Shown here piece after piece: positions 1-64,000 of a stretch of DNA of 64,000 nucleotides. The DNA is taken from assembly GCA_026874595.1 (NCBI GenBank), contig CM049322.1:45875340-45939339 (forward strand), in the 5' to 3' direction. This DNA is from Sipunculus nudus. Its lineage: Eukaryota > Annelida > Sipuncula > Golfingiida > Sipunculidae. The notes under the pieces were generated by a model. That model was not told the origin of the DNA and made no database searches. It saw only the letters and a program-made list of their open reading frames with translations. A program made the translations under genes and the position numbers. How positions within the stretch are numbered: position 1 is the stretch's first letter; every line of letters starts with the position of its first letter.

Positions 1-288
1 AAGCTGATATAATGTGAATATTCCCTAGAGAGAACAAACCTTTTACTGTACTGTACATGCTTGATTCCTGATTTTTGATGGGGCACACATATCCTAACAT
101 GAGATCACATATGCCACCCTGGTACAGGTTGACTGCCCGGCACGTATACAGGTTGTTGCATCTACTCAGACAGTCGTAACGTCGTTCTGCTGTAGACAAC
201 TTGTGATTTAACTGTATACGTTGAAAGCGGGCCGCCACGGCTCTGGTTTCATTGAAACCCCAGTAAACATGACCTTTGCATGCATTAA
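1..288 (-). CDS. Partial exon with PAN/Apple-like cysteine pattern (gene runs off the left edge)
   Basis: On the minus strand a polypyrimidine tract followed by CAG (complement of 289-291) opens a 288-nt reading frame that runs to base 1 with no stop. The translation holds a cysteine run typical of PAN/Apple modules: DCLSRCNNLYTCRAVNLYQ, then GGICDLM and GYVC. PAN/Apple domains are small disulfide-bonded binding modules of secreted or membrane proteins in animals. The exon begins in phase 2 (two bases complete a codon). No initiator or signal peptide is visible here, so this is an internal exon; the 5' exons should lie at higher coordinates. The direction is opposite to the hydrolase array. 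Seen: the open frame, the acceptor and the cysteine spacing. Inferred: the domain name. It could also be another cysteine-rich extracellular domain. Confidence 0.55.
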
Positions 289-979
289 CTGAAAAAAAAT
301 AACAATGCGTGTAATAATTGATCTAAAAGACGTTTTATAGTAATAAAAACTGGTTAATCTCCACACCCCCTTTATTAGAACATATCTATTTTAATCGAAT
401 ATATAAATGTTAAATTCTAAATTACTCATATCCAGTGTTTTCCACAGTCAGGCAAGGGTTTTTTGGTCCTCACTTTACAACTTATAGAGGCATAACAAAC
501 TACATACAGAGAAAGATTTTCGTATTGGGCCAAAATGTATCTTACACGTTGTACCTAAAACCTGATGTACATTAAGTGGGAAAACTGTGTTATAATGTTA
601 CATTTGTTTTTAAACGTGTTCGCCTCTCGCATGCATAATTTTCCTCTCTTGTTGGAACGGGGCTTAATCGGATACAAAGGCCCCTCTTATACGGAGGTGA
701 ACGCTCCCGCTGTCGTAGGTTATATTAATCCTAGTATGACTAGCATGTCTACTTGAGCTTCATTCTGTGGTTGCTGGTCCAGATAATAAACTTTTCTCTA
801 GAATAATTAGAATATGTCCTTAACACGATCGCATACTGAACAGTAAGGCTCAAACAGGGAAATAACCTCGTGCTCATTGTGGAATTAATCTTATTTGGTG
901 TGCATATATCGTAAAATGACTTGTAAATCGGAACTAATATACAATTCCTTCCATAAAAATAGGCAAATACTACTTTCAG

Positions 980-2120
980 TGTTTTTTTCATGGTCGTAAT
1001 TCAACGGTGTCGGGAATGCAGTGGCCTTTCCGAAATAATAACAGCAATTAAACCACACATGCCTGATACAACACCGGGATAGGGTTCGGTCGAAATGTGA
1101 CAGTATGGTCCACAAGGAGAGGTAACAATTTCGTTCTTTGCCTTCGTACCGCTGAGGGATATCCGTGTCGCTTCGATTGTTGTGTGACTTTCACTAAATG
1201 GAAATATTTTTGGTTCCATTTGCGGTAGAATTTTACAGGTCCAAGAATAATGGATCGGTGATAATTAAGCAGTGCAATGTTTTCTCGAAACTTGGTAATG
1301 TCTCCTTCACGATAAGGTAGTGGCAAGGATTTAATCTCAGTGTGGGCAAACACTCTTATATCCACATGAACCTCTCCTTTCTCAAGTAGGTCTTCTAGTC
1401 GTTCCTTAAGAATAGTCTAACTGTAAAGTGTATCGTCCAGGAAGTTGGTCCTTCCTCGTAGATAAAAAATAATTGAACCTATCTGGGAAATGACCACTTG
1501 CATAGATTATGTCTGTTGAAAAGTCGCGCTTGAAGAAGGATTAAGGCTTTCGGGCAAACCGACCTATAGTTTCGCGTTGCCACCCTAAACTCGATTCGGT
1601 AGATTTTGATCATATGGTTCAATACTGATGAACAACACCAGGTTGAGGAATGGGATTGTTCGACTTGTGGCTACAGTTTATTATTGCCTTGTGGTCATAT
1701 ATGACCATATGAACCTGACCGGTTATTCAGCAGGGGTTTCGCCAGGTCAGCCGTTTTCTTTATCGCCGAAACACTTAACATACGTTTGCTTGAGGTAGCC
1801 CACATGGGTTAAATGACTGTCCATGATGACCTCCATACCTATATTCGTAAAAGGTTCAGTTCCGTTGAACATTCCTTTAAGCCCTGTTGTGGGGAAATAT
1901 TAATAAACTCTTTCTGCGCCATGTCTTGAATGCTGAACATATGTTCATTTATAAGGTCCAACATGTTATAACCGACCATCTGAATTACTCGTCGACCCAG
2001 ATATATGAAAAAACTTCACCAACACCAATGTTTACATCTGCATTTAGAAATACTTTGCAAGTGCAGCCCTACCAAGGAACGTGCCAAGGATTATCAGGAG
2101 GTGCCCCATGGCAAAAATGA
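980..2120 (-). pseudogene. Decayed protein-coding remnant, origin unknown
   Basis: Several stretches of plausible protein follow one another on the minus strand in shifting frames. From high to low coordinates they are MVGYNMLDLINEHMFSIQD, then GMEVIMDSHLTHVGYLKQT, then STRKDQLPGRYTLQLDYS, then a 60-residue stretch containing HVDIRVFAHTEIKSLPL. After one more shift comes TIEATRISLSGTKAKNEIV. They are separated by stops and at least three frameshifts, as in a single coding region that has decayed without splice sites. The longest clean piece is about 105 codons (1048-1365). I do not recognise the family. A dead gene, a transposon ORF or an endogenised element would each fit; nothing here favours one. 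Confidence 0.35.
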
Positions 2121-3020
2121 AGTTGCAGTAAGCAGAGGGGAGCTTGGCCATTTCCTGTTTGTGAAAACTCTACTATCGGGATTCTCCATAGCAGTAATTT
2201 CGTGGCTAGGTACATGTGGGAATGTACATCTCGTCAATTAACGTTAATGAATTTTTGTTTGCGAGTGCATAAGAGCTTATTAGTAATGGTGCTATTTGAT
2301 AGGAATATCTGCACATATTAATTTTTGGACCAAAATATCCAGTATCGCTTCATAATCTGACATAAAATGTTGCTACGCTTTGGACACGTGTAGCCGACGG
2401 TGAACTAACTGATTTTATTTTAGATTAAACCACGACTATTTGAATAGCATCATCTCTAGATTGCACTCCATATCTGGATGTATTGGGTTACTTAATATTC
2501 TATATGCTCAAAGTGGGCAATATTTCAGCTCCTCGACAGAGTTAAATGGCAGCAGTTTGTTCTTTCCTAGCAATTTCTGTTGCATATCACTATTATTTCA
2601 CGGCAGATATTACTACACACGACAATTTTGGGTCCTGGCGACTGTGGTTAATGTTATGATTTTTTTTTTCAGAAACGTGGTAAGGAGAAATCGAAATGGT
2701 GGAAAGTTAACCATTCTTTGATGTGTCAGCTGGTCACTATCTCTCATCGACTATGGACTCTTGATTTATTCATTAAATTTTCAGCCTCTTGTACCCCTTC
2801 ACATACACTTGGAAAAGTTTAATTATTTTTATGTCAATAGATATATATTTTGATATTTCTGCCCTTGTTATCTGCCTGCCACCGATTTAGAACCTGTGCA
2901 TAGTAAACTAACAATTGTAAAAACGTGCTTTTCATACCATGGTATGGTTTGTTTCGAGTTGATTGTGTTTCGAAAATTAAGAGACAGGACGTCCGTCTTT
3001 ATTTCTATGTTTTTACTTAC

Positions 3021-3086
3021 CTGGTGTTGCCCAGAAGAGTATGAACGGACTGAAACTCCAAAACATGCCTCTGGAACTTATCCGCC
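3021..3086 (-). CDS. Candidate internal exon, 66 nt
   Basis: The minus strand shows a strong acceptor (TTTTTCTCCAG) directly before 66 nt that end in CAG followed by the donor GTAAGT. The frame that stays open through the exon encodes about 21 residues, including DKFQRHVLEFQSVHTLL. It enters with one base finishing a codon and leaves two bases. That phase does not join directly to the exon at 1-288 (the join would create TAA), so other exons would have to lie between if both belong to one gene. There is no transcript support; short false exons are common in AT-rich DNA. Confidence 0.3.
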
Positions 3087-3390
3087 CTGGAGAAAAAGGT
3101 TACATGCGACAAATCACTATTACTTGTTTTACTTTGCATAAAACTGCAGCATTGCTGCAACGTATAATGAAAGACCATAAAATAAAAAAAAGACATACTT
3201 GTACGTATATCCATGGAACAAGGGTATACACGTTGTGGTTTTTTACCATTAGCTCAATGCAATCACTACATGATATTAGCGCCCTTATATTGCTTAGGTT
3301 TCCCCGTAAAAAATTGTTGTAAATTTTTATCGATCATTGTTCGACCAATGTCATCATAGATTACCCACTGGTTTACTGGAACAAGAAACA

Positions 3391-3429
3391 ATCTCTCTCT
3401 TTCTCTGTCTCTATGTCTGTCTCTATGTA

Positions 3430-3497
<68 letters not shown>

Positions 3498-3510
3498 ATT
3501 TATATATATA
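3391..3510. repeat. Compound (TCTG)n / (TC)n / (TA)n microsatellite
   Basis: About eight to nine TCTG units follow an imperfect TCTC/TCTA lead and pass into (TC)n and then (TA)n. The apparent reading frames through it (VCLSVCLS..., IYIYIY...) are artefacts of the repeat. Confidence 0.95.
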
Positions 3511-4581
3511 TTTTGTTGTTAACACAGTTTACCTTCTCGCTTTTTACCTTATAGGAATCAGAAAATCCACCAGACATATGTGCTCTATAGTCTGCGAATG
3601 AACAGTGCCCAAGTCCCCTGGTGAAGGCGTACGTTAGTTATTAATATGTTTCAGATACTCTCAATCAATTTTTAGCCTAAATGAATACTATTTTTCATTT
3701 CAATATGTCATATAATGAAAATATGACTTTCTAAAGTTGTTCCTTAAATGGTAATTTTGTCAATATATACGTTTCACTTGAAAAATAGTTTTAGCTGATA
3801 CAAGACTGCATGCATTTTTTTATCAAACGTGCAAATAGTATTTCCCAGCTCAGAAACTAAAAAAAATATTCTTCTATCAACGTCTGCATATGCGAGGTAA
3901 AAGATGTTACAAGTGCCCCATTAATATGTGTGTATTTAAGGTGCCAAATGAATTTCTGTATACATTAAAAATACCTTTAAATTTACACACATTAACCTAA
4001 TATGAACACTTACATTAACAACGTGTCCCGCATTACCACCAGGAACTTAAGTAAAAGGGTTGACCATATTTTCTATTTTTAGGAAGTGGTTCATTTGTCA
4101 CTTGCAACAAATTATTCCCTGTGATATTTTAAATGACTACTATAATGCTTTCTTGCAGATTAACTACGGTTCTCATGGTATCCATTTAAAATACAATAAT
4201 GTTATCTAGTTAGACAACAAATAACCTATTACATCTCTCTCTGTAAAAACATATAGACTCATTTAGGGTCCTGATTCCCTTTCTGTATAACATAAGTTAA
4301 GTTTCTGTTTAAGAGTAATGCCCGACAGAACGGTATTAATATAACACGATTCACAGGATTTTGAAATTATAAAGACAACCCTCGTTTTGTGCAGAAAAAA
4401 GTTATTACACATACAGTGACAGCAGTGCTGTTTTTAATCAATATCGACAGATCCCATATTCACATTCTCTCTTGAAGTCCTCTCCGTTAATGGAACAGTT
4501 GAATGTTTTCCCATTCGTTTCAAATGTTCTTTGTTCCCGTATCATCTTTTTTCTTAACCTTCACATACAAACACACACACA

Positions 4582-4583
<2 letters not shown>

Positions 4584-4632
<49 letters not shown>
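4584..4632. repeat. (AT)n microsatellite
   Basis: About 24 uninterrupted AT dinucleotides, preceded by a short (CA)n run. Confidence 0.95.
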
Positions 4633-4635
<3 letters not shown>

Positions 4636-5139
4636 TGAGTTCCAAAAGTTAAATTATCCTGCAACTGACCCGATGTGTCAGATGTATTCTATAAACAGCT
4701 TTAACCCTGTAGCGGGGTCCCAGACTTGTCCACTACTATATAGTCCGGGAGCGATTTATTTGTCTCAAGCAAGAGAGAACACGGTTTGAAAAAAAATGCT
4801 ATTAAATATGGATATTATCAGTGATCATTGGCATAATCATAACTGAGGCTTATTAATGAAATAATATATCCGTTTCATCATTTAAACAAGAGTCTACAAC
4901 AAACATATTTATACTTTTTCACCAACTTACATTATATATGCCTTTAGCTATATCATTCCCAGATTGACGTTGAGCAGCACGTTAATCGTCTTCTTCTGGG
5001 GGATTCTGTAGGACAATAAATTTTATGACGGCTTTATATAACCCTTGAAATATACTATAGGATTTTTTTTAAAATAAAAGGCAAAGTAAAAACATGGGGT
5101 TCAGAGCAGAGACATAAGGGGTTCCAATCTCCAAAGAGG

Positions 5140-5390
5140 AGCGGAGTTGTTTTATTTTTTTTTTTTACTGTTGGCCTCCATCCACGGTGGGCCCTCTGCA
5201 CGTTTCATATAATAATGTTTACATAGCAGGGGATTTCTCGGTTGTAGGACCATTTATTGGCTTGAGTACATATCCACGACCGGTAAGTGCGATAGTCACA
5301 GTGTCTGGTTAACCCCTACGGTTTTTTTAGAAGTAGGCAACTTAAATCATGTTGAACACTTGAACCAAGGGCCACTTGTGTAACCATTAT
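5140..5390 (+). repeat. Degraded SINE fragment
   Basis: It contains decayed forms of the core shared by the SINE family of this window: GTGGGCCCTCTGCACGTTT, a GGTAAGTGCGATAGTCACAG segment and TCTGGTTAACCCC. The tRNA-related head is not recognisable. Confidence 0.5.
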
Positions 5391-5439
5391 GATGTGAATA
5401 AAATGTTATTGCAACATTCCCCACGTTATAATTGAGAGA

Positions 5440-6887
5440 AATCTACCGCTGTGTCACTTTATTCGAAACTGAAAAAAAAAACTCTGCACACACATTTAGT
5501 TTATATTGAGACAGTATACCTCCATTAAACAAACTTAAATCGGTTTTGATGACGCCACACGTCATTTTTATATAAAACGCATTAACCCAAACGATGATAC
5601 AAGACTCATAGAACTACCATTCAAACTATTTTTTCTGTATAATGAAAATACTGGGTAAATCTGATAAAACCTGCATCAGCTGTTTAGGGAAGGGGTTGTG
5701 TGAGGAATTATAATGACATTTGAATCTACTTAGGATACTATGAAAAAATAAGTAAGTTAAATATATCGATGGCAAAACATTATTCAAACATAGATAAGAT
5801 TCATATCTTTTGAAGTATTACTTTTTTATAAAAAATTCTTTAATATTATCTCTGAATGTTATCGCGTGTCAGGATATGTAAGATATGAAAGGTAGATAAC
5901 AACGGACCATCAATTACACTGATGTATGCTTTAATATAAGGAAAGGTTTATTCTGAGGGAGTTGCCCTTAACCTTAACATGAATAATATTCGCATCCTCT
6001 TATGTGAGTATGTTTTCGTTTCCCGGACTAAGAACGTTGCCCGTTTGATAAACTTGATCATTCATGAAATGTTCATGTGAAAGTTCAATGTATAAAATAG
6101 TAAATATATAGAAAGGAGAGATTTCATGACGACTAATCATAACCATAGTTACAAAAGAAACAATACACACAAATCTGTGTTCACTTTTTTTTAAGATGCT
6201 GCGAAACCCACGAAATCTCGAGGCTCTGTATGATCGGTCAGAATCTCCATGAATTTTTCCATCACCTAACAGTATAGCTAAACATAATTTTCCCCGCCGT
6301 GGAGACAGACCGCCCGCGAACTACCTTTTTAATTCAATTTCTTTCTTAATAATTAATTATATAATAAATAATTCATGTACATCAAGAAGGTATATTAATA
6401 TAACTCTTTTGGGGTTTTCTGAATCCAGGTCTCTGCTCCACCGAGATCAAAACCTGGACCTCAGGAAGATAAAAAAGGTTGTTTAGTTACTATGCACAAA
6501 TTTGTTAAATATTTATTAATGCCTATTTTGAATATTGTCTTATATCACAGATTTTGTATTCATGATATATATGTTAACAAAATAATCAGCAACTAAGTTT
6601 CTCGCATATCTTTTAATAAATTAATTACAATATGTCATATTTTGTTCATCTATATAAAAAACACGCTATTACATATTGATATAGATGTACGTATAACTGT
6701 TGTCCTATATAACTTTTCGTCAATAGAGATTTAGGTTATCGGTAATCCCAATACGACAGCAATGAAATAGGTACTTTGATCGCACTCTTTGAAGCTGTTT
6801 TCATGTAGTCATATAAAGTGAAGCCTTCACATGACCAACAAGGGGTCGTAGTAGTACCGAAGTTATCAATTTAACACACTTGTTTCA
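5440..6887 (+). repeat. Upstream part of duplication unit 0
   Basis: This segment matches, in order, the stretches that precede gene copies A, B, C, D and E. Shared blocks are the CGAGGCT(T/C)TGTATGAT(T/C)GGTCAGA block near 6220, an altered form of the CTGCTCAACCGAGCTTGAAA block near 6430 and the TCATATAAAGTGAAGC block near 6810. It is more diverged than the other copies. No coding sequence was seen in it. Confidence 0.65.
6826..6835 (+). promoter_or_regulatory. Decayed E-box palindrome of copy 0
   Basis: TTCACATGAC stands where A, C and E carry GTCACGTGAC, again just after a TCATATAAAG block. Two of the ten bases have changed, and the SINE just downstream separates it from the gene remnant. 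Confidence 0.45.
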
Positions 6888-7318
6888 TTTTTTTTTTTTT
6901 TTTGTGGAGGTAACCGCCTCCGTTTTTTAGTGCTCACTTATCTAATTCTTAAACTAAATATGTACATCTGCAGAGTTTCCATTTCGGTTTGGGACTACTT
7001 TAAAGGGCGGTAGCACTCGCTTCCTATCAATTTTTTTTGTATCCTGGTGTCAACGAGGCCCGGTGTCTACCCACCTGCGGGTCCTGGGTGTGCAATCATC
7101 CCCATTGCTGGGTTAAAACACCGAGGAACCCCCCAAAGACGCGCTCGTATGTGAATGATACACGGCTGTGGGGCACAGCCTTCCCATTTAGCCTGCAGAG
7201 CGCTCACCCTGGGTGGGGGGCGACCGTGAAAAACCTCACCGCCTCGGCTGAGCTTCGAACCCACGATCTCCCGGCTTTGAGTCCTGCGCTCTACCCCTGA
7301 GCCACAGAAGCCGGTAAG
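6888..7318 (-). repeat. Full-length tRNA-derived SINE
   Basis: Read on the minus strand, the element starts with a tRNA-like head: box A TGGCTCAGGGGTAGAGC (complement of 7288-7304) and box B GGTTCGAAGCT (complement of 7251-7261). A conserved body follows (CACCCAGGGTGAGCGCTCTG, then TTAACCCAGCAATGGGGA, then CACCGGGCCT). The tail is CTGCAGATGTACAT, then the small hairpin GGAGGCGGTTACCTCC, then a poly(A) run of about 20 (poly(T) on the plus strand). It is the most complete copy of the SINE family in the window and defines the order of parts in the others. It interrupts unit 0 upstream of pseudogene copy 0. Confidence 0.8.
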
Positions 7319-7880
7319 GCACACTCTTTTCAGTTAATATACAGGAAGGTATTTACCATTACAATACAATTTATAGTTTTAGGGGTAGGTGTGAGCAGGT
7401 AATGGGCACGTAACTGACGTGAGGTGACAGTATATCATTGTAATTTTGTAGGACTTAATATTCTTATTCGATAACAAGTGGTTGAATATTCCCTACGTAT
7501 AAGCGACCAGCAGATAAATATTCTATTCGACTCGATGGAAGTATATGATGTTTGCTGTCAAATTCTCGTAAGATAAATATCATTATTCAGAACTATGGGA
7601 CAGGCATGTCTGTGCGTCACTCCATTAACCTGGTGCTTACGGAAGGTGGCTTGAGAGATATTTTATAGATGAATAAAAGCAAAAAGACTATTTTACATAA
7701 ATGCACTACATGTTAATATTTCAGTTGCTGCCAATTTACCATTGTGAGTGTGGAATACCGTCTGGCACCAGAGCATCCGTTAGCGGTAGGTTACTGGACC
7801 GTGACAACGCTGCCCGAAGGCCACAACAAAACAAATTTGATATTGGCATAATTATTCTGATGATTATATCATTGAAACGA

Positions 7881-7942
7881 AATATATATATATATATACT
7901 TTATTATATCTCTCTTCAATCTTGATATACATATACTTATTA

Positions 7943-7997
<55 letters not shown>
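7881..7997. repeat. (TA)n microsatellites in copy 0 intron 3
   Basis: Two (TA)n runs flank a short unique spacer; the second (about 7946-7997) is about 25 units. The same intron of copy B carries an (AT)n tract at 27505-27555. Confidence 0.9.
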
Positions 7998-8001
<4 letters not shown>

Positions 8002-8239
8002 ATACATAATCTTATGTCTACAAGCTATTGTAGTCATTTTGATCATTGGTGGTAGTATATAGTATTATTATGGAATATTACCTTAAAGCATTCAGTAAAT
8101 GGTTGGCAGGCGGAACAAAGATTAGCGTGGTGGGAGAAGGCGGGGACGGTTGGGGAAGAAAGGCGCCGGCGTTGTGCCCTCATTACGTACTGGGAAACCT
8201 GTCAGTGTCCGAACAGAGTAATTAAAAATTTTATACAAA

Positions 8240-9003
8240 GCTCCAGTATTCTAATAAATGATGCATTGATCGCCATGGTTCCTTGCATGCATATTTGTCA
8301 TGATGTATTTCATCAGTTCCTGCAGACTGGTGGCGCAACCTGTATTTTTTTTCGCATTTTCCATCTGTTTTTAATATTTAAATGAAGCATTCATCTGTTA
8401 ACAGGGCAATAATTTTCACTTTTAGACCTAAAATCTTTTAAACTTGACATCCAGGGAATATCTCCTTGGAAACCTGAAAGTTGGTCTCTTTATCATATTC
8501 TTTGACATATGTGGCTCAGTAAATACCCCCAGAATAATCAATAATTGGATACAACAGGATCTAAATAACTTATGCATTAATCGCCAAGTTTATTTGCCTG
8601 CATAATGTTCCTGTAGCGTTTCATTAGTTCGTGTACAGTGGTGGCACCACCTGTTTTTAATCGATTTTTGCGCATTTTCTCTAATTTTGAGACCATTAAA
8701 TTAAGCAGTCATCTGTTAAAAGGGCACAAATTGTCACTGTTGGACCTAGAAATATTTTACTTGCCATCCTGGGAGGTCCATAAAATATCTATTTGGGGAC
8801 CTGAATAGGTCTCTGTTCCCCATATTCTTTGTGCAATGGAGCTATTTAAGACCCCAATGAATATTAAAAAATGGATACCATGGCTCCAGTGTCTCAATAA
8901 CTAATGCATTGATCGCCATGATTGATTGCGTGCCTGGTGATCATAGAGTGTTTCATCGGTTCCTGCAGAGTGGTGGCGCCATCTGCAGTTTTTTTTTTGT
9001 TAT
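8240..9003 (+). repeat. Three tandem ~320-bp repeat units
   Basis: The block ATGCATTGATCGCCATG (or one or two changes from it) recurs at about 8261, 8572 and 8904. Each is followed by a TTCATCAGTTCCTGCAGA-like block and GTGGCGC or GTGGCAC. Periods are 311 and 332 bp. The third unit is cut short by E8 of copy 0. A single diverged unit lies at about 30560-30690 in intron 6 of copy B. No coding capacity is visible. Confidence 0.75.
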
Positions 9004-9504
9004 TTTAAGCATTCTTTCTGTATTTGTTTGAAACAAACATGTAATAATGCCTAGTATTATGATGATTTGTGTAAGACCAACAAGTCAAAGCATAAGGCAG
9101 GCGAGGATCAGTGTATAAAATCTTTTTGTTGCAGACTTCTATAAAGACCCCTTTGACAAGGTTTACTGTTCGATCGCTGATTTCATCAACAGAATTATGT
9201 TCAAAGTTTAGTGCAACAATAAGTTTGAAAAATGCATTCATTTATAGATAGTCAAAATATTTGAAGGAAATGTTTATTTCTTTTTTTTCTTTTATATACC
9301 GTATGTTGTATACCATACATCGTGTCTTTAATAGCAGTCCAGATGTTATAATTTATTTGGACGTGTTAAAATTACTATTTGGTCATTCATGAAATGAAAT
9401 TTTTTTAGCCAAACAGGATTTTTTTTACAAATATTGCGCATTGCAGGAGGGACTAAGTATTAATGGAATACAGAAATGTTGTAAAACTGACATAGTATTC
9501 TGTG

Positions 9505-9830
9505 TTCCAAGCATATAACACAGGGATTATTGCATAGAAATCTCGAGTTCAAACTCAGCCGAGGAGCAGTGAGATGTTTCACTGTAAACCTCCACCTAAG
9601 GTGGGCGATTTCCAGGTTGAATATGAAGGATCTGTTTCCCTTTAAAAACGAGTACGCCTTTCGGGGTTCCTTCCATGGTAAGAAACAGCAATGGGGTTGA
9701 TCACTCATCCTGGGCAGTAAGTACGGTATTCACAGAGCCTGGATAACATGGTTCACACCAACCTTAAAGATGAGAGAACCGCGGACCACTCTCACGAGAC
9801 ATAATTCGAAACTTGAAAAGATTTTGGAAG
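9505..9830 (+). repeat. SINE at the unit 0 / unit 1 junction
   Basis: It has a decayed tRNA-like head with box B-like GAGTTCAAACTC near 9545, then the body with AAGGTGGGCGATTTCC, CCTTTCGGGGTTCCTTCC, GCAATGGGGTTGATCAC and CAGAGCCTGGATAAC. The matching copies at 32030 and 59480 sit at the same place relative to the genes, so the insertion is older than the duplications. Confidence 0.7.
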
Positions 9831-10582
9831 ATACAAATAGTTAATATCAAGACAGCATGAAAAGAGATACAGTTACATCAATTTAAAATATTTGAAAAGA
9901 AAAGTTTTAATTGCATCAAACATTATTTGTAAATCAAGCGCGAGGATGATGACTTATGTACAAATTATTCATTGCTCACAATAAAAAAAAAGAAAATGCC
10001 TGATACTTCGATTGGTTGATCAGATTAGTGGTTGTGTTGGACGTGTGCCTTAATAAAAGGAATGTTTACTTATGGGGAGGGAAATACGGCACTAAATCTT
10101 AACATGAATTGATTTGGTATCCGCGATTTTTAGAAAGTTTCAGTTTCCTAACGAGGAGTATTCTCCTATTTTATAAACTTTTCCCTACTGACATATAATA
10201 CGGGCAAATTACTATTGGTTCATTGGTTTGTTCATTGAACGATTACATCAGAAACTATGGAGTTCTGCTTGTATATATGCCTATGTCCTGTACGGCCCCC
10301 CCTGTTATTTTTTGTGTATTCGGATAAAATGGCCGATTACATGTAATTGTTTGCCATCTTATTCATAACGTCATGACTGTGGCTTGCTACCACCTGCTAA
10401 GGTGAGTTTAGTTGGATCATCAGTGTTCAACACATAAACCATTTAGTTATATTTGCTTATCCTTACGGGGCTTTATATGATTGGTCAGATTCCCTATAAT
10501 GTCTCCCATCGCAAAATTGTTGTGCTAAAAATAATTCTGCCGCCACGTAGACTGACCTCACCTTATAAATTCAATTGCAGAT

Positions 10583-10603
10583 TTATATATACATATATAT
10601 ATA

Positions 10604-10661
<58 letters not shown>
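10583..10661. repeat. (TA)n microsatellite upstream of gene A
   Basis: A long TA run with a few interruptions at its left end. The same place upstream of E (60347-60377) also holds (TA)n. Confidence 0.95.
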
Positions 10662-10663
<2 letters not shown>

Positions 10664-11121
10664 CAGGGACCTGGCATCAGTGAATCTTGGAGTCACTGAT
10701 GCAAGGTCCCTGCTCAACCGAGCTTGAAATATGGCTCTTAGAAAGATAAATAAGGTTAATTTGTCATCAGGGACTTAAGCGCTCAAAGGAGTTTCACACT
10801 GATTTGTTTACATACTGTTCGAAATGATAATATTGTCTTTTATTAGAAGTTGACCACTCATGAATAAATGAATGAATGAACACCCAAGTAACTACTCACA
10901 ATATGTTAATTGAATAACCAGAGTCACTCAGAAACTAAGTTCCTCCCAGAGCTTTTAATAATCTGATTCAGATATAATTCATAGTTCATCGATATTAAAA
11001 GAACACACATATTGATATGGCTTTATGTATACCTGTCATAACCTTTGGTCTAGGTTATACGTCTTAACATGTCGAGCGCACACCTTGAACATGTTCCCCT
11101 GTATTCATATAAGGTGAAGCT

Positions 11122-11131
11122 GTCACGTGAC
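11122..11131 (+). promoter_or_regulatory. GTCACGTGAC palindrome upstream of gene A
   Basis: A perfect 10-bp palindrome that contains the E-box CACGTG, 272 bp before the gene A start codon. The same decamer stands at matching places before C and E. Factors of the MiT/TFE and USF bHLH-zip type bind this core in animals. That it acts here is inferred from its retention in the A-type copies. A TATAA-like block (TCATATAAG) lies about 12 bp upstream. Confidence 0.5.
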
Positions 11132-11403
11132 CAGCAAGAGGTCGTCGTACTACCGTATATCACTTGTTATCTGTACAACAAATGTGTTATACGAGTTCAA
11201 AAACAGGAACTTATTAATTAATAACACACATATACAGTTGAAGGTACAAGTGATAAGCACTTATTATATAATATAAATTACATCGGCAAGCAATGGGCAC
11301 GCAACTGAAGTTAGGTGACAGTATATCTGGCAATTTTGTAGGACTTTGTATTCTTATTCGATATTTGGTTATCGAATGTTCCCTCCACAAAGACCGTATA
11401 GCC

Positions 11404-14400
11404 ATGGCTGCAGCTAAAGACCCATATTTTGAGTATCGCGTGCCGTTAGAACCTGAATCTGCTCGAATGAATGAGCTACGAAAGAAATTCCAAAGACGAA
11501 GTTACAGATCCATGAGTCTGGAAGAGGCGAGAAGCTCCCACCTTCAGTATGCCATTGCTCTACGTGGACATTATGACTTCAATGGCTCAGTCACAGATCT
11601 CCGGGTACCTTCAGATCAACCTCAAGGTAACATAATAAATAAGTCGTTTCAATTTCTTTAAAAATGACACGGTCATTTCCTTGACAACAATATTTTTCGA
11701 GCAATGAAATGTTTTTATACTTTTTATTAATAAACAATGTGAGGCCAGGATTTTTTTTTTTGCTCAGATTGACCATTTCCTTAGAATTGAAATTATATAT
11801 TATAGAGAGTTAATTCCTTTTTTATTTAGCAATTTTCATTTTTTTATTCAAAATAATCATTACCATGGCAACAAATCTCCATATTCTTTTAAAACCCCCT
11901 GTTATCAATTTGACATGCACATATTATCTCTACAACTGTAATATATTATTCCTTCAGGGGGCCATTTTAAAAAAAAGCAACTTTTTTAGCTAATACAAGC
12001 TCGTCTCATGTAGTATTTTAGTCAACATGTCTTAATCAACCTGAAGAAACACTTTGAAATCACAATTTCAAACTTTGATACCATTATTAAACAAAATACT
12101 AAGTTACCAGTCATAAATATTCATGTACTTTGATACCCTTAAATTTTCATGAATATCTTCTAGTATGCGTTCTAGTTGCGATCGAGTCCCAAGGGGTAAT
12201 TCTTAAAAAAATAGCTTTAAGCTGAAGGTTTGTTACCAAATGAAGCAGGACAGCCCGCTAATACTTATATTACTGTATCTATCTTAGAGCGTTAAAGGTA
12301 TTTTCAAAACGTAAAGTACTTTCAGATATCAATTGAAAAAACACCTAAAGTAAAAAAGTGTAGAGGACATTATTTAAATGAAAATCAGTCGTCAAATAGT
12401 TATGATAATGGAGTTAATAAGGAGCATATGCACATCACAATACATTTGAAGCATTGGGCTATGTCAATTGACTGAAATTAGATCATCTCCACTTATTTAT
12501 TCACGAAATCTTCTTCGTAAGTTATGCTCACTCTCTATCGTTGACTTGTATTCAATGTCATGTGGCCGATATGAACTTAGTTAGTTTTGTGTTTAGTGTT
12601 TAGTTTTTTTAGTTTAGTTTAGTGTCAGTTTTGACCATTTTCTAGACGGAATACCTATTCGAGTGTATAAACCAGCCAACATCAGACCTGATCCCGCAAT
12701 CTTGGTCTACTTTCACGGGGATGGAATGGTTCTGGGCTCCATCGAGGCTTATGATGTTTGCTGTCAAATGCTAGCAGAGTAAGAGAATAAAGTTTTTATA
12801 CCTGCAATCCATGTTAATAGAACAAGCGTCGCCTTCCATTAAAATATGAATAGCTGACGTCTCTTTGTAATTTACTTTTTTAAGTAATAAAATAGCAAAC
12901 AGTTAATCTCTTTATATGTATATATTATGAAAACAGTTGTTTAGATGTATATATACATATATTTCTCTATATATATACATATCTTTATATATTTCAGCCG
13001 CTCCAAATGTATAGTTGTGATTGTTGAGCACCGTCTGGCACCGGAACATCCGTTACCGGCAGGGTTAGAAGACTGTGACAATGTTGCCGGATGGATACTA
13101 AAAAACAAAGCAAATATTGGTAATTTCTTATAAAGACTTATTAGCAGAAGAAACATTAATATTCAATTACAGTACTATTTTCCTATACTTAAACATATAC
13201 TGAACCTCAGATTTTTGCCTCAGACATTCGCTCTAATCAAGTTATGACTTCTGTATTATTCCTAACCCCGTGCATATAAAACCTTAAATCCAGAAAGCAT
13301 AATAATAACATATAATTGTTATCGTATGGGTACCTTTATCCTCATTTAGATGAAAGTGCCCCTAACAGGCCATTTACCTAATTGAATATATGCTTCACTA
13401 ACATAACCTGTGTTCACATAGATTGTGCCGCGATAAGTCCAAATACCCCATTTATTATACACTTATAGTTGTTAATATTTATTGTTATAGTTATAGCATA
13501 TTATTGAGATGTCCTTCGTTTGGCAGCAGAGATTTAAACATATTAACTCACATATAATAACAACACAAACACACATGTATAAATCTTATTTATTTGTTAT
13601 ACATGGACTTTACAAATAAAAACGTAAACTTTATTTATTTTACATGGATAGTACAAATAGTTATAATAATACAAGGCATTCTCCATGGCTCGGATGTTGG
13701 CGCTCGGTAGTAGTGGTCATAACCACGCCAGGAATCGAACCCGGGTTGCCAGCGGAGAGGGCCGAACGTTTTACCACACAGCTGTCAAGCTGTCACTTTA
13801 CAAATGAAGACGTTCGGTAGTATTTAAGGATGGAGGAAACCGGAGGACCTTTAAAATGCATAGACCTTGCATAGGTTACTTCAACCAACTCTGTAAGGCA
13901 CGCCCGGAATCGAACAAGAGTGCATTACATCTTTTACATTTTTTTTTATTCTGCCAATGCATTGGAGATAAAATTATTTCACTGCATTCTTTGACTATTT
14001 GACAGGCGGAACAATGGATAGCGTGGTGGGAGTAGGCGGTGATGGCTGGGGTGGAAAGGCAGCGGCATTGTGCTCTCACTATGTAAGAGGACTCGGGTTT
14101 CAGGTAAAATTACCTATGAAACAAATGAATTACTAGTTATTTTTGATATTACTATCTAAGCCAGATTAGATTTATAAAAAAATCTCTTTATGAAATGACA
14201 AGGCTTATAATGTTCATTGTTTTAATAGGTATTGGTATACCCAAGCACAGATGAAAGCCTATCATTTAAGTCTTACAAGGAGTATATTTCAAAGAAGCGA
14301 GGAGATGACGATGATTGGTAAGATCTGAAATAACCCAACCAAAGGATTTCGTAATGTAGGACTGTGACGATACCTGTGATGTCATTTTCTATCTGTCTGA

Positions 14401-16606
14401 ACCACGCGTTCGTGCACACGCACACACACTCAAAGCTCACAGAAATAACAGAGACCATCATATAATATAAACGTATCCTTAATGCGTTTACCCTAACTAA
14501 TATAAAAAATCCCTTCTCTAAACTGTAAAATCACGAGGTCTGGTAGGATGTCTGAAGCGCCCACACGATCCCCTGCATACTGGTGTCAGCCAGGTTCTGC
14601 GTTGAAATCGTGTGCTATCAGTCCTCAGTTAAACCACTCAGCCGTCGGCCACACTTGAGCGCCCTCTCTCGCCCTATTGACGAACCCCACTGTGGGGTCC
14701 TGCGGTGCTGATCTGTGTATCATCAGACACCTTCCAGGATCCAGGGATGTCCGCTAATCCGTCAGCTAGACAGTAAATTCACTCCGCGCTCTGCGCTCAT
14801 CCGGGATAGAAAGCTATCAGGAAGAAAAATACACACAAACTCATAAAGCATACGGTCTTCTCAAGTACCACAGCACGTAAGCTATGAGGGCCTACTGCCT
14901 AGAAAGGTTCCTTCTCCGGGAACGTTACGTCATACTCCTTGGCTCTAGCTAGTTTTAAACAGTTAGCAAGTTATATTAATTGGCATTATAAACAAGGTTT
15001 TCGATAGCTGGCATATTGATATCATGAAAACACCGTATTTACCTCAAACTTATTATCCATACATGGAGAGGTCATGCCGGATTTAACGACAGAACCTACT
15101 CAAACTGTCAACACTAAACATTTAAGCTGTCTACTGCTTTACAATACATTTCCATAAATATTATGCTTCTCAACACAACTTTACACTGATGATTACAAAT
15201 ACGGTTCTCCAAGTTAAATCCAGCTAAAAAATTAAAAATAAAGTCTTCAAAGAGTCCTGCTTTTAATAGTCTGCTTAATTATTCACAATCTGTGTTCAAA
15301 CTTGGAGTTAAGACAAACTATCTGGAATTTAATTTAAAACAAAGTGTCAAATCAGAACAACTTACCGGTCTTCAATCCCAACCTTTTTGGTGACCAGCTT
15401 CAGTTCATGTTGGTTGTAATGTGAGGAGTGGGTGTAGTTTAGCCTTAACTGTCCAATTATACCCGAGCCTGCTGAAAGGTACTGAATATTCATAATATGT
15501 AGGAATAATAATATGTTCGTGGACAATACGAAAATAGCTTAGTAGCCCTGTAAATATCGATTAACTTCGACACGCAAGAAATGCCATTTATACACAAGCG
15601 TTTCCCCTCGCCTCGGAACGGGAAATCTTTTGAACTTCTAAACTGAGTGTCTGTCTCAGTTGGTGAAACGTAGTCAGCGCTTACACGCGAATGCGGCCGA
15701 ATTACATTAAGCACTTACTCAACCAGAACGTCAAAACAAACGAGTGAACGTGAAATAGTGTCAGTGCACCAGTTTGTGAATGAAAATTCTGGACATAATT
15801 CACATTATAGTTTGTCGTGTATTCAAAATGTCTCAAAATTAGATATGTTAATCGCTGACTATCATTAAATGCTGGGAGGCTCCAGGTTAATATTACACTT
15901 TTACCTGATGTTTATATCAACGTGTCCATACAGATCGATAATTCTCATAAGGTGAGATGAGCTCGTAGCAGTGCATTTCCATGGCCCATTTGATTCTGTG
16001 TTAACGGAATAATATGTTGTTTTTCTTGAACAACTAAAAGTAAAATACGACTTCTTTTACATTTTTAAGAAAATGAAATAATATTTAATTGAAATTGCTT
16101 TTAGGTATAGGAATTCATCGCAAAAAGAACATGATTAAAAATTAAATATTGTGAATAATCAAAACATGTGACAAAAGGGCTGTTTGTATTTTCCATTATT
16201 TCTCTGTTACAGGTTTCATCGATATCATCGAGAGACCATAAATCTTCAGGACGAAAGGTTTAGTCCTTACCAGAAGCCTCGTTTTGACCATCTTCCGCCA
16301 TCCCTTTTCATCGTGGCTGAATGTCACATCCGTCGTGATGACAGTATTGGTGGGTCCATGGTAACATTTTATAATATAACAAGGCCATTTGAAATAATCA
16401 TTTGATAATGGTACATTTTTCTCCAATATATTAAACATCTTAAAAAAGGATGTTATTGTAAATAAAGAACCATGTCAAGGGCAAAGTAGGAGGACTGAAG
16501 GTAAAATGTAGGAAACTTGTTTTAGTAATATATATATTCCCTGTTCAGTCAGTTCTTTCGTTTTTTTTTTTCTCGTTTAGAATCGCAATATATAATACTC
16601 GTGTTC

Positions 16607-16640
<34 letters not shown>

Positions 16641-17046
16641 TCGGTGTGTGTGTGTGTGTATAGAAGGTAGAGTTACCTTCCGTTGTAAAATGCTCTATGG
16701 CCTACAGACTAGGCCAGAGCGGTATAACTCTGAAGAAAAACAACACTGTAAATTCACAACAGTCTGTTTTACGGGATGCGACCTGATCATCAGGTTAAGG
16801 TGGTTAAAATGAAGCTAACGTGTAGCCCAACCAATCCTTTTGTGCCCCCGAGGACAATAGGATCAGTGTCAGTCTATAACATGGCTTCCGTCCCCCAATC
16901 GCACAAAGCATCATCACGTAATCTCGTCAAGTCTCGGCTTTTCAAACCACGCCGTTAGCTTCATTCTTATCACCTTCACCTGATGATCGGGTCGCATCCC
17001 GTGAAACAGACTGTTGTGAATTTACCGTGTTGTTTTTCTTCAGAGT

Positions 17047-17138
<92 letters not shown>

Positions 17139-18117
17139 TAGCGTTCCTTCGCCAGGTGTTTTTTACTACCTGTATGCAACCGATTGTGGATGGTGATGGA
17201 CAGCTGATAATGGCAGATCTTTCATTTCCTTTGTAACAAAGTAATACTCGATAGACATATGCAGAAGGTTGCTTAGCTTTGTTGACTAATCACTACGTCT
17301 TCACTTATTATATGACAGTACAAGTCAAAATACACTATGATTCCGGCAGTCAGTCATTATTAGATAAACTGATAGTACAAATGCTTTATACTTAAGGCTA
17401 TGTAAATCATCGGGGTCAATAATATAGTGAAAAAGCGGGCTCTACAATAAGTACTGATACCACTCCCGTCTTATACCTTGTGACGTTTATTCTCCGATGA
17501 AATGCCCTCGGAGAAAAGTAACATACGGAAGGTTATCTTTAAATTAAACAGAGTACGAGAAGAAACTAAAAGATGCAGGGGTCCAGACAGAGTTGCTCCT
17601 CATGAAGGGGGCGCTACACGATTTCTTTCACATCCCAGGTAACACCATATAAAACCATTTGTACCAGAACGTACAAAAATACACATAAAGCAGTTAACCT
17701 TATTTGTCCTAGCAAGCAAAGTATGTATATTCTTCTTCAATACCTTTTTTTCTAGATATATACACTGACCGGCTTTTGTATACTCAGTATTCCAATCCTA
17801 AAGCATGTAGGAACCGGGAATTTTTTTTATATGTTAATGATCGTTTTATTATATAAAATACAACGTTTGAATTATCAAGTCTGAAAATTTGTAAATTAAT
17901 CCGGGAGATGAGGAAAACCTTCAAATGATCTAAAGTTTTTTAAACGGACTTTTAATAGACCTGGTATTATTGTGACTTGTCTAAGCCCAATCTATCAAAG
18001 CATTTTGCAAAGTGCAGTGTATATTATGTTTCTGTTGCAGGCTTCTATAAAAACCTCTGTGACAAGGCATACGGCGCAGTCGCTGATTTCATCAACAGAT
18101 TTGTGTACAACCCTTAG
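11404..18117 (+). CDS. Gene A: HSL/AADAC-like alpha/beta hydrolase lacking the catalytic serine (321 aa, 8 exons)
   Basis: Exons are 11404-11626, 12646-12778, 12998-13119, 14006-14103, 14229-14317, 16213-16349, 17552-17638 and 18041-18117. All introns are GT-AG, phases agree at every join, and no stop interrupts the frame. The start ATG sits in GCCATGG, a strong Kozak context. There is no signal peptide or N-terminal membrane anchor, unlike AADAC, so a soluble protein is expected. Family marks are [12 protein letters not shown] (residues 95-106; the oxyanion motif is HGDG at 98-101 in place of HGGG) and [17 protein letters not shown] in E3. The nucleophile elbow is [11 protein letters not shown], with Gly173 where Ser is needed. 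The Asp site is AECHIRRDD, with His260 in place of Asp, and the His site is ALHDFF, with His290 kept. Known family: serine hydrolases of small esters and amides. Inferred: not a hydrolase by the usual mechanism, perhaps a binding protein. TAG replaces CAG of gene C, so the protein is 8 residues shorter. Confidence 0.88.
13690..13800 (-). repeat. tRNA-like SINE head in intron 3 of gene A
   Basis: On the minus strand GGTTCGATTCC (complement of 13731-13741) is a perfect box B, inside AACCCGGGTTCGATTCCTGG. A weak box A, TGTGGTAAAACG, lies 25-30 bases before it. A decayed second box B (GTTCGATTCCGGGCG, complement of about 13902-13916) follows, and its counterparts appear in intron 3 of C (about 41415) and E (about 62485). 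This is a second tRNA-derived family, not a working tRNA gene: no acceptor stem closes. Confidence 0.5.
14340..15780. repeat. Intron-5 interspersed repeat, copy in gene A
   Basis: It starts near GGACTGTGACGATACCTG and runs through TCTGTCTGAACCACGCG, TTTAATGCGTTTACCC, GCCCACACGATCCCCTGCA and GGGAACGTTACGTCATAC to a GC-richer end with ACTCAACCAGAACG. Related copies lie in intron 5 of C (41870-43110) and E (from 62945), and after E7 of B (31380-31730) and D (57590-59140). One family therefore sits at two different places in the gene. The class is unknown; a solo LTR or a 5'-truncated retroelement is possible. Confidence 0.6.
16611..16660. repeat. (GT)n microsatellite in intron 6 of gene A
   Basis: An imperfect (TG)n run with one TCGG interruption. 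Confidence 0.95.
16723..17050. mobile_element. MITE-like element with ~95-bp terminal inverted repeats
   Basis: The left arm starts TATAACTCTGAAGAAAAACA and runs to GAAGCTAACG near 16816. The right arm is its near-exact complement, from CGTTAGCTTC near 16956 to CTTCAGAGTTATA at 17050. Differences between the arms are few (for example CTGATCATCAGGT against CCGATCATCAGGT). The ~140-bp centre has no coding capacity. TA or TATA at both ends could be the target-site duplication. The size and layout fit a non-autonomous DNA transposon; the superfamily cannot be told. Confidence 0.7.
17046..17136. repeat. (TA)n / (TATG)n tract after the MITE
   Basis: TA repeats with TATG interruptions begin at the right end of the MITE-like element. 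The matching place in C (44093-44162) is also (TA)n. Confidence 0.9.
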
Positions 18118-18166
18118 AACACCACAAGGGATGCACCCTAATTGAAATGTTGTATTTTAAGAGAAA

Positions 18167-18172
18167 AATAAA
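18167..18172 (+). terminator. Polyadenylation signal of gene A
   Basis: AATAAA lies 50 bp after the stop codon. Gene C has a 4-bp deletion at the same place (GAGAAAAAACATG) and no AATAAA nearby. A small hairpin follows at 18184-18202 (GTCGGAAA, loop AAG, TTTCCGAC). Confidence 0.65.
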
Positions 18173-18309
18173 ACATGGGCATGGTCGGAAAAAGTTTCCG
18201 ACTTAATAAGAATAGAGTTGCCTGTAACGTCGTATCAATCACATAACACGACTGGTAATAAAATCGATACATCCTGACTGGAGTACAAACTATATATAAA
18301 TACTACTTT

Positions 18310-18575
18310 TGTCACGTTGGCCTTTTAAGACATAAATTCACTTGTAGTGTCAGGTAATAACTGATCCAATGTATGAGGAATGTACACTTATCATTGCTTC
18401 TATAACAAACTGGAACAGGTGACCGCTGAGAGAGGAACACAGGTATCCAGTACAAATTGTCTTTTCTTCTATTTCTTTTTGGTAGAGGTACACGCATCCA
18501 TTTGTACTTGTTCTCTTATCTAATTCTAAATCCAAGTCTGTACATCTGCATAGTTCCATTCCGGTGGAACGTAAA
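18310..18575 (-). repeat. SINE 3' part downstream of gene A
   Basis: On the minus strand CTATGCAGATGTACAGAC and AGAATTAGATAAG match the tail of the full-length SINE at 6888-7318, ending in a decayed hairpin and an A-rich run. The apparent minus-strand reading frames here come from the repeat. The same fragment follows gene C (45285-45550). Confidence 0.65.
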
Positions 18576-19198
18576 TACTTGAATTTATTAAAAATAATTC
18601 TTTAATTATTTAAGATAATGCTTTCTTTTCTATGTTATAAGATGATTTTTCTCTTCATATTTTGCGTAAAGAATAATTAAACATATTGTTAATACGTTTC
18701 GCCTTAGTGTATTTCAATACACAGTGCAAGTTAGTTTTCTGACCGATACCCAATACTAGTTTGGAATAAAATTGGGAATGTCTGGTAAGGGTGGCGAACA
18801 GAACGTATGCTATAGAATAAACCCCGCAAATATTGGACACCTGGGTAATATCGGACACTTTTCTAAATTCCTCAGGAATCTATTATTCTTGGTAATCCCG
18901 GCTGACAGCATTTGAAAGAGTAAAATTTGTGATTTGATATTGCTTATAACTTACGTTAAATGCAGCCGAAATAAAAAAAAATAGGTCCATTTATTTGTTT
19001 AACAAAGCTACTACGGAACCAATGACCGGACTCAGCCATCCTGAAAAGTTTAGGCACGACACACGTGATCAGCGTGACCCCTACACTAGGTCAAATTTTT
19101 ACAGTTAATTCCCACCCTGTTTACTACTTTACAGTCAGACTGTTTATTTTTCATATGTGGCGTTTCACTTGACTATAAACAAAGACATTTATATATAT

Positions 19199-19241
<43 letters not shown>

Positions 19242-19860
19242 AATGTATGAAAAGTCTGGTATTACCAGGGTGTACATTTGTTTCAAATAGAAATCGGGTA
19301 ATATCGGACACTCGGCAATATGGACACTGGAAATTATTTAAAAAGGGGTTCTTTAAAGAATAAATTAAGGCACTTTGCCGCTCAACCACAGATAGTTAAT
19401 TGTTCTGATATATTCAGAGTTATTTTCAAAATAAATGAGCTTTATATATGTTCAAAGTACGCTTCGTCATAATGTTACATTTTTGATTATATCTGCATTT
19501 AGAGTTGCTTTGATACAACTTTTAAAATTGAATAGATAATTCAGTGAGAAATTCCAAATATTAAAAGTAAATCTTTTGTATGATCATAGAAATATACATT
19601 TACAATTTTTTTTTTTACCATTTAAATAATCACTTTATATTCACATAAGGTAAAGCTATGAGTGCCGGTATTTTGCCATGCATCAGACTTATGACAGAAG
19701 TAATTACACAATAGACACAAGCTCTTTAATGTACTTCACAAATTAAAATATGACTTATTATATACTGGGAATATACACATATTATGTCAGTATTTAATCT
19801 AAAGTGTTGGTATTATGGGCTTATGGGCTTGAGGGACCAACCTTGACTCCCCCCACCAAT
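18576..19860. other. Intergenic DNA between gene A and the satellite
   Basis: No exon was seen. Short direct copies of GGTAATATCGGACACT lie near 18845 and 19298, and an (AT)n tract spans about 19190-19238. Counterpart: 45551-46790 after gene C. Confidence 0.6.
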
Positions 19861-19869
19861 CAGTTAAAC

Positions 19870-21120
19870 CTATTTTTTCTTATTGCTGTGAGCCTTTACT
19901 TTGATTTTAAGGATGTTAACATTGAATAGCTGGGACTCACTGGTGGTTCCGGGCTGTTTATTTTTCATACTATAACAACTTAAAATTTCGTCACCCATTT
20001 TAGGGGTAGGGAGATTTAAAATGATTATAACTCCATAACTATTTAATTCAGAAAAACAAAATACCCAGCAAATTGTTGCATTTATCAAGCCCGTTTAGTT
20101 GATACATAAAATTTGCACACATATTTTCTATGTATTGAGGACAACAGGGGTCAAAGGGTCATGACATTTTCCCCATGCCCAAAATCTAGAAACTGAAGAC
20201 TCATTATTCCTGTGCATGGCGGGATTAGATCAAATGGTCAATTTATGGGCTGATGTGGGTTTATATTACACACTTGGAATGTTATGGCTCACACATGTGC
20301 ATGGATTACTCAAAATAAGAGCACCTGAACAAAAGACATTGGTGCAATATTAAGGCTTTTGTGAGAAACGCCATATTAGGGGTAGGGGAAATTGAAATGA
20401 CCATAAGTATATGAATGTTTTACCTAAGTACCCAACATATTGTTGCAATGGCCATGCCGGTTAAGATTATATATATAAACTATGCAAATAAGGCCTATAA
20501 AGAGGTCAGGAATGGTCAATAGGTCCTGACATTTTAATCTCGGACAAAATATAAAAATTTTTGCGACTGCATTAGTCTGTATGGCCGAATTAGATCAAAC
20601 GATCAAATTATAACCTGGAAAAGGTGTGGACTATATTTTCAGACAGTTCTGTTTCACGTTTCCAAGGATAACTCAAAATAAATGCACATGAACAAATGAT
20701 ATAAATATTATAAATTTGGAGAAAAGTCATTTTAGGGTTAGGGCATAAAATAATGACCATAACTCTATAGCTTTTGATGAAGTACAATGATTATCGATCA
20801 AATTGCATGTCAATAAATATGATATATAACATATAAAAAATATTATAGGTTAATGTTGAGGTCAACAACGGTCAAAAGGTCATGAGATTTTCGTCTCGGG
20901 CCAAAATCTAATAACTAGATTCTACTCAATGCCCCTCAAAGTATGTAGATAGATTAAATGGTCAAATTATGGGCTGAAATCGGTTTGTAACATACATTCA
21001 GAGTAATAGATATTATGCTAAGTTTATTCTGATGATAAAAATATACAAGTTTAGTATGTATTGAGGTCAGCATGTGTCAAAGGTAATTAAACATTTACCT
21101 TGAGCAAATCTAGAAAGTAG
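19870..21120 (+). repeat. ~365-bp satellite-like repeat, unit 1
   Basis: At least three units, marked by ATTTTAGGGGTAGGG, ATATTAGGGGTAGGGGAAAT and ATTTTAGGGTTAGGGCATAA near 19999, 20372 and 20731, each followed by ATGA(C/T)(C/T)ATAA. Each unit also has a cluster of AGGTCA-like hexamers (near 20135, 20505, 20855 and 21060). No coding potential was seen. Confidence 0.75.
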
Positions 21121-21156
21121 TGGTTCATCAATACTTTGTATGTTTGAAATAAGTCA

Positions 21157-21162
<6 letters not shown>

Positions 21163-21204
<42 letters not shown>
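21163..21204. repeat. (AT)n microsatellite
   Basis: About 21 AT units at the end of the satellite stretch; unit 2 has a shorter, mixed version at 48085-48115. Confidence 0.95.
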
Positions 21205-21205
<1 letters not shown>

Positions 21206-21724
21206 CAGGTACTTAAAATTAACGTTGTTTTAGCAGTCAGGTGTAGGTATATCAGCAGGCCTTTGACTAGTGTTTTGCGGTTCTTTTTAAAAAAAGCTAA
21301 CTAAACTGTAGGTCGGTTTCGCTAAAGGAGAGACAAGGTGGTGCATTAGTTCTCTATATAACTGCAAAACTCTTTTCGGTGAAACATTTCAGCTATTTCA
21401 CTAGCCCATCAAATGGCAAAATTAATTTAAGAACCAACTGCAGTTCATCACCTGATTTTGACAGCAAATGTTGTAAAAGGTTCTTTTTTATGCTAAATGA
21501 ATCATAATTATTTGCCTTTTTTCACTTTTTTGTGGCCAGCTATTTAAAATGATTTATGTTCGCCTTTGAACTTTAATTTGTTACAAAGTGTTAACATCCA
21601 AAATGCGATAAAGTACAATTTTAGGAAACTGTAACTGATTTGTTCAGTCACGGGATGCACACAACATGTAATGACATTCGACTAAGTTAATATTCTTCAT
21701 TTTTTTGTCATTGTGTTAATGAAA

Positions 21725-22262
21725 CAGACTATGAAAAGAAACTGAAAGCTGCAGGGGTTTAGACAGCGTTAATCCTTTTACATCCAAAGTAATATTAAGT
21801 TAATAAACAAAAGGTAACCTAACGTATACGTTACACATGTAGCATTTAAACATTATTTCTAAGCAAGCACGTTGACGCATTCTTGCTTATTTATTTTTAT
21901 TTTTACAAAAAATACAATGACCATTTAGTTTAATATTCCACTCCTTTAAAGTTGGAGGGATGAGAATATATTTTTTTCTGATATGCGAAAGCGACGGGTA
22001 TCATTTCATCTTATAATACAGTTTTTTTAAATCATACCAGGAGATCATAAGAAAATTAAATTTGATCCCAAACAAAGGAATTTTAGAAACGAACATGTTA
22101 AAATGCCTAGTATCATGATGATTTTTGCAAGGCCAACAAAACAAACATAAAGTTAAGTGCAGTGCTTAGTATATTTTTGTTGCAGGCTTCTATTAACACC
22201 TCTGTGACAAGGCATACGGATCAGTCGCTTATTTCATCAACAGACTTTTGTGAAACATTTCT
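21725..22262 (+). pseudogene. Pseudogene M1: E7 and E8 remnant of the hydrolase family
   Basis: After an AACAG acceptor, 21730-21790 reads [11 protein letters not shown] and then TAG, and the rest of E7 is scrambled. E8 begins after TTGCAG near 22187 and reads FY followed by TAA, then a recognisable out-of-use remainder (HLCDKAYGSVAYFINR). E6 and everything before it are missing; M2 still has E6. The TAA in E8 is shared with M2, so this break predates the unit duplication. Confidence 0.8.
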
Positions 22263-23080
22263 GACAAAAATAAATGAGCATCCAGTTTGAAAAAGGCATT
22301 CATTTCTTTAATAGTAGAAATATTCGAAAGATATTGTCTGTTAATTTTTTTCTATAATATCTCATATGCTGTAAACCAGATATATCATGTCTCAAGTAGT
22401 AGTTCAGATATAAAGAAGGTACATGGACTTGTTTCATTTTTGTTTAGTAAAATGTGTTTCTGTATAATTCTTGAAATGACATGTTTGATCCAAAACAGGA
22501 TGTACTTTACATATATTACGATTTGCATGGGGAACAAAGTTATTGATTGGAATAATAAATAAATGTTGCAACACTGACATTTCATAACACTGACATGTTA
22601 GCCGACGGTAATCTGTTCGGTATTCAGTCATCAATCTTATTCAAATTCGTGTGATATATATTTCTTATAATATGTATTTTGTGTACAAACATTTATCATA
22701 AGTGGATTTATAAATTGATAATTAAAGTTTGAGAATACACATTTCACATTTTTTTTCTTTAATAGTATCTAGCAGCATAATATGTATCTGTGCTTACATT
22801 TATTTCAATACAAAAAAATGGATTATGTGTGTGTTGTAATGCAGTTAGGTGTACTATTTCGAATCAGAGAAATGTTGTATGGTTTAAATGTTGTAATAAG
22901 GTCATCTATAATGAAATGAGTGACATAAAATAATGATCCGTTGAAATCATAAATCATTATTCCATCCCTTTTCAGGATCGCCCATAGTCATAAATAAAAA
23001 ATAATTAAATACCGCTTTGTATTACTGCTTTGTGATACCCGTTGAAGATACAAGTTAAATGATACTTTAAAAGTACTTTG
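22263..23080. other. Intergenic DNA downstream of M1
   Basis: Conserved with 52470-53260 in unit 2 and partly with 9230-9500 behind copy 0. No exon was seen on either strand. Confidence 0.55.
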
Positions 23081-23084
23081 GTCG

Positions 23085-23350
23085 GCCTACACCTAGAGTT
23101 TGCACCTTGCAGGTGTTGAAAAAGGATGCGCCCGATAGCAGGATGCTTCACTCACAAACGAGTGCGCCTTTCTTGGTATCCTCAGTGGTATAACAAAGCA
23201 ATGAGTTGATGACATATCATAGACCTGTAAGTGCTTTAGTTACGGGGCCTGGTTAACACCAAGATATAAATCAGACAAAGGGCATGCTACCGCCGTGCAT
23301 CGATATTCGGAAAGTGACCGAAATTTTGCAGATGTGAATTGTTTATATTA
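23085..23350 (+). repeat. SINE body downstream of M1
   Basis: Body blocks of the SINE family are present: GGTCGGCCTACACCTAGAG, TTCACTCACAAACGAGTGC, GCCTTTCTTGGTATCCTCAG and GGGCCTGGTTAACACCA. The tRNA head is not recognisable. The same insertion lies at 53270-53530 in unit 2. Confidence 0.7.
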
Positions 23351-24504
23351 GGATGGCACAAAAATACAATCAAATACCAAAACTTAACAAATTTGTAAAA
23401 ATAAAAGTATAAACGTAACCACACATCATTTTCCAAACAAACGCAAAAACCCAACCGATTAAATAAGGCACCGAGCTACAATACTGAAGCACGAATTATT
23501 TGTTTTCTACGAATAACATTGGTTGTTCAGTGTAGTAGTGTAAGTCTACAAGGATCATTTGGGAAATTTCATAAATCAAATCTGAAACAAATTATATAAA
23601 ACATTGGCAAACATTATTCTAGCATTATTAAGAATAAGACCTTTTTAATTATTACTTTAGATTTTCTACTAATTCCATTCAAATGTTTTAATGGGCCTGG
23701 CTCATGATTGATAAGTATGAAAGATGACTAACGATCGCACCAATTACACTAATAAACTCATTAACAGTAACAATACTTAACTCTGAGGGAGGAATGAAAT
23801 GGCACTAGGAATTAATATTGGGATCTGCAAAGTTTAGTAAGTTTACAGTTCCCTAACGAAGCATATTCTCCTATTTGTTTAACTTGTCAGTTCGCATGGT
23901 AATTTAAAGAGGGCAAATTGTTACTGTTAAATCGTTTACAATATTCAATGCGCTCTACTGAAAGACTTGTTAATTATTCTTCTTTCATTGTGTTATTATA
24001 TTGTAGGTTTGCTTATTTACTTAATAATTGGTATATGTAATAACGGGGTTACACTAATAAACTACTGAACTGCATTAGTAGGCATATGCACAATGTCCTT
24101 AGCGGAATCAATGTCATTTTGTTATGGATTGCACAGAGTTGTTTTACCTTCCTACTTGTAAGGACAGAACTGTGGTTTACAGTTACCTGCTAAGGTTAGT
24201 TTCGCTTGAACATGGGTGTTCAACAGCAGCGCCGTTTAATATTTCCTATCCTTACGAGGCTTTGTATGATTGGTCAGATTCTCCATAAAGCCTACAATCG
24301 CAAAACGTTTGAGCTAAATATAGTTTTCCCCTCCGTGAAGACGGACCTCGCCTTATTCATTCAACAGCCTTAATTATAATTGAAAATGTCTACATACCAC
24401 CACATGCGCTTCCGGGGAAAATAATGAATATGAATGTCAGTCCATTCATTACACGCTGCATACATATATTTTTTTGACAAAGAGGAGCCAGTTTGTGATT
24501 TTAA

Positions 24505-24615
24505 ATAATGTAAGTTCAAGAGATATTCAAACTAATACAGAAGTTCCTCAGGAATGTGTTCTTTCACCCCACTTTATTTACCTTGTACACCAGAGACTGG
24601 AGACTTATATAACAC
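24505..24615 (+). mobile_element. Reverse-transcriptase relic (non-LTR type), unit 1
   Basis: One frame reads SSRDIQTNTEVPQECVLS then PTLFTLYTRDW. This is the motif B stretch of non-LTR reverse transcriptases (usual form GVPQGCVLSPxLF). Only about 35 codons are recognisable; flanks are decayed. Its duplicate lies at 54100-54195. Confidence 0.6.
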
Positions 24616-24953
24616 CTTAGGGTCGGAAAAAAAAGTTAAAATCCAATGCAGAATACCAAGATACATTCATTTGGACCTGCCAGCATCAGAACTCTTAACG
24701 ATGTAAAAGTTCCTTTGATTTAATGTGAAATATTCATATATCCACTTATTCATTAATATATTTATTTATGCTTTGGATAGATCCTATGTATATGCAAAGT
24801 CTGTGATCTGCTTTTACTTATATGTGATTATGTATACATTTATATTTCTTTTGTTATTCTTAGTTGCAAGTAAAACAACTGTGCTGTGCTTACTACCTCT
24901 GCTGTAAATGATTGCAATTACAATGTCATACCTGCAAAAAAAGGCTTATCTTA

Positions 24954-24958
<5 letters not shown>

Positions 24959-24999
<41 letters not shown>
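24959..24999. repeat. (AT)n microsatellite
   Basis: About 20 AT units, shared with 54546-54584 in unit 2. Confidence 0.95.
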
Positions 25000-25001
<2 letters not shown>

Positions 25002-25445
25002 CATAACACTCTAGAGGGGGTTAGGGGTCGCTAAAGCAAGGTCGCTGCTCAACCGAGCTTGAAACCTGAATAAATATAGATATGTGCGCTATAAGGAGTT
25101 CCTTATTGATTTCTTTATCGTGTTTATATACCGTTCAAGATAATAATATTGCCTTATATCAGAGGTTGAGTAATCATAATATGTTGAATAAATAATCAAA
25201 GTCACTCAGATAAGAGGTTCCTCGCATATTAGTTTAATATTTTAATAAATATATAATATATTATGTTCAGACACATATTGGTATAAACATACCTATAAAT
25301 GTTGTCCTACACTTTACATGTTGTCAACCCTGAAATGAGGTTATCGGCAATACCATTTATTACACAAATATTGCGACAGCAAGGAAACAGATACTTTGAC
25401 CGTACACCTCGTACACGTTTGTATGTAGTCATATAAAGTGAAGCT

Positions 25446-25455
25446 GTCACGTGGT
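25446..25455 (+). promoter_or_regulatory. Altered E-box of copy B
   Basis: GTCACGTGGT keeps the CACGTG core but not the full palindrome. It lies 257 bp before the B start codon, after a TCATATAAAG block. Confidence 0.4.
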
Positions 25456-25623
25456 AAGCAAGGGGTCGTTGTAGTACCGTATTTCACTTGTTATATATTT
25501 AACAAACGTTTTTTACGAGTCAAGAAACAGGAACGTATTAATCATTAATACACAATTTAAAGTTGGAGGTACAGGTGTTAAGCACTTGAAGTGTATTATA
25601 AGGACAGACGAGTGGCACGAAAC

Positions 25624-25631
25624 TGACGTCA
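25624..25631 (+). promoter_or_regulatory. TGACGTCA palindrome upstream of B
   Basis: A perfect CRE-type octamer, 81 bp before the B start codon. The same octamer occurs at the matching place in C, D and E. Confidence 0.4.
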
Positions 25632-25712
25632 AGTGATAGTTATTTTGTAGAACTCTGTATTCATATTCGATGTCATATGGTCGAATGTTTCCTCAACAAA
25701 GACCGTCGATCC

Positions 25713-27496
25713 ATGGCTCCAGATAAATACTCAACCTTTAATGGCGTGCCGTTACACCCTGAGTGTGCTCGAATGTATGAGTTACGACAGACGTTCCCCA
25801 GACCAGATTACAGATCCATGAGTCTGGAAGAGGCGAGAAGCTCACACCTTCAGTATGCCTTCGCTCTATGTGGACATTATGACTTCACTAGCTCAGTGAC
25901 AGATCTCCATGTTCCATCCGAAATACCAGAAGGTAACTTATTCATCATTACTTTCACTTAAATCATGCAATGACACACCACGTTTTTCATAATAAAGTAT
26001 TAGGCTAGTAAATTCAAAACATTTGTTTTGCGAAGATAAAATTTAAGAAACAAGTTACGGATGACGGTTTTGCTTCAACAAAGAAACCTAAATACTTTAC
26101 TTACGGTCACCTTAATATACCAGTCCCAGTGGTTGAGGTTCGAGTTCAAGTCTACCCCGTGGAGTCCGATGTTTCTTCAACACGATTTCAAGTCATAGTC
26201 AGAGTCAGATACAAATCTTCTTTTAAATAGAAATATAAGAATAATATTTGAGAAAATCATACAAATCCTATGTATAGGATACAAATCCTATTCTATAAGT
26301 GCACTTTACTCGAATGACTAATTACGTTTTACCCCTGAATTATAGGTAAAACTTGGTACGATTAGTATTATATTTAAAAATATTCTAATATTCATCCATA
26401 TGTTAAAAATATACAAACTGTGACACAGTTTTCCTTTTTAACACAATAAGTGCTCTGGGTGATTTCTAGGGTTCTTATTATGGAGTATTAGTGCAATTCC
26501 GAGTTCAAAACCCTGGAGTCCATGTCTAAATCAGAGTTCTTAAACAAGTGTACTCGAGTTCAGATTTGAGTCCAATTGCGGAGTCGAGTCCTATAAAACT
26601 GATTTACCATATATCTTTTGAAATTTTCTAACACAGACGGAGGAAACATAGATGATTAAGTAATTTGATCAACACAGTATGAAAAATATATTTTAATTGA
26701 AAGCGAGATAAAAGGATAAAAGGGCTGTTCCGAAGTAAACAAAATAATAATGAAATTATATTTGAACATCACTGTGCATTTCAAGGATTGTAAATAGATA
26801 TTCTGTCATAAGAAAACCAACGGAATAAGGGATGAAAAATAAACTGACCTTCACTCCACATTATAATTATATTTAGTAATGCGAGTTGAGTATTTGCAAT
26901 CATTCACAAATTCATATCATATTGACCCCTATAACTGTCAAGAGACGGCGCTAAACTAGAATTAGTTTCATTATTTTTTTGATTGAATATCCTATCCGAG
27001 TGTATAAACCAGAAAACGTTAGACCTGACCCAACCATCTTGTTCTACTTTCATTGGGATGGAATGGTTCTGGGCTCCATCGAAGCTTATGATGGCAGAGT
27101 AAGAAAACATCATTATTAAGTACTATGGAACAGGTATATATTTACGTCGCCGTTCTTATACCTGGTGTTAACGGAAGTTGGCTTGAGAGATATTTTATAA
27201 ATGAATAAAAGCAAAAAGACATACTTCATATAACCTATTTACGACTAATTTACATGAATTTATAACATTAAATAATTCAGTCGCTGCCAATGTATCATTG
27301 TGAGTGTAGATTACCGTCTGGCACCAGAGCATCCATTACCGGCGGGTTTAGAGGACTGTGAAAACGCTGCCCATTGGATACCTAAAAAACAAAACGGATA
27401 TTGGTATAATTATTCTGATAATTATATCATTGAAACGAAATATGTAAATACTTTATTATATTATTCTTTCATCTTAATATAAACATACTTGTTAAG

Positions 27497-27554
<58 letters not shown>

Positions 27555-28237
27555 TCATGATCTTAAGTCTGTAAGCTTTTGTAGTTATTTTTACCATGAT
27601 GGCTGAATATAGTAAAATTAAGGAAAAAGCAATTATCCTAATACATTTAATAAACGATTCCCAGGCGGATCAAAGGATAGCTTAGTCGGAGTAGGCGGGG
27701 ACGGCGGGGGAGGAAAGGCGGCTTCATTCTGCCCCCACTATGTACCGGGACTCGGGTTTCAGGCAAAAATGTCTCCCCTCAATGTGCCCCTGGGCATTTC
27801 AGAGAAACTTATTTGATACAAATGAACTATTTTTTCTTAAACTGTGTTTCGATCCAAACCCTTATCAGATTATGTTAAATTACCCTTAATATAAAACCAC
27901 GAATTAGCGTGCATTGTTTTTGTCGTAAAGGTTAAAATCACATTTTAAATTTTAATAAGTGGTTTTTAATGATGCATACTGCCATACAGTCAGTGGACAT
28001 GTTCTTATGAGGAAGTGAGTCTTTATATTTCATAGTGAGAGCCGTTGACGTGTATGATACATTAATGCGGTTTTTTAGAGAGCAACGTGCATAGATAAAA
28101 CGGATAACTGTGTTGTTTTATAGGTGTTGATATACCCCAGCACAGATGAACGTCTCTCCTTTCCCTTTTACAATGAATATAACAAACTGATGCGAGGAGA
28201 TGACGCGGAATGGTCAGTTCTGAAATCACCTAGTCAA

Positions 28238-28306
<69 letters not shown>

Positions 28307-31300
28307 TTCGTACTTAAAGTCATTTGTACTTCTCTGTTTCCGGAGTCAAAATACATTGTAAGTTTTCTTTGCATTTAAAATATTTCCCAATATTATTTTA
28401 AATCGCTGACTATAAAGTGTCGAAAGCCACTACATCTACTTTGCTCTGTCTGTTGGAGGATTATACAGCCTTGACGTATCGATCATGATGTATCGGAATC
28501 GTTAAAACCCATCACAACATGTTGAAATATTGAACCGGCATAATAGTTTGGATATTTATGAGCAAGCTATTAGTGTGGTTTCTATAAATATCAGATTAAT
28601 ACTGAATATATATATATAATATAATATAATATAGTATAATATAATATATTATATATACGTAATGTGCACCCCTGGGCCGTCACAATTTATTTTTTTTTAC
28701 AAATATTATTTACCCGATAAACCTCCCACCCTCATTCGCCTGATAAGTTCTGTTAGCTTCACGTCGTTTGATAGGCTGAAAATAACATATTTGTTTGACA
28801 TCGCAGCACATTCGCTGGGACCTAAAGAAGCGAATGGGCTCGAGTGATGATTGTATTATAGTATGAATTAACTTATCCCAGCTAGCTATATAATCAGTGT
28901 ATTCCTCATCATAGTACTGACATATTACATAGACACGGTACTTAAATAGCACATACACCTCTTATAATTACGAACAAGCCGACGTATTTTATTCTCAGGT
29001 GCCAACTGCCGATAATCACAGGACAGTTAATCCCAGAAAAGGATGTCAAGAACAAAAACATTTTATGAAATTATAAATTAAGTAATTCTCTTAATCAGGA
29101 TCTTTCACGATCTTTCACAAGATGCAAATGCAGTTTGACCAACTGTCCCAGTCTTTGCTGACCCGTAGAGTAGGACACGCTTTTTCATTGCTAACATATT
29201 TAAACAAGAAAGATTGAAAGACTTACGGTTTAGCTAATTATCTCCATCGGTTCAAAATCAAATAACAGGCTTGGTAACAGCAGAAGTTACCTAAATATGA
29301 GGTTTGTTGATGCGGTCAAAGAAAGGGGCAAGAGACCCTTATATTTATATCCTTCTATTTCTGTTTAACAATACAGTCTGATGTCAGCGGCTGTTATCTG
29401 ATGAAAAGCTGACACGGTTTAGTAGGGACAATGTTTATATGGCTTAGAGGGTGCTGGCAGGATTCAAACTTTATTGTTTTTAGTAAAAGCGGAATTTTTT
29501 CAATTAAGACAGTCAGGCCTCTCATATGCTGATGTTACACTCAAACTTTTCTCAAAGATATCTCTAAATAATCCGGGGGTAGGCTCTCATTTCGATCGGA
29601 GCACTTATTACGTCAATAACTGAATAAAAGTTCTTATTATTAGACTAAATAGCCAATCTATATGGTTTAGAGGTTTGATGTGTCATATTAGGAAAACTCA
29701 TATCAGTGATATGATCATAAATATAGATCTTATAATCGGGTTGTAGCTGAAAAAATACACTTTTGACTTCTTTGAGTCAAGTTGCAGAAGATTAAGGAGA
29801 ATAGCCAAAAAAAAAGACAATTTACTTACAAAATGTTTCAGTGAAGAGATACAAGATACAGAAGATAATAAAAGCTGTAGTTATTGGCAAAAGCAATAGA
29901 TAAGATCGGTTAGATGTTGGGTATGTGAAACATTGACAAAATTTGTTATATCTTCAAAGCAGTATTTCCATATACTTGTCTACATAACAGGTTTCGTCAA
30001 TTTCACTTGATTAGCGAAACGCCAACCAGTACCATAGAAAAATACACTACAGACCCGAGGTTTAGTGCTAACCAGCAGCCTTGTTTTGACCAACTTCCAC
30101 CAGCCCTCTTCATTGTGGCTGAATGTCATATTCTTCGCGACGACAGCTTTGGTAAGTTCCTGAGAAAATAAAATTTGAAATAGCTATTAGAAATATTTTA
30201 AGAATTTACAGTCGGTTTTTACCTATCCATTATATTTAACAAAATAATTTAACAAAATTGCCTAAAAAAAGAGGAGATTTATAAAAATATACTAGTGAAA
30301 CATTGAAAAACCATAGAAAAGTAAAAGACCCGTACATGATGATCATTACAAGGAAATCTGTATCTCCTTTTAGCTTTTGAGTCCTCTGAGCTATAGCGAT
30401 CACCATTTATCCGTCATTAGTCCGGTAGTCTGTCCGTGAAAAGTACAAAAAATCGTAACTGAAAGACCAAGAAAAAAAAACACGGGAATTTCCTTTGAAA
30501 CATGAAATTAGGTCATCCTAGGTATGGGGCTGCGGCAAGAATAATTATACGTTTTTTTTTATCCAAATAACTAATGCATTGATCGCCATGATTTTCTTGC
30601 ATGTATACTGATCATGACGTATTTCATCAGTTCCTATAGACTGCTGACACCTGTATTTTTCCGATTTAAACGCATTTTCCCTCTATATCTTTACCGGGTG
30701 ACATATAATCTTCTGACCTGACATCCACATTTTACACATTTTTTCTCTATTTTTATAACTTCAAATGATAATTTTTACGAAATGTTTAATGCTAGGTATC
30801 ATTCGCATATATATGTGTTGACACATACAATTTAAATGCTAGAGTCCAGGTTGCTTGCAACCTATTTCGGCTACTGATCGACAGCTTGTTCTGTCAGCTT
30901 ATTACATTCCTCTTCAACAAAGTATCTGTAAACAAACAAAAACAGAAAGAGGTCTTGTTTAGCTTTGCTGGATAACCTTAACCTGTAAACCTTTTCTATG
31001 TTATATGTCACTACAGTCTAAATATATTATGGTTTGGGCTGCCAGTTTACCGGTCAAGATAGAATGAACTAATGCCTTAAAGTAACTAATAACCTTGGCC
31101 AAAATGTAGTTATGAGAGGGTATGATAATAAATGGCAATACCACTCCCACGTGATACCCTGTTATGTATATTATCTTGTTATATATATCGGGAAAAAAAA
31201 TGTGGAACGTTGTCTTAACATGAAACAGAGTACGAGAAGAAACTAAAAGCTGCAGGGATCCCAACAGAGTTGGTCCTTATGAAGGGGGCTATGCACGATT

Positions 31301-31315
31301 TCTTTCACATCCCAG
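25713..31315 (+). pseudogene. Pseudogene B: B-type serine-less hydrolase copy
   Basis: Recognisable exons are E1 25713-25932, E2 about 26985-27098, E3 27281-27403, E4 27665-27762, E5 28124-28212, E6 29991-30151 and E7 31229-31315. E1 is open (MAPDKYSTFNGVPLHPECAR...). E2 has lost its acceptor AG, carries a one-base insertion that brings TGA into frame, and has a 17-bp deletion that removes most of DVCCQML. Its oxyanion motif is HWDG. E3 has a one-base insertion near its end. The E4 donor is GC, and E4 reads GVGGDGGGGKAAS, with Gly in place of the catalytic Ser. E6 is 161 nt (137 in A-type genes) and keeps AECHILRDD, with His at the Asp site. E7 keeps AMHDFFHIP. E8 is missing. It cannot encode a full protein. 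Confidence 0.85.
28238..28303. repeat. (AT)n microsatellite at the E5 donor side of B
   Basis: About 32 uninterrupted AT units starting 26 bp after E5. Confidence 0.95.
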
Positions 31316-31379
31316 GTATTACCATGTTTACGAACCATTTTTGACCAACACTTACACAATACACATTTACCTGTTTAAA

Positions 31380-31735
31380 TCTTTTTGTCTGTCTGAACCA
31401 CGTGCACACACACTCACTCAAGGCTCACAGTAATGACAGGGAGAAGCATATAAAATAACGTATGTTTAATGCGTTTACCCCAGCTATTAGAATTGAAGTA
31501 TTAACTCTTAATTCTAAAACACGAGATTCGTTGGAAACCTTGGAGCGGCCACACGATCCACTGCACTCTGAAGTCATTGCCTAGACTACCTATTCTTCTG
31601 TGCTTAAGTCCTAGGTCCTCGCCGGTCACCGCCTGGACCAGTCGTATCTCGCTTCCTCTCGTCTCTGACGAACCTCATTCTCCCATCGGCCACACTCGTG
31701 TTCCCTCTCTCGGCCTGCGTTTTTTTTATGCTGGT
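31380..31735. repeat. Intron-5-type repeat after E7 of B (truncated)
   Basis: TCTGTCTGAACCACGTGCAC, TTTAATGCGTTTACCCCAGC, GCGGCCACACGATCCACTGC and CTCGTCTCTGACGAACCTC match the repeat family of gene A intron 5 and, more closely, the copy after E7 of D. It stops abruptly near 31730, where a deletion joins it to DNA that normally lies ~0.5 kb beyond E8. That deletion explains the missing E8 of B. Confidence 0.6.
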
Positions 31736-32029
31736 GTGCTGGATTTTGTTTGTCTTTGTACATCTAAATGTAAATTTTTTAACTGTAGAAATGTTATATG
31801 ATTTAAGTGTTGTCATCTCTGCAGGCCATCTATAATGAAATGTGTGAATGACAATAACTACCTGTCGAAGTCATGTATCATTGGTGTTGCTTTTCGGTTT
31901 GTCCATATTTTACATTATTATAAAAGAATGAAATACGGCTTTGTATTACTGCTTTACAGTACCCATGGAAGACACATGTAAAAAACAAAGTAAAACTTAG
32001 AAAATTTTTGGTGAGTCGGCTCCTGCGTT

Positions 32030-32212
32030 CTCAGCATTGAGCACAGGGATTGAGACATAGAGATCGAGAATTCAAATCTTAGCAGAGGAGCCGTGAAGGA
32101 TGTGTTTCACTCTGAAACAAGAACGCCTTCCGGGGTTACTTCGGTGGTACGAATCAGCAATGGGTTGATCACACATCCTGGACCAGTGAGTGGGGTTGGC
32201 AACAGGGCCTGG
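32030..32212 (+). repeat. SINE, left part (split by the LINE)
   Basis: Head with box B-like GAATTCAAATC, then AGGAGCCGTGAAGGATGTG, CTTCCGGGGTTACTTCGG, GCAATGGGTTGATCACAC and GCAACAGGGCCTGG. The element resumes at 37860 beyond the LINE. Confidence 0.8.
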
Positions 32213-32273
32213 AATCTTGAGTGACTCATCTGGGGATTCTTAAATTAAATATCAGGACAAAAAACGTACCAAT

Positions 32274-33122
32274 ATGAGTAGATTAGGACTTGAATCATCC
32301 TATGATGATCCTCCAGCTAGTTTAGAATTTAAGGACGACAAAGCTCCTATTATAATTGAGGATTCAGACAAATTTACCTTGTTTTTTACTCAAGCCTTAA
32401 CTTGTGAATCTGTACAAACAACACTAAAAAATATAATTGATGCAGCTGTTGAACAAAGACTCACAGTGTATGAACAAAAAATCGATGAACTCTCAAATCG
32501 GGTAGTACAGCTTGAGGACTCTGTTGTTAAAATGAAAGAGGAGCTGGATCAACAGCAACAGTATTCAAGAAGAAACTCTGTTCGCATTGTTAATTCTTGG
32601 ACTGAACAGAACGATGAGGACACAGAAAGTATGTTTGTAAAAATGGCCAGAGATCATATGGGACTGGAACTTTCTCATAGAGACATAGAGCGCTCCCACA
32701 GAGTTGGGCGACCAGGATTACAGGATAAACCCAGACAAATCCTGGTCAAGTTCCATTCACACAAAACAAAAGAGTTAGTGATGAAGGCAAAATCCAAGCT
32801 TAAAATGTCAGGTGAGAGAACGAAAGGGATCTATGTCAATGAGGACTTAACCCGAACACGATTAGGCATGTTGCAGTCAGGATTACGCCTCAAGCGCGAC
32901 AATCTCGTTAAAGACTGTTGGACCATCGACGGAGTTTTGTTCATAAGGGACCAGGCATCCAAGACGCACCGTTTCACGAGCCCGCGCAAACTACAGGCAT
33001 GGACTGAACACCTGGAACAAAACCCCCCGGCAACGTACAGTGAGGCAATCTGTAATTTCCCACAGATGGCCTCCACGCCGATTGTTAGTACTCTGAAATC
33101 TAGAGCAGCCCGCCCTGTTTAA
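32274..33122 (+). CDS. LINE ORF1 protein (L1 ORF1p-like, 282 aa)
   Basis: The frame is intact. A predicted coiled coil spans about residues 55-97 (heptads in DELSNRVVQLEDSVVKMKEE). It is followed by the start of an RRM-like domain at RRNSVRIV (99-106), the RSHRVG block (140-145), RQILVKF (154-160) and a C-terminal domain with GIYVNEDLTRTRL (185-197). This order, coiled coil, RRM, then C-terminal domain, is that of L1-type ORF1 proteins, which trimerise, bind the element's RNA and act as chaperones in the ribonucleoprotein. The stop lies 588 bp before ORF2. The domain call is from motifs and layout only. Confidence 0.85.
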   Translation: MSRLGLESSYDDPPASLEFKDDKAPIIIEDSDKFTLFFTQALTCESVQTTLKNIIDAAVEQRLTVYEQKIDELSNRVVQLEDSVVKMKEELDQQQQYSRRNSVRIVNSWTEQNDEDTESMFVKMARDHMGLELSHRDIERSHRVGRPGLQDKPRQILVKFHSHKTKELVMKAKSKLKMSGERTKGIYVNEDLTRTRLGMLQSGLRLKRDNLVKDCWTIDGVLFIRDQASKTHRFTSPRKLQAWTEHLEQNPPATYSEAICNFPQMASTPIVSTLKSRAARPV

Positions 33123-33710
33123 AGCAGGTACATTCATACTGGATTTTAAATAACCATTTGTTAATCATGTTATTGTTGTTGATATGAGAGTTTAGGATTG
33201 TTATATGTGTGCTGAATATCATAAAATAATAAAAATAATAAATGGATTATATACATATAATTAACATTCTTTTTAAAATATTCTGTATTAACAATAAAAT
33301 CCAATAGCCAATATAAAGAAGAACTACTCTTCATACCTTATAATTAACATCGGAGCCAGTCAACCATTTCGTGCCCCAAATTTTTTATCTATCTTTAAGA
33401 TTAGACATCTTATTTGAATTCCGAATAAGATTCCGGAATTCTGTCCTGATTGGACTTTTTTGGGAGTTACCTCGATTATCGCCAAGTGTCTTTTCATGGT
33501 TACACTAACATTTATGCTATTAATTGTGTTCACCATTGCAATCATACTACTTATGCATTCATTAATATCACAAAACATGGTTATTTATAGTGTAAGGACA
33601 AAAAGCCTGTCACAGGAGTTAAATGTAAAAAATAGTTCAAACTTATTAAGAGAACATAAAGACAAAGCAGATATGCAGAGGGGTTACTTTATCTTCATCA
33701 GTAATTATTT

Positions 33711-36700
33711 ATGTCTGGTTTCTCAGTTATTACCCTAAATGTAAGAGGGTTGCGAGGGTACAGGAAAAGGAGGAAGATACTCCAATGGCTACTTGATCAT
33801 GGTGGAGATAATAGTATTATTTTTTTACAAGAAGTCCACAGTTTAAAAAGTGATGAATATTCGTGGAGAAAGGAATGGCAGGGAGTTATTTATTATTCTC
33901 ATGGTACAAACCAGTCTAAAGGAGTTGCCATACTTGTCGGTAAATACTTAGACTGTACGGATATTATTGTGGAGAATGATAGGAGGGACGAAGTCTCTTC
34001 TTGAGAGCGAATTTAAATGGTCAACAATTCTTATTTATAAATACGTATGCACCAAACACTGAAAAGGGTCAAGTTGCATATTTAAAAGGCATTTCTGAAA
34101 AAATTACGAATTTTGATCTGGGTAATGATATTAAAATAATCTGGGGTGGAGATTTCAATTTTTGTTTCACTCGATCTGATACAGAAGGTGGAAATTATCA
34201 CCCGAAGGTTAAGTCTATTCAAACCATGAACAATATTATGCAGATGTATAGTTTAATAGACATTTGGAGGGTAAGGAATCCGACAAAGGAGAAGTTTACT
34301 TGGAGTAGTATGAGTCCCAGTATGAAAAGGAGGCTCGATTATATCTTTATATCAAGCGATTTAAACAGTCAAGTAAACCAAGTGGATATTTTTTCATCAA
34401 TATCAACTGATCACTGCGCTGTTAAATGTAATTTTTCTCCGTCCCATATGGTTAAACATGGTCCGTCCCACTGGAAGTTAAATGTATCGCTACTTGACGA
34501 TACAAATTATGTAATAGAACTACGACAGAATATCAAAAGATGGAAAAAAGAATATGAAAACATTGAAAACATTACAAAATGGTGGGAATATCTTAAATTT
34601 AAAATTAGAGAATTTTCCATCTGCTTCTCTAAAAGGAAACGCCAGAAAGAAAAACAGAAATTACACATACTGGAAAAACGATTGACGGAAGCTCAAAGTG
34701 TATCTTCCTTGCATGAATGTGAAATAATCCAACGGGAACTTGAGTCCTACTATGATAGAATAACAGATGGTCATATAATAAGATCCAGGGTTAATTGGTT
34801 TGAACATGGAGAACGTAACACGAAATATTTTTTAAACTTGGAAAAAAGAAATAAAACTAAATCCACAATACGAAAATTGTTATGTAATGAGAATAGAGAT
34901 CAGTGACCAAAAATTAATATTGGCTGAACTAAGAAGATTTTATGAAAATAAATATAAGAGTAATAACTGTCTATCTAAGGAAGAGTGTCATGAATTGTTA
35001 TCAAGTATGAACATCCCAAAATTAACTCCAGATGAGGCAGCCAGCTGCGAGGGTCCTGTCTCGCAAAACGAGATTTTACATGTTCTTAAGCAAATGAAAA
35101 ATAATAAATCTCCTGGAAACGATGGACTACCGAAAGAGTTCTACTTGAAATTCTTTGATTTGATCGGTAGTGATTTAGTTCTATGCTTAAATAAATGTTT
35201 TAAGGAAGGGAAACTCACTCCTTGTCAAAGGCAAGCAGTTGTGACCTTAATTGAAAAAACAGGTAAAGATAATCGCTTACTATCATCTTGGAGACATATA
35301 AGTTTGGTCAATGTAGACTGTAAAATAATAAGTAAAGTTATGGCGAACCGTATCAGAGCAGTTCTCCCTAATATAATAAATACGGATCAGACAGCCTTTG
35401 TGCCCGGTCGGAATATAAATGAAACAAATAGAATAATTAGTGATATTGTTAACTACTGTTTCCAAGAAAATAAGCCACATATACTGTTCGCAGTGGATTT
35501 TGCAGCTGCATTTGATTCGATTGGTCATAATTATTTGTTCAGTGTGTTAGAAAAGTTTGGCTTTGGAGAAAGTTTTATCGGATGGGTCAAACTCCTCCAC
35601 ACAGATATTCAAAGCTGTATTATAAATAACGGTTATACAACAGGTTACATAAAAGTGGCAAAGGGGACTAGACAAGGGGATCCTCTAGCGCCGTACCTGT
35701 TTGTATTAGCTATTGAAATATTGGCAATAATGGTACGCCAATCTGTTGATATAAAAGGAATTACTATTAACGGGAACGAGATAAAACAATGTATATTTGC
35801 GGATGATACCACGTATTTTCTAAAAGACATAAATTCCATGAATGTTTTATGTACTGTTTTGAAGAAATTCACGAGATTATCATCAGTCCAAGTGAATCAG
35901 GATAAATGTGAAGCCGCATGGATGGCAAATTATGATATTAATGAAACCTTAGACGGTTTCAAATGGGTTGACTTGACAACAGATGCATTGAAAATCCTTG
36001 GATTATGGTATACTTATGACAAGAGCTTATCGAACATGTTAAATTTCAATAGAGTGCTTGGAAAAATGAGAACACTTCTAAACATATGGAAACAACGTTC
36101 CTTGACTATATTTGGTAGAAATACGATTTTAAAGTCTTTAGGAATTTCAAAACTTACTTATATAACCAATGTTTTAGAACCACCGAAAGAATTCATCAAA
36201 TCAGTAAAAGACGTGATGACAGAATTTATATGGAACGGGAGAAAACCAAAAATAAAATATAATGTCATGATTAGTGGTTATGATAATGGGGGTATCAGGA
36301 TGCCTGATCTTGAAACGACCATAGAAACACAAAGATTAATGTGGATTAAGAAAATCATTTCTGAGAATACCGAAAAATACTGTGTAATACCTAACTTTTA
36401 TTTAAAAGCGTTTGGTGGCATAAGAAATATTAGTAGTAATACTGACCCTGTAGTATTCAGAGGAGGACTACCGGATTTTTATAGGCGCAGTTTTCACATA
36501 TGGCAGTCCTTTACCTCAGGAGAACCTGTTCTGGTTAAAACTGTTTTATCACAACAACTCTGGAATAATAAATATATTAAGATCGGAGGCAAGTCGGTTT
36601 ATTTTCGATATTTTGATGAACTGGGTATAAAATATATATATGATTTGTATAATACAAGTGGTGAAAAAAGGAAATTAAGTGAAATCATGTCGAAGGACCG

Positions 36701-37478
36701 TAGAAATTATTGTAACTTTTACATACACTGGATGGCATTGCGAAAAGCTATCCCCAAAAAATGGGTGAATATGATTGATGACCAAGGTATAACATCTAGG
36801 GATATGTTAGTACAAGAGCGTAATGTAATTGCTTTCAAAGATGTTATTTTAGATTTGAAGAACGTTTCATTCAGGAGTATATACGACAGAATTTTAACGA
36901 AGATAGTTTCAGTACCTACAAATGGAGAAAAACTGCTAAACAAATACGATTTTTTTAATTTGCAACAGGCTGTTGCTCTTGTTTACAGAACAACCTTGGA
37001 CATGTACCTCAGACAGTTTCAATTCAGATTTCTACATAATATACTTGCAGTAAATGTGAATCTATTTAAATGGAACATCGTTAATACAAAGAGGTGTTCT
37101 TATTGTTTTATTTCCAATGAATCTGTTCTTCACTTATTCTGTGAGTGTCATATATCAGTCACGTTTTATTTAAGAATAAAGTATTGGGCTGAAAAGGGAA
37201 AAATAACAATGCCAGTTCTAAGCCCAAAAATAATGTATATGGGTGTAGGTGAAGCTGAACACCAGAACATTATAAATTTAATTTTGTTGTTGTACAAATT
37301 CATTGTCTTTAGTAATAGATTAAACTTGGTGCCTCCATCATTGAACTTATTCATAAAAAAACTCATTAATATTGAGTGCCTGGAAAGTAAAGTCGCTCAA
37401 AAAGCTAATAAATATGTTTTACATGAGAAAAAATGGAAACCGATACTCCCGCTTATTGGGAAAAAGGGCTTTAACTAA
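33711..37478 (+). pseudogene. LINE ORF2 (endonuclease-reverse transcriptase) with two frameshifts
   Basis: Three frames join into one protein: 33711-about 33995, about 34003-34895 and about 34890-37478. The first part holds the APE-type endonuclease start (TLNVRG, FLQEVHS). The second holds NTYAPN, WGGDFNF, RLDYIFIS and TDHCAV, which supply the usual catalytic N, E, Y, D, N, D and H. The third holds the reverse transcriptase: AFVPGRNI, VDFAAAFDSI (motif A), KGTRQGDPLAPYLF (motif B) and FADDTTYF (motif C, catalytic Asp pair kept). Near the C terminus is a CCHC finger of the L1 kind (CSYCFISNESVLHLFC). The shifts lie near 33995 and 34895 and cancel each other. All catalytic residues survive, so the element stopped being autonomous recently, or the shifts are sequence errors. 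Confidence 0.85.
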
Positions 37479-37796
37479 ATATTTTTTATCCATGTACCCT
37501 AATTTATGTCAAACTTCACTAGAACACGTGATTATATAGCCTCTTCTATTATAATTCATAACTTCTGACAGACATGTTACCTACATAAGTCATGGTTAAA
37601 TTTGAGGTTTCTGGAATCATATACATAAGTAGTTAAGATGTGAATGTTTTTTGTAACTTACATATTTTGTATATTTTGTATTTGTAAATATTGTGATCTG
37701 AAACGTAACCTTGTGATTTCTTTTTAATGATGTCGATGATGACAGAAAGGTCTTGAAAAAAATAAAATCAATATTCTGAGACATCATAAGAAAAAA

Positions 37797-37859
<63 letters not shown>

Positions 37860-37862
<3 letters not shown>

Positions 37863-37945
37863 AGGGCCTGGTTTAAAACAACCTAAACGATGAGAGAAAC
37901 GCTAGCCACTGCCTCGACACATAATTGGACACTTGAAATAATTTC
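37860..37945 (+). repeat. SINE, right part, and target-site duplication of the LINE
   Basis: ACAGGGCCTGG is repeated from 32202-32212. The SINE then continues as GATGAGAGAAACGCTAGCCA and TGCCTCGACACATAATTGG, matching 59670-59720. Confidence 0.85.
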
Positions 37946-38675
37946 TGCAGATAAATGTACAAATATTTCGTTTCTTACAAGAAAACTACAAAAGAAAACC
38001 TATATTAATTATATTTACTAACAATTTCACCATCAATTACACTGATGTTTGCTTTAATTTAAGGAATGGTTAATTCGAGGAGTATTCTCCTATTTTATTA
38101 ACTTTTCCCTACCGACATATAATGACGCCAAATTACTATTGGTTGATTGGTTTGTTCATTGAACGGTTACACCAGAAACTATTGAGTTCCGCTTGTATGT
38201 ATGAACATGTCTTGAACGGCTACCCTGTTTTTATATGTATACAGATGAAATGGCCGTTTACATAGAATTGTTTGCCTTCTTATTCATAACGTCATGACTG
38301 TGGCTTGCTACTACCTGCTAATGTGAGTTAAGCTGGATTACCAGTGTTCAACACATCCGCCGTTTTGCTATATTTGCTATCAATTACGAGGCTTTATATA
38401 ATTGGTCAGATTCTCCATAAAGTCTCCCATCGCAAGATGATAATATTGTCTATTATAAGTGGTTTACTGCTCCAAAGTCATTCAGAAACTTAGTTCTTTC
38501 CATTTTTAATTATTTTATTCAGATATAATACATTGATCATCGATATTAAAAGAACAAACATGTACATATAGATATGGCTTTATGTATACCTGTCATAAAC
38601 TTTGGTCTAGGTGTACACCTTTATGTCGACCGCACACCTTGAACATGCTTTCGTGTATTCATATAAAGTTAAGCT

Positions 38676-38685
38676 GTCACGTGAC
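38676..38685 (+). promoter_or_regulatory. GTCACGTGAC palindrome upstream of gene C
   Basis: Perfect decamer, 275 bp before the start codon, directly after TCATATAAAG. Same arrangement as A and E. Confidence 0.5.
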
Positions 38686-38861
38686 TAGCAAGGGGTCGTC
38701 GTACTACCGTATATCACTTGTTATCTGTTCAACAAAAGTGTTTTACGAACCAAAAAAGCGAGGAACCTATTCATCATTAACATACATAGACAGTTGATTG
38801 TACAAGTGATAAGCACTTATTATATTATATAAATTACATCAGCAAGCAATGGGCACGCAAC

Positions 38862-38869
38862 TGACGTCA
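38862..38869 (+). promoter_or_regulatory. TGACGTCA palindrome upstream of gene C
   Basis: Perfect CRE-type octamer, 91 bp before the ATG. In gene A the same place reads TGAAGTTA. Confidence 0.4.
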
Positions 38870-38960
38870 GGTGACAGTATATCTGTGTAATTTTGTAGGA
38901 CTGTGTATTCTTATTCGATATCCAGTTGTCGAATGTTTCCTCCACAAAGACCGTATCGCC

Positions 38961-40527
38961 ATGGCTGCAGAGGAAGACTTATATTTTAAGTATAGCGTGC
39001 CGGTTGACCCTGAATCTGCTCGAATGAATAAGTTACGGCAGATATTCCCCAGACGAAGTTACAGATCCATGAGTCTGGAAGAGGCGAGAACCTCACACCT
39101 TCAGTATGCCATCGCTTTACGTGGACATAATGACTTCAATGGCTCAGTCACAGATCTCCGAGTACCTTCAGATCAACCTCATGGTAACATAATAAATAAG
39201 TCGTTTCATTTTTTTTTTAAATGACACACGGAATAAACATTTCATCGGTCATTTCCTTGACAACAATATTTTTCGAACAATAAATGTTTTTATATTTTTT
39301 ATTGATAAACACTGGGATGCCAAGATTTTTTTTGCTCAGAATGACACTTTCCTTAGAATTAAAATAATAAATTATAGAGAGATAATTCCTTTTTTTATTT
39401 AGCAATTTTGATTCTTTTTATTCAAAATAATAATTACTATGGCTACAAATCTCTATATTCTTTCAGAATCCTTTTGTTATCAATTGGCATGCACATTTTA
39501 CCTCTACAACTGTTATGTATTATTCCTTCAAGGGGCCATTTTTTTAAAATAACAACTTTTCTTTAGCTAATACCAGCTCGTCTCATGTAGAATTTTAGTC
39601 AACATGTCTTAATCAACCTGAAGAAACTCTTTGAAATCACATTTTCAAACTTTGATACCCTCATTATACAACACACTTAGTTACCAGCCTTCAATAATCA
39701 TGTACTTTGATACCCTCATTCAAAACACACAAAGTTACCGGTCGTAAATATTCATGACTATCTTCTAATCAGTGGCGATCGAGTCCCAAGAGGTAGCTTA
39801 AAAAAAGAGCTTTAAGCTGATGGTTTGATACCAAAGGAAGCAGAACAGACCCCAAATACTTATATAACTGTATCTATCTATCAGCATTAAAGGTATTTTC
39901 GAAACGTAAAGTACTTTCAGATATCAAATGTAAAAACACCTAATGATATGGTTAACAAAGTGAAGAGGACATTATCTAAATAAAAGTCAGTCGTCAAATA
40001 GTCGTGATAATGGAGTTGATAAGGAGCAAATGCACATTACAATACATTTCAAGGATAGGGCTATGTTCATTAGGGAAGAAAATTTACTGAAATGAGATCA
40101 TCTTCATTTATTTATTTAGGTAATCCTCTTATCATTTAATAATGATCACTCTCTATCGTTCACTTGTATCCAATGTCATGAGGCCGAGATGAACGTATGC
40201 TACTTTTGTCCATTTTCTAGACGGAATTCCTATTCGTGTGTATAAACCAGCCAACGTGAGACCTGACCCAGCCATCTTGGTCTACTTTCATGGGGATGGA
40301 ATGGTTCTGGGCTCCATGGAGGCTTATGATGTTTGCTGTCAAATGCTGGCAGAGTAAGAAAATAGTGTTTATACCTGAAATCTGTGTTGACAAAACATGT
40401 TTGTTTAAGCGTCGCCTTCCCTTAAAATTCGATTACCATGAGCTGACGTCTCTTTGTTATACACTTTACGTAAGAAAATAGCAAAAGTTAATTTCTTTAT
40501 ATATATTATGAAAACCGTTGTTTTTAG

Positions 40528-40599
<72 letters not shown>

Positions 40600-40845
40600 A
40601 AATATTTCAGCCGCTCCACTTGTATAGTTGTGATTGTTGAGCACCGTCTGGCACCAGAGCATCCGTTACCGGCAGGGTTCAAGGACTGTGACAATGTTGC
40701 CCTATGGATACTAAGAAACAAAACAAATATTGGTATTTTCTAAAAAAAACATATTAGCTAAAGAAACATTAATATTCAATTACAGTACTATTTTTGCTAT
40801 CCATTAATATAAATATATACGTACACAAAAACACACACATATATA

Positions 40846-40899
<54 letters not shown>

Positions 40900-43800
40900 T
40901 GAACCTCAGATTTTAGCCTCATTCGCTCTAATTAATTATGACTTCTGAATTTTTCCTAACCCCGTGTATATAAAACTTTAAATCCAGAAAGCATAATAAT
41001 AACATATAATTGTTATCGCATGTGTACCTTTATCCTCATTCAGATAACAGTGCCCCTAACAGGCCATTTGCCTAATATAAATATTTGCTTTACTAACATA
41101 AACTGTTTTTACATAGATTGTGCTCGCCATAAGCCCAAACACACCATTAATTATACACTTATAGTTGTTTGTATTTATTGTTATAGTTATACCACATTAT
41201 TGAAATGTCCTTAGCAGCAGACATTAACACATATAAACTCACATATAATAACAAACAAAAACACACATAAATGAAGCTTATTTATTTGTTATACATGGAC
41301 TTTACAAATATAAAAAGTATAAGACGTTCGGTATTCAGGGATGGAGGAAAGCGGAAGACCCTTAAAATATACAGACCCTGCACGGGTTACTTCAAGCCAC
41401 TCTGAAAGTCACACCTGGAATCAAACAAGAGTGCTTTGCATCTTTTACATGTTTCTTTTTATTCTGTCATTGCATCGGAGATAACATTATTTCACTGCAT
41501 TCTTTGACTAATGATAGGCGGGACAATGAATAGCGTGGTGGGAGTAGGTGGTGACGGCTGGGGCGGAAAGGCAGCCGCATTGTGCCCTCACTATGTACCA
41601 GGACTCGGGTTTCAGGTAAAATAACCTATGAAACAAATGATTTACTAGTTATTTTTGATATTACTATCTAAGCCAGATCAGATCTGTAAAAATCTCTTCG
41701 AGAAGTGACAAAGCTTATAATGTTCATCGTTTAATAGGTGTTGGTATACCCAAGCACAGATGAACGCCTCTCATTTCCGTCTCACGAGGAGTATAGTTCA
41801 AAGCAGCGAGGGGATGACGCTGCTTGGTAAGATCTGAAATAACCCAACCAAAGCATATCGTAAGGTAGGACTGTGACGATACCTGCGATGTCGTATTCTA
41901 TCAGTCTGAATCACGAGTTCGTGCACACGCATACAAACACTCAAAGCTCACAGTTATGACGGAGACCAGCCATATAAGATAAACGTATCTTTAATGCGTT
42001 TACCCTAACTAATACAAAAAAATCCCTTCTCTAAACTGTAAAATCACGAGGTCTGGTAGGATGTCTGAAGCGCCCACACGATCCCCTGCATACTGGTGTT
42101 AGCCAGGTCTTCAGCGTTGGAATCGAGCGCTATCAGTCGTCAGTTATCCCTCTCAGCCGTCGGCCACACTTGAACGCCCTCTCTCGCCCTATTGACGAAC
42201 CCTACTTCGACTGTGCGGACCTGCGGTGTTGGTCTGTGTATCATCAGACACCTTTCAGGATCCAGGGATGTCCGCTAATCCGTCAGCTGGACAGTAAATT
42301 CACTCTGCGCTCTTCGCTTATCCGGGAAAGAAAGCTATCAGGAAGAAAAAATACACACAAAAACTCATAAAGCATACGGTCTTCTCAAGTACCACAGCAT
42401 GTATGCCATGAGGGCCTACTGCTTAGAAAGGTCAATACTCCGGGAACGTTACGTCATACCCCTTGCCTTTTGCCCGTTGTAAACAGTTTGCAAGTCATAT
42501 TAATTGGCATTATTAACAAGATTTTCGATACCTCGCATATTGATATCATAAAAACACCGTATTTACCTCAAACTTATTATCCATGCATGGAGAGCAAATG
42601 CCGGATTTAACGACAGCCCCTACTCAAATTGTCCACACTAAACATTTAAGCTTTACAATACATTACCATAAATATTCAACACAACTTTACACTGGTGATT
42701 ACAAATACGATTCTCCAAATTGAATCCAGCTGAAAATTTAAAAATAAAGTCTTCAAAGAGCCCTGCTTACAGTTCTCTGAGTATTCACAATCTGTGTTCA
42801 GAAGAACAACTTACCGGTCTTCAACCCAACCTTTTCGGTGACCTGCTTTGGTTCATGTTGGTTGTAATGGGAGAAGTGGGCGTGGTTCAGCCTTTACTGT
42901 CCAATTATACCTGAACCTGCGGATAGGTACTGAATATTCATAATATGTAGGAATAATAATATGGTCGTGGACAATACGAGAACTGCTAGCTAGCCCTGTG
43001 AATATTGATTAACTTCGACAGGCAAGAAATGCCATTTATACACTAGCCGTTTCCCCTCGCCTCTGAACGGGAAATCTTTTGAACTACTAAACTGAGTGTA
43101 TGGTTTCAGTTGATGAAATAATATATTATTTTTCTTGAAAAACTAAAAGCCAAATACGACTTTTTTTACATTTTAAAGAAAATGAAGTAATATTTTTTTT
43201 AAATTGAAATGTCATTTAGATATAGGAGTTCATCTCAGAAAAGAACATGATTAAAAATTAAATATTGTGAATATTCAAAACATAAAAAGGCTATTGGTAT
43301 TTTCCATTATTTCTCTGTCACAGGTTTCATCGACATCATCGAGAGACCATCAATCATGAAGACAAAAGGTTTAGTCCTTATCAGCAGCCTCGTTTTGACC
43401 ATCTTCCGCCAGCCCTTTTCATCGTGGCTGAATGTCATATCCGTCGTGATGACAGTATTGGTGGGTCCATGGTAACATTTTAAATAAATTTAACAAGGCC
43501 ATTTGAAATAATAATTTGATAATGGTACATTTTTTTTTTGTAATTTATTAAATATCTTGAAAAAAGGATGTAATTGTGAATATAAAACCATGTCAAGAGC
43601 AAAGTAGGAGGACTGAAGGTAAAATGTATGAAATTCGTTTTAGTAAAATTGTTGTTTTAATATTTATATATAATACAAAGATATATTACCAGGATGCTCA
43701 ATTAGCATAGTAAACTGATAAGCAATAGGGTCCTGGAAAAAGCAACATATCAGTAGTATACATATGATATAAAATACACATATACTATGAAAATACACAA

Positions 43801-44092
43801 TATATTGTTCATATCAAACAGCAACAAACCTCTTTACCCTGTTATGTTCCAGTATCGCACGTGTAGCCCGACCAGTTCTATTGTGCCCCCGAGGACAATA
43901 TGATCAGTCTCAGTCTTTCACATACCCCCCCCCCCCAAAATTGCACAAAGCATCATCTCGTAATCTCATAAAGTCTCGGCTGTTCAAACCACGCCGTTAG
44001 CTTCATTCTAACCATATTCACCTGATGATCGGGTCGGATCCCGTGAAACAGACTGTTGTGAATTTAGAGTGTTGTTTTTCATCAGATTTTAT

Positions 44093-44152
<60 letters not shown>

Positions 44153-45132
44153 TATATATATAACCGATTGTGGATGGTATCGGACAGCTTATAATGTCAG
44201 ATTTTTCATTTCCCTTGTAACAAAGTAACTGTCAATAGACATATGCAGAAGGTTGCTGAGCTTTGTTGACTAATCACTACTTCTTCACTTATTATATGAC
44301 AGTACAGGCCAAAATTCACTATGATTCAGGCAGTCTGTCATTATTAGATAAACTGATAGTACAAATGCATCACATTTAAGGCTATGTAAATCATCGGGGT
44401 CAATAATAGAGTAAAAAGCGGACTCTACAATAAATAATGATACCACTCCCGTGTGATACCTTATTATGTTTATTCTCCGATGAAATGCACTCGGAGAAAA
44501 GAAACATACGGAAGGTTATCTTTAAATTAAACAGAGTACGAGAAGAAACTAAAAGCTGCAGGGGTCCAGACAGAGTTGGTCCTAATGAAGGGGGCGCTGC
44601 ACGATTTCTTTCACATCCCAGGTAACACCATATAAACCATTTGTACCAGAACGTACAAAAATACCATTAAGCAGTAAACCTCATTTGTCCTACCAAGCAA
44701 AGTATGTATATTCTTCTTCAATACCTTTTTTTTCTAGATATATACACTGACCGGCTTTTGGATACTCAGTATTCAAATCCTAAAGCATGTAGGAACCGAG
44801 ATTTTTTTTCATTCTTTTATATGTTAATGACCGTTTAATTTAATAAAATACAACGTTTGAATTATTAAGTCTGAAAATTTGTAAATTATGCCGGGAGACG
44901 ATGAGAAACTTCAAATGATCTAAAGTTTTTAAAACGGACTTTTTATAGACCTGGTATTATTGTGACTTACCTAAGCCCAATCCATCAAAGCATTGCACAA
45001 AGTGCAGTGTATATTATGTTTTCTGTTGCAGGCTTCTATAAAAACCTCTGTGACAAGGCATACGGCGCAGTCGCTGATTTCATCAACAGATTTGTGTACA
45101 ACCCTCAGAACAACACAAGGGATCCATCCTAA
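38961..45132 (+). CDS. Gene C: HSL/AADAC-like alpha/beta hydrolase lacking the catalytic serine (329 aa, 8 exons)
   Basis: Exons are 38961-39183, 40221-40353, 40611-40732, 41518-41615, 41738-41826, 43324-43460, 44535-44621 and 45032-45132. The first seven have the same length as in gene A. All introns are GT-AG and the frame is open. The start sits in GCCATGG. The protein has no leader or membrane segment. Family marks are [12 protein letters not shown] (oxyanion HGDG at 98-101), [32 protein letters not shown] (Gly173 at the nucleophile position), AECHIRRDD (His260 at the Asp position) and ALHDFFHIP (His290 kept). Compared with A, E8 reads through CAG and adds NNTRDPS-type residues before TAA. 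The AATAAA of A is deleted here. It is the best candidate for a working gene of the array: both promoter palindromes are perfect. The substrate or ligand is unknown. Confidence 0.88.
40527..40594. repeat. (AC)n/(AT)n tract in intron 2 of gene C
   Basis: It ends 16 bp before the E3 acceptor. A and E have shorter TA-rich tracts at the same place. Confidence 0.9.
40856..40900. repeat. (AT)n microsatellite in intron 3 of gene C
   Basis: About 21 AT units. E has one at 61927-61965; A lacks it. Confidence 0.95.
41870..43110. repeat. Intron-5 interspersed repeat, copy in gene C
   Basis: Same blocks and order as at 14340-15780 (GGACTGTGACGATACCTG, GCCCACACGATCCCCTGCA, GGGAACGTTACGTCATAC). It ends near 43110, about 200 bp shorter than in A at the GC-richer end. 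Confidence 0.6.
43855..44090. mobile_element. MITE-like element, copy in gene C lacking the left arm
   Basis: The centre (TTGTGCCCCCGAGGACAATA) and the full right arm (CGTTAGCTTCATTC to GTTGTTTTTCATCAG) match 16821-17045. The left inverted arm is absent, and the centre gained a run of about twelve C. Both copies sit in intron 6, so the insertion predates duplication and the arm was lost later. Confidence 0.6.
44093..44162. repeat. (TA)n microsatellite in intron 6 of gene C
   Basis: A long TA run with one AATA break, at the place of the tract at 17046-17136 in gene A. Confidence 0.95.
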
Positions 45133-45284
45133 TTGAAATGTTGTATTTTAAGAGAAAAAACATGAACATGATCGGAAAAAGTTTCCGACTTAATAAGTAT
45201 AGAGTTGGCTGTAACGTCAGATCAAGGACATAACACGACTAGTAATAAAATCGATACATCCTGACTACTAAAGTACAAACAATT

Positions 45285-45550
45285 TGACACGTTGGCTTTT
45301 TAAGACATAAATTCACTTTTAGTGTCGTGTAATAATTGATCCAATGTATGAGGAATGTACACTTATCATTGCTTCTATAACAAACTGGAACAGGTGACCG
45401 CTGAGAGAGGAACATAGGTATTAAGTACAAATTGTTTTTTTTTCTATTTATTTTGAGTCCAGGTACACGCATCCATTTTTACTTGCTCTCTTATCTAATT
45501 CTAAATCCACGTATGTACATCTGAAGAGTATCATTCAGACGGAACGTGAA
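45285..45550 (-). repeat. SINE 3' part downstream of gene C
   Basis: Duplicate of 18310-18575, with the same minus-strand blocks (AGATGTACATACGTGG, AGAATTAGATAAGAG). Confidence 0.6.
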
Positions 45551-46799
45551 TACTAAAATTTATTTCAGATAATACTTTATTTATTTAAAATGATGCTTTC
45601 TTTTTTTATGTTATAAGATATTTTTTCTCTTTATATTGTACGTTAAGAACAATTACACATATTGTTAATACGTTTCGCCTAAGTGTATTTCAATACATAT
45701 TGCAAGTTAGTTTTCTGACCGATACCCAGTACTAGTTTGTAATAACATTGGGATTGTCTGGTAGGAGTGGCGAACAGAACGTATGCTATAGAATAAACCC
45801 TACAAATTTTGGACACCTGGGTCATATCGGACACTTTTCTAAAGTTTCTCAGGAATCTGTCATTCTTGGTAATCCAGGCCGACAGCATGTGACAAAGTAA
45901 AATGTATGATTTGATATTGTTTATAACTAACGTTAAATACAGCCAAAATTAAAAAAAAAAATACATCTTTTTATTTCTTTAATAAAGCTAATACGGAACC
46001 AATGACCGGCCTCAGCCATTCTGAAAAGTTCAGGCACGACACACGTGATCAGCGTGACCCCAAAATTAGGTCAAATTTTTTCAGTCTGGAGTAATGTCAC
46101 AACCTGTCCTACTTTAAATCACAGCCAGACTGTTTATTTTTCATATGTGGCGTGTTACATGATAATAAACAAAGTCATTTTTTATATATTCTTTTATATA
46201 TGTGAAATGTCTGGCATTACAAGGGTGTACATTTGTTTCAAATAGAAACCGGGTAATATCGGATACTCGGCACCATGGACCCTGGCAATCTTTTTAAGGG
46301 GTTCTTTAAAGAATAAATAAAGGCACTTTGCCGCTCAACCACAGATAGTTAATTGTTCTGATATATTTAGAGTTATTTTCAAAATAAATGAGCTTTATAT
46401 ATGTTCAAAATACGTTACGCCATAATGTTACATATTTGCTTATATATGCATTTAGAGTTGCTTTGATACAACTTTTAAAATTGAATAGATAATTCAGCGA
46501 GAAATTACATATATAAAAAGTAAATCTTTTGTATAATCATGGAAATATACATTTACATTTTTCTCCATTTAAATAATCACTTAATTTACATATAAGGTAA
46601 AGCTATGAGTGCCGGTATTTTACCATGCATCAGACTTATGACAGAAGTAAATACACAATAGACACCAGATCTTTAATGTATTTTTCAGAAATTAAAATAT
46701 AAATATACTTATTATATACTGGGAATATACACATATTATGTTAGCATTTAATCTAGAGTGTTGATATTAATCCGTGGGCTGGAGTAACCCACCTTGACT

Positions 46800-48075
46800 C
46801 CCCCCACCAATCAGATAAACCTATTTTTTCTTATTGCTGTGAGCCTATACTTTGATTTTAGGGATTTGAACTTTGAATAAACTTGGACATACTAGTGGTA
46901 TGTGGTGTATTTTTTTACACCATAACAACTGAAGATTTAGTCACACATTTTAGGGATAGGGTGAATTATAATGATCATAACTCCATAACTATTTAATCAA
47001 GAATAACAAAATACCAAGCAAATTGTTGCATTTATCACGCCCGTTCAGATGATATATAAAATATGCACATATCTTGTCAATATCGAGGTCAACAGGGGTC
47101 AAAAGGTCATGAGATTTTCTTATGCCCAAAATCTAGAAACTGACGACTCATTTTTCCTGTGCATGGCGGGATTAGATACAAGGGTCAATTTATGGCCTGA
47201 TATGGGTTTATATTACACACTTGGAATGCTATGGCTTACACGTGTGCATGGATTACTCAAAATAAAAGCACCTGAACAAAATACGTTGGTGCTATATTAA
47301 GGATTTTGTGAGAAACGGCATATTAGGGGTAGGGGAAATTGAAATGACCATAAGTATATGAATGTTTTACCTAAGTACCCAACATATTGTTGCATTGGCA
47401 CTGCCGGTTAAGATAATATATAAACTATGCAAATAAGGCCTATAAAGAGGTCAGGAGGGGTCAATTGGACCTGACATTTTAATCTCGGACAAAATAGACT
47501 CAATTAGTCTGTATGGCCAAATTAGATCAAACGATAAAATAATAACCTGGAATAGGTTTGAACTATATTTTCAGACAGTTCTGATTCACGTTTCCAAGGA
47601 TAACTCAAAATAAATGCACATGAACAAATGATATAAATATTAAAATTTTGAGAAAAGCCATTTTAGGGTTAGGGCATAAAATAATGACCATAATTCTATA
47701 GCTATTTATCTAGGACAATGATTATCGGTCGAATGGCATGTTAAAAAATATGATATATAACATATAAAAACAGGTTAATGTTGAGGTCAGCAAGGGTCAA
47801 AAGGTCATGAGATTTTCGTCTCGGTCAAAATCTAATAGCTAGAGACTACTCAATGCCCCTCGAAGTATGTAGATAGATTAAAAAGTAAAATTATGGACCG
47901 AAATCGGTTTGTAACATACATTCAGAGTAATATATATTTTGCTAAGCTTATTCTGATGATAAAAATATACAAGTTTAGTATGTATTGAGGTAAGCATGTG
48001 TCAAAGGTAATGATACATTCACCTTGAGCAAACCTAGAAAGTAGTGGTTCATCAAAACTTTGTATGTTGAAACAG
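46800..48075 (+). repeat. ~365-bp satellite-like repeat, unit 2
   Basis: Counterpart of 19870-21120, with units near 46950, 47325 and 47670. At 47086-47109 it has AGGTCA, four bases, GGGTCA, two bases, AGGTCA. Confidence 0.75.
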
Positions 48076-48639
48076 ATCAAAGGGATATATGTATATATAT
48101 ATATATACATATATAGCAGGTACTAGCATAAAATAACGTTGTTTTAGTCAGGTGTAGGTATATCAGCAGGCCTTTGACTGGTGTTTTGCAGTTCTTTTTT
48201 TTTAAAAAAACTAACTAAACTGTAGGTCAGTTTCGCTCAGTTTCGGGGGAGAGACAAGGTGGTGCATATGTTCTCTATATAACTGCAAAACTCTTTTCGG
48301 TGATACATTTCAGCTATTTCACTAGCCCATCAAATGGCCAGCTAAATTAATATGAGAACCAACTACAGTTCATCACCTGATTTTGACAGCCAATGTTGTA
48401 GAAGGTTCTTGTTGATGCAAAATGAAACAAAATTATTTGCCTTTTTTTCGCTATTTTAGTGGCCAGCTATTAAAAATGATGTTCGCCTTTGAACTTTAAT
48501 TTGTTACAAAGTGTTAACATCGAAAATGCGATAAAATACACTTTCAGGAAACTGTAACTGATTTGTTCAGTCACGGGGTGCACACAACATGTGATGACAT
48601 TCGACTAAGTTAATATTCTTCATTTTTGTCATTGTGGAC

Positions 48640-49850
48640 TCTCAATCATTTCCTTTCATTTGAAATGTAAAACATTGGTCAAAAGTCTGTTGATGCACAC
48701 ATCTGTCTACTAATACAATGTTTTATGAGCAATAACATGGTATGGTGGACATTCTACTAATACAATGTTTTATGAGCAATAACATGGTATGGAAGACATT
48801 TTAAAGAGAAGATCATTCTGCACTGCCAAATTGGTTACAATTTTAAATCGATTGCACATTATACGGCCACTAAGTTATTCTGTTAAAATCCAAAATGTGT
48901 TAATAAGATCAGTGGGTATCAAAACGTTTTGTTTTATTAAGTTATGCTGAGGACCATTACGCGCCAATTAGGTCTCCATCTTATTGAAAATACAGTTCCC
49001 TTGAGCTAGGCATGCAAGTCAATAGAGTAGACCATCCATGAATCAGCCACAATACTAATTCCGTTACTTGAACTGCAATAAGTTTACAATAAATTATTCA
49101 GAGTTACCGTATTCATACTGGAACATTCAATGTTCCGGTATTTAACATCTATACAATTCTTTACTTGAGATTATGTGACGACAAAAAATATAATGAAAGG
49201 AAATTCATTTACCGCCCGGAAGGCGTCATAATAAGCGCCATTTTTGTAAATATTTTTTTAACAAAAAAACGGAAAATATCAGTCATAGGCCACCTGCGAC
49301 TGACGCTTGATTATTAAAACAACTTTGTTGAAAGCAATAACCTGTTATATGTGGACCTTAGAGAAAAGATATCGTGACTAGTTTGGATTTTACAAAGCAC
49401 GATCTCATGCACTCATTTTCTTAACATTTAAAATGTGTTGAAGGACACTTAAGGACACCGAAAAAGAAAAATACTTTCGTTTAGCCCAGGGGAGTTCATA
49501 AGCCCCTTATAAATCAACCTCTAAGCTATTGCCAGCATACAAAGTACAGATGAATCACTACTCTCTATATAGCTATAGTTTTTTCCCCAAGGCAAACATT
49601 CCATGGCCGTTTGACCCCTGCTGACATCAGTAATGATATAATACTTCATATATCTCACACACATAAATAATATTTCATATATCAGCTAAACTGGCATGAC
49701 AAATCAAAAACAAATTTTTAATGGGCACATTATTCATTTATGTCATATACTTTTGGAGTTAGGAATATTTTAATTAACCCGACAACTAACAAGTTGTTTC
49801 TAAAAATATTTAACGTTGCCCCACGTCAATGTCGTTTGATAACGTTTATT
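48640..49850. other. Unit-2-specific DNA between satellite and inverted arm
   Basis: No exon was recognised. It has no counterpart in unit 1. A ~39-bp block starting CTACTAATACAATGTTTTAT is tandemly repeated at about 48709 and 48754. Confidence 0.55.
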
Positions 49851-49854
49851 TATT

Positions 49855-50500
49855 TTAAGTTATCCTTAAACATACATGATCAAGAACCTGTTCCAGGCCA
49901 TATTTTGATATATTGATCTATATTCAACACACAGAATAATAATGATTCGCTGGTTTCCTATATTTTCGCCCAGGGTAAAAGTCATGACCTTTATCCCTAC
50001 CCCTAATATGCCGTTTCTCACAAAATCCTTAATATTGCACCAACCTCTTTGGATCAGGTGCTTTTGAGTAAACCTTGAACATGTGGTACAAAGCCACATC
50101 AGGCCATAAATAGATCATGAAATTTGATCTAACATTTCCATGCAGAGGAATAATGGGTGTCAGTTTCTAGATGTCTAGATTTTCGGCATGGGAAAAATCT
50201 CATTACCTTTTGACTCCTGTTATATATTATCTAAACGGACCTGGTAAATGCAAAAATTTGGTGGGTATTTTATTGTTTCTAGGTTAAACATTGATGGAGT
50301 TATTGTATTTTTAATATTTACCCTACACCTAATATGGAGTTTCTCACAAAATCCTTAATATTGCTCCAATGTCTTTAGTTCAGGGGCCTTTAATTTGGGT
50401 AATCCTTGCACATGGGTGAGCTTAAACATTCCAAGTGTGTGATATAAAGCCACATCAGGCCATAAATTGACCATTTGAACTAATTCCGCCATGCACAGAA
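49855..50500 (-). repeat. Inverted arm of the ~365-bp satellite
   Basis: Two units run opposite to 46800-48075. The complement of GTTTCTCACAAAATCCTTAA occurs twice, near 50013 and 50339 (period about 326). The arm is cut at CCGCCATGCACAG by the CR1-like relic and resumes at about 51415. Confidence 0.75.
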
Positions 50501-50504
50501 ATAA

Positions 50505-51400
50505 AAATAATAATAATAAATAATATACAGTATTTATATAGCGCAAATTCTTCGATGGTCGGACTCTTAGCGCAATTCACACACATACCCACACCATTTC
50601 ATGTAAATCTACTCCCTGTGCCTGACCCAGAAAAAAAAGATGCATATTAATTATCAAAAGCTTGCCGAAAGAGATACGTTTTAAAATTAGTTTATAAATG
50701 AAACAAGAGTTGGAGATTTTCTAAGTGTAATGGGAAGTGAATTCCAAACTTTTGGGGCTATGAAACTGAAGGAACGGTCACCGATTTTCATAGTACACTT
50801 TGGTACTTTAAGAAGATTTCCGCCAGCCGAGGGCAGCGTACGCAAAGGCCGAAAGGTTATTATCTTTTCAGTCAAATATGATGGAAGTGAGTCATTTAAA
50901 CATCGGTAAACAAAAACAGCCATTTTGTATTGTATGAGGTACTTGACGGGAAGCCAATGGAGCTGTTTGAGCAGCGGGGTGACGTGGTCGGTCTTACTTT
51001 CTCAAGAATGAGACGCGCAGCATTATTCTGGACCATCTGTAGCCGCGAGACTTATTCTGCAGGTAACCCAGCAAGAACTGAATTACAGTAATCCAGGAGA
51101 TATATTACTGTGGCGCAAATGAGCCGACAGCACGCATTAATTGAGAGGAAACGCCGGATTGAAGCTATACGGCGGAGCTCGAGAAAGGCCGCACGACTAT
51201 ACTACTAATATAATCATGCACTGAAAGATTACGATCAATCTTTACACCTAGATAATTCACTGAATTTGAACAGGAACAGTGCAGCCCCCAATGCTAATGG
51301 ACTCACTGTCAGTCATTCATAGAAGGGGTTTAGATCCGACAGGCATAATTCCAGTCTTTTCAGTATTCAATTTAAGTTTTTTGCTGGTCATCTATGAGAG
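50505..51400 (-). mobile_element. CR1-like non-LTR retrotransposon, 3' fragment
   Basis: Read on the minus strand it gives the C-terminal part of a CR1/L2-type ORF2 in broken frames. In order: NTEKTGIMPVGSK, LGVKIDRNLSVHDYI, SIRRFLSINACCRLI, LDYCNSVLAGLP, RLQMVQNNAARLILEK and AVFVYRCLNDSLPSYL. Last comes GDRSFSFIAPKVWNSLP in the longest open piece (50687-50923). The 3' end has GCGCTATATAAATACTG and a short (TTA)n tail, typical of CR1/L2/Rex elements. The endonuclease and the catalytic RT motifs are absent (5' truncation). It lies inside an inverted satellite arm. Confidence 0.82.
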
Positions 51401-51414
51401 TATATTCTATGAGT

Positions 51415-51595
51415 CGACAGTTTCTAGATTTTGGGCATGGGGAAAATATCATTACCTTTTGACCACTGTTGACCTCAATATTAACCTTATTTGCAAATTC
51501 TAAATATCATCTGAACGGGCTTGATAAATGCAATAATTTGATGGATACTTTGTTATTATAAGCATTTTAATTTCTCCTTCCCCTACTCGTTTTAT
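51415..51595 (-). repeat. Inverted satellite arm, right piece
   Basis: GTTTCTAGATTTTGGGCATG and CTTTTGACCACTGTTGACCT are complements of satellite blocks and continue the arm interrupted at 50500. Confidence 0.7.
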
Positions 51596-51616
51596 ATGTG
51601 CTTATGTTTGTAACAG

Positions 51617-52475
51617 GTTTCGTCATTTCTACTTGAAAAGCGCAACCCCAACTGAAGGGCACCTCGCTTTAGATCATCTCACTACAAACCCAAGGTTTAG
51701 TGCTAACCAGCAGTCTCATTTTGACCAACTTCCACCCTCCCATATCATTGTGGCTGAATACCTTATTCTTCGTCACGCCACCTTTGTTAAGTTCCTAAGA
51801 AAATCCTTAAATGTGGAATGGCTATTGGAAATAACTCGACAAATTGGAGTTGGTTTATGCCTATTTTCAATATATTCAACATCTGTCCTAAATGAAACAG
51901 ACTACGGAAAAGAAACTTAGAGGTGCAGGGGTCCAGATAGGGTTATTCCTGATGAAAAGGCCGATTCACACTTTCTTTTAAATCCAAAGTAATATCAAGT
52001 AAATAAACAAAAGGTAACCTAACGTATACATTACACATGTAGAATTTAAACATTATTTTTAGGCAAGCACGTTGACGCATTCTTGCTTATTATTATTTTT
52101 TGGTTTTTTTTTTTGCAAAAAAATACAATACCCACTTTAATATTCCACTCCTATAAAAGGAGAGATGAGAATATATTATTTCCTGATATGCGAAAGCGAC
52201 GGGTATCATTTTATCTATTAATACAATTTTTTAAAATCATACCAGGAGATAATACGAAAAATAAATTTGATCCTAACAAAGGAGTTTTGGAAACGAGCAT
52301 GTTATAATGCCTAGTATCATGGTGATTTTTGCAAGGCCAACACATCAAACATTAAGCAAAGTGCAGTGCATAGTATATTTTTTTGCAGGCTTCTATTAAC
52401 ACCTCTGTGACAAGACATACGGATCAGTCGCTGATTTCATCAACAGAGTTGTGTGCAACGTATCTGGCAAATATA
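51617..52475 (+). pseudogene. Pseudogene M2: E6, E7 and E8 of the hydrolase family
   Basis: E6 (51617-51786) is open after an AACAG acceptor and B-like in sequence (NPRFSANQQSHFDQLPPS), but its donor has changed from GGTAAG to GTTAAG. The Asp site reads AEYLILRHA, with Leu in place of Asp. E7 (51901-51986) has an inserted G that shifts the frame into TAG. E8 starts at 52389 and reads FY then TAA, the same break as in M1. E1-E5 are absent. E6 was lost from M1, so M2 is the fuller relic of an ancestral third gene between the A-type and B-type genes. Confidence 0.82.
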
Positions 52476-53269
52476 AATGTGCATCCAGTTTAAAAAAAAA
52501 GCATTTCTTTAATAGTCGAAATATGCGAAAGAAATTGTTTGTTTATTTTTTTCTTTAATATCTCATTTGTGTAAACCAGATATATCAAGTCTCAAGTAGT
52601 AGTTCAGATGTAGGGAAGTATATGGACTTGTTTTATTTTTGTTTTGAATAAAATGTGTTTCTGTATAATTCTTGAAATGACATGCTTGATCCAAAACAGG
52701 ATATACTTTACATATATTACGATTTGCAAGAGGGACAAAGTTATTGAGCGGAATAATTAATAAATGTTGCAACACTGAAATTTCATAACACTGACATGTT
52801 AGTCTGTTCGGTCTTCAGTCCTCAACATAATCGAGTTCGTGTGATATATATTTCTTATAATATGAATTTGTGTAAAAACATATATCATAAGTGGATTTAT
52901 GAATTGATAATTAAAGTTTGAGAATAGATATTTTATCATTTTGTTTTCTTTTATTGTATCTAGCAGCATATGTATCTGTTCCAACATTCATTTACAATAC
53001 AAAAGAATGGATTATGTGTGTGTTGTAATACAATTAAGTGTACTATTTTGAATCAGAAAAATGATGTGTGGTTTCAATGTTGTAATAAGGTAATCTATAA
53101 TGAAATGAGTAACATAAAATCATGAACCGTTGAAATCATGAATCATTGTTCCGTCCCTTTTCAGGATCGCCCATAATCATAAATAAAAAATAATTAAATA
53201 CCGTTTTGTATTACTGCTTTGTAATACCCATTGAAGATACAAGATAAATGATACTTTAAAAGTACTTTA

Positions 53270-53535
53270 GTCGGCCTACCCCTAAAGTTTGCACCTTGCG
53301 GGTGTTAACTCAAGGATATGCCCGATAACAGGATGCTTCACTCACAAACGAGTGCGCCTTTCTTGGTATCCTCAGTGGTATAACTAAGCAATGGGTTGAT
53401 GACATATCATAGACCTGTAAGCGCTTTAGTTCCCGGGCCTGGTTAACACCAAGATATAAATAAAACAAAGGGCATGCTACCGCCCTGCCACGACATTCGG
53501 AAAGTGACCGAAATTTTGCAGATGTGAATTGTTTA
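53270..53535 (+). repeat. SINE body downstream of M2
   Basis: Duplicate of 23085-23350 (TTCACTCACAAACGAGTGC, GGGCCTGGTTAACACCA). Confidence 0.7.
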
Positions 53536-54099
53536 TATTAGGAAGGCACAAAAAAAGAGTCAGTTACCAAAACTTAACAAATTTGTAAAAAAGGTATAAA
53601 CGTAACCACACATCCTTTTTTCAAACAAACGCAAAAACCCAACCGATGAAATAAGGCACCGAGCTAAAATAAATTCCATTCAAACTTTTTTACACTAATA
53701 AACTACTGAACTGCATATGCACAATGTCCTTAGCGGAACCAATGTCGTTTTGTTATGTATTGCACAGAGTTGTTTTTCTTTCTTACTTGTAAGGACAAAA
53801 CTGTCGCTTACTGTTACCTGCTTGAATATGTGTGATCAACAGCAGCGCCGTTTAATATTGCCTATCCTTACGAGGCTTTGTATGATTGGTCAGATTCTCC
53901 AAAAAGTCTACCATCGCAAAACGTTTGAGCTAAATATAATTTTCGCCTTATTCATTCAATTGCCTTAATTATAATTGAAAATATCTACATACAACCACAT
54001 GCGCTTCTGGGGGAACTAATGAATATGAATGTCAATCCATTCATTATACGCTGCATAGTTTTTGTAACAAAGAGAGGCCATTTGTAATGTTAAATAATG

Positions 54100-54195
54100 T
54101 AAGTTCAAGAGCTATTCAGATTAATACAGGAGTTCCTCAGGAATGTGTTCTTTCGCCCACTTTATTTATCTTGTACACTAGAGACTGGAGACTTA
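54100..54195 (+). mobile_element. Reverse-transcriptase relic (non-LTR type), unit 2
   Basis: Duplicate of 24505-24615. It reads SSRAIQINTGVPQECVLS then PTLFILYTRDW and is closer to the usual motif than the unit 1 copy. Confidence 0.65.
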
Positions 54196-54541
54196 TATAA
54201 CACCTTAGGGTCGGAAAAAAAGTTAAAATCCAATGCCGAACACCAAGATACATTTATTCGGACCTGCTAGCATCAGAATTCTGAAGGATGTAAAAGCTGC
54301 TGTGATTTAATGTGAAATATTCTTATATCCACTTATTCATTAATATATTTATTTTAGGCTTAGGATAGATCCTATGTATATGTAAAGTCTGTGATTTGCT
54401 TTTACTTATGTGTGATTATGTATACATTTATATTTCTTTTGTTATTCTTAGTTGCATGTACAATAACTGTGCTGTGCTTATTACCTCTGCTGTAAATGAT
54501 TGCAATCACTATGTCATACCTGCGAAAAAAGGCTTATCTTA

Positions 54542-54545
<4 letters not shown>

Positions 54546-54584
<39 letters not shown>
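54546..54584. repeat. (AT)n microsatellite
   Basis: About 19 AT units, the counterpart of 24959-24999. Confidence 0.95.
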
Positions 54585-54587
<3 letters not shown>

Positions 54588-55037
54588 CATAACACTCAAG
54601 AGGGGGTTGGGTGTCGCTAAAGCAAGGTCTCTGCTCAACCGAGCTTGAAACCTGAATAAATATAGATATTTGCGCTATAAAGAGTTCCTTATTGATTTCT
54701 TTATCGTGCTTATATACCGTTCAAAATAATATCAGAGGTTGAGTAATCATAATATGTTAATTAAATAATCAAAGTCACTTAGATAAGAGGTTCCTCGCAT
54801 ATTTTCTAAAAATATTTTAATAAATATATTATAAATATATTTAAATAATATATTATGTTCAGACACATATTGGTACAAACATACGTATAAATGTTGCCCT
54901 ACACTTTACATACTGTCAACACTGAAATGAGGTTATCGGCAATACCATTTATTGCACAAACATTGCGACAGCAATGAAACAGATACTTTGACCGTACACC
55001 TCGTACACGTTTGCGTGTAGTCAGATAAAGTGAAGCT

Positions 55038-55047
55038 GTGACGTGGC
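55038..55047 (+). promoter_or_regulatory. Decayed E-box of copy D
   Basis: GTGACGTGGC, three changes from GTCACGTGAC, 264 bp before the D start codon. The TATAAAG block before it reads AGATAAAG. Confidence 0.4.
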
Positions 55048-55212
55048 CAGCAAGCGGTCGTTGTAGTACCGTATTTCACTTGTTCACTTGTATTTTCACT
55101 TTTACGAGTCAAGAAACAGGAACGTATTAACCATTAATACACAATTTAAAGTTGGAGGTACAGGTGTAAAACACTTGAAGTGTATTATAAGGGCAGGCAA
55201 GTGGCACGAAAC

Positions 55213-55220
55213 TGACGTCA
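55213..55220 (+). promoter_or_regulatory. TGACGTCA palindrome upstream of D
   Basis: Perfect octamer, 91 bp before the D start codon, retained although the gene is dead. Confidence 0.35.
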
Positions 55221-55310
55221 AGTGATAGTTATCTTTGTAATTTTGTAGGACTCTGTATTCATATTCGATGTCAGGTGGTCGAATGTTCCCTCCACAAAGA
55301 CCGTCCAGCC

Positions 55311-57532
55311 ATGGCTACAGATAAATACTCAACCTTTAATGGTTATAGAAGTATAAGTATAGTATTTTAGAAAAGCATACAAATCCTATGTTATTGTATA
55401 AGTGCACTTTATTCGAATGATTAATTACGTTTTACCCCTGAATTATAGCTAAAACTTGGTACGATTAAGCTTATATTTTAAAATATTCTATTGTTCATCT
55501 ATATGTTAAATATGTACAATCTGTAACACAGTTTTCCTTTTTAACTCAAGATGTGCCCTGGCTGATTTCTAGGGTCCTTACTATGGAGTATAAGTGCAAT
55601 TCCGAGTTCAGAACCCTGGAGTCCGAATCAGAGTCCGAAAACAAGTGGACTCGAGTCCAGATTTTTTAGCCCAATTGCGGAGTCAATTCATATAAAACTG
55701 ATATACCATATATCTGTGGAAATATTCTAACACAGACGGAGGAAACATAGATGAACAAATAATTTGTTACGGTCGGCCCCAACCCAGGGTGAGCGCTCTG
55801 CAGGCTTTATGGGAAGGCCGTGCCCAACGGCCGTGTTTCACTCACAAACGAGTGCGCCTTTCGGGGGCTCCTCGGTGGTATGACCCAGCAATGGGGACGA
55901 TTACACACCCAGGGCCCGCAGGTGCACTAGTCACCGGGCCTGGTTAACGCCAGGATATAAAATGAGAGGAAGCGTGTGATACTGTAGTATAGTTAAGTAA
56001 GCATTAAAAAATGGAGGCGGTTACCTCCACCATAAAAATATTTAAAGAAAAAAAGTAATTTGTTCAACAGGGTATGAATAATATATATTTTAATTGAAAG
56101 CGAGATAAATAGGATGCTGCGAAGTAAACGATATAATAAGGAAATTAAATTTGAACATAACTGTGCATTTTAGGGATTATAAATAACTATTCTGTCATAT
56201 CAAAACCAACGGAATAAGGGATGCAAAAAATTGAATGATAAACTCATATAATATTGACCCCTATAACTGTCAAGAGGCGGCGCCAAACTAGAATTAGTTT
56301 CATTATTTTTAGATAGAATTCCTATCCGAGTGTATAAACCAGAAAACGTAAGACCTGATCCAGCCATCTTGGTCTACTTTCATGGGAATGGAATGGTTCT
56401 GGGCTCCATCGAGGCTTCTGATGTTTGCTGTAAAATGTTGGCAGAGTAAGAAATATATCATTATTCATTACTATGGAAGAGGCATGTCTTAACGTCGCTC
56501 CCTATACCTGGTGTTTACGGAAGGTGGTTTGAGAGATATTTTATTAATGAATAAAAGCAAAAGGACATACTTCATATAATCTATTTACGACTTATTTACA
56601 TGAATTTATTACATGTAAATATTTCAGTCGCTGCCAATGTTTCAATGTGGGTGTAGTGTACCGTCTGGCACCAGAGCATCCGTTACTGGCGGGGTTAGAG
56701 GACTGTGAAAACGCTGCCCAATGGATACTGAAAAAAAAAACGGATATTGGTATAATTATTCTGATAATTATATCATTGAAACGAAATATATAAATACTTT
56801 ATTATATCGTTCTTCCATCTTAATATAAACATGCTTGTTAAGGTACATATTATATATACATATAAAATAAATGGCGGATCAAAGGATAGCGTAGTGGGAG
56901 TAAGCGGGGACGGTGGGGGAGGAAAGGCGGCGTCATTGTGCCCCCACTATAGACCGGGACTCCGGTTTCAGGTAAAAATGTCTCCCCTCAATGTGCCCCT
57001 GGGTATTTCAGAGAAAATTATTTGAAGCAAATGAACTAATTGTTTTTATAGGTGTTGATATACCCAAGCACAGATGAACGTCTCTCATTTCCCTCCTGCA
57101 ATGAATATAACAAAAATGACATGTTTCGTCAGCTTGTTATATTTCTCTTCAACAAAGTAGCTGTAAAAAGACAAAAGCAGAAAGAGGCCTTGTTTAGCTT
57201 TGTATGTTATATGTCACTACAGTCTAAATATATTATGGTTTGGGCTGCCAGTATACCCGTCAAGATAGAATGAACTAATGCCTTAAAGTTTGATGTATGC
57301 TAATAACCTTGGCCAAAAATGTAGTTATGAGAGGGTATGATAATAAATGGCAATACCACTCCCACGTGATACCCTGTTATGTTTATTATCTTATTATATA
57401 TATCGGAAAAAAGAAAATATGGAACGTTGTCTTAACATGAAGCAGAGTACGAGAAGAAACTGAAAGCTGCAGGGATCCCAACAGAGTTGGTCCTAATGAA
57501 GGGGGCGATGCACGATTTCTTTCACATTCCAG
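55311..57532 (+). pseudogene. Pseudogene D: B-type serine-less hydrolase copy
   Basis: E1 is cut after 11 codons (MATDKYSTFNG) by a deletion into intron 1, giving a stop at 55368-55370. E2 (56313-56445) is open with HGNG at the oxyanion site. E3 (56628-56749) is open. E4 (56874-56971) reads GVSGDGGGGKAASLC, again with Gly for Ser, but its acceptor AG was removed by a deletion in intron 3. E5 starts at 57052 and breaks off near 57114, where a deletion runs into intron 6 and removes E6. E7 (57446-57532) is intact and reads AMHDFFHIP. E8 is missing; the DNA just before it joins the SINE at about 59480. A SINE (about 55775-56035) lies in intron 1. Confidence 0.85.
55775..56035 (+). repeat. Well-preserved SINE body and tail in intron 1 of D
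   Basis: CAGGGTGAGCGCTCTGCAGG, ACGAGTGCGCCTTTCGGGG, CAGCAATGGGGACGATTAC and GGGCCTGGTTAACGCC, then the tail hairpin GGAGGCGGTTACCTCC and an A-rich end. B lacks it in the same intron, so the insertion postdates the split of units 1 and 2. The tRNA head is missing. Confidence 0.8.
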
Positions 57533-57589
57533 GTATTACCATGTTTACGAACCATTTTTGACCAAAACTTACACAATACACATTAACCA

Positions 57590-59140
57590 GTTTAAATCTT
57601 ATTGTCTGTCTGAACCACCTGCACACACACTCACTCAAGGTACACAGTAATAACGGAGAGAAGCATATAAAATAACGTATGTTTAATGCGTTTACCCTAG
57701 CTATTACAATTGAAGTATGAAATCTAAATTCGAAAACACGAGATTTGTTGGAAACCCTTTGAGCGGCCACACGATCCGCTGCACTCTGACGTCATTGCCC
57801 AGACTACCTATTCTTCTGTGCTTAAGTCCTATGTCCTCACCAGTCACAGCCTGGACCAGTCGTATCTCGCGTCCTCTCGTCTCTGACGAACCTCACTCTC
57901 CCGCCGGCCACACTCGTGCTCCCTCTCTCGGTCTCGTTCGCGAACCCTGCGTCAACCATGCGTTTTTTTTCGATGCTGGTGTGCGTCTCACCAGTTTTCC
58001 ATCATCCCGGGATTTTCGCTACTCCGTCAGCCGGACATGTAGTACACCTACTCTGCGCCCGTGCACTTTTGGTCTCGCCGATAAGGTCTCACCCGGCGTA
58101 GAAAAAACTATCAGGAAAAAAATGCAGAAAATATTCAAAACTTCTATAGCCATGTCAAATACCACGGCACGTATTCCATGAGGACTTACTTCGTAGAAAG
58201 GTTCCTATATCGGGAACGTTATCCCATACTCGTGGGCTTATACCCGTTATACACAGTTTAAAGTCAAACATCCATAATACGTTTTACCAGCGCTGCACGC
58301 GCCAAACGAAATAATATTGGCACTGTTGTCTGTGATGCCCTAACTGTAGGTAGCATTATTAACAATACTAGCGATAACTCATGTTTCAACATAAAAACCC
58401 TGTAGTTCCCTTACAATTATGATCCGTGCATGGAGAGCACGTTACGGATTTTTTTCTGACAGCACCGACTAAAACTGCTCACCAAAATATTTAAGCTGCC
58501 TTCTTCTGGATAAAACAATACCATTAAAGTTTAGCCTCTCAATACTACTGTACACTGGCGCTTACATATACATTTACTCTACATAACATTAAGCTAACCA
58601 TTTTTAAATAAAGTCTATAACAAGTCCCCATATAACATGTCTGATGAATGTATTGAGAATCTGTGTTCATATTGTGAGTTAAGACAAGCTATCTAGAGTT
58701 ACATTTACAAGGAAGTAGCAAGGGAGAACAACTTACGGGTCTTCAACCCTTACCGTTTGATGACACTCGGATTTGCTGCTTCTGCTGGAGATCCCTTCTC
58801 TTTGGTTGCTGTGGACCGAGTGTATAGGACCAAAGCCTTGGAGTCCCTTTTATCCCGGACCCTGCTGTTAGGTACTTAATATTCATATGATGCAAGAATA
58901 ACAATAAGTAAACAATACGAAAAGTGCTTTGGAGCCCTATGAATATTCATTATCTTAGACACGCCAGTTAAACCGTTTACACACATGTCGTGACCCTATC
59001 ATCTCTTAACTGGTGACCTATGAACTTACTGACCCGAGCGATTAGTCTCAGGTGGTAACAAAAGTATACCTACAAACGGAGGCGATCTTTTTTACAATAT
59101 GCGCCTACTCGACCAGAACGGCGAAAACAAGCGAGTGACA
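57590..59140. repeat. Intron-5-type repeat after E7 of D
   Basis: The longest copy of this family: TCTGTCTGAACCACCTGC, TTTAATGCGTTTACCCTAG, GCGGCCACACGATCCGCTGC, GAACGTTATCCCATACTCG and CTCGACCAGAACGGCG. A 154-codon open frame (57717-58181) lies in it. The copies in A and C break that frame, and no family is recognisable, so I treat it as chance or element-derived. Confidence 0.6.
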
Positions 59141-59479
59141 TGAGCCTCTGTGTATTTATGGGTAATTTTGTTTGGGGAAATTTTTAACGCGTCACATATT
59201 TAACCACGTTAACACCTTGTTTATTTATTTTGTTTTCTGAATAAATAAAATGAATAGCTTGATTTAAATTTCACTCCTATAAAAAGTAGAGACTGGGTAT
59301 ATTGTTTTTCTCATATACGAAGTTATGGGTATCATTTTATTTATTAATAACATTTTGTTAATCATGCAAGGACATCAGGAAAAAATGGATATTGTCAAGA
59401 CAAATGAGTTTTGGAAAAAATATGTAATAATGCCTAGTATTATGATTATTCGTGTAAGACCAACTCATCAAAGTCTAAG

Positions 59480-59720
59480 CATACAGCACAGGGATTGAGG
59501 CATAGAGATCGAGAGTTCAAATCTCAGCCGAGGAGCCGGGAAGGATGTGTTTCACTCTCACACAAGTACGCCTTCCGGGGTTTCTTCGGTGTTATAAATC
59601 AGCAATAGGTTGATCACACATCCTGGACCAGTAAGTGGGGTAGTCACAGGGCCTGGTTAACCCAACTTAAAAGATGAGAGAACCGCTAGCCACTGCCTCG
59701 ACACATAATTTGAAACTTGA
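59480..59720 (+). repeat. SINE at the unit 2 / unit 3 junction (uninterrupted)
   Basis: Box B-like GAGTTCAAATCTC near 59513, then the body to ACAGGGCCTGGTTAACCC and GATGAGAGAACCGCTAGCCA. It shows the pre-insertion state of the SINE that the LINE entered in unit 1. Confidence 0.8.
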
Positions 59721-60342
59721 AAGAATTTCTGCAGATAATTGTACAAATGTACAAATATATCGTTTCTTACAATAAATTACAATAGAAAACCTATATTACT
59801 TTCATTGGTTGATCAGAGTAGTAGTGGTGATGGACTTGTGAGTTTAATAAGATCATATATTTTTACAAATTGCATTGATAAATTTAAATTGACCAACAAT
59901 CTCACCATCAATTATACTGATGTACGCTTTATTATAAGGAATGGTTAATTCGAGGGGTATTCTCCTATTTTATGAATTTTTCCCTATTGACATATAATGA
60001 CGCCAAATTACCCTTCGTTGATTGATTTGCTTATTGAACGGTTACACCAGAAACTATTGAGTTCTGCTTGTATGTATGAACATGTCCTGAACGGCCTCCC
60101 TGTTTTTATGTGTATACGGATAATATGGCCGATTACATAGAATTGTTTGCCTTCTTATTCATAACGTCATGACTGTGGCTTGCTACGACCTGCTAATGTG
60201 AGTTTAGTTGGATTACCAGTATTCAACACATTCGCCGTTTAGTTATATTTTCAATTTATCACGAGGCTTTATATAATTGGTTCATATACAGAACATAGTT
60301 CTGCTCGCCACGTAGACTGAACTCACCTTATTAAAACAACTG

Positions 60343-60380
<38 letters not shown>

Positions 60381-60788
60381 ACTTTTGGAGTCACTGATGC
60401 AAGGTCACTGATAAACCGAGCTCGAAACCTGGCTCTTAGGAAGATAAATAAGGTTGATTTGACATCAGGTACTTCTTAGCTCTAAGGAGATCCTCGCTGA
60501 TTTGTTAACATACTGTTAACGATGAAACTATTGTCTTTTATAAGATGTTGACTGCTCCAAAGTCACTCAGAAACTTGATTTAATTCAGAGATAATACATT
60601 GATCAACGATATTAAAAGAACACACATGTACATATTGATATGGCTTTATGTATACCTGTCATAAATTTTGGTCTAGGGCATACGTCTTAATGTCGAGCGC
60701 ACTGTCATAAACTTTGGTCTACGTTATACGTTTTAACGTCGAGCGCACACCTTGAACTTGTCACCGTGTATTCATGTAAAGTGTAGCA

Positions 60789-60798
60789 GTCACGTGAC
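60789..60798 (+). promoter_or_regulatory. GTCACGTGAC palindrome upstream of copy E
   Basis: Perfect decamer, 275 bp before the start codon of E. Just upstream, a block with CATAAA(T/C)TTTGGTCTA is duplicated in tandem (60659 and 60706). Confidence 0.45.
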
Positions 60799-60976
60799 CA
60801 GCAAGTGCTCGTTGTACTACCGTATATAAATTGTTATCTGTTCAACAAATGTGTTTTACGAGTTCAAAAAAGCGAAGAACCTATTTATCATTAACACACA
60901 TATATAGTTTGAAGGTATAAGTGATAAGAACTTATTATATTATATAAATTACATCAGCAAGCAATGGGCACGCAAC

Positions 60977-60984
60977 TGACGTCA
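60977..60984 (+). promoter_or_regulatory. TGACGTCA palindrome upstream of E
   Basis: Perfect octamer, 89 bp before the ATG. Confidence 0.35.
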
Positions 60985-61073
60985 GGTAATAGTATATCAG
61001 TGTAATTTGTAGGATTTTATATTCTTATTCGATATCTAGTTGTCGAATGTTCCCTCCAAAAAGACCGTATAGC

Positions 61074-61921
61074 CATGGCTGCACATGAAGACTTATATTT
61101 TAAGTATAACGTGCCGGTAGACCCTGAATCTGCTCGAATGAATAAGTTACGGCAGATATTCCCCAGGATTGGGCTTAATTCATTACGGAAGAATATTGAC
61201 TGAAATGGGATCATCTTCACTTATTTATTCACGTAATCGTCTTTGTAATGTATGCGTTCTCTCTATCGTTCACTTGGGTCCAATGTCATGAGGCCGAGAT
61301 GAACGTGTGTTAGTTTTGTCCATTTTCTAGACGGAATTCCTATTCGAGTGTATAAGCCAGCCAACATCATACCTGACCAAGCCATCTTGGTTTACTTTCA
61401 TGGGGATGGAATGGTTCTGGGCTCCATCGAGGCTTATGATGTTTGCTGTCAAATGCTGGCAGAGTAAGAAAATAAAGGGTGTTTTTACCTGCAATCCATG
61501 TTTGTTTAAGCGTCGCATTCAATTAAAATTCGGTTACCGTGAGCAGACATCTCTTTATTACATACCTTTTTTATGTAAGAAAATGACAAACAGTTATTTC
61601 TTATGTATATAATATGAAACAGTTGTTTATAGATACACACACATACATATATATATATATACCTTTAAATATTTCAGTCGCTCCAAATATATAGTTGTGA
61701 TTGTGGAGCATCGTCTGGCACCAGAACATCCGTTACCGGCAGGGTTGGAGGACTGTGACAATGTTGCCCGATGGATACTAAGAAACAAAACAGATCATGG
61801 CATTTTCTTACAAAGACATATTAGCTAACGAAACATTAATATTTAATTACAGTATTTTTTCCTATACATAAATATATATATATATATACGTACACAAAAC
61901 ACACAATATATTTATGCTTCG

Positions 61922-61968
<47 letters not shown>

Positions 61969-62901
61969 TGCGACATATACTGAACATCAGTTTTAGCCTC
62001 ACAAAATTTGGTCTAAATAAGTTGTGACTACTGTATTATTCCTAACCCCGTGCATATAAAACTTTAAATCAAGCAAGAATAATAATAACATATTATGTTA
62101 TTGTATGATTACCTTTGTCCTCATTGTGATGACAGTGCCCCTAACAGGGGCCTAATATAGATATATGCTTTACTTAAATAAACTTTGTTCACTTAGCTTG
62201 TGCTCGCGATAAGCCCAAATACCCCATGTATTATACTTATAGTTGTTTATATTTATGGTTATAGTTATAGCATATTATTGTGATATCCTTCGTTTGGCAG
62301 CAGACATTAACATATATTAAGTCACATATAATAACAAACAAAAACACATACATAAATCTTATTTATTTGTTGTACATGGAGTTTACAAATGAAGACGTTC
62401 TGTAGTATTTAGGGATGGAGGAAACCGGGGATCCTTAAAATACTTAGACCTTACATTGGTTCCTTCAAGCCACTCTGAAACTCACGCCCGGAGTCGAACA
62501 AGAGTGCTTTAAATCCTTTACGTGTTTTTTTTTGTCCTGCCATTGCATAGGAGATAACATAATTTTACTGCATTCTTTGACTAATTGACAGGCGGGACAA
62601 TGAATAGCGTGGTGGGAGTAGGCGGTGACGACTGGCGCGGAAAGGCAGCGGCATTGTGCCCTCACTATGTAATAGGACTCGGGTTTCAGGTAAAATTACC
62701 TATGAAACAAAGACATTACTAGTTATTTTCGATATTACTATCTTAGCCAGATCAGATCTGTAAAAATCTCTTCATCAAATGACAAAACTTATAATGTTCA
62801 TCGTTTTAATAGGTGTTGGTATACCCAAGCACAGATGAACGCCTACCATTTCTGTCTTACGAGAAGTATAGTTCATAGGAGAGAGGAGATGACGCTGCTT
62901 G
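61074..62901 (+). pseudogene. Pseudogene E: A-type serine-less hydrolase copy (5' half in window)
   Basis: E1 starts at 61074 in GCCATGG and follows gene C for about 31 codons. A deletion then joins it to intron 1 and removes the donor; the frame stops at about 61203. E2 (61331-61463) is open with HGDG. E3 (61678-61799) is open, but its donor is GC. E4 (62592-62689) reads GVGGDDWRGKAAALC: Asp at the Ser position and a second loop change, Gly to Arg. E5 (62813-62901) has an in-frame TAG at 62876-62878. From 62902 to the window end the sequence is intron 5, so E6-E8 lie outside. Non-functional by three independent lesions. Confidence 0.85.
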
Positions 62902-63137
62902 GTAAGATCTGAAATAACCCAACCAAAGCATATCGTAAAGTAGGACTGTGACGATACCTGCGATGTCGTACTCTATCTGTATGAACCACGCGTTCATGCA
63001 CACGCAAACACACTCAAAGGTCACACGAATGACGGAGACCAGCATATAAGATAAACGTATCTTTAATGCGTTTACCCTAACCTAATACAAAAAAATCCCT
63101 TCTCTAAAACTGTAAAATCACAAGGTCTGGTAGGATG

Positions 63138-63765
63138 TTGTTACAGGTGTCTGTTTTATTGTGCGCAGGAGTGTTACATGTTTCTGTTTAAATTCTGATT
63201 ATTGTGTAGCGCAGGCATGGTTCGTTGCTATGGGAACCTCGCTAATTGGGCGCTGGCTCGCGTGTTGGTTCTGAAGCGTAGAGACACAGCGTTCTTTGTT
63301 CTAGATATTTCGGGTCTGTTCATGTGCGTGTGTATTGTTCTTTGGAATTTTTCCTAGAATTTTCGGATGAGAGCTATAAATTAGGGGTTGTGTTTAGAGC
63401 CAGCAGAAAGGAAAATACCAGCGAGCACTATGAGTGTTACCTTTTCGTCAGTTCTGGACCTTACCGATAATTGCATTGGTGTCAGATACGGACTTAATAA
63501 AGATTTAATAGGGACTGTCTCCAGTTTGCCTTTGGATTATTACTATTTACCTGGATTATTGGTGCTTAAGGACTCTTGCGGAGCTGTGACAGTAATACTA
63601 TCCGGAAATCAAAGCCTAGGTTCCGGACACGCTGGTACTGTACATTTTATTGTTATACTGTGTAATTGTATTGGTTTAGTGTATTGTAATGTTACGATTG
63701 CTTAATGAATAAATTATAATTATTTGTTAGCAAAATACCACTGACTTCTTTATTCATTCCCAACA
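63138..63765 (+). mobile_element. LTR-like insertion in intron 5 of E
   Basis: About 625 bp foreign to the matching introns of A and C. It starts TGTTACAGGTG and ends TTCCCAACA, so the ends fit TG...CA. Inside are a TATAAAT box near 63376 and an AATAAA near 63709, in the order of an LTR (promoter, then polyadenylation signal). It replaces part of the intron-5 repeat. No clear target-site duplication was seen, so the boundaries and the LTR call are uncertain. An open frame of 105 codons (63388-63705), with no recognisable family, lies in it. Confidence 0.4.
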
Positions 63766-64000
63766 CTTCTCAACACAACTGTACACTGGTTATTACGAAT
63801 ACGCTTCTCCAAGTTATATCGAGCGGAAAATTTTAAAATAAATCTTCAAAGAACTTTGCTTTTAAAGTATAATTTAATTAGAATTTAATTTAATCTAGAA
63901 TTTAATTTAAAACAAAGTGGCAAGTTAGAACAACATACCGGTCTTCAATCCCAACCTTTTCGGTGACCCTCGAAGATCTGGTTCCTCTCGATCCGATCAT

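Follow-up and report, generated by a model that had tools for sequence, protein, structure and literature searches.

How could a family of HSL-fold proteins persist once it has lost two residues of its catalytic triad, and what might such proteins do? This question is raised by a 64-kb stretch of DNA from Sipunculus nudus, here called the window (C17:45875340-45939339, in a genome of 1.43 Gb). An initial annotation, made from the sequence alone, had proposed that it carries a tandem family of HSL-fold proteins devoid of the catalytic serine and aspartate, acting either as non-hydrolytic binding proteins or as enzymes with a new mechanism.

Organization and extent of the array

Copies were searched by tblastn, using the exons of gene A as query, in 204 kb that include the window, the 20 kb before it and the 120 kb after it. 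The copy counts omit short hits with an E value of about 2 or more, hits on the other strand and off-register hits, all taken as chance. The tandem family is real and larger than claimed: tandem copies of HSL-fold genes extend to window coordinate 170595, about 107 kb beyond the window. Genes A (11404-18117, 321 aa) and C (38961-45132, 329 aa), described as complete, spliced and open, indeed display 8 exons each, GT-AG introns throughout and frames without internal stop, and their proteins are 87% identical. The features found in the window are the following:

7520..9211 (+): copy 0, relic retaining parts of E2, E3, E4 (GDGWGR) and E8
11404..11626 (+): gene A exon 1, starting with ATG
12646..12778 (+): gene A exon 2, HGDG loop
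12998..13119 (+): gene A exon 3 (EHRLAPEHP)
14006..14103 (+): gene A exon 4, GGDGWGG replacing GGDSAGG
14229..14317 (+): gene A exon 5
16213..16349 (+): gene A exon 6, AECH replacing AECD
17552..17638 (+): gene A exon 7, LHDFF (His290 retained)
18041..18117 (+): gene A exon 8 and stop
22186..22262 (+): relic of exon 8 between A and B
25713..31315 (+): copy B, decayed, E4 with GDGGGG
38961..39183 (+): gene C exon 1
40221..40353 (+): gene C exon 2, HGDG
40611..40732 (+): gene C exon 3
41518..41615 (+): gene C exon 4, GGDGWGG
41738..41826 (+): gene C exon 5
43324..43460 (+): gene C exon 6, AECH
44535..44621 (+): gene C exon 7, LHDFF
45032..45132 (+): gene C exon 8 and stop
51711..52465 (+): relic of E6 and E8 between C and D
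55244..57532 (+): copy D, decayed, E4 with GDGGGG, loop HGNG
61075..64000, the window end (+): copy E, decayed, E4 with GDDWRG

Copies 0, B, D and E, from which the Ser of E4 had been reported missing, do lack it; they are, in addition, decayed copies and not genes, with missing or cut exons, lost frames and a stop. Copy 0 shows no convincing E1, E5, E6 or E7. In copy B, E2 is cut short, E3 carries one additional base, E6 has no recognisable start and no E8 follows E7. Copy D retains only a weak remnant of E1, has TG as its E4 acceptor and an E5 that is cut short, and lacks E6 as well as an E8 after E7. In copy E, E1 is cut short, E5 includes a stop and E6, located past the window end, carries a frame-shifting gap; neither E7 nor E8 was found up to position 69000.

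Beyond the window, the array includes eight further intact copies, F to M (GDGGGG, AECH and HDFF), and one partial copy, Jx, which holds E4-E8. The starts of F-M are spaced by 11.6-12.5 kb, except for J to K (17.2 kb), between which Jx is located, and their coding sequences differ from each other by 5-32 bases. There are thus ten intact copies (A, C and F-M), which have their exons, phases and splice sites in common; this rules out a chance motif. A horizontally acquired or contaminant gene is also ruled out, as the copies have introns and belong to a 61-Mb contig. Rfam and tRNA scans of the 64-kb window gave no matches.

Alteration of the catalytic site

In genes A and C, the oxyanion loop is HGDG (98-101), Gly173 stands at the position of the nucleophile, His260 at that of the triad acid, and His290 is retained, exactly as numbered by the initial annotation. 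The nucleophilic Ser is found in none of the 15 E4 exons of the array, whose motif is GDGWGG in A and C, GDGGGG in B, D, F-M and Jx, GDGWGR in copy 0 and GDDWRG in copy E. The triad Asp is likewise absent from all 14 E6-like stretches, 13 of which encode AECH and one, the relic at 51711, AEYL. The loop could be read in 13 E2 copies, the E2 remnant of copy 0 not covering it, and is HGDG in 11 of them (HWDG in B and HGNG in D). Every one of the ten intact copies has the HGDG that was said to replace HGGG, the triad His and, immediately after this His, an Asp, whereas the relatives have A, G, I or S. Of the features of an HSL-type serine hydrolase, the triad His is kept, whereas the Ser in GDSAG, the Asp and HGGG are absent; the frame of the pocket (RLAPEHP, FDHLPP, the GG elbow and HxFF) is retained.

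As Ser, Asp and one oxyanion Gly are replaced, we infer from the known HSL mechanism that hydrolysis by Ser-His-Asp should be gone. Hydrolysis might still proceed through another nucleophile or through water activated by His290, as this His and the Gly-rich elbow are retained, but the usual mechanism depends on the Ser, the Asp and the oxyanion loop, which have all changed together, and such a persistence appears highly improbable.

Family membership

The protein encoded by gene A matches the Pfam profile Abhydrolase_3 (PF07859) from position 1 to 209 of 210 with 140.9 bits (cut-off 25), which assigns the array proteins to the HSL family by descent. Its best relatives of solved structure are HSL-type esterases, such as Est8 (4ypv, E=9.7e-39). 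Bacterial and archaeal HSL-family (group IV) esterases thus resemble the array proteins over a long alignment, but the latter are devoid of the Ser, the Asp and one oxyanion Gly; against the LipP1 family (NF058653), the array scores 193 bits, under the cut-off of 350. Animal alpha/beta-hydrolase proteins without catalytic Ser are already known among the neuroligin-type relatives of cholinesterases. However, neuroligins belong to carboxylesterase type B, which is another family: gene A reaches only 22.7 bits against COesterase, under the cut-off of 27, and is well above that of Abhydrolase_3.

In prokaryote genomes, 59 pattern matches led to one relative, from Natronolimnohabitans innermongolicus (38% identical in the best segment), and none of the 26 pattern matches in viral contigs is a relative. 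Among the matches listed from the open-licence literature, none described an HSL family devoid of the Ser from molluscs or any other invertebrate.

Relatives in the same genome and timing of the losses

A genome-wide search with the protein of copy G, in which 122 of 190 candidates were scored so that the relatives found are a lower bound, revealed relatives at least on C15, C13, C2 and C8; on C4 and C9, the matches were weak. The closest one among the candidates scored, the C15 gene (C15:16003160-16012670), is canonical by sequence. It has 8 exons with the same phases as those of the array, encodes a protein 62% identical to A and 65% to G, and shares with the array a stretch of 12 residues, the FDHLPP stretch and the His before xFF. 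However, it carries HGGG, GDSAGG, AECDPLRDD and HAFF where the array has HGDG, GDGWGG or GDGGGG, AECH and HDFF. The C13 relative, for which no exon 1 was found, is canonical in the part read (exons 2-8). On C8, five members were read from a cluster at 60.4-60.6 Mb, all with GSSAGG and AECD, and a gene at 70.98 Mb has GDSAGG and AECD.

Eight Ser-bearing relatives (seven from this genome and one archaeal) define 45 invariant columns, in which at least 7 of the 8 have a letter. Seven of these columns show a change in at least one of the array proteins A, C, F, G and J, and five are changed in all five proteins: (numbered as in C15) G102, S175, A176, D265 and P241. The set of catalytic and oxyanion columns (H100, G102, G103, S175, A176, D265 and H295, same numbering) was picked with the finding already known; 4 of its 7 columns are changed in all five proteins, versus 1 of the 38 others (p=0.001). 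Counting any change, the figures become 4/7 versus 3/38 (p=0.007), and they fall to 1/4 versus 1/38 (p=0.18) once the residues that drew attention, S175, D265 and G102, are removed.

In a tree built from 217 columns, excluding the catalytic ones, and including the array proteins A, C, F, G, J and M, the array forms a single clade (support 100) beside C15 (91), the deeper nodes being weak (34 and 36). Since the array is one clade beside a canonical C15 gene, the tree places the losses of Ser, Asp and Gly on the array stem, after the split from C15. The proposal that they predate the duplications of the array is thus borne out, as they are common to the copies, whereas C15 and C13 keep the triad.

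The relative on C2 displays HGGG, AECD and HSFF but has lost five residues of the nucleophile motif through a clean 15-nt in-frame deletion, within an exon edged by AG and GT. As it falls outside the group formed by C15 and the array (91), this putative gene is placed as having lost its nucleophile independently of the array.

The array proteins might also be inactive partners that regulate, through mixed dimers, a paralogue that is still active, for instance the C15 esterase. The overall identity of A and G to C15 would fit such a role, as would exon 7, one of the stretches kept best (26 of 30 residues common to G and C15), and HSL-family proteins are known to dimerise through their C-terminal part. 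However, C15 is not on the chromosome that carries the array, and we give this regulatory role little likelihood.

Constraint or decay

Selection was examined using a branch model fitted to ten sequences (A, C, F, G, H, J, K, M, C15 and C13) on a fixed tree, I and L being left out. Within the array, omega is 0.43 and omega=1 is rejected (LRT 33.7, p=6e-9); the same rejection is obtained when the A/C part (omega 0.48, p=0.001) and the F-M part (omega 0.36, p=0.0003) are taken separately. The ratios place the intact genes under purifying selection, and an open frame, splice sites and an omega below 1, as in functional genes, are found together in the ten copies (omega 0.43). On the C13 and C15 branches, omega is 0.037, a rough value as these branches are long, that of the array being about twelve times as high. 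The omega of the stem is not estimable (the three-class fit gave 19.8 and the four-class fit ran to its bound of 20) and omega=1 is not rejected there (p=0.80); therefore, we make no claim of positive selection on the stem.

The comparison of A and C, suggested by the initial annotation, gave a dN/dS below 1 (0.37 by NG86 and 0.46 by YN00) with a dS of 0.15-0.18. Close F-M pairs reach higher NG86 values, on very few differences: 1.7 for H-I, 0.78 for J-M and 0.68 for H-J, on 7, 15 and 17 differences, respectively. Among the ten intact copies, the codons of His98, Asp172, Gly173, His260 and Asp291 show silent differences and no replacement, each residue resting on about one silent change; Asp100 has a single codon throughout, which makes the comparison uninformative at this position. 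Because its codons vary only silently, the altered site is itself conserved, under a constraint that is loose compared with the C13 and C15 branches.

These data bear on another alternative, a functionless family decaying under relaxed selection, whose intact copies would be survivors of recent duplication. Within the window itself, the siblings 0, B, D and E have decayed, the omega of the array far exceeds that of C13 and C15, and the intactness of F-M may reflect their youth, given their few coding differences. However, omega=1 is rejected for both parts of the array, and A and C are free of lesions despite their dS; when neutral evolution was simulated with 73 changes in 2000 runs, the copies stayed stop-free in only 5.0% (A) and 6.4% (C) of the runs. 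Mere decay is therefore unlikely. Two observations had jointly been set against the initial proposal: GDSAGG relatives do exist in the genome, but the array is not drifting neutrally.

Comparison with plant receptors and cyclases

In GID1-type receptors, an N-terminal lid closes on the ligand and recruits a partner. The plant gibberellin receptor GID1, given as a precedent by the initial annotation, is a former hydrolase without a full triad that shares its fold family with the array, and the homology is real (array profile versus GID1A chain 9o4j_B, E=8.6e-16). However, the likeness is only general. According to one study, GID1 became a receptor after losing the triad His, replaced by Ile or Val in GID1-type proteins, and kept most other canonical residues (PMC10873640). 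The lost residues are reversed in the array, which keeps the His and lacks the Ser and the Asp, and thus does not show the residue pattern of a GID1-type protein.

The same study describes plant CXE-like [4+2] cyclases (TS, CorS and CS) that lost the triad His, replaced by Tyr or Phe to give Ser-(Tyr/Phe)-Asp, and in which HGGG became HGAG; in the cyclase-like sequence MtHID2, a Gly also stands in place of the Ser (PMC10873640). These cyclases resemble the array in the loss of a triad residue, in a change of the third residue of HGGG, in duplications and in the presence of a decayed copy, but the array has HGDG and Gly173-His290-His260, and neither HGAG nor a Tyr or Phe at the His position. 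The array thus differs from both GID1 and the cyclases in which residues went.

These cyclases bring in the main rival to binding, i.e. that the array encodes enzymes with a new non-hydrolytic chemistry (cyclase, lyase, dehydratase or metal-assisted) based on His290, His260, Asp100 and Asp291. As reported in the same study, plant carboxylesterases of this fold did become [4+2] cyclases, with a loss of His and HGAG, and MtHID2 shares the Gly for Ser; furthermore, none of the ten intact copies lacks His260, Asp100 or Asp291. However, in AncHID5, the Gly-to-Ala change of the loop left cyclase activity unaffected (PMC10873640), and a meeting of the two His and the two Asp in space is conjectural. 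New chemistry is thus somewhat unlikely. Its specific form, in which the old site would have been rebuilt as a new centre Asp100/His260/His290/Asp291, perhaps metal-binding, that catalyses a reaction new to the HSL family, is quite doubtful.

Proposed evolution of the array

The sequence changes, their ancestry, constraint and amplification, all documented at the sequence level, suggest that a new job replaces the old cutting role in the intact copies. We give about an even chance to the array being an esterase-derived clade that lost two triad residues on the stem and was then kept by selection and amplified, with binding in the pocket without cleavage as its most likely function. The ancestor would have been a canonical serine esterase resembling the C15 gene. 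On the stem, Gly replaced the nucleophilic Ser, His the triad Asp and HGDG the HGGG loop; the Ala behind the nucleophile was also replaced and the residue following the catalytic His became Asp. Selection has retained the fold, the pocket frame and the gene layout, and tandem amplification has multiplied the genes, recently so for eight of them. The proteins may bind, uncleaved, a small molecule in the inherited pocket as receptors, carriers or scavengers, their dose tracking copy number. Ligand binding is here a guess ranked by precedent, and nothing tested favours it over new chemistry.

Significance

The array is a clean case, offered by nature, in which an esterase lineage shed most of its catalytic machinery and yet was amplified and preserved. 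Because a sister gene with a full triad and the same exons is present in the same genome, what replaced hydrolysis can be addressed by direct comparison. If the old site was indeed rebuilt as a new centre, the independent loss on C2 would make the departure from ester hydrolysis a recurrent route in the esterase family of this animal. Plants owe a hormone receptor and alkaloid cyclases to the loss of triad residues within this fold family (PMC10873640); an animal counterpart, if true, would show the same evolutionary route outside plants.

Relatives of the array elsewhere in the genome

Two further loci of the same Sipunculus nudus assembly (G000) carry relatives of the array:

G000:C8:60436000-60560000, second cluster of relatives (members L024-L028 read)
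G000:C2:22470500-22476499, L033, paralogue without nucleophile motif (exon at 1745-1828)

All five members read in the C8 cluster display GSSAGG in place of GDSAGG and retain Ser, Asp and His. In L033, a 15-nt in-frame deletion in the exon at 1745-1828 removes the nucleophile motif, HGGG, Asp and His all being present; this nucleophile loss is an event separate from that of the array.

Sequence changes within the array

The residue that follows Gly173 in exon 4, residue 174, is Trp (TGG) in copies A and C but Gly (GGG) in F-M, a single-base difference, and Trp174 may be a later change within the A/C lineage. The stretch following EY, VDGPLLPKQLIQW in the canonical relative C15 (residues 214-226), is rewritten and two residues shorter in the array; it may be situated close to the pocket or the lid.

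Organization and amplification of the array

32244-37478 (window), LINE-like retrotransposon between copies B and C
75102-170595 (window coordinates, beyond the window), eight intact copies, F-M

The retrotransposon has frames that match endonuclease, reverse transcriptase and zf-RVT, and these open frames are separate. Copies F-M are intact, mostly spaced by 11.6-12.5 kb and 5-32 bases apart in their coding sequences, a pattern that suggests that they were recently amplified in tandem or underwent gene conversion. The copy number of this cluster may vary among individuals.
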